A stretch of 40,920 nucleotides of DNA from Heterotrichella gracilis. Lineage: Eukaryota; Sar; Xanthophyceae; Tribonematales; Xanthonemataceae. Under the pieces are notes generated by a model that was not told the origin of the DNA, did not search any database, and saw only the letters and a program-made list of their open reading frames with translations. The position numbers and the translations under genes were made by a program. Positions 1 through 40,920 of this stretch are shown here, piece after piece. The first letter of the stretch is position 1. Every line of letters begins with the position of its first letter. Location: the NCBI GenBank assembly GCA_032358255.1, contig JAULBX010027064.1:1-40920 (forward strand), given 5' to 3'.

Positions 1-67
1 CCCCCAATTCCCCACCAATCAACACACCCGCGCGCACCCCCTCACCCCCCACCCCCACCCCCCGCAG

Positions 68-3000
68 ACGCCACCCACCCCCCCGCCCTCCTGGACCCCT
101 CCTCAGCCGCCATCACCACCGCCACCCACCTGGCCACCCACCCCTGGCACGCCCTGCCCCCCGCCCTGCACCTGCGCTGCCTGGCCACCCTGTGCATGGA
201 CGTGGTGGAGGGCTACGGGCTCAAGAGCCTGATCGCGGCCCGCCAGGAGGAGATCAGCAGGCTTCAGGCTGACCTGTACCATGAGCAGGCGGAGGTGGGT
301 GGTGGGTGGTGGTGGTGGGGTGGGGGTTACGATGTGGATGTGGATGTGGGTGATGGGGTGGTTACAGCTGGCGGGAAAGGGGTTGGAATATATTTCATAA
401 TATATGAGGGGTATGGGCTCAAGAGCCTGATTGCTGCGAGGCAGGAGGAGATCAGCAGGCTGCAGGCGGAGGTGGGTGGTGGGTGGTGGGGTGGTGGGGG
501 TGGGTGGGGGGTACTTGGTGGATGTGATGTGCGTGGTGGTATGAAAGCGGGTGGCGGGAGGTGGGGGTGTATTGTGAGGGTACAGGCTCAAGAGCCTGCT
601 CGCGGCCCGCCTGGAGGGGTTTGGCAGGGTGTGCCCCTCCAAACAAGTTTTGCCCATGTGTTTACCCTGCCAGTTGAACGTGCGAGTAAACTGTCTTAGC
701 AACCCTGCGCAAGGTGATTTCGGCCCTGGTTTGCTGGCTGTCTGCCGTCACTCATCGGCTCAATCCCCCCCGCCCCTCCCCCCCCCAGATGCGCAAGAAG
801 CAGAAGGAGGAGGAGCTGCGCAGGAGGGAGGATGAGAAGCGGAAGAGGAAGCAGGTAGGAAGAATCGCGCACAGATGGATCCAACATGCCACCTTGAGCT
901 GATGCACACACATGCATGACCCACCAAACACTTGATGTTTTTGCCAACATATAATGTATGCGGCATTGGACTCGGATGAAACGTTTGCCGAATTGGTATC
1001 TCCATACACCTCTGCCGCACCCACCCACATGCACCCCCTCACCCGCGCACGCCCCACCGCCCCTGTGCCCATTTCACCCCCCATCACTCCCCGCAGCCTG
1101 GCGACAAGGGGGATGCCCCTGATGGCGATGAGGAGGGGCGGGAAGCAGAGTCCCCCAGGTCGAGAGCGGGCGATGACGAAGCGCAGCCAATGGATGAGGT
1201 GAGGGGGGTGGGAATGCGTGTGTAGGGTTTAGGGTTTTGGGATGTGGGATGTGGGATAAGGTTTTTCTTTGGGGAGGGGTCGGAGCAGGGGCACGACAAG
1301 GTGTAGGGTTTGGGGTTTGGGGTTTTATGCGGTCGACTTCTGAATGAGCCTGAGCAGCATCCCTGGAACCTGGAGTAGCTAGGGTTTTATAGCTGATGCT
1401 TTATGGTTTACGGGTTCGTGGACAGGGTCTCTGTGCATAATCAGTCGTGGGTAGAGTTCCCAGCACTTGACATTGGACGCATGGCACACACCCTCCCCAC
1501 CTCCCACCCACCCACAGGATGATCGCGACCCGCTGCTGAGTGAGGCGGAGCGCCAGCGCCGCAACGAGGAGTGGGCTGCCCGTCGGGCGCAGGTGGAGGC
1601 CGCCATTGAGGAGCAGGTGGTGCGCACGGAGCCGCTGGGGTGGGACAGATACCACAGGAAGTACTGGCACTTTGCGGGTGGGTGCGGTGGGGTGTGGGGG
1701 GAGGGGGAGGGGTGCTACTGTAGTGGAGGTGGTTGTGGTGGTCTTCTGTACAGCTGAGCCCTGCTTGGCACTTTGAAACGCTGCCAATTCTCTATAAAAC
1801 CCTACCAAATCCTGTGAAATCTGGTCAAACTTCTCAGGGTGCTGCCGAAACCCCATTTCAGCCCACCAAAACCCCACCATACCCTGGAAGAAATCCTGTC
1901 TGCAGGCGAGCCCAGCGCCATCTTTGTTGAAGCCCCCGACGGCTCCTCCATGGGCATCTTGACCAGCCTGGCTGAGGTTGAGGGGGTGTTGGCGCGCCTC
2001 AACCGCAAGGGACCCAGGGAGCGGGAGCTTCACGCGGGGCTGAAGCGGCTGGTGGGGAGGCTGGCGGAGGGGGGGGGGCTGGCGCCGCCGGCGGGGGCGC
2101 TGGACCTTGGGGATATACCCAGGTGGGTGGTGGGGGGGTGGGGATGGGGGTGGGAGCCTGACATTGGGGGAGGTTGGGGGGGCGGTGCTCCCGTGAGTGC
2201 GGTGGTGGTGGGTGCGGGGGAGCACATGGCTTGCATCTGCCGGGGTTATGGGTTGCAGGGTTCTTTGTATCATTAATTAGAGGTTTCGGTTACCTTGGGA
2301 TGGTGGGTGTGTGCCGCAACCAACCAACAATGCAATCACCCCTTCTCCTCCTGGGGGGCATCGTCACCGAAACCCTAAAACCCTAACCCTCATCCTGCAG
2401 GGGCGTCGTCACCAAAACCCTAAACCCTACACCCTCAACTTGCAGGGGCGTCGTCACCAAAACCCTAAAACCCTAACCCTCATCCTGCAGGGGCGTCGTC
2501 ACCAAAACGGGGCGTGAGAAGGTCGCCCGCCCCATCGACGCACTTGCCACCGCCTCCGAAAAAGCCACCGTGCGGGCCGCCCTGTCCTCCCTAGAAACCC
2601 TCCTCACCCAGTTGCATGCCGCGGGTGCGCGCATGCCTCTGGGGATCAAGGAGCTGAAGCGGCGGGTGCGGGCTAGTGACAGCCTGGATGGGCTTGTGGC
2701 TGTGCTTTTGGATGTGGAGGACAACGTGGGGGTGCTGGGGACCGGCATGCCGCGGGGTGAGTGGCGGGGTGGAGGGGGCAGGGGAGGAAAGGGTTGTAAA
2801 TTGGATCATTGTTGCAACATTGTATTGCAAAATGTTGACAAATTACTTGTGACGCGGCATTTGAGTGCATGGAGATGTCGTCATTCCGCTGCCTTTCCAC
2901 TGCCTTGGGTCTTTTGCACCTGGCTTACCTGTAGAGTGTGTTCTGAGGTTTGTGCGTGTGTGTGTGGATGTCATGGGGGCACATTCTACCCCTGTGATGT

Positions 3001-5932
3001 CCACATCCAGCGCTGCAATATACAAATGGCGTCAGGGTGGGCACTCACATTTAATCCCGTCCCTCCTTCCCCATGCAGAGCCTGTGGCACGGACCCAAGG
3101 GGAGGAAGCAGCGGAGGGAGAAGCAGGAGGAACAGGCGAGGGCGAGGGGGCCGAAGCCCCTGCAGAAACCCCTGCAGACCCTGCTGAGAACCCTAGCGAG
3201 CCCTCCGAAGGTGAGCCTGTGGCTACAGATGGGAAGCGAAACCCTAAAGAGGGTGGGCAGGGTACCAGCACGACTGCAGCTGCAGATGCGCGCCAACCCT
3301 CTGGCAAAAACGCTACATCGTCCGGCCAAAACCCTACCGCCGCACCCAACACACAGCCACCCCACCCACCCACGCTCCAGCCGGGCGCCGCTGGGGCGGG
3401 GACCGAACCCGGAACCTCCGGGGCCGAACACCCGCCCCCCCAGCTGCCGACCGTGTCTATTGGCGCCACGTCAGCGGCGTACGGCGCCACGTCAGCGGAT
3501 GATGCTGACGAGGATGAGGAGGAGGCGGGTGACGGGGATGGTGGCGGTGGCGGTGGTGGTGGTGTGGAGGTGGACATGCGCCTGTATGTGACACCCGAGC
3601 AGGAGCTGGATTTCTCAGATGGGGAGGGGCGGAGGGTGAGTATGTGTAGTATAAAGGGTTTTCCCTGGTAGTGCGGTGGCATATGCATATATATCTACTT
3701 GCTTACATGCATTCCAGCAGTACAGCCAAATCAGCAATCCATCTTTTAATCAATTTTTGGTAATTCTGTCACACCATACCATACCAACTTTTGGTAATTT
3801 TGTAGTTATAGGTTTTGGCATTTTTTGTCGGTTTTTAGCCCAAGCCCTCCATTGATTTTTGCGCAACCCCTCCCGCTACAACCCAAAGCCCACCTCCCTC
3901 CCCTGCCCCAGCGCAACAACAGCTGGTGCAGGGCCATAACTCTAAACCCTAACCCATCCCGAAACCCTACGCCGTGTACACTAACCCTCCCTCCCCTGCC
4001 CCAGCGCGACGACAGCTGGCGGCGTGCCCTGTGGCGCAGCACTCGGGAGAGGGGTGTGTGGCTCGGGGACCTCAAGCGGGCGGGGGGTGGGGCGCCGCCG
4101 GCATTTGCTGCATACCTGGCGGCGGTGCTTGTGGACAGGTGGGGGGTGGGGTGGGGGTGGGGTGGGGTGTCTGGTGGGCTGGTGGGGGGTTTGGGTGAGG
4201 TATGTGGTGCTGGTGGTGGTGGTGGTGAGCGTGTGGAGGTGAAGTGTATTTAGTGTGTTTGGGGTGAAGCGTATTTTATTTTTATGGTGAGGTAGGTGGT
4301 GGTGGTGGTGGTGGCGGTGGGGTGTGTGCGTGCCTCTTGTACACATCCCGTCTACCTTTAACCACTTAAGCAGGGATGCCTTTGGTGTGCCAGTGCCTAC
4401 AGTCGTAATGGCACGCAGGCCTTGGTTCCAGTCACTCCGGTTTCCCCTATTTCCAATTCAGAAACCTTATGGTACCGGGACGAAAACCCTCTCACCTGCA
4501 TCTATGTGGGAAACCCACCCCCCCACCCCCCACCAATCGTCACCCTACCTCCCACCCCCCGCAGAGCCCAGCCCCTCCTTCAAAACCTCCAGCAGGGGGC
4601 CGCTGCACCCCGCGCCACCACCACCGCCCCCGCTGCCCCCCTCCCGCCCGTCCCCGCCGCCCCCCGCACCGCCCCCAAGGGTGGCGACAGCCGTAAGCGA
4701 GGCCGCAGCGACTCCCGCCCTTCGCCCGAAGAGGGGCCAAGTGGCAAGCGCACAGACCGGAGCGGGTCCAGACAGGTAGGGGTGGAATAGATATACGAGC
4801 TGAGAAATTGAACAAGCAATTGATAATTTGTAACTTATGCGCTCTGCATTTAAAGTGTGAGGGTCCAGGTATGGTGGGAATGGCCGCAAGGAATTGAGGG
4901 GGTGCAGTGAACTGGATAATGACCAATTCAGTAGGTTTTGTGCTGTATCTGTGCATGCATGTTCAACCTACCCGGTATTGAGGCGGCCCGGACAAGGTAC
5001 CCGGAATGGGTCCTCACCTGGACAGTTTCACACCCTATCCAGAACCCTATTTCAGGGTCAGGGTTCGCTTGTTGCAGGGCACACCCCGAGCTGGTGAGGA
5101 GGCCTCGGCAGGGGGGGCAGTGGAGGACGAGTGGGCTGATGACCACTGGGAGTACACGTGTCTGACATGCGGCCTGGGGGGAGACCTGCTGTGCTGCGAG
5201 GTGGGTGGGGAAAACCCTACACCCTGAAGTCAAACAATTATGCCGAAGAAAACGTGGGCCGTGTTCAGTATGCTGGTTTACTGCTGGGACACAGGTGGTT
5301 CTATGTGCCTTGCACTGGCGCCCCTCCCCCCCACAGACCCTGCATCCATGAACATCCTGCATCCAAAACCCTAAGAGCACCCCTGCCTACCCCACCACGA
5401 TGCACTGGACCCCTAACCCCTACACCCTTCCCGCATTCCCCTGCCTGCCCCAACACCCCAAACCAGATTCTGAAAATCCTGCTCCCTTCACCCCAAAACC
5501 TTGCACCTAAGCCCTAAATCCTCATCGCAGGCCCCTGCCTGCCCCAACACCATGCACCTGGACTGCGCCGGCCTGTCAGAGGTGCCTCCCGGGGATTGGA
5601 TCTGTCCCCACCACCCGCCGGCGGACTACCCCGAAAACCCCGACAACCCTCTGCCAGACCCTAGTGCCAAGCGCCCCTCGCGCAAGGCGGCCCGCAGGGC
5701 TGCCAAGGCAAGCTTAAAGGCCCTTGCCAATTCGGGTAAATTTGGTGGCGACAGCGTGGAGGGGAGCGGTGCGCCAGGGGTTTCAGCGGAGGATGGTTTT
5801 CAACATCCCCATGGGGGCGAGGGTGAGCAGGAGGTGCTGCAAGGGGGAAATGGAAGGGGGGAGGTGGGGGGAGGGGAGAACGGGGCTGCTGCGCCCCGCC
5901 TGCCCAAGATTCGGATAAAGCTGCGGCAATAG
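68..5932 (+). CDS. DDT-WHIM-PHD chromatin-remodelling partner protein (5' partial)
   Basis: The gene is cut by the left window edge; bases 1-67 are the C-rich end of an intron. Exons joined by GT-AG and phase: 68-294, 789-854, 1097-1198, 1518-1677, 1906-2122, 2491-2756, 3079-3635, 4005-4138, 4565-4775, 5078-5200, 5531-5932, giving 820 residues to a TAG stop. The first exon is the C-terminal half of a DDT domain (LHLRCLATLC, then LKSLIAARQEEI). A Lys/Arg/Glu coiled coil follows. The WHIM motif spans the 1677/1906 junction (LGWDRYHRKYWHFAG|EPSAIFVE). An acidic, low-complexity linker is encoded at 3079-3635. The PHD finger is split between the last two exons (CLTCGLGGDLLCC, then CPNTMHLDC and WICPHH); its last zinc ligand appears to be His rather than Cys. 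The family (ACF1/BAZ-like, plant DDT proteins) partners ISWI remodellers in the nucleus, so a nucleosome-spacing or histone-reading role is inferred. A candidate TGTAA poly(A) signal is at 6335. Several introns carry copies of adjacent exon edges. Exon borders are hand-called. Confidence 0.82.
211..617 (+). repeat. Three tandem copies of the end of DDT exon 1
   Basis: The end of exon 1 (211-294, YGLKSLIAARQEEISRLQA) is repeated inside the following intron at about 406-475, still in the same reading frame. A shorter decayed piece sits at about 585-617, in a different frame. The second copy ends in the same GAG|gtgggtgg donor as the real exon and lacks about 19 bases. Copy spacing is about 200 and 170 bases. 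The duplicated unit therefore includes the exon end, its donor and the G-rich intron start. Confidence 0.88.
2356..2517 (+). repeat. 45-bp tandem array of 3' splice sites with telomere-like repeats
   Basis: Units begin at 2356, 2401, 2446 and 2491, exactly 45 bases apart. Each starts with GGGCRTCGTCACC, runs into AAACCCTAA-type telomere-like sequence and ends in a TGCAG acceptor. Only the last acceptor (AG at 2489-2490) opens the continuing frame of the DDT gene. Acceptors at 2400 or 2445 keep the same phase, because 45 is a multiple of 3, but they read into a TAA at 2474. They would be poison splice sites if used. Confidence 0.92.
3893..4020 (+). repeat. Duplicated acceptor and exon start, 93 bp apart
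   Basis: A run of 22 identical bases (pyrimidine tract, CCCCAG acceptor and first codon) begins at 3893 and again at 3986. After each copy comes an RxxSW codon block: RNNSW upstream, RDDSW in the assigned exon. The spacing is 31 codons with no stop between, so use of the upstream acceptor would insert 31 residues in frame. Confidence 0.85.
5381..5551 (+). repeat. Three copies of the PHD exon 5' edge
   Basis: The start of the last PHD exon (5532-5551, CCCCTGCCTGCCCCAACACC) is present identically at 5438-5457. A more diverged version is at about 5380-5400, and it also keeps a matching ATGCACTGGAC continuation. The upstream copies lie in the intron that splits the PHD finger. The same intron carries telomere-like CCCTAA words. 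Confidence 0.82.
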
Positions 5933-8178
5933 CAGCGATGCGAGGTCCCTTTCTTGCTTTGAGTTTGACAGGGGCCTGGGGCGCCGCAGGGGGGTTGCCA
6001 TTATTTGCACAGGTGTTCAACAGGGTTTGATGGTAGGTAGCAGGGTCCGCCTGAGCGTGCATGCTGTACCGATTACCTTGGTATGCTGCATTGGGCCAGG
6101 ATCTATCTCATCTGTCACGGGCCCAATACCACATGCAGCTATGTGCAGCTTGTAGGTCTTGATAGTCAGAGCTACAGTACTAGGTATTCTAGGGCGGTGT
6201 GTTGTTGAGACCCTAAATCTGAACCCTAGGTGCCATGTTTGACCAAAGTTAGACACTCGTGTTTGGTCCACCTGCTCTCATGGGTATGCGGGTGCTGCTA
6301 TGCCAGCATACTCTAACGCTGGAAGGGGCAATCGTGTAAAGAAGATGTCCCTATTTGCCGAACATTAGTCGATGGAGGTCTTGGTTGTGTCACACTTGGG
6401 CGCTTACAGCTGTGGACACAAACACCAGTGGATGGAGTTCTGATTGTGTCGCACATAAGTGCCTGCAACACTTGCAGCTGTGGACACACACGCCACTGTT
6501 CAAGGCCCAGGCGCAGGTGCAGGGTACAGGTCCTATGCCACCCACCCAGTGACTACCGCCCTGCCATGCCAATGCCCATGCCGCATGTGAGCTGAGCTGC
6601 AGGACTGCATGCAGACCCAAAGCAGTAAGAGCTGCCTGCTCGATGGGGTCCTGCCCCCAACCCATCTAGCTAGCTAGCTCGCTAGCGATAGTACCTAGTG
6701 GCGGGCAACTGTTTTGCACTGCACTTGCGACACTCCACTGACAGTCCCACTGCCAGCCAGTGGCTCCCCCATGGCGTCGTGCACTTGGTTTGTGCCTCCG
6801 CGGCCCTGTCCTGCGCACGATTAAATGCACCACTACCGCCCGCGCCACGGCACGGCCCTTAGCAAAGGCTCGCTGACAAGCATGATAAGGCCTTCCTTTA
6901 AGGTGGTATGGTACAGCAGGGCTGTGGCACACGCTGCAACCGACCTTTGCACCTGCTTTTGTACCACTTTTAGCTGTACAGACAACACGTGCCGCCACGC
7001 AAAGCTTCTAGAAGTTTCTTCTTCGAAGAGCCCGCGAAGGCCCCGACGCGGCCTGTTTTGCCAGTCGAGCTGACACGATAAAGTGCACAGCGGGTGCCAT
7101 CGAAGCACCGTTTTGCTCCGTATCGCGACGCTATGGACCAAATCTTTCCTTCCGTACCGTCCTGGATCCCGTCATGGTGCACCGTATCTGATGTCATTTG
7201 ACCTCCCAAATGGCTGAGCAGGCGATTTTAGTAGCACCTGATTTTGCCCCAAGATACCACATGCATGTCACGTGCTGTGCCCAGCTGGCACCGGTTTTGG
7301 CCCTGGAAATTGGCGCTGGCTGACTCAGGAAGGGGATTTTCCGCGTTCGTGGCGCGTAGCTGCCTATGAGCTCTCTGAAAGGGCACTCGCTTTTGGGGCA
7401 AAAAGCGCTCGTGGGCCAATGAAAGCTCGAAATCACGAATCGAGGGAGGCACGTGATTCTAAACCCACCAAAACACAATTGCGGGCATCGCCACGTTTGG
7501 AATCCGCCGGGTGTCGCAATGCAACGTACATGCACCCAAATCCGGGTGCCCGCCTCCGAGTTCGGGCTCAAACTGATTTTGACCCCCAGCAAACTCAGCC
7601 ATTTGCATAGGGTCTTCACGTTGCGTCCCAAATCAGGCCGTGCCCAGGAAAAGCGCAGCTGCAGCCCCTAGTATCTCGGATTTGGTACAGCCGGAGATAT
7701 CCCCTTTGGGTCTGGCGGTTGAGGCTGGCACGACCTCCTGACGTGGATTCTGACCCCGTATCTCGTCATTTGGCACCCGCTGATTGCGATTGTGAAGCCA
7801 GGCCAGGCCCGCAGCGAGTGCAAGGCCTGCACGTACATACGCCCAAACCAAACCGGTGCTACTATTATTGCTTCGCCTTTCCTCAACAGCTCACACGTAA
7901 CGACCGGAAAGCGGTTTCCAGCAAAGCATACCTCGAACACCTTCACCCACGCGTCCAATTGCACAACGCTGTCTCACCAAACACACTCGCCGCTTTTCCC
8001 ACAAGCTCATTCGTGAAAGCGCAGATCTGTTTGTCAGCACCCTCCAGGGGCCTTCCTGCGCTTGACAACCGCTTGTTAACCCGCTTCGTCAAGTTCTGAC
8101 TGGCTTATTTCTACGTTTAGTCTCCAGCCGTGCTCTCGAAACCCACATGTCAGCACACCCCAGTCACGCAAGTCGACG
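5933..8178. other. Intergenic region, 2.2 kb
   Basis: This holds the 3' flank of the DDT gene (TGTAA at 6335-6339) and the upstream region of the kinase gene. Open frames are present on both strands, but none shows a recognised motif or a convincing splice chain. A TAGC/CTAG-rich palindromic stretch lies at about 6667-6690. From roughly 7160 to 7790 there are short recurring phrases (for example CCGTATCT..GTCATTTG at about 7185 and 7756), which may be remnants of an old dispersed repeat. No RNA gene was seen. Confidence 0.6.
6369..6497 (+). repeat. Imperfect ~64-bp tandem direct repeat, two copies
   Basis: The first copy starts GATGGAGGTCTTGGTTGTGTC and the second, about 62-64 bases later, GATGGAGTTCTGATTGTGTC. 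Both end in CAGCTGTGGACACA. The repeat lies in non-coding sequence downstream of the DDT gene's candidate poly(A) signal. Confidence 0.75.
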
Positions 8179-11100
8179 ATGAAGGTGCAGCATAGAGCGC
8201 AAATAACAATGTCGCTCGACAACTTGGCCGCCAAGGCCGTGTCCACAGCCCTTCAAGTAACAGGAGGCATGTGGCTGCTGAAGTCGTTCGCTTCAGCTGT
8301 GGGGGTGGACGGTAGGACGCTCCTGCCCTCGACTGACCTGGGGCAGCTTGTCTCCTCTGGAAGCGGCAACATCCTGGCTTCCGTCCAAACAGCTTTGGCT
8401 GAGATGCAAGGTATGCGCCTGGTCTTGACGTAGCGGTGCCCAAAGCGCGTGCTTTCGGAGGGTTGCTTTCGTGTGGGACGATTGGCACTCGGCCCCACGT
8501 TTTTGCCTCTGGCCATATCTGGTCCCAACTGGGTGGGATACGCATGGGCATGAGCGATATCTGCAAGCATTTTTTTGCGCAGCCATAGTCACCAGGACGA
8601 CAGCCTCGCGCCTGTTGGTGTTACCGTGGTAGCGTTGCTTGTTTGATCGCCCGTTTCCACTGGTACAATCGCCAGCGGTGGCATGGGGGGAGTTTTCGCT
8701 TTTTGCACTTTTTCCAACGCCGCGTGTGCTTGCGAGAGCACACGAAGCCAAAACGCCGCTTGCAGCACAGCACCGCTTCCCACACCCGCCTAATGTGCTC
8801 AACCCAGCAAAACGCCCTCACAAAGATGCATCCTTTCACCGCACCTTCGCCATGACGCCCCCTCACCCCACCCCACCCCTTCCTCCAGGCTCCACCTCGA
8901 GCAAGCTGCTCATCGCCACCTACCTCATGGGAGCCTTCTTGGGAGTCTTCCTCTCCCTCATCATCTCCTACCTCTTCTCCCACGCCGGCCCCGCCGCCCC
9001 CGCCCCCACCACGACACCCACCCCCTCCCCCTCCACCTCCGCCCCCACCAAGCCCTCCACCCTCACCTTTGCCACCCACTACCAAGATGACTCCGCCATG
9101 GAAGCCTCTCAAGAGGACACCCTAGGGGCAGACAGCTGCAGCCAGAGCGCGGTGCGCAGGCTATCCATTGGGCGCCTGTCTCACGACGGGCTCAAGGGGG
9201 TGGAGGTTGGGGAGGCGATCGGCAAGGGCGCCTTTGGCCGCGTGTACAAAGGTGTGCACACCTCACAATAGGGTACACCCACATATAGGGTTGGCTTGCG
9301 CCACTTTTGGCACCACCCGCCTACTTGAATGTACAGAGGGAAAACTGCTTGCAAAGCCCTAACGCATGTACACACCCCTGTTGCAAAGCCCTAACGAGAA
9401 CCCTTCTGCAAAACCCTAACCAAAACCCTTGTCCCCCCTGCAGCCCGCTGGTCCGGCGCCCTGGTGGCCCTCAAGGTGGTGGAGCACGAGAGCGAGGAGG
9501 GCATGCCGGTGAAGCTGCGCCGCGAGTGCGCGCTGGCCACCTCCCTGTCCCACCCCAACACCGTCACCACTTTCCGCGTGTGCATAGCCAACGCAGCAGG
9601 GAGCGCGGTGATGTCAGCCGCAAAGGGGAGGGTGTCGTGCTCCGAGAGGCCCTCGTCAGCCTTCCTTGAGGATGGTACGCACCCACCCACCCCTCTCCCC
9701 GCTGCATTCTCAACTTATCTCCTGCCCCCACCCAAACAGCGCCTTCCCACACTTGTGGGCATTGTCACCTCCCCTGTCCACCGGGTTCTTATCCTCCACC
9801 TCCCCCCCCCCGCAGACCTCGCCCTCTCGCGCGCCTCCAGCCGCCTGCTGGAGACCCACATCCTGATGGAGTACTGCGACCGGGGCACGCTGCTGGACGC
9901 CATCCAAGTGGGCCAGTTCAGGGTCAGGGAGACGGGACACCCAGACATGGTGAGCACCCCACACAAGAGTTTTAGGGTTTCTGTTTCCAACCCTATAAGG
10001 GCCTTGCAACGCGTTCCATCTCCTACACCAGTGCTTCCCTCCCGCTCCTCCTGCACATTCTGATTTGGAATATCCTGCATATATATCGCAAACCCTACAA
10101 TCGCAAACCCTTTAAACCCCCCCTTCCCTGACCCTTTTTCCTTCCCTCTTCTCCGCAGTTGAACGTGTACCGCTGCCTCATTGACGTGGCCCAGGCCATT
10201 GAGTACATGCACTCCGAGGGCGTCATCCACGGGGACCTCAAGGCCACCAACGTGTTCCTCAAATCCACGCTGGGCAACCCCAGGGGCTACACCTGCAAGG
10301 TTGGGGATTTCGGCCTGTCCCGGGTGCTCCAGGAGGGGCAGACCGAGCTGCGCACAGGCACCACGGGGACCATGAGCCACATGCCACCAGAGCTGCTGCA
10401 GCATGGACAGCTCAGCAAGGCCGCTGACGTGTACGCCCTCGCCATGATAAGTAAGTGGCCCGTCCTCCCGCCTTGCCCCCCGCTGCAACGCTTATTGGTT
10501 TGTTGGTTCAGCCATTTCATGTAGCTGCCTATTTATTGAATGCGCGTGTGCTGCTTTGAATTTAGTGACTATATCCCACCCCTTGATTCGGCACCCCCCC
10601 CAGCGCCGCCCACTCACCCTTCCCGTCTTTTCCCCCTGCAGTGTGGGAGCTGGTTTCCTCCGAGGTGGTCTACGGAGGCATGCACTCTGGCCAGATGTAC
10701 GTGGCGGTGGTGCAGGGCAGGCGGCCGCAGCTTCCCACCTGCTGCCCGCCTGACTTCGCCAGGCTCATGACCCAGTGCTGGGACACATCACCCGAGGCCA
10801 GGTGAGCATTGGAGTCTAGCAACTAGGTTCAGTTGCAATGACATCTGATGCCTCCACCAGAGGCCGTCGCTGCCTAATGCTCACAATCACAGTCCATCCC
10901 TTGTGCATCCCTCTCAGTTGAACCAATGTTGACCCCCATTTCCCCCGCTCGTCCAGGCCCACCATCGCCACAGTGCTGGCCTGCCTCAGGGAGAGCTTTG
11001 CTGCCTACAGGCGCGTGCATGGGGAGACGCCACGCCCCAGCCGCCGCCGTGCAGCCAGCTGCGATGTGGAGCGCCACCCCACGCTTTTCAATGCAGACGC

Positions 11101-11524
11101 CGCAGCACCCTCCATGGCGCGGACCCCCACCGCCGAGGCCCCCACCCCCAGCGCCACCACGTCGGCCTCCGCCGCCGCGCCATCCCCATCCCCGGCGTCG
11201 CCCGCCATGGCGGCGCTCGCGGCCTCAACCCTCTTCCGCCCCTCTGAAGCCGCCGGGCCCTCGCACGCCCGCGGCTCGCTTTTCAGCGCCTCCCGGCGCA
11301 GCATGGAGGGGCACATGTCGTTTGGCATGATGCCGCCGAGCTGCTCGCGGCACTCGGACCAGATCATGCACATGGAGACCCTAGTGGAGGGTAGCAGCTC
11401 GGAGGGCACCAGCCAGCAGAGCTCGCAGCAGGGGTCCTTTGGGGACCTCATGTCCTACGGGAGCTCGGCGGTGGTCGCCCCCTGCTCGACAGCCACATTT
11501 CTGGACCCCCTCATCTCGTTGTGA
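8179..11524 (+). CDS. Single-pass membrane TKL-like protein kinase with HGD catalytic loop
   Basis: Exons 8179-8410, 8889-9251, 9444-9674, 9816-9949, 10159-10450, 10642-10801 and 10957-11524 join in phase to 659 residues. The start is the first ATG of the open frame; the Met at 8209 is an alternative. A hydrophobic segment at about residues 84-106 (LLIATYLMGAFLGVFLSLII) is followed by a Pro/Ser/Thr linker and the kinase domain (~183-490). It has P-loop GKGAFGRVYKG, VALK lysine near 209, catalytic loop HGDLKATN near 344, DFG near 370, MPPE in place of APE, DVYALAMIMWEL and RPTIATVL. The tail (~490-659) is rich in Ser, Ala and Pro. The Arg before the catalytic Asp is Gly, so it is a non-RD kinase, but Lys, Asp and DFG are kept and activity is plausible. 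Kinases of this layout are common in chlorophytes; the substrate is unknown. The intron at 9252-9443 repeats a TGCAAARCCCTAAC phrase three times. TGTAA occurs at 12241. Confidence 0.85.
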
Positions 11525-12519
11525 GGCCGCTTTTGGACCCTCATTGGGGGCCACCTGCGGCCCGCTGTACATCATGGGATGGGGGAGGGGAGTGTGTGCA
11601 TCCAGGACTGGGTATGCCACTTCAGTCAGCAGCAATGCCATCGGAACAGTTTTGAGTGGTTGGCGCAATTTTGTCGAAAGCCCAGCCTGTACTCCGTGGC
11701 ACACGGGTACCAATTTTGGTAGGATAGGATTTTGGAGATGGGAGCTGTTGATATATATTCCCTTCTATCGTGTTGCCCCCCTGGTTCAGAACCTCGTTAT
11801 CCAGGTCGCGTGGAGTGTTTTTTCTAAATCTGTCGCAATAACTTCTGATTTATTACTACTTCACTGTTATCTGCCTAATAGGAAGTAGCACTCCGTTGCT
11901 CAGCTTTCGTTTCCCATTTCTGGCACTCAGTCCGCGGGGGCCTGGCTACAATCAGCGTCACATCTTTACTTTCGGCTTACTTGAAATGGGTTTTGCTTTT
12001 GAAGGTTTACACGTCCACTTCACACGGAATGTACTGTTCAGCCATCCACTGATGTGCTCCTCATCCCGCTATTTATGTTAGCTTTGAATGGAAATCCCCC
12101 TCGCTACAGTCCTTCAGTACCATCCATTCCTATATGGAGCTACTAGGACACCATTCAGACGAGCCCCCCACATAACCCCCCCACATCTCGTGGGTCATGA
12201 CCATCAACTGGTTGGTTGACCAGCGGCGATACACATATTCTGTAAATATTTATTACGCCAGCTATCACCACCTGAACAACAATGTGCCACCCATGTTTGA
12301 CGTGCCCAACTGTGCATCCGATGGCTCATCGCTGGGGGTGATCTCCAAATATTCCATTTGAATGTACGAGCTGTCCTGGTATTGGGTTACAGAGGCCGGT
12401 GCGGCTTAGCAGGTGGAAAGTGCACCTTCAAAATTGATAGAAATATGGTTTTGGCACTTGCCCGACTATTGGCGGTCACCATCGCTCAGCAGCCTGTTTA
12501 TGGGGCAGCAGCTTGCCAC
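11525..12519. other. Intergenic region between convergent genes
   Basis: The sequence is AT-richer than the genes. It contains the likely 3' UTR of the kinase gene (TGTAA at 12241-12245, sense) and that of the minus-strand UPF0047 gene (TTACA, i.e. TGTAA on the minus strand, at 12387-12391). No supported gene is seen. Confidence 0.55.
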
Positions 12520-12850
12520 TGGCTAGGGTTTTTGCCAGGGTTTCCCCACCGCCACACCCAGCCCTTGCCCCTCGCCTGGCAGAGTGACCATTAGGGTAGG
12601 TCCCTTGCCGGGCCGCTGTCTAGGGTTTCTGACAACACCCCTGCTAGGGTTCTTGTGCCACTCGATGCCACAATGTGCCAATACTCCCATCAGCACACCC
12701 CCTGCCCTGCCCTCCCCTGCCACTGAGCGCGCACCCCATTGCCTGGCTAGGGTATCACCTGCTGCGCATTCCCACCTAGCATCAGCGGCACCAATAACGC
12801 TTGTCCTGCTGTGTGGCCATTAGGGTGCGCCTACTTGCCTGGCCACTAAA
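12520..12850 (-). pseudogene. Two decayed downstream copies of the UPF0047 terminal exon
   Basis: Read on the minus strand, about 12775-12843 matches the last UPF0047 exon including its TGA: RRTLMATQQDKR against [13 protein letters not shown] second, older copy at about 12545-12615 reads GPTLMVTLPGEGQG. Spacing is about 220-230 bases. All three carry CCCTA words in the minus sense, so the region first looks like a telomere-like minisatellite. The amino-acid pattern shows that it descends from the exon. Confidence 0.75.
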
Positions 12851-13001
12851 TAGGGTTGTAGCTAGGGTTTCTGCTAGGGCTTATCATCCCACTGTTATAA
12901 AGATCCGTGCCCTTGCCCTGCAGTGCGCTCCCAATTGCCTTGCCACTGGCCACCCAGCCTTCCTGCCAGGCTTCCTCCAAATGGGCTCTCCTCCACTGCC
13001 A

Positions 13002-15363
13002 TCAGCGGTCCCCGTGGCGCTTGCCCTGTAGGGTAACCACTAGGGTTCGGCCACCTGCGTGGTCCCTGTGCTCGCACAGCCACACGCCCTGCACAGCCAC
13101 ACAAGGAAATGTCATAATTAACTAGAATAAAGACAATTAGATCTCAAAAAATAAAGTCAGTAAGCAGTGGCTGAGCCTCATCATGCACACACCAGCAGGC
13201 ACCAGCTACGCATGGACACCCTGCCACACACAGCAGCCAATGGGTGGAGGCCGGACCCTAAACCCTTGCATGGCCACCCACGGCAGCCAGTAGGCAACAG
13301 CCACACATGCACAACAGCCACCCAAACAACAGCCAATGGGCAGCTGCCATATCCTAAACCCTAAACCTCTGCACAGCCGCACACAGCCACACCCTTGCAC
13401 AGGAACACACAGCACCCATCTCTACCTCCTCCTGTACCCTACAACCTGTGCCGTTCACGTGCATGCACAAACAGCACCCGGTGTGCAGCCGGCCCACCCC
13501 AGGCTGCGAGCAAGAGCTGACAAGGCACCGGCAGTGCACCTGTGCGCAGTGGGCCATGGCCAACGTGGTTTGGGAGAATGCACCACATCGCCCACCACAC
13601 CACACACCACCACCACCACCACTATACACCCCCCACCCACCCATTCCCACCCCACCCCAAACCCGCCACCCGCCACCATCCACCATCCACCATCGTGCCC
13701 AGGTTGAGCTGCCCCCTCCCCCCCCCAACCCCGCCACCACCACCCCGCCCCCCACCTGCCATGTGCCGAGGTTCAAGTTTCCGCGTGTGATTGGCACCGT
13801 CACCGATGACCCAAACATGCTTGCCTTGAGGTGCGCGGGCATGTCATCCGGGCCCTCAGAGGTGTGCACCCAGGGGGCGCTGGGGCCCTGCGGGAGGGGT
13901 GGGTGGGTGGGTGTGAGGCGATTGTGGGTGAGCGTGTTGCCTAATGAGAGTGTAATGAGAGACCTGGGTGTAAAATTGCGGGTTTGGATGCTTGATTAGC
14001 GTTGGTGATCAGGGTGTGGGCGGTGTATGTGATCGGTGACGGTGTAGGTGAAATAACCCTTAAGGGTTTGTCATGACTGCTGCAAGGTTGGTACCATGAG
14101 CTTCAGCGGGGGACACAATGGGCAGCAGATGAATTAAAGGCCAGAGAACCCTTGAAAGCCGCAGGGCTCCAGTTCCAGGGGTTGCAAGGGAAAACCTGTG
14201 CAGGTAGGGTTTTGCGCAGGGTTTTGCGCCGCGCACCTCTGGCACCACCTTGTTGAGGAAGGTCTCTGTGTCAGCGCGCACATCGGGGTCGTAGTTCTGC
14301 GGGGGAGGATGGATAAAAAGGGTCAGGGTTTTAGGGTTTTGCGGGGGCGGTATGAGATCTGGGCCGCTAAATAGGCTATTCGGGAAAAAGGGCGGGTGGG
14401 GGGGGAGGGGGGGGGGATCCACATGACGATAGTATCACCCCCTCTATCGTGACCAAAAATGTCGTCAGCTTGTGCAATATAGGGAAGAGCTGCTTAAAGC
14501 TGCCATGCCACGGCGCTACCTGATACGTTATTGGCTGTGCACTTGCTGAGCATGAATTTAAAGACTATTCTAGTACACACATGCAGTAGTAAACAGCACA
14601 GATGCTTGCGTCTGAGTGCTGAGTGCAACGGGAATGTGGTTGCTGGCTGAGCGGTAATAGGCAGGGCACCAAAACCCTAGACCACCCCCCCCTCCCCTAC
14701 AAACCCTACAACGTTGACCCTAGTTTAGGTTGTGGGCTAGGACCACTTACCTCGTTTATGGTGAGGGACGCAGAGGTGTGCTGGACTGCAGGGCAAGGGA
14801 ACGCATATTAGGGTGGTGTGTGCTAGGGTTTTGGGAGCAAGCAGGATCGTCACAGTGCGGGTGGGGACACCGCTGTGGCTCAGGGTATGGTCAAGGCAAA
14901 TCAGGGTTAAGGTGACTAGCCAGATGGTTTCAGGCAAGCGTTGAAAGTTCAGCTTCCCTGTGCAACCCGCACAACACGGCAGCAACAGTAGGCATGTGGG
15001 TGCGGGTTAGGCCATTGGACGTACTGAAGATGTGGCAGAGCCCGATCTCAAACTCGTGGGCCGACTTCGATATCTTTTCGACGATCTGCGCAAGGGATGA
15101 CAGCGGCGAGTGAGGCAGTGTTGCTCAAGGTGGTGCGCATGGGAGATGCATGCATGCATAAAAAACGGTTGCATGGGGGTCAAGAAAAGGTACAGCAAAA
15201 TGGAGGTCAAGCAAAGGTTCTCCAGTGCAGCCATTGGCTTAAAATGGCTGTTTTGACACAGCCCTCGGTGCCCACTGGGCGAGTTGCTGACCTGGTTGGT
15301 TATCAGGTGGCACCCTCTTTTGGCTGGGGGTAGTGTGAACTCAACCTGCGCCCAGTGCGCCAT
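13002..15363 (-). CDS. UPF0047 / YjbQ-family protein (putative secondary thiamine-phosphate synthase)
   Basis: Six small exons on the minus strand: 15292-15363, 15025-15085, 14751-14785 (a 35-nt micro-exon), 14237-14296, 13756-13887 and 13002-13088. All have GT-AG borders and matching phases, giving 148 residues, the usual family length. Motifs in order: [83 protein letters not shown] and [16 protein letters not shown], the DPDVR acidic motif, DDMPAH and GTWQ..CEHR are hallmarks of UPF0047. Bacterial YjbQ has been linked to a weak thiamine-phosphate synthase activity; the biological role is unsettled, so function here is inferred. No transit peptide is visible, which suggests a cytosolic protein. 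The gene is divergent from the RRM gene, 533 bases away. Introns carry CCCTAAA words before acceptors. Sense TGTAA lies at 12391-12387. Extra copies of the last exon follow the stop. Confidence 0.9.
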
Positions 15364-15896
15364 AGCGACAGATGCAGGAGACAGTCCTTGGTTGCAGCTA
15401 CCACCGCTTTCAACACAGCTATAAGCAAGCGTCGCTGTGCAGTAAACCCAGCAGCAGAGCACGAGTGGCGAGGGGATTGAAGGGTTGTTCAGTGGCATGC
15501 ACATGCACCAGTGACAAGGGCTAGTGAGGACCAACGGCGACCGTTTCAAGTATTTCAAGTGTCTAGCCTTGATATCAGTTATAGGCCTAACTGATCTGTT
15601 TTTGCATGGCATTCTTAGGCGGAATTGCCACCGTTTCCGCCTGGAAAAGCAGCCACCGATAGCCGCCGAGAGGAGTGAAAGCAAAACAAGTTTCGCGAGA
15701 CGTCTACCCTGCTTCCTTCCAAGCGCATTAAAGCTGCACTGGCTTTCCGTCGTTGCCTGTAAACGCTGTGACGTCGAAAGGCGCATCCAGGCAACTCCTT
15801 GCGTTGAGCAGCATCTCAACCGAGCTGCACCTGATTTGATTGGCAGCCAGAGAACCGTTTCTGAACCCGCCCAGTTGAGCTGTGTCACCTCGCACG
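15364..15896. promoter_or_regulatory. Divergent promoter spacer between UPF0047 and RRM genes
   Basis: The 533 bases between two divergently oriented start codons must hold both 5' UTRs and probably both promoters. A long minus-strand frame crosses it, but the only support in that frame is UPF0047 exon 1 at its edge. A TTTCGCGAGA palindromic core lies near 15688 and TTTCCGCC near 15633. Whether either is functional is unknown. Confidence 0.5.
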
Positions 15897-18657
15897 ATGG
15901 CAGATGGGGATGATGGGAGGAAGAGAGACAGGGATGGGGGGGATGGGGACGCGCCAGCGTATCCCGAAGGTGGGCCGATGCTGATGGCATCGATGTTTGG
16001 ATGCCATATCCGCACAGTGGGTTTTAGAACTGAAACCAAGCGTTGATGTGGTGGCAGGGAACGTGATCAAGGTGGCGAGGCGTATCTTCGTGGGAAACAT
16101 GTCCTGGCAGACGGACTGGAGGGGACTGAAGGACTATTTCAAGCAGGCAGGAAACGGTAGGGGCCATCCCATACAATAATTGATGTCTGATGCTGTGTCT
16201 GATGCTTGTCACAAGCCCCTCAACATATTTCCCTTGCCTGTTGCAGTGCTCCACGCTGATGTGCTGAAGGAAGGTGGTCGCTCAAAGGTGCGGTTTGGGA
16301 GCTTTCAAGTGGCTATTGCTGGTTGCCTGAAATGGCACCCTCCTTGACATCACTTCATATGGTTACAACGTTGAGGGCCATGGGTTGCAGCCCACTTGCT
16401 GTACATTCTGCTTATTCCTGGCTGAGGGCACGGTTCTTTCTAGTTTTGTTCAAGGTTTGGTGTGTCTGTCTGGTGCAGGGCTGTGGGATTGTGGAGTTTG
16501 AATCGCCTGAAGACGCAGCCAATGCCATCCGCAACTTTGACAGGACAAACGTGGGTGGTGGTTTTTTCTGTGATGGTTTCTGTGTGGTGGTGCTGTTGTT
16601 CCTCTCAAGGCAGTGTGCCGTTGACCTTGACTTAAATTGGGCACTTGGTGGGTGGTTTACAGTTGGATGGGCGGGAAATCTTTGTCCGGGAGGATAGAGA
16701 GGACTACGAGTTGAAACAGGCGCTGGGGCAGCCGGTAGACAAGGACAGGCCGTTCAAGAGGGGCAGGGGGTACGGAGGTGACGGGGGGGTGGGCAGGAAG
16801 GTGTTTGTGAGCGGCCTCACCCCCGACACCACGTGGCAGGACCTCAAAGACCACTTCAAGCAGGGGGGCATCGTGCTGCACGCAGACATCCTCATGGTGC
16901 GCCGCCCACCGTCTCCCACACCTGGGTGCACTCTGCTTGCTGTTTTAACCCCAGGGTAGCGGTGGTTCATCCCTGGTGGTTATCGCCCTGTCGTAATGTG
17001 AAGGGAACAGTGTGCATCAACCTGTCCCTTATGCTTTCTACTGTCACAACTTTAGAGTGAGAAAGGTGAATTACGTGCTCAGGGTGGTGCCAGACGCCTG
17101 GGACTCTGTCCCAGTGGGACGGGGGCTTTCAGGCGGTTCAACTTACAGCTTTGTGGTGCAATGCAGGACTCAAGTGGCTACTCCAGGGGCTGTGGCGTGG
17201 TGGAGTTCCAAGACGCCTCTGACGCTGTGCAGGCCTGCAGCTTGCTCACCGGCTCGGTGCGTCCTTGCGCGCGCATCAAACCCTGATGCTTTTAACCGCA
17301 TCATCATCATGATGTCTAGACCAGCACTCAACTGTACTTTCGCACAAAGCATCGTCTCCATGCACCGCACCTTTTGCCCCGCGCACGCACCTGCATCCTT
17401 GAATTGAACCCATAGCTGCCTCCCGTGCAGGTGCTGCGTGGAGGCACACTCTTGGTGCGGATGGATGGCGAGGAGGGCGCCGTGCCCCCGCCCGAAACCT
17501 ACACCCCCAGCGGCGGCAGCGGCTACCCGCCAGCACGCGGCGGGGACGGCTATGGGCATCCACGTGGGGGGGATGGCTATGGGGCCCCACGCGGAGGGGA
17601 CTATGGGCCGCCCCGCGGTGGCGGCGGCTATGGCGGCCCACCACCGGCGCCGTATGGCGGCGGCGGGTACGGCGGTGGCGGTGGCTATGGCGGTGGCGGC
17701 TATGGTGGCGGTGGGGGCGGCTACCACTCCATGCCCCCACCCCCGCAGCCCTACCACCAGCCCTACCAGGCCGGCCCCCCACCCGGCGCTGGTGGCGGCG
17801 GTGGCAACCAGGTAGGTCTACAGGAGTCGGGAGGCGGCCCGGCGGTGCGGCTTCACCTCACGTGCATGCGCACATCACTACAGTCCATATTGCGTGCATC
17901 ATGTTGTAATCCGTAACATCTACAGCGTGTTGGCGCTTTGCACAATATCTTAGCAAATCTTCACAAATGCATCACTATGCATGGCTTGCAAGTTTCTGCC
18001 TGGTCTGCACGCCTGAACACCGCCTGCGCCGACCCCTTGCCTGAGCCCCTCCCCGGCTGCGTGCAGGTGGTTGTGCACGGCCTGCCCTTCTCCATGGAGT
18101 GGCAGGACCTGAAGGACCTCATGCGCCAGGCGGGGTCTGTGGCGCGTGCAGACATGATGAAGGAGCCCAGTACAGGGAGGTCAAAGGGCTACGGCATCGT
18201 CACATATGACAACCCAATGGATGCGCAGCGGGCCATTCAGGTGCGGCGCTGTGGTGTCACCCTCGCAAGCTGACTGGGATGTGCACTAGCGGCAGAATCT
18301 AATGGGAAGCAGAGGGTGATGACCTTGCAAAATTGTTGCATGCAGCCCATGTAGATGACCCTGCAAGGTCATTGACATGGACTCTAGGCTGTGTACTAAG
18401 CTGATGCTGGCATGGGTGCTGTTGGCAGCCGGGGGGGTGCGTACCACGACTAGGCAGCCTATGGATCGCCACTACTAGAAACTGGGGTTTGGTTCTGGCA
18501 TGCATATCATTCCCCCTCGCCATGTGGTGGGGCAGAGCATGTTGTAGCGGTTCTGTGATTTGGTGTGCTGACACCCGCCCTGCCCTTGCAGATGTTCAAC
18601 GGGAGCGAGTACATGGGGAGGGTGCTCAGTGTGAAGCCAGACAGGTTTGCACAGTGA
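15897..18657 (+). CDS. Three-RRM, glycine-rich RNA-binding protein, Gbp2/Hrb1-like
   Basis: Nine exons join in phase to 409 residues: 15897-15969, 16058-16156, 16247-16287, 16479-16550, 16663-16896, 17167-17256, 17431-17811, 18067-18240 and 18592-18657. The start ATG opens a short charged N-terminus (MADGDDGRKRDRDG). RRM1 (~33-105) has RNP2 RIFVGNM and RNP1 KGCGIVEF. RRM2 (~140-215) has KVFVSGL and RGCGVVEF. A Gly/Tyr/Pro-rich segment (~218-330, RGGDGYG and GGGGYGG units) precedes RRM3 (~331-409, VVVHGLPF, KGYGIVTY, ending GRVLSVKPDRF). The W-x-LKD-x(2)-FKQAG-x-V-x-x-AD pattern in each RRM and the GRVL end match yeast Gbp2/Hrb1 and hnRNP M-type proteins, which act in mRNA export and processing. 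Gbp2 and Chlamydomonas Gbp1 also bind single-stranded G-rich telomeric repeats. Nuclear or shuttling RNA binding is inferred; telomere binding is only a possibility. Candidate TGTAA at 19155. Confidence 0.88.
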
Positions 18658-19761
18658 GAGGCAGCCACCATGCAGCATACCCGCCTGCAGCCTGGTGCCC
18701 ATGCGCTGTTGTTGGGTGGCTGTTTTTTGGAGCTGCCATTCAGGCGCGTTGAGGGATTTTCAAAGGCCTCCCAAGGACGGGAGATTGCGCGTCAAAAGTG
18801 CCGACTGGGGCGCTTGTTTCCACAGTGCTAGCGTGCCAGCTGTGCTTCAACTTGGCTATGGACAGGAATTGGTCAGTGGCAGCCTGTTGAGTTTGTTGCC
18901 AAATCGCAAGAACACTGGTCTGCAGCATTTGAGCCTACCAAGAAACTGGCTGGCCTCGTCATCCGCACTTGTTGGCTGTACCCATGCAGCGGCCACTCTA
19001 TGTCGCCTGTCTTCCAACAGTGCCCAGCACCTGACGCTGTGTTTTGCACGGACTTTGGTGTTGTTCAGGCTGACTCTCTCTGGAAACCGATGTTGGGTGT
19101 TCAATACCAACCTGATGTTGGGCCCTGGCTACAATTTGGAGGTGCCCATCCCACTGTAACCAAAACCACTTGCATGCTTCTCTAAGACTTCAATTTTTAA
19201 ACTGCGCAGTTGCTCAAAAGGGTGCAGAGAAGTTGCGCAACAGGCTCAGGAAAAGGTTGATGTCAACAGTCAAGTGACAAAATTGCAGTCCGTCCTGCCT
19301 GCTACACGGTTTGGCCTGCGGAACTGTTGAACACCGGTTGGGACGCGAGCTTGCACTCAGGTGGTCTAAAGGGCACGTGCATGCACTAAACAAAAGCGGG
19401 CGATGTGGTTGGTACTGCACTAGTAACCGCCGACTGTCAGTACTTTGCAGGTGGGCGGCAGGTTATTGTTCTTAAACGCTGTCTTTGCAACGCCAGGCGT
19501 TTTGCATGCATACGACGACGTTTACAGCCGGGCGTAGCCAGAGGAGCAGGCAGTACCCCCGTTGCAGCACATGCAAGTGCGCCGCCTAGGAATAAGCAAG
19601 TATCTTTGTTCGCCATCGTGACACACGGCCTTGAGGCAGTCGCACCGTTTTGAGTCACGGTTTAAAACAGGACTTGGTGCCGTCACGCCCGCTGCAAAAT
19701 AGCTAGGGAACAGCCCGCCTGTCTACCTTGTGCCACAAGAGAAGGGAACAGTGGATACGAT
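18658..19761. other. Intergenic region, 1.1 kb
   Basis: This is the likely 3' UTR of the RRM gene (TGTAA at 19155-19159) followed by the 5' region of the next gene on the same strand. A 170-residue plus-strand open frame from 18647 has no recognisable motif and overlaps the end of the upstream CDS. I treat it as chance. Nothing else is supported. Confidence 0.55.
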
Positions 19762-20799
19762 ATGAGTTCAAAACCTAGGCGGTTGGACAGCCTTCTTGCC
19801 AAGACGGGTTACAAACCTAATCAAATCAGCAGCAGCAACGGTGGCGCCCATGTGTGCCTGGCCTTGCACTGTAAGTAGAGGACACCCTGCTGCCCGTTTT
19901 GCTTGGAACCAGTGACACCATGCCTGTTACATCCGTCTATGCATGTCCCTACTGGGCTCTAGTGTTGGAATCACAAGAAAGCTCACAAGCGGGTCTGTGT
20001 GTGTGGCCCCTGCAGGTTTGATGGTTGAGGAAGGCTTCCGGTCCGTGCACCCCTCTGGCAAGCCCCTCAGTGGCTACAAAGTGCCCAGTGACTGGAACGT
20101 CAAGTTTGAAGACGAGTGGCTATTCGAGTACAAGAAGTACGCCTGGGTTTTGCTTGAGCTGCTGTGCAACTGGTTCCACTCTTCTGACAACCCCAGGTCA
20201 TGCACCCAGCTCACTCACAACCCTGGGTTGATGTGGATACTCCTTGGTTTGTACAGGTCAGGCTTCGCAAACACCTTTGTGCTGCACTGCTCCTTGCAAT
20301 CGGTCAGTGGGCGGCTCTACGTGCAGCTGCGGGAGGAGAAGCCCGAGGACAACATCAAGTTTGTGGGGCTACAGGTGCAGCTCTACGTCACCGACCCTGC
20401 CCTGTGCAAGCAGTCAACCTGGGAAGGTATCGCAGCAGCGCCTTGAGTGCCCCTGTTGACGTGTTTGTATGGCGTCTTCCAGATGCAGGTGTCGGGCATA
20501 CAAGCTGACACCCAGTAGAGAGCATGTGCAGTTGGCAGATGGCGATGAACTGCTGAAGTAAACTGATGGGTCCTACTGTTTTTGCAGGTGTGGTTTCTGG
20601 CGAGGACCAGCTGGTTGACTATGTGCAGTCCTACCTCATCCAGCCTCTGCTTGAGACCAGTGAGCGCTCTTTGCACACAGAGGAGCTGGCGATATTCAGC
20701 TATCTGAAGGCAAGGCCAATGACGGTGGCGGTGGCAGGTGTGGCGTTGGCAGCAGCAGTGATCTTGGTACTACGGTACAGAAGGAAGGGCGGGTCTTGA
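19762..20799 (+). CDS. PI31/FBXO7 FP-domain-like protein with C-terminal membrane anchor
   Basis: Exons 19762-19870, 20016-20136, 20257-20426 and 20588-20799 join in phase to 203 residues. The start is the ATG opening the first exon, whose donor is a strong GTAAGT. Seen: a mixed N-terminal domain (GAHVCLALHCLMVEEGFRSV, a W near the middle in PSDWNVKF, a WLFEYKK strand, then NTFVLHCSL, GRLYVQLRE and VGLQVQLYV), then helix-rich sequence, then a hydrophobic stretch MTVAVAGVALAAAVILVL followed by RYRRKGGS. The order of helix-GW-strand-strand resembles the FP domain of the proteasome inhibitor PI31 (plant PTRE1-like): AFAVHxxFxxxGY, then GWN, YxFxY and LLV. This is a pattern judgement, not a database result. 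PI31 normally ends in a proline-rich HbYX tail, which is absent; the C-terminus looks tail-anchored. If right, it may act on proteasomes at a membrane. Otherwise it is an unknown tail-anchored protein. Candidate TGTAA at 21379. Confidence 0.72.
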
Positions 20800-22683
20800 G
20801 CGCAGATTATTTTTCCTGACTTGCAGCGATCCCTGCAGCTGTTTTTACACGCATTTTGTGTACATAGTGATGTGCTGACCAGTTTTTCAACTGGCGGTCA
20901 GTGCAACACCAAGCTTCTTGATGCATGTTGCAAGTCGGTCATTCTTCGTTGGGTAGTGTACTTTGGTTTGTGCCCTGCTATTCTTGTAGGCGTTGTTCCT
21001 TAGTTGTGTTTATTTACAAATTCTTGTTTAAACAGCTTGCTGCAGGTTCCTTGCTTTAGTCATCTCGTTTTTATATGCAGTAGCAACAATGGCCACATGG
21101 TGACCAGTTTGCTAAGCCATTTGCACTAGTTGGCGATTCTCAACCTGCCCAAAACCACGAAGTACCATATGCATGTTGCCAATAAGGGCGGTTGCCTGCC
21201 ACTATTGACTAGAAAACCCTTGGTACTTCCATCCGTTGATTGCGATTCAAGTCCAATACACGCCCTGCATTCTCAGCCCTCAGATTTAGCACCCAGTTGC
21301 CCTGCATGATCAGGTAGACCACCGTTGCCTGCTTGGTTGCTCTCAATTTGAAGGCAGCACAGCCATGGCGGAAATGCCTGTAAAGTAATCTGAACCCTCA
21401 CACGCAAACATGACGTTGTTTACAAACAGTATTTGATAAAATAAAACAGTGCCTCAGCTTGTGCCAGGGTTAACTTGCATGCTGAGAGTTGTCGCATGCC
21501 AGTTGTCCTGCGATGCTTTGGCGTGGGTGGCGCCTGGCCAGACGCCATGTGCCTGGCAGTAATAAAAGTTGCAGTTGCAGACTATACCTTTATTGCCTTG
21601 GCATACTTAACCTGGGGACATAATGTACAATGGTGCAGAATCTGGTTGTTCCGAACCAGAATGGTTCTGTCAATGCATGGCAGTGGCGCTGACTGGCGCA
21701 CGGCAGTGGCTGGCGCATGCACACCACTTTCATTCGTAGCGGCTATGCAAACATCTTGCTGATGGCATCAATCAATTAGTTGTACAGCTTTTCAAGCCTT
21801 GGGAACCAGGGTCCTGTTCTACATCTTGGTCCGAGCGCAGTCATGGCTGGGGCTGCACAGGCAGTGAGGCATCGCATTTATTGCTGAAGCGCAAATTACT
21901 TTCCTTTGAAGCCTGCTGGTAACTTCACCATCGGGTGTACAGCATACCCAGCTTTGTAAACCTACTAGAGGACCCAGCTGGACCATGCTGCATTATCGAT
22001 AGTGACTAAGCCCTTCATCTGCCCCAGATGACCTGCAGATGCAAAAATGCAAATTATTATCGATAATGGGTGAAAAGGTGTGGATGTGTTGGTGTGCATA
22101 AACTCCACCTTAAAAACCAGATAGTGCCAGAACAAGGCAGACAACAAGGTCAGGTGCCTTACGTACATAAACCATAGACCACGCGATCCAGTCGTTGATT
22201 GGGCTGTTTTGGTGTTGCACGGCAGTACCGCAACAAATTTTGGCGAGCTAGGTGATCGCTCGAGTTGGCAGAAAAGATCGCACAGCTCTGGCGCCACGGC
22301 CTGATCTGCCACCCAGTCCCTTCTAGTTTTATGCAAGGTTTTCAGACGACGAGAATAACTCGTTTGAACTACAACCTGGGTCAGAATTTGCACATCAGCG
22401 GGTGCAATGCGCAGTTTGTCAACCCTATCACCTAGCAAACCTGCTAGCGCCAGGGTGACTCCCTCTGCTATACCATCGACTGCAACAAAACCAGCGGCAA
22501 TTGCTCAAACTTCTCGGGCGTTTCGTTTGCTCTAGGGGCCCCGACATTCACAGATCACTCGGCAACTTGGTTCAACCCAACTTGCAGTACAAGCGCCCCA
22601 GGCTCCTAGTGTCCTGTGGAGCACCCCAAAGTGATCAACTTGACACCCTGTGCCGTCATATTGAGGACACAACTCCACGCACT
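20800..22683. other. Intergenic region, 1.9 kb, with one unexplained minus-strand open exon
   Basis: The left part is probably the 3' UTR of the preceding gene (TGTAA at 21379). On the minus strand an exon-like segment at about 22163-22479 has a good TTGTTGCAG acceptor and is open for about 105 codons (DGIAEGVTLALAGLLGDRVD at its start), with GTACGT/GTAAGG donors near its end. A second possible exon, 21965-22032, ends in TAG. The phases I tried do not join well, and I recognise no family, so I do not call a gene. Confidence 0.45.
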
Positions 22684-24917
22684 ATGACGTTCATGACAAC
22701 ATTCGTCATATTGGCATGGTGTGTTGCCATCTCCAGAGCTGTTGGGTGCAGTCAGCTTTATGGAGAATGAGGCTAACCACTGATGCCTTGTGCACAGGTA
22801 CCTTGTCAACATAGCAGTGCTAATAGGCAACAAGTACCTTCTCAGCAGCTACAAGTTCAGGTAAAACATTACATCGCCTTCTAGGTGCTTGTTATGCAGC
22901 CGTCTCCTCTAACCCACCTGCCCACTTTTATCCACGCTTGCTGTGCTACGCATGCAGGCACCCACTGTTCCTGACCTTGTGCCACATGACGGCATGCTCA
23001 GTGTTCAGTGCTCTATGTGCTGGCCTGCGGATAGTCCCCAGGCGGACCATACAGTCACGTGCACAGGGATGGAAGATAGCTGTCCTTGGAGCGGTGTTCT
23101 GCTTGACAATTGTGTTGGGCAACATATCGCTCAAGTTCATACCAGTGTCCTTCACGCAAGCCATTGGGGCAACCACTCCAGCTTTCACCGCTGTACTGGC
23201 CTGGCTCATGACTAGCCACCCAGAGACAAGCGAGGTGTACATCACCCTCATACCGGTTGTGGTTGGGATCATTGTTGCAAGCGGGGGCGAGCCTTCCTTC
23301 CACCTAGTGGGGTTCCTGTTTGCAGTGGGGGCAACTGCAGGGAGGGCGTTCAAGTCTGTGCTGCAGGTAGGGTCTGCCCACCAAGTTTGCTGTGCACCCA
23401 GCATTGGTACAAGGTGTTCTTAATATCTTTATTATGCTAACCTGCTGATCTACATCCTTGCAGGGCTTGCTTCTGACGGACCAGTCAGAGAAGATGGATT
23501 CAATGAACATGCTGATGTACATGTCACCTGTAGCAGTGCTACTGCTGCTGCCCTTGACATACTTCTACGAGGCCAACTCCATTACGAGGGCAATCGAGTT
23601 AGCTACGAAGCATCAAGGTGGGTTTTAGGTGGTCTCATGCCAGCATGGCGGCGAATAACAGTGCATATAAAATGCTTGGCAGTGGTGGGTAAGGATTTGG
23701 GCAGGAATTTGAACGCACTGACTTTTTGCCCAGGAACCTAAAAACAATTATTAAAAACCAAATCGCCTGTTCTAGGTGGTATATGTCTATGTATTGAGTT
23801 AAATTCCTTTCTGTGCAGGGTTCCTCCCCATGCTCCTCATCAACTCCTTCCTTGCCTTCCTGGTCAACCTGCTCAACTTCCTGGTCACACGATACACAAG
23901 CGCACTCACCCTCCAGGTGTGTGACACAACTGTCCACCCACATACCCACCCACATATCAACCTTCATACCAATGCATGCACACGTGGTGGATATGGGTCG
24001 CGCAGCGGCGGGTGAAAAGGCATTAATACATGGCGTTTGGCCACTGCATGCATCGCACATGGGACAATCCATGGTACTATAACCCTCATGCACAGTAGAA
24101 ATGCACCAAGCAAGTCTCCCATGCAAAAGCATAGAAATGAACCCTAATACCCAGTACAGCAAGTGAACCATGGGCATCAAAACCAACATCTGCTATTAAC
24201 AATGCCAATGGGGTGAACTGCTTGGCGCACATGTGCGAGATTGACTGCCAATTGGACAGAATTGCTAAATTGCATGTAAGTGGATTAATAAACCGCTGTT
24301 GACTCACATCCCCCTGTCCCGTCCAGGTGTTGGGCAACGCCAAGGGCGTGCTGGCTGCCATTGTGTCTGTGTACATCTTCAGGAACCCGGTGACAGCCAC
24401 AGGCATAGTGGGCTACGTGGTCACCATGTTTGGAGTGGGGCTGTACTCAGCGGTAAGGGTGCACTGGGCCACCGGCACTGCATGGGATCAATTAGCCTTT
24501 TATTGGTGGTCTGGCTCTTGTGCCGGAATTTTTGTTGTACGGTAATTTAGCCTTTTTGTTGGATCCATTCAGCACCCATGGCATCACATAGCAATGTTTT
24601 CCATGAGCATCGACATTCGTTGGGATCAACCCACACCAGCTAGGTGTGCTTTTTGACCCAATGAAACTTCTGCACTGCCCACTCCACCCCATGCATTCGC
24701 TGACTCCACAACGCAACCCTAGCTAGGGTTGGCCAGTGGGGGCTGCCTGTGCATATGGACCCTAGGCTTTTGTGTTGAACTCATGTGCCACTCATGCCTC
24801 GCGCAGGCCAAGCGGCGGGTGAAGGCGCTGGAGCAGCGGCGGCAGGAGGCCATCGTAGAATTTGACGATGACCTGGAGATGTTCCCTGGCAAGTCCAAGG
24901 GGGCGCAGCAGCAATAG
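22684..24917 (+). CDS. Nucleotide-sugar / triose-phosphate-translocator family transporter (KVAG group)
   Basis: Seven exons join in phase to 331 residues: 22684-22718, 22798-22860, 22958-23366, 23464-23617, 23819-23916, 24327-24452 and 24807-24917. The first exon is short; its GTGTGT donor restores the conserved AWYLVNIAVLIGNKYLLS. Family blocks follow: FRHPLFLTLCHMTACS, GNISLKFIPVSFTQAIGATT, ASGGEPSFHLVGF, GRAFKSVLQ, SMNMLMYMSPVAV, LVTRYTSALTLQVLGNAKG and VTMFGVGLYS. About ten hydrophobic spans are expected. The tail is charged (KRRVKALEQRR). This matches the plant KVAG subgroup of the drug/metabolite transporter superfamily, which includes Golgi UDP-uronic-acid transporters (UUAT type). 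The substrate cannot be read from sequence; a Golgi antiporter feeding glycan synthesis is inferred. No transit peptide is visible, arguing against a plastid translocator. Downstream, AATAAA is near 25243 and TGTAA at 25625. Confidence 0.92.
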
Positions 24918-26403
24918 CAGGCGCCGATACAGGCGCAATAGCAGGCGCGGTAATGGGCGGAAGCCATCATTGGCATGTGTCAGCATCAGCACCATTGCCC
25001 GTATTGCCATCAGCAGCAGCAGCAATGGCAGGGGACGGTTCAGCAAATTGGATGGTGACCAAAGCTGTGTGCTGGCGATTTCATGGGAGCGAAGAGAGCA
25101 GGCGTCAATTCAGCCGGGCCCCATTCTCACAGTGCCCGCTGAGGCCATAGGCCAGGCAGGGCGCTGCAGCACTTGGCTTGCCAATGCCGCCGTGCATGGG
25201 GCTCGTGGGTTGGCGTCACCTGCTGCGCCGCATTCTGGGAGTAATAAAGTTTCGGTTTCTAGTCGAGAGTTCACGGGGTTATTCTTTTTGTCGTACCAGT
25301 TGTGCATATATGGCAATTGACCACTTAGGGCTAGCAGTTTGCTCACAGATTTGTGCCAGTGTGGGTGCCACTTGGAACTTAGGTTAGAATACGCTGTAGC
25401 TATGGATCCAGATGGTGCCGCAATGGCATGCGTGGTAGTAATTATAGTTGAACTGGGACCTAGGGCCTGGTGCCTTCTACTCTCGTTAGACGCCCGCTTC
25501 CCGTTTTAGTTTAAAGACAGGCGAGAGTCTTAGAGGCTGATTAAAACACTGGAGAGGAAATTTTCTGTTCAGGAGCCTTCTTGGGTATCCGAAGACTTTC
25601 AGACCTTGCGTACAAGGTAACCCTTGTAATTGTCACAGCCTGGAGTTGAGGGTTATAATAATTATTTGGAAGGAGGAATGTCATCCCGAATTCATTGACA
25701 CTGCCGCAGCTGCCGGCAGCGCCTGGTTCAGGTGCACCATGCTAACGGCGCTGCAGTGCTGCTGCAGTGCTGCAGCAGCAATATTGCATGCACGCCTTTG
25801 GGGTCCATTTGGAGTCCATTTGGGCTTTCACAAGGTACCTGTGACCTGGTCCAATCGTCTTTGCATTTTCTGGCAAGTTGCCCACAGTGGTACTACTATG
25901 TCAGTGGCATTGTGCTCTGACAGACAGTGTAGCAGAAGAAAATTACAATGGTACAAGGATTATCCTCAATAAATTATCCCATCATTCCCTCCAATCCGAT
26001 CCATATGGCTGCTTCAACACCCTGGTGGCAGCAGAGCTGAGCTGCAACTAGCCGCGCATGGGTCCACTGGAAGGGGCAAGTATTGCTTTCCCTACATGCA
26101 TGTCCGGGTTTCCACAGGACTACACTGAACCCATATAAGGCACTGCCAGTGGCAGTGCTGCATGTATCAGGAAATGCCAGATGCAGGCGCGTGTCCTAGG
26201 CAGCATGCCACCAGGCGCAATGCCCATCACAGTGTGGCTCCATGCACCACATCACATCACACCAACACATGTTTTCACAGGCATCTACCCAAGCGCATGC
26301 GTTTACGTGTGCCCTGTGCACAGCAACACATACACCTATCCCCCTTTTAATGGAGCTCCTTGACGATGCCATTGCGCAACAACCAGGACAATGACCCCCT
26401 GGC
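24918..26403. other. Intergenic region between convergent genes, 1.5 kb
   Basis: This holds the 3' flanks of the transporter (TGTAA at 25625-25629) and of the minus-strand helicase (TTACA at 25943-25947, TGTAA in sense). GGCGCAATAGCAGGCGC-like words repeat just after the transporter stop. A CTGCAGTGCTGC run near 25753-25785 can fold back on itself. No supported gene. Confidence 0.55.
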
Positions 26404-29400
26404 CTAAGCCCCTTGCCGCTCCTTGGCCAGCTTCTTGCGCAGCCTCCCAGGGATGGCCCTCTTCTTCCCCCCAACCACCACCGCACCCCCAGCGCCACCA
26501 CCGCCCACAACCACTTTGCCCCCTCCAGCACCACCACCGCCAGCCACTTTGGCAACCCCACCCTTGGCCCCCTGCTTTTGCCTCAATTTCTCCTGATCCA
26601 GTATCGAGGGCTTCCTCCCCTTGGCAGCAGGCACAGCCCAATCCTCCTCATCCGATGACCACGCCCCTGGCTGATCATCCTCACCGTCATCATCACTCCC
26701 GATCGCACTGCCGCTTAATTTCCACCTTGATGGGCTGTCATCGCTGTCGCTGCCATGCGCTGGCTTCCGCACCAATGCTGCCCTCCCCTTTTCCTTGACC
26801 GGACCAGGGAGTTTCCCCCCCTTGGAGGCCTTCCCAACCCCACTGCCCCCCTGTTTCCTGTCGAGGTAGTATCCCACACCCTGCTCCCCAGCCTGAAATA
26901 TGTACCCTGCTTTCGCCCCCTTGAACCCCTTGCTGGGGAGGAAGGGCTTGGCCCCTGGCTGAACACCCCCTGCACTCGCATCCGATCGGCCCTTGGATTT
27001 GGACCCCTCAGGGCCCCGATCGGACACCCCTGGTTCCTCCCCTTCATCTTCTGATGATGATGTGTCCCCTGCTGACTGGGTCGTCTCCTCTGGGGCGGGT
27101 TTCTTTTTCCTCCCCTTTTCTGTCTTCCTCTCCCCCTTGGTTTTCAGCCCCAGGGACCGCAGCACATCATTTGGGTCCACGCGCGCTTCCCCGTCGCCAT
27201 CCCCGCCTGTGCCACCGATTTCTGCCCCATCCTCGCCTGCATGTCCAGCAAAACTGAATAAATGAATATGTTAAATTTTGCAATCAGAGGGTTCGTGGCA
27301 GTGTGGAGGACAAGTGGAGGTGCGATAACTTTGCACCATTATATTTGTAACATGGTGCAAAGCAATTGCACTGCTGCTTTTGAGAACAACATCAAATTCT
27401 TGCTGGGATGCACGTCGCCAATCATGATTGAACCAGTCCAAGCTTGCGCATACATCTTATGTGTATTTTTTGTATTTTTGCACAACATTGGTACAAACAA
27501 GCCCGCACAGAATCACCACAACCCTCACCACCCCTCCCTGCCGCACCCACCTGCCACCGGCAACCCCGCCACCTTTGCCGCCTGGCGGTACGCCTCCCCC
27601 AATTTCAACAAATTTGGGTCCACAGCCTGGCCATGTGACTGCAGCAGCTGGGCCAGGGGGTCCGCCAGGGGGGCGAAAGTCCGCGTGAAGAAGGAAAATG
27701 CGTGGCCGTTGGAGGACAGGCGCCCGGTGCGGCCCACACTGCAACATTAGGGGGTAGGTGAGGGATGCGGGGGTGGGTGGTAAGTGGCTCATTGCAGCAC
27801 ATATTGTATATTTTTGGCAAGAGCTTGGAAGCATTCTTGGGGTCTGACAGGGTGGGCAACATTTAGTGTGAAGACATTAAATGCGTGGCCGTTTGACGAC
27901 AGGCGCCCCAGGCGGCCCACGCTGCAACAAAAAGGGTTGGGTGGGTGGGTGGGGGCGAAGGTCGTTTTTCACGATTAATACAAAATGATACTGCTCAGTA
28001 CTGGCAACGCATGCCCCAAAGTGGGTGAACTCGTTATTGCATAGCCTTGTAGCTACAGGCAGGCTGTGTAGGGTATTGTCCTCTATTAGGGCGCTGCATT
28101 TAGGGTTTAGGCCTTTGGCGGACGCAACTATCCAAATTGAAGAGAAGCCATAATTGACAAATATATTGCAGGCTGTTCATGGGTTTAATGTTAGCAGTTC
28201 AGGTTGTAGGGTATCAGCCCCTTACCGATGGACAGATGTGCATGAATGTAAGGTTTAGGGTATCGTGTCCTTACCGATGGACATATGTCTCCAGGTTGGG
28301 TGGGAAGTCATAGTTGACGATGTAGGGCAGGTTGTTTATGTGCAGACCCCTTGCAGCCACATCCGATGCCACAAGCACCTGGACTTTGCCGCCACGAAAA
28401 TCTCGCATGGCCTCCTGTGGGGTGCGGGGAGGGTTTCTGGTTAGGGTTTGCAAGCCAAATTGGTAGGGAATTGTGCGCGGGTTTGGGTGGGCTCCACCTC
28501 CACCAACAACACCCTAACTTCACATATTCCCTAGCCACAATAACCCCAACAGCACCCCAACCCCAACCCCCCACACCGTCCTATATCCCCCACACAAACA
28601 ACAAAACAACCCACCCCGAACTCCCACCCACCTCCCGCTCCCCCTGCGTCCTCTCCCCGTGCAGCACCGCCACCCGCACCCCCTCCCCCTCCAGCAGCCC
28701 CGCCACAAAGCGCACAGTCTTGATGCGGTTAGCAAACACAAGCAGGCGGGGGGGGTTGCGCAGCCCCGTGGAGGCCGCGCGTATGGCTGCCACGTGGCGG
28801 GTCAGCTTGGCGGGCTTCTTGTGCTCCGCGCACACGTGGACCACCTGAGGGGTGGGGGGTGGGTTGGGTGGATGGTGAGATGTGCGTGTGTGTGAGTGTG
28901 TGTGGAGGGGTGGGGGGGAGGGGGTGGTGTTTTATTTGCCAAGGTGGTTGATCATTTAGGTGGATGCGCATGGTTGTGCAGTAGGCATTGGGGCGTGGCA
29001 GCGCGTGGGTGGTGGTGGAGATGGCACATGGTGTGTGCATCATGACGCATGTGTTGTGACCCCAACCACAGGTAGGTGGAGGGTATCTGCTGGTTGCAGG
29101 TCACATGCAATGGCCCCCCACCTCCCTCCCCCCCACAGAACCCCCCACCCTACCACGGCATGCAATGCCGCCGCACCCCCCATGGGAGCCCCACCCCGCT
29201 ACGGGATGCAATAGCGCCCCACATCCACCCCCCACCCCCCACCTGCGTGACCGTCTGGCTGATGGCCATGGCCCTACCCTCCACCTCCACCACCACGCCC
29301 CCTTGCACCCACAGCGCAGCCTCGTCCGCCAGCTCAGCAGGCCAGGTGGCGGTGAACAGCAGCACTTGGGGGCGGGGCAGTGCCACGTCAGCGGGGGTGA

Positions 29401-31795
29401 TGGGCACCTTTTTGGCCTTTTTGCCCGCCTTTTTGGAGCCCCTTTGGTCCAGCTGGAGGAAATTCCGGACCCGGTCCAGCTGGGGTTTGAATCCCAGGGA
29501 CAGCATTTTGTCTGCCTCGTCGAGAACCACATATCGCACGCCCCCTGTGTAGGTGGAGGGGGGTAGGTGTTATGTGGGGTATGAGGGGTTAGGCGTGCAT
29601 CAGGCAATGTTGCTCCCCTTGTTTACATACATCCCTTCGTAAGAAATTAACACTCTTTTGTAATAATCTGCCGCCCGCTCTTCACCCTGCTTTCCATCAG
29701 CACACGCACAGGCATGATACACACAGAATGCAGACACCATGCCCCCTCCACCTGGCCCCTCCGCCACCCACCTAGCTTGATGGCCCCCTCCTCCAGCAGC
29801 TCCAGCAGCCTGCCAGGTGTCGCCACCAGGATGTGCGGGCAGCGGGACAGAGCAGCAACCTGCCGGGGAAGGGGTAGGGGTAGGGGTTGGGGTTGGGGAG
29901 GATATAATCACTGGGTGATATAGGAGAGCGCAGGCTGGCCATATCAACCCCCATGCTGGTGCCTTCATGTTGCCTGGTTGCATCTTTCACCTATGCACCT
30001 CAGCAGCTAGCATTCAAATGGGGAGGGCATCCTAATCTAGTGCGAACTCTTCTTTTCAACCCTACAATGTGGTTTGTGCCACACCTGCGCTTCCTTGCCC
30101 ATGCCCCCATACAACTCGGCAGCCCCCATGCACATGCAGGAAAACCCTCGCACAACCCTAAAAACGTTTCCACCAAACATGACCCCAGGATTTTGGTTAG
30201 CACGGCAAGAAGGAAATCGTGCAAAACCCTAAACTGTGGTTTGTGCCCCAACCTGCGCGTCCTTGTCCATTCCCCCATACACCTCGGCCGCCCTCAGGCC
30301 GCAGCTGGGCCGCAGGGTGCGAGCCACACTGAACACCTGCTGGGCAAGCTCCCTGCGGGAGGGGAGGGAGGGAGGTCAGGGGCTTGATGCGGGTGTGCCA
30401 CTCCACAGCAGAACAAGCCAATGGAGCGGCCATGCACTGCGTTGGGAGCCTTTGTGATGTGGTAAGCACAAGATGAGCACGGGCGGGGGTTCAGTTGTCT
30501 ATACTGCGTTCATTTTCTATTGCAGGCACATGTGGCGCTGGAAGTGCACAGCTAACCCGTATTCTGCCTGTATTGGTGGAAAGCAAGTAAGTAGCTAACG
30601 CGGGTGTGGCGCAAGTATGCGTGGCCCTTACCGCGTGGGGACCAAGATGAGCACGGGTGGCGTTTCTGGTTTTGTGGCTGTCCCATGACCTTCCTGCAGC
30701 AGGCGCGGCAGGCAGGGGAGTAGGTACCCTAGGGTTTTGCCGCTGCCTGGCTCCGCCACTGCCTGCACATCGCGCCCCTCCAGGGCTGGCGGCCAGCACC
30801 TGCGGGAAATATTTCCAGTTTTATATCAATACAATTGAAAATTTTCAATATTCTTTAGTGCTGCCAGCACCAAGGAGGACATGTAGATGTGCTATTAATG
30901 GGGCGTCAGCATGCAAGAAGCAGATACAACTGTGCTTCCCGATAGTGCCGTGTGCCTGCCTAGTGAGGCATGCGCCCATAGTTTTATGCTTGACCCATGG
31001 GGGATGCACCTCCAGCAGTTGGAGCCACACACACTGCAATTTTAACCGTCACAAGGTTGCTTGTATAAGCCAGCCCTCCCCACACAACTCTGCAAGGTCC
31101 CCCTTATGCATGCATGCATTGCATGTACACGAGGAATGTGGTCCATAACAGGCTTGCACCAAGCTGCACATTCACAGCTCAGAATTCGTATACAATTAAG
31201 CGAGTATGTGGCCGTATTCAGGCTGCTGAAACGTTTGCATGCATACAAATACCAGGCATACTACCTGGTGACGGCGGGGCCATATGCATGCATGCTCAGG
31301 GCGGGAAACGCACTTTGCCTGTATGGCGGTCGGCTCCTCGAACCCGTGCGCCATCATGTACCGCTGGATGGGCTCGGGGAAAGGCTTGAGCGCCTCGGAG
31401 GGCTCCCTTAGCTCCACGTGCTGCACCTTCTTCTTCTTGGGTGGGGGCTGCTCGCCCGCCTTAGAATCTAGCAGCTGAATGCTGCTGGACAGGCGCACCC
31501 CCCCCTCCTTGCGCTTCCTTGAACCCTCATCTGGTTGTGCCTCAACGGGGATTTCTTCAGGAGCGGGTGGAGCCACCGCCCTGGGGCGGAACTCGCTGTC
31601 GCTGTCGCTGTCGCGCCACTCCTTGTCTGCCTGGGAGAGCACGGGGGGGGCGTAGCACACGCCCTGGCACATCCGCCTGGTGCGGTTCTTCTTGCTGCGG
31701 TTGCGGGTGCGCTCCTCGCGCTCGCCATCCTGGCCGGCGGACTGCTTCTTGGCCCGCTTTTTGGCCAGCTTGCGCGCGGAGTAGTCCTGGCCCAT
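26404..31795 (-). CDS. DEAD-box ATP-dependent RNA helicase (Dbp3/RH5-like core) with long acidic/Gly tail
   Basis: Exons on the minus strand: 31314-31795, 30632-30799, 30253-30352, 29772-29859, 29243-29544, 28632-28844, 28275-28414, 27547-27738 and 26404-27253, about 844 residues. The 27547 donor (GTGCGG) was chosen because it restores phase; GTGGGT four bases earlier does not. The N-terminus is Lys/Arg-rich (ARKLAKKRAKKQ), nucleolar in style. Motifs in order: Q motif GFEEPTAIQ, Walker A AEPGSGKT, PTREL, TPGRL, DEAD in VLDEADKML, TAT in LFTATWP, LVFANRIKT, ASDVAARGLHI and HRVGRTGR. Walker A has Pro where Thr is usual. The tail (~280 residues) is rich in Lys, Asp and Gly, holds a GYIFQAGEQGVGYYLD motif and ends GRLRKKLAKERQGA. 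A role in rRNA processing is inferred from family resemblance. Several introns contain copies of neighbouring exons. TGTAA on the minus strand is at 25947-25943. Confidence 0.86.
27868..27928 (-). pseudogene. Intronic pseudo-exon copy of helicase motif VI exon
   Basis: This 61-base segment aligns without gaps to the 5' part of the motif VI exon and its acceptor (27685-27745): 51 of 61 positions agree by hand count. The TTGCAG acceptor is kept in the same phase. The copy reads VGRLGRLSSNGHAFN against VGRTGRLSSNGHAFS in the real exon, so the motif VI Thr is replaced by Leu. It lies upstream in the transcript, in the intron before the real exon. Confidence 0.88.
28144..28296 (-). repeat. Echo of helicase motif V exon end and its donor
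   Basis: Two fragments in the intron echo the exon ending at 28275. At 28144-28182 a diverged copy of the exon block at about 28304-28342 can be aligned (GAAGYCATARTTGAC shared). At 28221 the donor-side phrase CTTACCGATGGACA recurs 49 bases from the real one at 28270, with a shared GGGTATC prefix. Confidence 0.72.
30068..30128 (-). repeat. Intronic copy of helicase motif Ia exon end
   Basis: The segment matches about 30235-30296, the 3' end of the exon plus its donor, at an offset of about 167 bases. Both contain TGTGGTTTGTGCC, CACCTGCGC or AACCTGCGC, and CCCCCATACAMCTCGGC. The copy is in the intron after that exon. Both are flanked by CCCTA words. A shorter echo of the preceding exon (AAGATGAGCACGGG) lies at 30470 versus 30644. 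Confidence 0.82.
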
Positions 31796-32645
31796 GGTGT
31801 TACACAGTGGGGGCCAAGGGGCGCTGCAGAGGGGGGTGCCACCACACACACGTTTGCAGGCCTGAAGCTTTGAATACAGGCGGGCTGGTGGTGAGGCTGG
31901 TTCTTACAACAAGTGTGCTGGGGAACCCGTGCAGTATCTTGAAGTACTGTGCCAAACCATAGCAGGCCAACGGAAATTGCGGCGAATTTCACATGGAAAA
32001 GGACTTTTCCACAATTATTTGAATTTTAAAGAAGACATTGAAAGTAATTGCCAAGAGGACACGTAAGCAGAGTCTTTCCAAACACAACTAAAAATCAGGC
32101 AACAGCTGCGTCAGTGCGTTTCCAGTTTTAAAATGACTAGAAGCACACTGTTGCATGGCAATTGCAACGGCAAAAATATGTCACGGCGTCAATACAACGG
32201 AAAGATGCAGCACTTGACAAACCAAATAATTTGCGACTGCCCAACGGTGTACGCAGCACATCAACCTGCTGCTGTTCCATGCATCTTCACCTGACTGGTT
32301 GCAACAGAATACAGCAAAGACTGCACACGCCATGCACCGTTAAAATAAGGCGGCCCCTTTACCCCCAAAAATTACCCAATATCAACTCGTGGCGCCAATG
32401 CCAATACGTCACACAGATCAGCCACTCTGACAGACCCACAGCTCCTGTTTCCGCACATCACCACCGCCCGTCCAAATCAGCGCTTGGCCAGCACAGCTGG
32501 CAAACCCCGCTGTTCCTTGAAAAGCCCCCAGCTGCAAAGCCAGGTCGCAGATGGTCATGTGGCCCGTGACTATGTCCAACTACCAACAGTCAATTCCAGC
32601 TACCAATGCCATGATTTGCAGAGAAAGCAGCCGTACTTCTATGGC
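31796..32645. other. Spacer between two minus-strand genes
   Basis: This holds the 3' flank of the methyltransferase gene (TTACA at 31904-31908, TGTAA in sense) and the presumed promoter and 5' UTR of the helicase. A decayed copy of the methyltransferase 3' end occupies about 32453-32580. Otherwise nothing is supported. Confidence 0.6.
32453..32580 (-). pseudogene. Decayed tandem copy of the methyltransferase gene 3' end
   Basis: Starting at 32453 the sequence repeats the last exon from 32649 at an offset of about 196 bases: GCACATCACCACCGCCCG, then CAGCTGGCAAACCCCGC, then GATG-GTCATGTGGCCC and ACTATGTCCA against TGATGTGGCCC and ACCATGTCCA. It includes the region of the stop codon. Indels break the frame. 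It lies downstream of the stop on the minus strand. Confidence 0.82.
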
Positions 32646-33928
32646 TCAGCACATCACCACCGCCCGGCCAAACCTGTGCGGGCACTGCGCCAGCCCCTCA
32701 CAGCTGGCAAACCCCGCCTTCGCTGCCATCTTCTGGAACGTGGCAAGGTACTCTGGCAAATCACAGGTAGTGATGTGGCCCATCACCATGTCCACTTCTG
32801 TGGGGGTGAGAACCTGGTAGGTGGCGCGTACCATGGCGTCGTAGCGCTGCATGTACTGGGGCCTGTCCTCGTCATCAAGCATGAACACATCCACCACCAG
32901 GAGCACGCCGTTGGGCTTGAGCAGCTTGCGGGCATGGGCAATGAAGGCCTGCTTGCTGGCCTGGTCGAGGTCAGCTAGTCAGTAGAAAATAGTGGAGGAA
33001 AAGTAAAAAACTGTAATGTAAAAAGTAATAAAACAAACAGCATCCAAAAATGACCCAGCCAGAAGAGCAGTCAGTCTTGCGCCGGCGCCAAGCAAGAGGA
33101 CCTCTGCACTACTTCGCATTTGAGTAATGTTTGTTGAACCCGCGTAATCCGAGGTCTGGCAAAGTTAGGTCAGCCCTTTTGTTGCCTACCTGGTCCAAGT
33201 GGTGGAGGGCAAAGGAGGTGAAAACGAGGTCATATTGGGCGCCTGGGGCGGAGCGCACGTAGCTGTGCATCTCAGAGCGGATGCACTGCACGGTACCGCT
33301 GTGTGCGGCCAGCGGGGCGGTCATGTTGGCGGTGGCGTGTTCAAGCGCCATGGCAGACTCATCCACGCCTGGGCATGCAAGAATTGGCGTAAAGATGGAT
33401 GCAAGAACACAGGGTAAGCCTGGTAGTCTGAGTTTTGCTGTTGCAACACCAGTCACTAGGAGTGACGGCGTCAAAGCCTCCAACTCAGTTTGGACCGTGG
33501 CCAGCCTAGCGTGGGCCATGCTGCTTTCTGACCCATGTCGGGGCGTGCGCACACAAGACCCTCTGAAACCCGCAACATTCATAAAAAAGCCCTAGATAGA
33601 GGTTTAACATCCTTGCATGGGGCGTGGGAACAGCAGGGGTACCAGTGAAGAATGAAATGCCACTGCAAGGAGGTTCACCTGTGTAGCTCTTGAGCATGGC
33701 GGGGATGGCAGGGTTGGACAGGAGGTGTTCAACCACATTGCTCGCATCCCCACAGCCCAGGTCGAGCATGTCGATCGGAGACGTGAAATGTGTTTCCAAA
33801 AAGGTGGCCACTGCAGCATATAGCTCCTTGTGACCCAGATAGTTCTGTGAGATGAGCTTCTTGTATACAGGCCAAGCTTCTTGGAAGATCTGGTCAGGAG
33901 CGGGCGAGCTGGCCACCGCTACTGTCAT
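32646..33928 (-). CDS. Class I SAM-dependent methyltransferase
   Basis: Three minus-strand exons, 33679-33928, 33190-33368 and 32646-32960, give 247 residues. The ATG at 33928 opens MTVAVASSPAPDQ. Motif I is MLDLGCGDASN (about residues 54-64). An acidic GVDES follows at the exon 2 start and YDLVFTSFALHHLD is the post-I/motif IV region. Exon 3 contains LLKPNGVLLVVDVFMLDD and a C-terminal segment ending in CPHRFGRAVVMC. This is a Rossmann-fold methyltransferase; the substrate is not evident. The exon 3 acceptor chosen is the CTCGACCAG|GCC at 32961; the more upstream CTAG (32975) breaks the frame. That intron end repeats the LDQ codons that end exon 2. Divergent from the Kish gene. A decayed copy of its 3' end lies downstream. 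Confidence 0.85.
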
Positions 33929-34518
33929 GTTGAAAGACTAACGAGGTATTGGGTTTCAACAAGGGAACCTGGGCGAAATGTGGCCAGCTGTCAAGAACTC
34001 AGCTGGGCACTATGCGGTGGAAGATGCTGGCGGCAGAAAAGCAACACAAGAATATAACTTTGTTGGTGCTGTGGAAGGTATTGATGGAACCGATGTGACT
34101 TATGTGCAAATGAGTACGTTGAAAGCTGGGTTCCCAGTGGATGCTGCACCAAAAAACCATTGGACAGACTTGCATGCATCTGGGTTTCCCGCCAACACAC
34201 GAGGTCTCTCGAGTCAGCGAGGTTTGCAGAGCTGTTTAATAAATGTTGAGGGCATTATCAAACCATTTGCCTGTTCAACACAAATCCAGTTCGAGGTTCA
34301 ACAGAAAGCGTGGCCCTACCGTCTATATTACCTGTCGTGACGTTGCACCAATGCATGCACATTGAACTGGTCGTTGACTCGTAAGTCGTTTCTCAGTGCA
34401 TTCAGCCTCTTCAGCTTGGCAAGCGTCACAAGGACCGTTCGTATGTACAATATCTGGAACCTGGAGTGAAAGAGAATGTAGCTGGAACGCCCGTTGTCGT
34501 CTGACCCAGCGCAACACC
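33929..34518. promoter_or_regulatory. Divergent promoter spacer between methyltransferase and Kish genes
   Basis: The 590 bases lie between two head-to-head start codons and should contain both promoters. A plus-strand open frame runs 33978-34340 but has no recognisable motif. No clear TATA box or operator could be assigned. Confidence 0.45.
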
Positions 34519-35000
34519 ATGTCAGCACTGTTTGATTTCAACGCCTTTCTCACAGTGGTGCTCCTCACCATCTGCACCTGCACCTATGTCAAGGCTCTGA
34601 ATGCAAGCCTGCTGTCTGAACGGACAGGGTGAGTGACCCAACCGCTTGTGTGTTCTCCCCCTCCTGTCAGTCCTTGGAGAATGCGCTGTGGCTGACTGAA
34701 GTCTGGTTGCCTTGCCGTGCAGGTTCAGAGGCATATTCTGGAAAGCAGCCAGAATAGGTGGGTGTGGGTTGTTTTCTCGAAGTGCACTGTTGTGTTCTGG
34801 CATACGCATGCATACAAAGCCACAGGTCCTGGCATATGCATGCATTGCGCGCCTGGCTCAGTAGGCTTTCCCAGACTGCATGCACCACCTGCACTGCGTA
34901 GCAAGCCTGAGAGCTTGCATAATATATTGCAGGGGAGAGATTGAGTCCCTGGGTGTCGATTGGATGTTTTGCGATGGGCGTCGTTGTACTCTTCTTTTGA
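34519..35000 (+). CDS. Kish / TMEM167-family secretory-pathway membrane protein
   Basis: Three exons, 34519-34628, 34723-34757 (35 nt) and 34933-35000, join in phase to 70 residues; the family is about 72. The protein begins MSALFDFNAFLTVVLLTICTC and continues YVKALNASLL, FRGIFWKAARIGERLSPW and a hydrophobic end VSIGCFAMGVVVLFF. These match the conserved Kish pattern: MSAxFxFxxxLTVxLLxICTCxY, GxFWKxARIGERxSPxV, C-terminal hydrophobic helix. Kish proteins are small Golgi/early secretory membrane proteins needed for constitutive secretion. Two transmembrane helices are expected. Short exons hide the gene from ORF scans. It shares a promoter region with the methyltransferase gene. Candidate TGTAA at 35329-35333. 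Confidence 0.93.
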
Positions 35001-36182
35001 TTTGGGTGGAGTGGCGATGGAGCCTGCCAGAGGGTTGCGGCAGTGGGCTCGAGTAACATTGCAGCAGTTTTGTGTGCCAGACATATAGGCACTGCCCTCT
35101 ATTCACCACGTGCGCCTCTACAGCTTGAGTGCATATCACCACGTGCAATGGGCGCCTCGCTATTTTGCAACCAAATACTCCAGGTCACCACTGGTCAGCG
35201 GTCAGGAACGATAAACCCCCAAAAATTGACACGGCAAGCGGGCAGTGTACTTGAGACCGTTACATCCGGGGCCAGCAACACTAGACAGATGTGGACACCA
35301 CAAGCTGTCATCATTTTTTGAAATTTGCTGTAATAATGTCAATATTTTGGCACTGTTCCATGCAACCTTATTAGCAGGTTACAAGTTGGCAAAACTAAAT
35401 GGTTGTAGCACCAACCTCTGGCCACTTGTTGTGTATCATCTTCCTTGCATACTATTCGTGCAATCGATGCTGTAACTTGCAATAGCGAGCCAAGGCTCCC
35501 AAGTAGATTGTTGGTGAACAAGATGCAAATGACGCTCTGGCATATGCCCCCTATTTGAACAACTTTGTCAAACAATAACAAGTGCGCCATCTAACGCTCG
35601 ACAGTAAGCATTCCACAGTGAAAGAAACCACACACGCAGGCAAAACAAAATTTAAACTACAGAGAACACATGTATTCAAGCTGGAGCACTATACTGCTCG
35701 CCTGCAAGTCCCGGACAGTTGGACCACAGCATCAGGTTTGGCAGTGAGACATGGTTATCTGTTTCAGGTTATATACCCTACCTAGCACAGTATGTTTGCC
35801 CAATACAAGAAAACAAAGAGGCTACTCAAAACAGGCCTCCTGGACCGTGCGGTCCTGGTAGGCAAACAAATGTCAACTGGGAATTACTGCTAGAGAAAAA
35901 TACGATCCCTAGTCTACTCAGTCAATGAGACCTGTGTACCCAGTCGACTTTGCTAGGTGCAACTGGTGGTGGCTGCAGAGCCCCATCACATGCCCTGAAT
36001 AACTAAATGTGCTCTTCACAGGCAGGGTTGTTCGACTCCCAATACTACTTGCGCACAGCAATATGCATGGTGGGCCCAAGAGTTACACCCAGAAATGTAC
36101 AATTTACTACATAAGTGTGCACAACCCTCACTAGGGTTCAAAACCTATCCTCGTTGAGCCCTCAACCCTGAAAAGCGCCATC
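35001..36182. other. Intergenic region between convergent genes, 1.2 kb
   Basis: This AT-rich spacer holds the Kish 3' UTR (TGTAA at 35329) and the 3' UTR of the minus-strand kinase (TTACA at 36083-36087, TGTAA in sense about 100 bases past the stop). No open frame shows a recognisable domain. Confidence 0.6.
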
Positions 36183-39100
36183 TCACGACCTGCGCGACAG
36201 CCTTTTAACAAGCTTCCTGGCCCACGCCCCGCCCCCAACCTCCCTGCGCTCCTCCTCGGGAAACTCCACGTGTGCATACGCCACAAAGGGGTTGCCAGGC
36301 TCCTCCCCTGCTGGCGCCTGGACGCTCCGACTGCTCATCACTGCAGGGCAAATGGTGGTGCTGCGCTGGGCGCCCCGGCTGATGCCCTGCACGCCATTCG
36401 CCAACCCGGCATGGGATGGAGGACCGGTTGAGGTGCGATGCTCGTGTGAGCGCCTGCGGCGTGGAGGAGTGGACCCATGGCTGCGGGGTGTGCCTGATCC
36501 GCATGTCGATGCTGGCACAGACCCATGTGAGCTCTGGCCCAATCCCGTGGTACTGCCACATGGCGATTCCTCGTCTAGCCCAAACAGCATGCTGCGCATG
36601 TGGCTGAGTGACTGGTGCTCAGGCACAACCAGCTGTGCTGGGGCGCCCCCTTCAGCTGCCCCCGACTTGGGAAAGGGGATTGTGAGGAGGCCGGTTGAGT
36701 GGTCGCCATTGCTGGGTGGGGTGGCGCCTGGTGGGGTGTAGGCTGCAGTGGTCTGGGTGGGGAGGGGGGGCGTGCCCATGGTGGGGGAAGAGGTGGCGGG
36801 AGGGGAAGGGGGGTGTGTGTGGAGAAGTTCTGGTGCGTGCTGGGGAGGCGCATGGGTGGGGCTGGGCTTGGGGCGCTGGTGTGGGGTGGGGAGTGGGGTG
36901 GGGTGGTGGCGCATGGCAGGTGTGGGGCTGCTTGCACTCAGCCGCAGCATGCTGCCTCCAGTGCCCGCTGACAGCTGGCGCTGCATGTGCGCCAGGGGGG
37001 TGGAAAGACTGGACAGCCCCTTGTGATTTGCCAAAATCCCCACCCCCTCCAGCTGGGGATCCCCGCCATCCCCACAACCAACTTCCGCGATTCCGCCGCC
37101 GGGGGCCACATGGCTGCGTTCGCTTGGCCGCAGGGTAGGGCCCTCACCACTGGCATAGGTTCCCAGACTTGGCTCCAGCTGATCAGCCCTGATCTGATCT
37201 GATTCCACGGATGCGGTGGGCGTGAGGAAGGGAGGGCTGGGAGGATCAGACCGGATGTCATCTGAGTGAGCAAACACGCTTGGCATGAGAAAGGGGGTGG
37301 TGCGATGCTCCGATCCAGTGGAGACCGTTGGGGTGAAGGCGGCCACGCTACGATGATCCGATCCGATGCGAGCTGATCCCGTGGAGGTGGTCGGCGTGAG
37401 CATGGGAGTGCTTTGGTGGCTGTCACCCTCATCGGCAGATTGCACGCTCCTGGCCAGCTCTGGGATGGACGTGGTTTGGTCTAGGGACGGCTGAACCACC
37501 TCTTGAAAGAGGGTGGCTGTGGTGGAGAATACTGCCTCCGTGCCATCGCTGGTGCATGCGGCTGCAGTCACGACCTCCTGAGAAACAGTGGCTGTGGTGT
37601 AGGAGGCCTGAGTGGGGGTTGCGTCTGCAGTTGCAGTCTCTAGAGGGACGGTGGATGTGGTGTAGGAGGCGACCTGTGCAGGGGGCATGTCTGCAGGCTG
37701 AGCAACAGTGGCAATGGTGTAGGTGCTCTCAGGGCCACCACTGGCGGGTGCGTCTGTAGCCACGGTATCCTGAGGGACCATGGCTGTGCTGTAGGTGGCG
37801 GTCTCGGTGTTGTGTGTGTCTGCAGTGCACTGGCCGCTTGACAGGGCAGATTGGCTGGTCTGGTAGTAGCCGGCGGGTATGGACTGGTCTGAGGAGGAGG
37901 GGTACAGCACCTGTGCCAAGCAGAGGCATTTTGTGAGCAATGCGCGCATGCATGGGGGTCTGCATGTAGGCCCAACGTCATGAGGCTTTGCTGGCCACTG
38001 CCTGAAATGCTAAAGCTTCACAGGTGTATGCAAATCATTATTAATGATCATATATTTCACCGGTTGCAATTGTGTGAGATCATCAGATGGGTGTTAGAAA
38101 CACATGTCTGCTGCAGCAACACCACCACCCTTGTCACAGCATCCTCTTTGCAAAGCCATTCAATGCAGCCGTGATGCAATAGATGGCGCTTGCCAGCGTT
38201 GCACTTGATAGTTCCCATGGCACCCACCGGGTCTGGCTCAGGCCCTTCCTCCTCGTCATCCAGCTCTGTTATCTCCTCCTGGTGGGTGCCATTGGCAAGC
38301 GGACAGGCGGCCAGCGTCTGGTAGATCTGGCGCGCTGAGGGCCTCAGGTGGGCATCCCGCTGCAGGCAGGCCCTGATGACCCGCCGCACCCCCTTGGGGC
38401 ACTCCTTGGGCACTCGTACAGACCTGAAGAGGCAATCATAATAATCAGATAATAAACTAATAAATAGAGGTTTTACTTTAAAAGCGTTGATATTATCATA
38501 CACGATAAGCAAATCCGATGATGTGTTTATTTTAAAACAGAATAACTGTAACTACACTCCTGTATACCAATAATTGCTTTGGTTGAGGAGAGACAGAAAG
38601 AGATGGGGCTAGCCTCAGAGGCTGGTCATTCCCTGGGTGGCTCATTCATACCTGAGAATGCCTCGCAGCGGCATCTCGTGTGTGCAGATTTCCCACAAGA
38701 CCACACCAAAGCTGTAGATGTCTGCCTTCTCAGTCAACCTACAAAGGCATTGCCAGCTCCTCAGTGCAATCTGAACCCTTCAACCCTAGATGAACGATGT
38801 CATTGACTGAAGAAGAGAAGAAGCGGATTGGACAGGAAACTGGATACCCAACCCTTTGCCAGGTCTTCAGTAAGGAGGTCCTCCTGGAGCAAAGGAGGTA
38901 AGGAAGACAGGCATACCTCTGTCCCAGCAGCAGCTCTGGGGCAGCCCACGCAAAGGTCCCCAGCACACTCTCCCGCCTTGCCAGGAAGGACTCCGAGTTG
39001 ATCTTGGCCATGCCAACATCGGCAATCTTTGCGGTGCCATCCCTGGTCAGCAGGATGTTCTTGCTCTTCAGGTCACGGTGAATGACCGAGCTGGAGTGCA

Positions 39101-40742
39101 GGAAGTGCAGGCCCCTTGCAATGTCCAGCGCAATGCTGTGCCCCTGTCCATACCAGCCCAGCTCCCCTGTCTCGTCAGTGGTCAGGGCATCGCGCAAGTC
39201 GCCTCCCTGCAGAAATTGTTCATACAATAAACCCCTCGAGGAACCAGAAAAGCAGGAGCCATCTCATGGCATGTTAAGAGCTATTGCATTGCGTAGCAAG
39301 TTTTCTATGTGCAGAGTCAAAAAATTACTGGCTGAAGGCCATCAGATGCATCTGCATACCAGGCTGCGTGTATAAATGCACAGCACCTGGTAGTGAAACA
39401 CTGTAGATGTAGGTGTCTCAGGTGTGCTGAGCAGCTGAACAATGTCATCACCTGCACTTCCAATGAGCCAGCTCTAGAGCCGAAAGGCTGTCCCCCACTC
39501 ACCTCCATGTACTCCACCACCAGCATCAGCTTCCCAGCCTGGACACAGGCCCCATAGAACTGCACGATGTTCTTGTCCCTGGACACATACTTCATCATGG
39601 AGATCTCTTGCCTGAACTCAGCCTGATGCAGCTTGTCATCCGCGTGCCTGAGCGTCTTCACAGCAACTGCCTGCAGCAACACACGTGTAGCTGAGATCCA
39701 ATGCCTTGGCATATGGCAACCTTTTGATTGAACCAGGAACCTTTTGCCTTGCAACCTTTTGCCTTCCATCATTCAAATCTTATAAGATTTTTCGTATAAG
39801 ATTTCAGGGATCCAAGCCTTGTAAAGAGAGTATATGACGTCATGAACACAATGTCAGGCGCATTAGTGGCAATTGCTTATTATGCTTGACTGTTTTCACT
39901 ATCCCATGATTTCACTACAACAGCACCTTCCTATTTGGAGGACATGACAGCCCCATAATATTATTAAAAGTTTTAAAACCTTCAATTATATATTATATTA
40001 ATGTATGAAGTGCCAATTTGCCGCTCACCTGCACCCCTCCTTTGATGCCCTTGTAAACCTTTCCAAACGAGCCATGCCCAAGATCCCAGGGCTCGCCATT
40101 CTCCTTCTTGACAATCTCAATCTCACTTGCAGCAACCGCCCAATCCTTGGTTTCAAAGGCATCATCTGCACCCTTGTCCCCCCCCTTCAACTCAGCTGCC
40201 TTGACCTTGCGCCTCCAAATGAACACACACAAACCTGCACAGCAAAACCGATATGAAAATAAAGAAATGTTCCGTTGTAAGCTCCTACTAAGGGTGTCGG
40301 TCAAGGAAGAGACAGAGTGGGATGGGGAGCTGGTCATTCCCACCGCCTTGGAGCTGGTCATTCCCTCGCGTGTCCCTCAGTTCCCAAATGAAGTGCCATG
40401 CAGACGTATCAAATATCCAAATACGATTTTCATTCTCTATTGGAGTGTTAAGAGCTGCTGCACGTGAATGCTAGTTTGTCAAGTACTGGTGCTGCGGCGG
40501 ATAGGATTCAATGCATGGTGTGGCAAAGCAGTGCTGGATTGCCGAACTTACTTGACTTCAATACAGCCCCAACCCCCAAGGCAATCCCCACAATCACTGC
40601 AACAGCCAGATGCCCGCCAGTGCTGCCCCCGCTTGTATTTACCACTGTTTGTGTGGAGTTGGTGTAGACCATGCTGTTGGTGGAGTCAACCTGAAGCAGA
40701 TAGGCCTCAGCGTCAGCTGACAGTGCATGGACAGTGGCCCAC
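36183..40742 (-). CDS. Receptor-like TKL protein kinase with DVG motif and Ser/Thr/Pro-rich tail (5' partial)
   Basis: Minus-strand exons 40552-40742, 40029-40234, 39503-39670, 38917-39206, 38652-38738, 38228-38423 and 36183-37910 join in phase to at least 954 residues. The N-terminus lies beyond the window or in unassigned sequence at its right end. Seen: the end of an extracellular region with NST and NTS glycosylation-type sites, a transmembrane segment (HLAVAVIVGIALGVGAVL), a basic stop-transfer (WRRKVKA), then the kinase. The kinase shows GHGSFGKVYKG, VAVKTL, EYMEGGDL, HRDLKSKN, ADVGMAK (DVG replaces DFG), APE in WAAPELLLG, DIYSFGVVLWEI and RPSARQIYQTL. The HRD Asp and VAVK Lys are kept, so catalysis is possible despite DVG. 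After an acidic stretch (TELDDEEEGPEPDP) one large exon encodes a ~575-residue disordered tail with internal repeats, ending KLVKRLSRRS. It is probably a plasma-membrane signalling kinase; the ligand is unknown. Confidence 0.85.
37178..37800 (-). repeat. Coding repeats in the kinase tail
   Basis: Two sets of degenerate repeats are translated in the last exon. The first (about 37490-37800) has five units of about 20-26 residues built on YTTATV followed by QE or similar: YSTAMVPQ, YTIATVAQ, YTTSTVPL, YTTATVSQ and FSTTATLFQ. The second (about 37178-37418) has four units with PMLTPTTS, AAFTPTVS, PFLMPSVF or PFLTPTAS, followed by SDxIRSD-like acidic turns. They are tandem-duplicated, Ser/Thr-rich and probably phosphorylatable. 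Confidence 0.8.
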
Positions 40743-40920
40743 CTGGCAGGGCAGTTTGCTTCTGGTAATTCAAAGTGCTTGTTATGATATTATCCATTGT
40801 AAAACGGTAAGAAACGCGCCCAATATTAACATCAGACAAGACGTTACTAGGGATAACACTTTAGACGCGGAGATATCACACCGCCTGAGCCGTGCAGGTG
40901 GCGCCTTTGCGTCGCTCGGA
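40743..40920. other. Right-edge sequence upstream of the kinase transmembrane exon
   Basis: Bases from 40743 begin the intron before the transmembrane exon on the minus strand (acceptor AG at 40744-40743). A possible further exon may lie at about 40875-40920, with Cys-containing open sequence, but its frame and donor cannot be fixed at the window edge. Confidence 0.35.

What the first reader, a model, noticed from the sequence alone, without database searches (positions are those of the whole stretch)
1..33000. Exon-edge echoes: introns and 3' flanks carry decayed copies of the adjacent exon border
In at least four unrelated genes (DDT, UPF0047, helicase, methyltransferase) I can align intronic or downstream sequence to a neighbouring exon edge, with the splice site itself inside the duplicated unit. 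The cases cluster near 211-617, 2356-2517, 3893-4020, 5381-5551, 12545-13088, 27685-27928, 28144-28342, 30068-30296 and 32453-32793. Tandem duplication of a segment holding an AG|GT border is a recognised theoretical route to new or longer introns. So many independent cases at different ages in 40 kb suggest an active process. I know of no named description for this lineage.
Basis: partly seen in the sequence, partly recalled or inferred. Interest (0 to 1): 0.88.

Follow-up and report, generated by a model that had tools for sequence, protein, structure and literature searches.

The report
Telomere-repeat scars duplicate exon edges
In this unnamed green alga, short stretches around exon borders have been copied next to themselves many times, often with a little piece of telomere repeat wedged between the copies, which looks like the scar of broken DNA repaired with telomere-type machinery.

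Summary
Eight of the nine listed sites are strong direct duplications; site 5 is weak. The window belongs to a 68.5 Mb assembly of a green alga (by best protein hits), and the pattern holds in 281 kb sampled from it: 116 local duplication families, echoes at 81 of 666 exon edges against 3 of 123 exon interiors, 62 of 859 intron interiors, 4 of 342 intergenic segments and none with shuffled neighbours.

The spacer between copies is often telomere repeat (TTTAGGG, as at contig ends): 40 of 81 spacers against 13.0 expected. Conversely, 14 of 41 internal telomere arrays taken in list order are flanked by a direct duplication, against 0 of 838 mismatched flank pairs. Some are clean: copy-(TTTAGGG)n-copy.

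Best explanation: staggered breaks, fill-in and end joining, often with telomerase-added repeats. Copies spanning a splice border persist because one is spliced out and decays in a lengthened intron. New introns by AG|GT duplication are not supported (0 of 25 pairings).

The parts
208..330 (+). Site 1, parental exon end of DDT/PHD gene (exon to 294, donor GCGGAG|GTGGGT)
406..514 (+). Site 1, second copy with donor; 8 of 8 codon differences to 208-270 synonymous, possible alternative exon
576..628 (+). Site 1, third copy, decayed (0 synonymous, 6 non-synonymous codon changes against copy 1)
2355..2508 (+). Site 2, 3.4 copies of a 45-bp unit: exon start GGGGCGTCGTCACC + AAAACCCTAAAACCCTAACCCT filler + acceptor TGCAG; exon predicted from 2491
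3893..3926 (+). Site 3, intronic echo of acceptor and exon start
3927..3985 (+). Site 3 spacer with 7 overlapping telomeric heptamers
3986..4019 (+). Site 3, acceptor and start of exon (exon predicted from 4005)
5380..5457 (+). Site 4, intronic echoes: 5380-5410 copies the exon start, 5412-5457 copies intron end, acceptor region and exon start
5506..5563 (+). Site 4, parental intron end, acceptor and exon start (exon predicted from 5531)
12512..13062 (.). Site 5, weak repeats among many TAGGG words downstream of UPF0047; not counted
27657..27760 (-). Site 6, parental helicase exon start with acceptor (exon predicted to 27738)
27839..27943 (-). Site 6, intronic echo, 77% identical
28201..28239 (-). 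Site 7, intronic echo of helicase exon end and donor
28251..28288 (-). Site 7, parental exon end with donor (exon predicted 28275-28414)
30058..30131 (-). Site 8, intronic echo of helicase exon end with donor and TAGGGTT
30132..30224 (-). Site 8 spacer with 4 telomeric heptamers
30225..30299 (-). Site 8, parental exon end, donor GACGCGCAG|GTTGGG (exon 30253-30352; one search ran past it) and TAGGG
32450..32578 (-). Site 9, downstream copy of part of the methyltransferase last exon
32646..32794 (-). Site 9, last-exon part taken as the parent (inferred from the open frame 32646-32978)

Best explanation
The echoes are scars of DNA-break repair inside genes. A staggered break leaves complementary single-stranded ends of roughly 25-100 nt; both ends are filled in, which copies the sequence between the nicks; in many events telomerase first adds a few TTTAGGG units to a 3' end; the ends are joined, leaving copy-(TTTAGGG)n-copy. 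When the copied stretch spans a donor or acceptor, one copy stays in the mRNA and the other is left in the intron, which grows and decays. Shown: the duplications, their exon-border excess, the telomeric filler, its position between the copies, and a telomerase domain in the assembly. Inferred: staggered break, fill-in by a CST/Pol-alpha-type activity, telomerase as the source of the filler, and the order of steps.
For: Telomeric heptamers in 40 of 81 spacers, against a mean of 13.0 and maximum of 24 in 1000 draws of length-matched intron segments outside any duplication; 35.4 against 7.0 per kb. Filler lies between the copies: 40 of 77 spacers, 17 of 77 left and 10 of 77 right outer flanks of equal length; outer flanks are partly exon, and in non-exon sequence alone it is 40.0 against 14.9 per kb. 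Starting from telomere arrays instead: 15 of 39 arrays of two or more units in the sample have duplicated flanks, against 0 of 39 swapped flanks, 46 of 600 intron points and 14 of 600 intergenic points; 14 of 41 arrays with three or more perfect units, every site in list order from C2 to C31:35051, score >=40 (7 of 25, 7 of 16) against 0 of 598 and 0 of 240 mismatched pairs. Clean cases: L047 (34 bp, 33 identical, gaps to the array 2/0), L048 (29 bp, 1/0), L052 (60 bp, 6/2), L065 (49 bp, 7/0), L063 (54 bp, 8/0), and L044 (26 bp, 0/0, but score 38, below the cut). TTTAGGG is taken as the telomere repeat: arrays lie at bases 7-76 of C70 and 4-73 of C140. Telomerase_RBD found at C626. Direct, not inverted: 170 direct matches at >=40 bits within 600 bp against 2 spaced inverted ones; the other 25 inverted hits are self-palindromes. 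Copies against their exons: 187 synonymous, 178 non-synonymous, 8 stop changes in 83 of 170 matches; 28% synonymous expected if both sides were free, so one side is constrained and the other drifts.
Against: 41 of 81 spacers, and the spacers of window sites 1, 6, 7 and 9, carry no telomeric heptamer; 27 of 41 arrays show no flank duplication at score >=40. In L029, L032, L033, L052, L063 and L065 arrays also lie outside the aligned pair, often with a further copy, so repeated events or later tandem growth must be assumed. No empty site was found: the four loci tested have no second whole copy in the assembly, and no sister genome is held. In-register priming could not be judged (my search pattern biased the count). 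Gene models are self-trained without RNA data. Intergenic rarity (4 of 342) is not explained by the repair model alone.
Confidence: 0.58

Rival explanations
1. Telomere arrays came first. TTTAGGG arrays are fragile or stall replication, and local tandem duplication then happens beside them.
For: Arrays and duplications coincide; several loci have several copies and several arrays, with arrays outside the aligned pair (L029, L030, L032, L033, L052, L063, L065).
Against: If E-T existed first, duplication of E-T should leave a second T outside the pair; heptamers are in 40 of 77 spacers but only 17 and 10 of 77 outer flanks. In L044, L047, L048 and L051 no array of two or more units directly follows the second copy (single telomere-like words do lie nearby in L047, L048 and L051).
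Confidence: 0.24
2. Ordinary short tandem duplication followed by decay; telomere-like words in introns are splicing or regulatory signals (branch-point-like CTAAC, telo boxes) and coincide by placement near splice sites.
For: Heptamers are denser within 50 bp of donors (19-22 per kb) and 25-50 bp from acceptors (20 per kb) than deeper (5-16 per kb); CCCTAAA is favoured over TTTAGGG near acceptors (263 against 41 in the last fifth of introns).
Against: Arrays of three or more perfect units are not needed for a signal, yet sit between locus-specific duplications; spacers exceed length-matched introns threefold; near donors both orientations are about equal (243 and 255).
Confidence: 0.12
3. Assembly artefact: two diverged haplotypes stitched together at exon borders.
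For: Some copies differ by mostly synonymous changes (DDT 8 of 8), as alleles would; the assembly also holds a bacterial-looking contig (L006).
Against: No second copy of the whole locus for five tested stretches; other hits are 75 bases or less. Copies form arrays of three or more, carry telomeric filler, and reach below 80% identity.
Confidence: 0.05

Closest known systems
Short interstitial telomeric sequences inserted at double-strand breaks in mammals (Nergadze et al. 2007, PMC2246262; passages seen)
   Same: Short arrays of the species' own telomere repeat at internal sites, locus-specific flanks, some insertions with duplication of the break site.
   Different: There duplication is a minority (6 of 130 rodent, 4 of 25 primate loci in their Table 1); here 14 of 41 arrays have a detectable flank duplication of about 27-95 bp, often over a predicted exon edge. 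Their empty sites were shown; mine were not.
Small tandem duplications from CST-guided Pol alpha-primase fill-in at 3' overhangs (PMC8355091; passages seen)
   Same: Short direct duplications attributed to filling in both complementary overhangs before end joining.
   Different: No telomeric filler was mentioned in the passages I saw; here about half of the spacers carry it. No genetic test here.
Intron gain by tandem duplication of an AGGT-bearing segment (Rogers model; potato case PMC4974935, passages seen)
   Same: Splice sites lie inside duplicated units.
   Different: No new intron of that type found (0 of 25 pairings); the effect seen is intron lengthening.
Direct repeats near intron borders (PMC11782384, abstract and outline seen)
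   Same: Direct repeats around introns read as insertion or break-repair footprints.
   Different: Their repeats are 4-30 bp near both borders of an intron; here longer copies of one exon edge lie within the intron.
Plant telo boxes (PMC3022908, passages seen)
   Same: Short internal copies of the plant-type telomere motif in genes.
   Different: Telo boxes are commonest in 5' UTRs; no flank duplication was mentioned in the passages seen.

Membership tests
Interstitial telomeric sequence inserted at a break | Array made of the organism's own telomere repeat | tested here: met
   TTTAGGG arrays at the starts of C70 and C140 and internally
Interstitial telomeric sequence inserted at a break | Single-step insertion into a pre-existing sequence, shown by an empty orthologous site | tested here: inconclusive
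   No second whole copy for 4 loci; no relative's genome held
Interstitial telomeric sequence inserted at a break | Nucleotides in register at the primed 3' end | tested here: inconclusive
   Count biased by the search pattern
Fill-in (CST/Pol alpha) tandem duplication | Short direct duplication, not inverted | tested here: met
   170 direct, 2 spaced inverted
Fill-in (CST/Pol alpha) tandem duplication | Dependence on CST, Pol alpha, Ku | not testable with these tools
   Needs mutants
Rogers AGGT intron gain | Donor of copy 1 and acceptor of copy 2 at the same position of the unit | tested here: not met
   0 of 25 match-intron pairings, limited by self-trained gene models
Introner or other transposon with target-site duplication | Inserted sequence recurs at many loci | tested here: inconclusive
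   12 of 66 spacers of 30 nt or more have another hit in the 281 kb at E<=1e-4; contents not inspected. The recurring part recognised is the telomere repeat itself
Plant telo box | Single motif concentrated in 5' UTR and promoters | not tested
   Promoters not annotated

The most novel reading that the evidence does not exclude
In this algal lineage a telomerase-assisted, gene-targeted break-repair process is a main source of intron growth: breaks recur within about 50 bp of splice borders, are sealed with TTTAGGG filler and long duplications, and supply spare splice sites and spare exon pieces, some of which (as perhaps in the DDT gene) become alternative exons.
Probability: 0.3. Interest if true: 0.88.

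Novelty: new variant of a known kind. Interest (0 to 1): 0.72.

Why it matters
How introns gain length and spare splice sites is an old question with few datable events. Here 116 duplication families of different age sit in 281 kb, about half of the testable ones with a built-in tag (telomere repeat) and all with a built-in clock (the duplicated copy), so rate, placement and fate could be measured. It also links telomere machinery to gene structure in a way that my ten searches of the paper library did not show (for only the top 20 of 102 and 338 papers were listed).

Tried and rejected
Rejected: random repeats (no window match of 35 bits or more beyond 1 kb; no shuffled match). Not trusted: the absence of BLAST matches with spacing under 60 bp, since I recall that BLAST drops matches close to the main diagonal; my own ungapped diagonal scan shows few units below 60 bp and peaks at 80-120 and 160-220 bp, cause not settled. 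Uninformative: words shared beside arrays (looking for telomerase-RNA sequence; no 9-mer in more than 4 of 94 flanks) and junction phase. The first two gene-finder settings fused genes; the third was used, and it still fused or extended some window genes. L006 was left out of the counts from then on (it was); the 41 arrays in L027-L066 were kept apart from the 281 kb sample, but pooled them. Spacer counts use 81 of 85 single-match families or the 77 of these with spacers of 15 nt or more. and the PsaA search (no match) led nowhere.

Full report
What was checked. The window is G000:C456:1-40920, from an assembly of 68.5 Mb in 903 contigs. The helicase protein matches green algae best, Myrmecia bisecta at 56% and Coccomyxa at 52% identity, so this is a trebouxiophyte-like alga with no very close named relative in that search. 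The assembly is not pure: contig C100 (L006) is AT-rich and carries long bacterial-type open frames. I left it out of the counts from then on.

The nine sites. Eight are strong direct duplications. Site 5, downstream of UPF0047, barely exceeds its shuffles and has no credible exon border. In the window no match of 35 bits or more exists at offsets of 1-39 kb, while 15 exist below 1 kb, so composition is not the cause. Telomeric heptamers lie in the spacers of sites 2, 3, 4 (one of two pairs), 5 and 8, and not in those of sites 1, 6, 7 and 9.

Genome scale. I took 25 stretches of 10 kb, dropped L006, and with the window had 280,920 bases. In the first 20 stretches (L006 still included), 110 direct matches of 45 bits or more lie less than 500 bp apart, 3 at 500-1000 bp, and 0-5 per 500 bp of offset beyond. 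In the 281 kb, 170 matches of 40 bits or more with spacing of 20-600 bp form 116 families. A self-trained gene finder gave 78 gene models; it has no RNA support. Coverage by duplicate copies is 15% in the last 40 exonic bases before donors, 7-10% deeper in those exons, and 9-12% in the following intron; after acceptors it is 11% in the first 20 exonic bases, against 6% at 40-60 bases and 10% at 160-200 bases upstream in the intron. By class it is 9.9% of introns, 9.4% of exons and 3.0% of intergenic sequence.

Two cautions on that excess. Exon interiors lose duplications to selection, and an exon-derived copy stays recognisable longer because its parent is conserved. Those two effects may account for the excess of edges over introns. 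They do not explain why intergenic DNA, where duplications should be harmless, has so few. That points to a process tied to genes; I cannot say why.

The telomere link. Reading the spacers showed AAACCCTAAACCCT-type sequence again and again. The alga's telomere repeat is taken to be TTTAGGG, found at the start of contigs C70 and C140; three perfect units occur 666 times in the assembly (341 and 325 by strand, overlapping hits counted). Telomeric heptamers occur in 40 of 81 spacers against 13.0 expected, and in spacers more than in the outer flanks (40, 17 and 10 of 77; 40.0 against 14.9 per kb of non-exon sequence). The converse test does not start from duplications at all: of 39 arrays of two or more units in the sample, 15 have flanks sharing a direct repeat, against 0 of 39 swapped, 46 of 600 intron points and 14 of 600 intergenic points. 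Of 41 arrays with three or more units, taken in list order from C2:4499 to C31:35051 without skipping, 14 reach score 40 or more (7 of 25, 7 of 16) against 0 of 598 and 0 of 240 mismatched pairs. At a looser cut-off of 36 it is 17 of 41, but mismatched pairs then reach 38. In 10 of those 17, a predicted exon overlaps at least one copy (predictions on stretches of 0.5-3 kb).

What the clean cases look like. L047: a 34-base copy, TG, three TTTAGGG units and TT, then the same 34 bases with one change. L044: 26 bases, CCCTAAA units, then the same stretch with one gap and one change (score 38). L051: an exon end with its GTGCG donor, TTTAGGG units, then the same exon end and donor. L029: four copies of an exon edge separated by three perfect or imperfect CCCTAAA arrays. 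The simple ones read as insertion of telomere repeats with a long target-site duplication. The multi-copy ones (L029, L030, L032, L033, L052, L063, L065) need repeated events or tandem growth, and would also fit an array-first order.

Fate of the copies. Against their parental exons, echoes lying in introns show 187 synonymous, 178 non-synonymous and 8 stop single-base codon changes, from 83 of 170 matches, where 28% synonymous would be neutral on both sides. That fits a constrained exon and a mostly free copy. The DDT copy at 406-468 is an exception: all 8 changed codons are synonymous, so it may be used. No pairing shows the register expected if an AG|GT duplication had made the intron (0 of 25). 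The effect is longer introns with spare splice sites.

Mechanism. Two known processes together give this structure: fill-in of both ends of a staggered break, shown for 3' overhangs to need CST and Pol alpha-primase in mammalian cells (PMC8355091, passages), and telomeric repeat addition at breaks (PMC2246262, passages). The same passages of PMC8355091 recall that CST-Pol alpha fills in telomere overhangs; that telomerase extends 3' ends is recalled general knowledge. That a telomerase exists in the assembly is shown by its RNA-binding domain. Break, fill-in and telomerase action are inferred. Half of the spacers carry no telomeric word; these may be older, or joined without telomerase.

Limits. 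No relative's genome was available, so no empty site is shown; four loci searched in the assembly have no second whole copy. Orientation near acceptors favours CCCTAAA (263 against 41 in the last fifth of introns), which I read as tolerance by splicing, not as a cause. Spacing peaks at 80-120 and 160-220 bp remain unexplained.

Noticed in passing
L006 (G000:C100:5001-15000): 37% GC contig with open reading frames of 444, 1532 and 502 aa that look bacterial by eye: the algal assembly seems to hold bacterial contigs.
   Followed up: partly
L005, L007, L012-L014, L016-L019, L022, L025, L026: 25 contiguous self-palindromes of 29-284 bp, 68-98% matched, in 281 kb, a class apart from the direct duplications.
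   Followed up: no
window 37495-37826: Degenerate tandem repeats of about 60 bp inside a long exon of a kinase gene (minus strand).
   Followed up: no
L011 8396-8486 and 8686-8776: Two 91-bp copies 98% identical, 290 bp apart, with no telomeric filler and no predicted exon: perhaps a small mobile element.
   Followed up: no
281 kb sample: Spacing of local duplications has two peaks, 80-120 and 160-220 bp, with a fall beyond 220; nested events may explain part.
   Followed up: partly
443 predicted introns of the sample: TTTAGGG and CCCTAAA are about equally common in the donor-side fifth (243 and 255) but CCCTAAA dominates in the acceptor-side fifth (263 against 41).
   Followed up: partly
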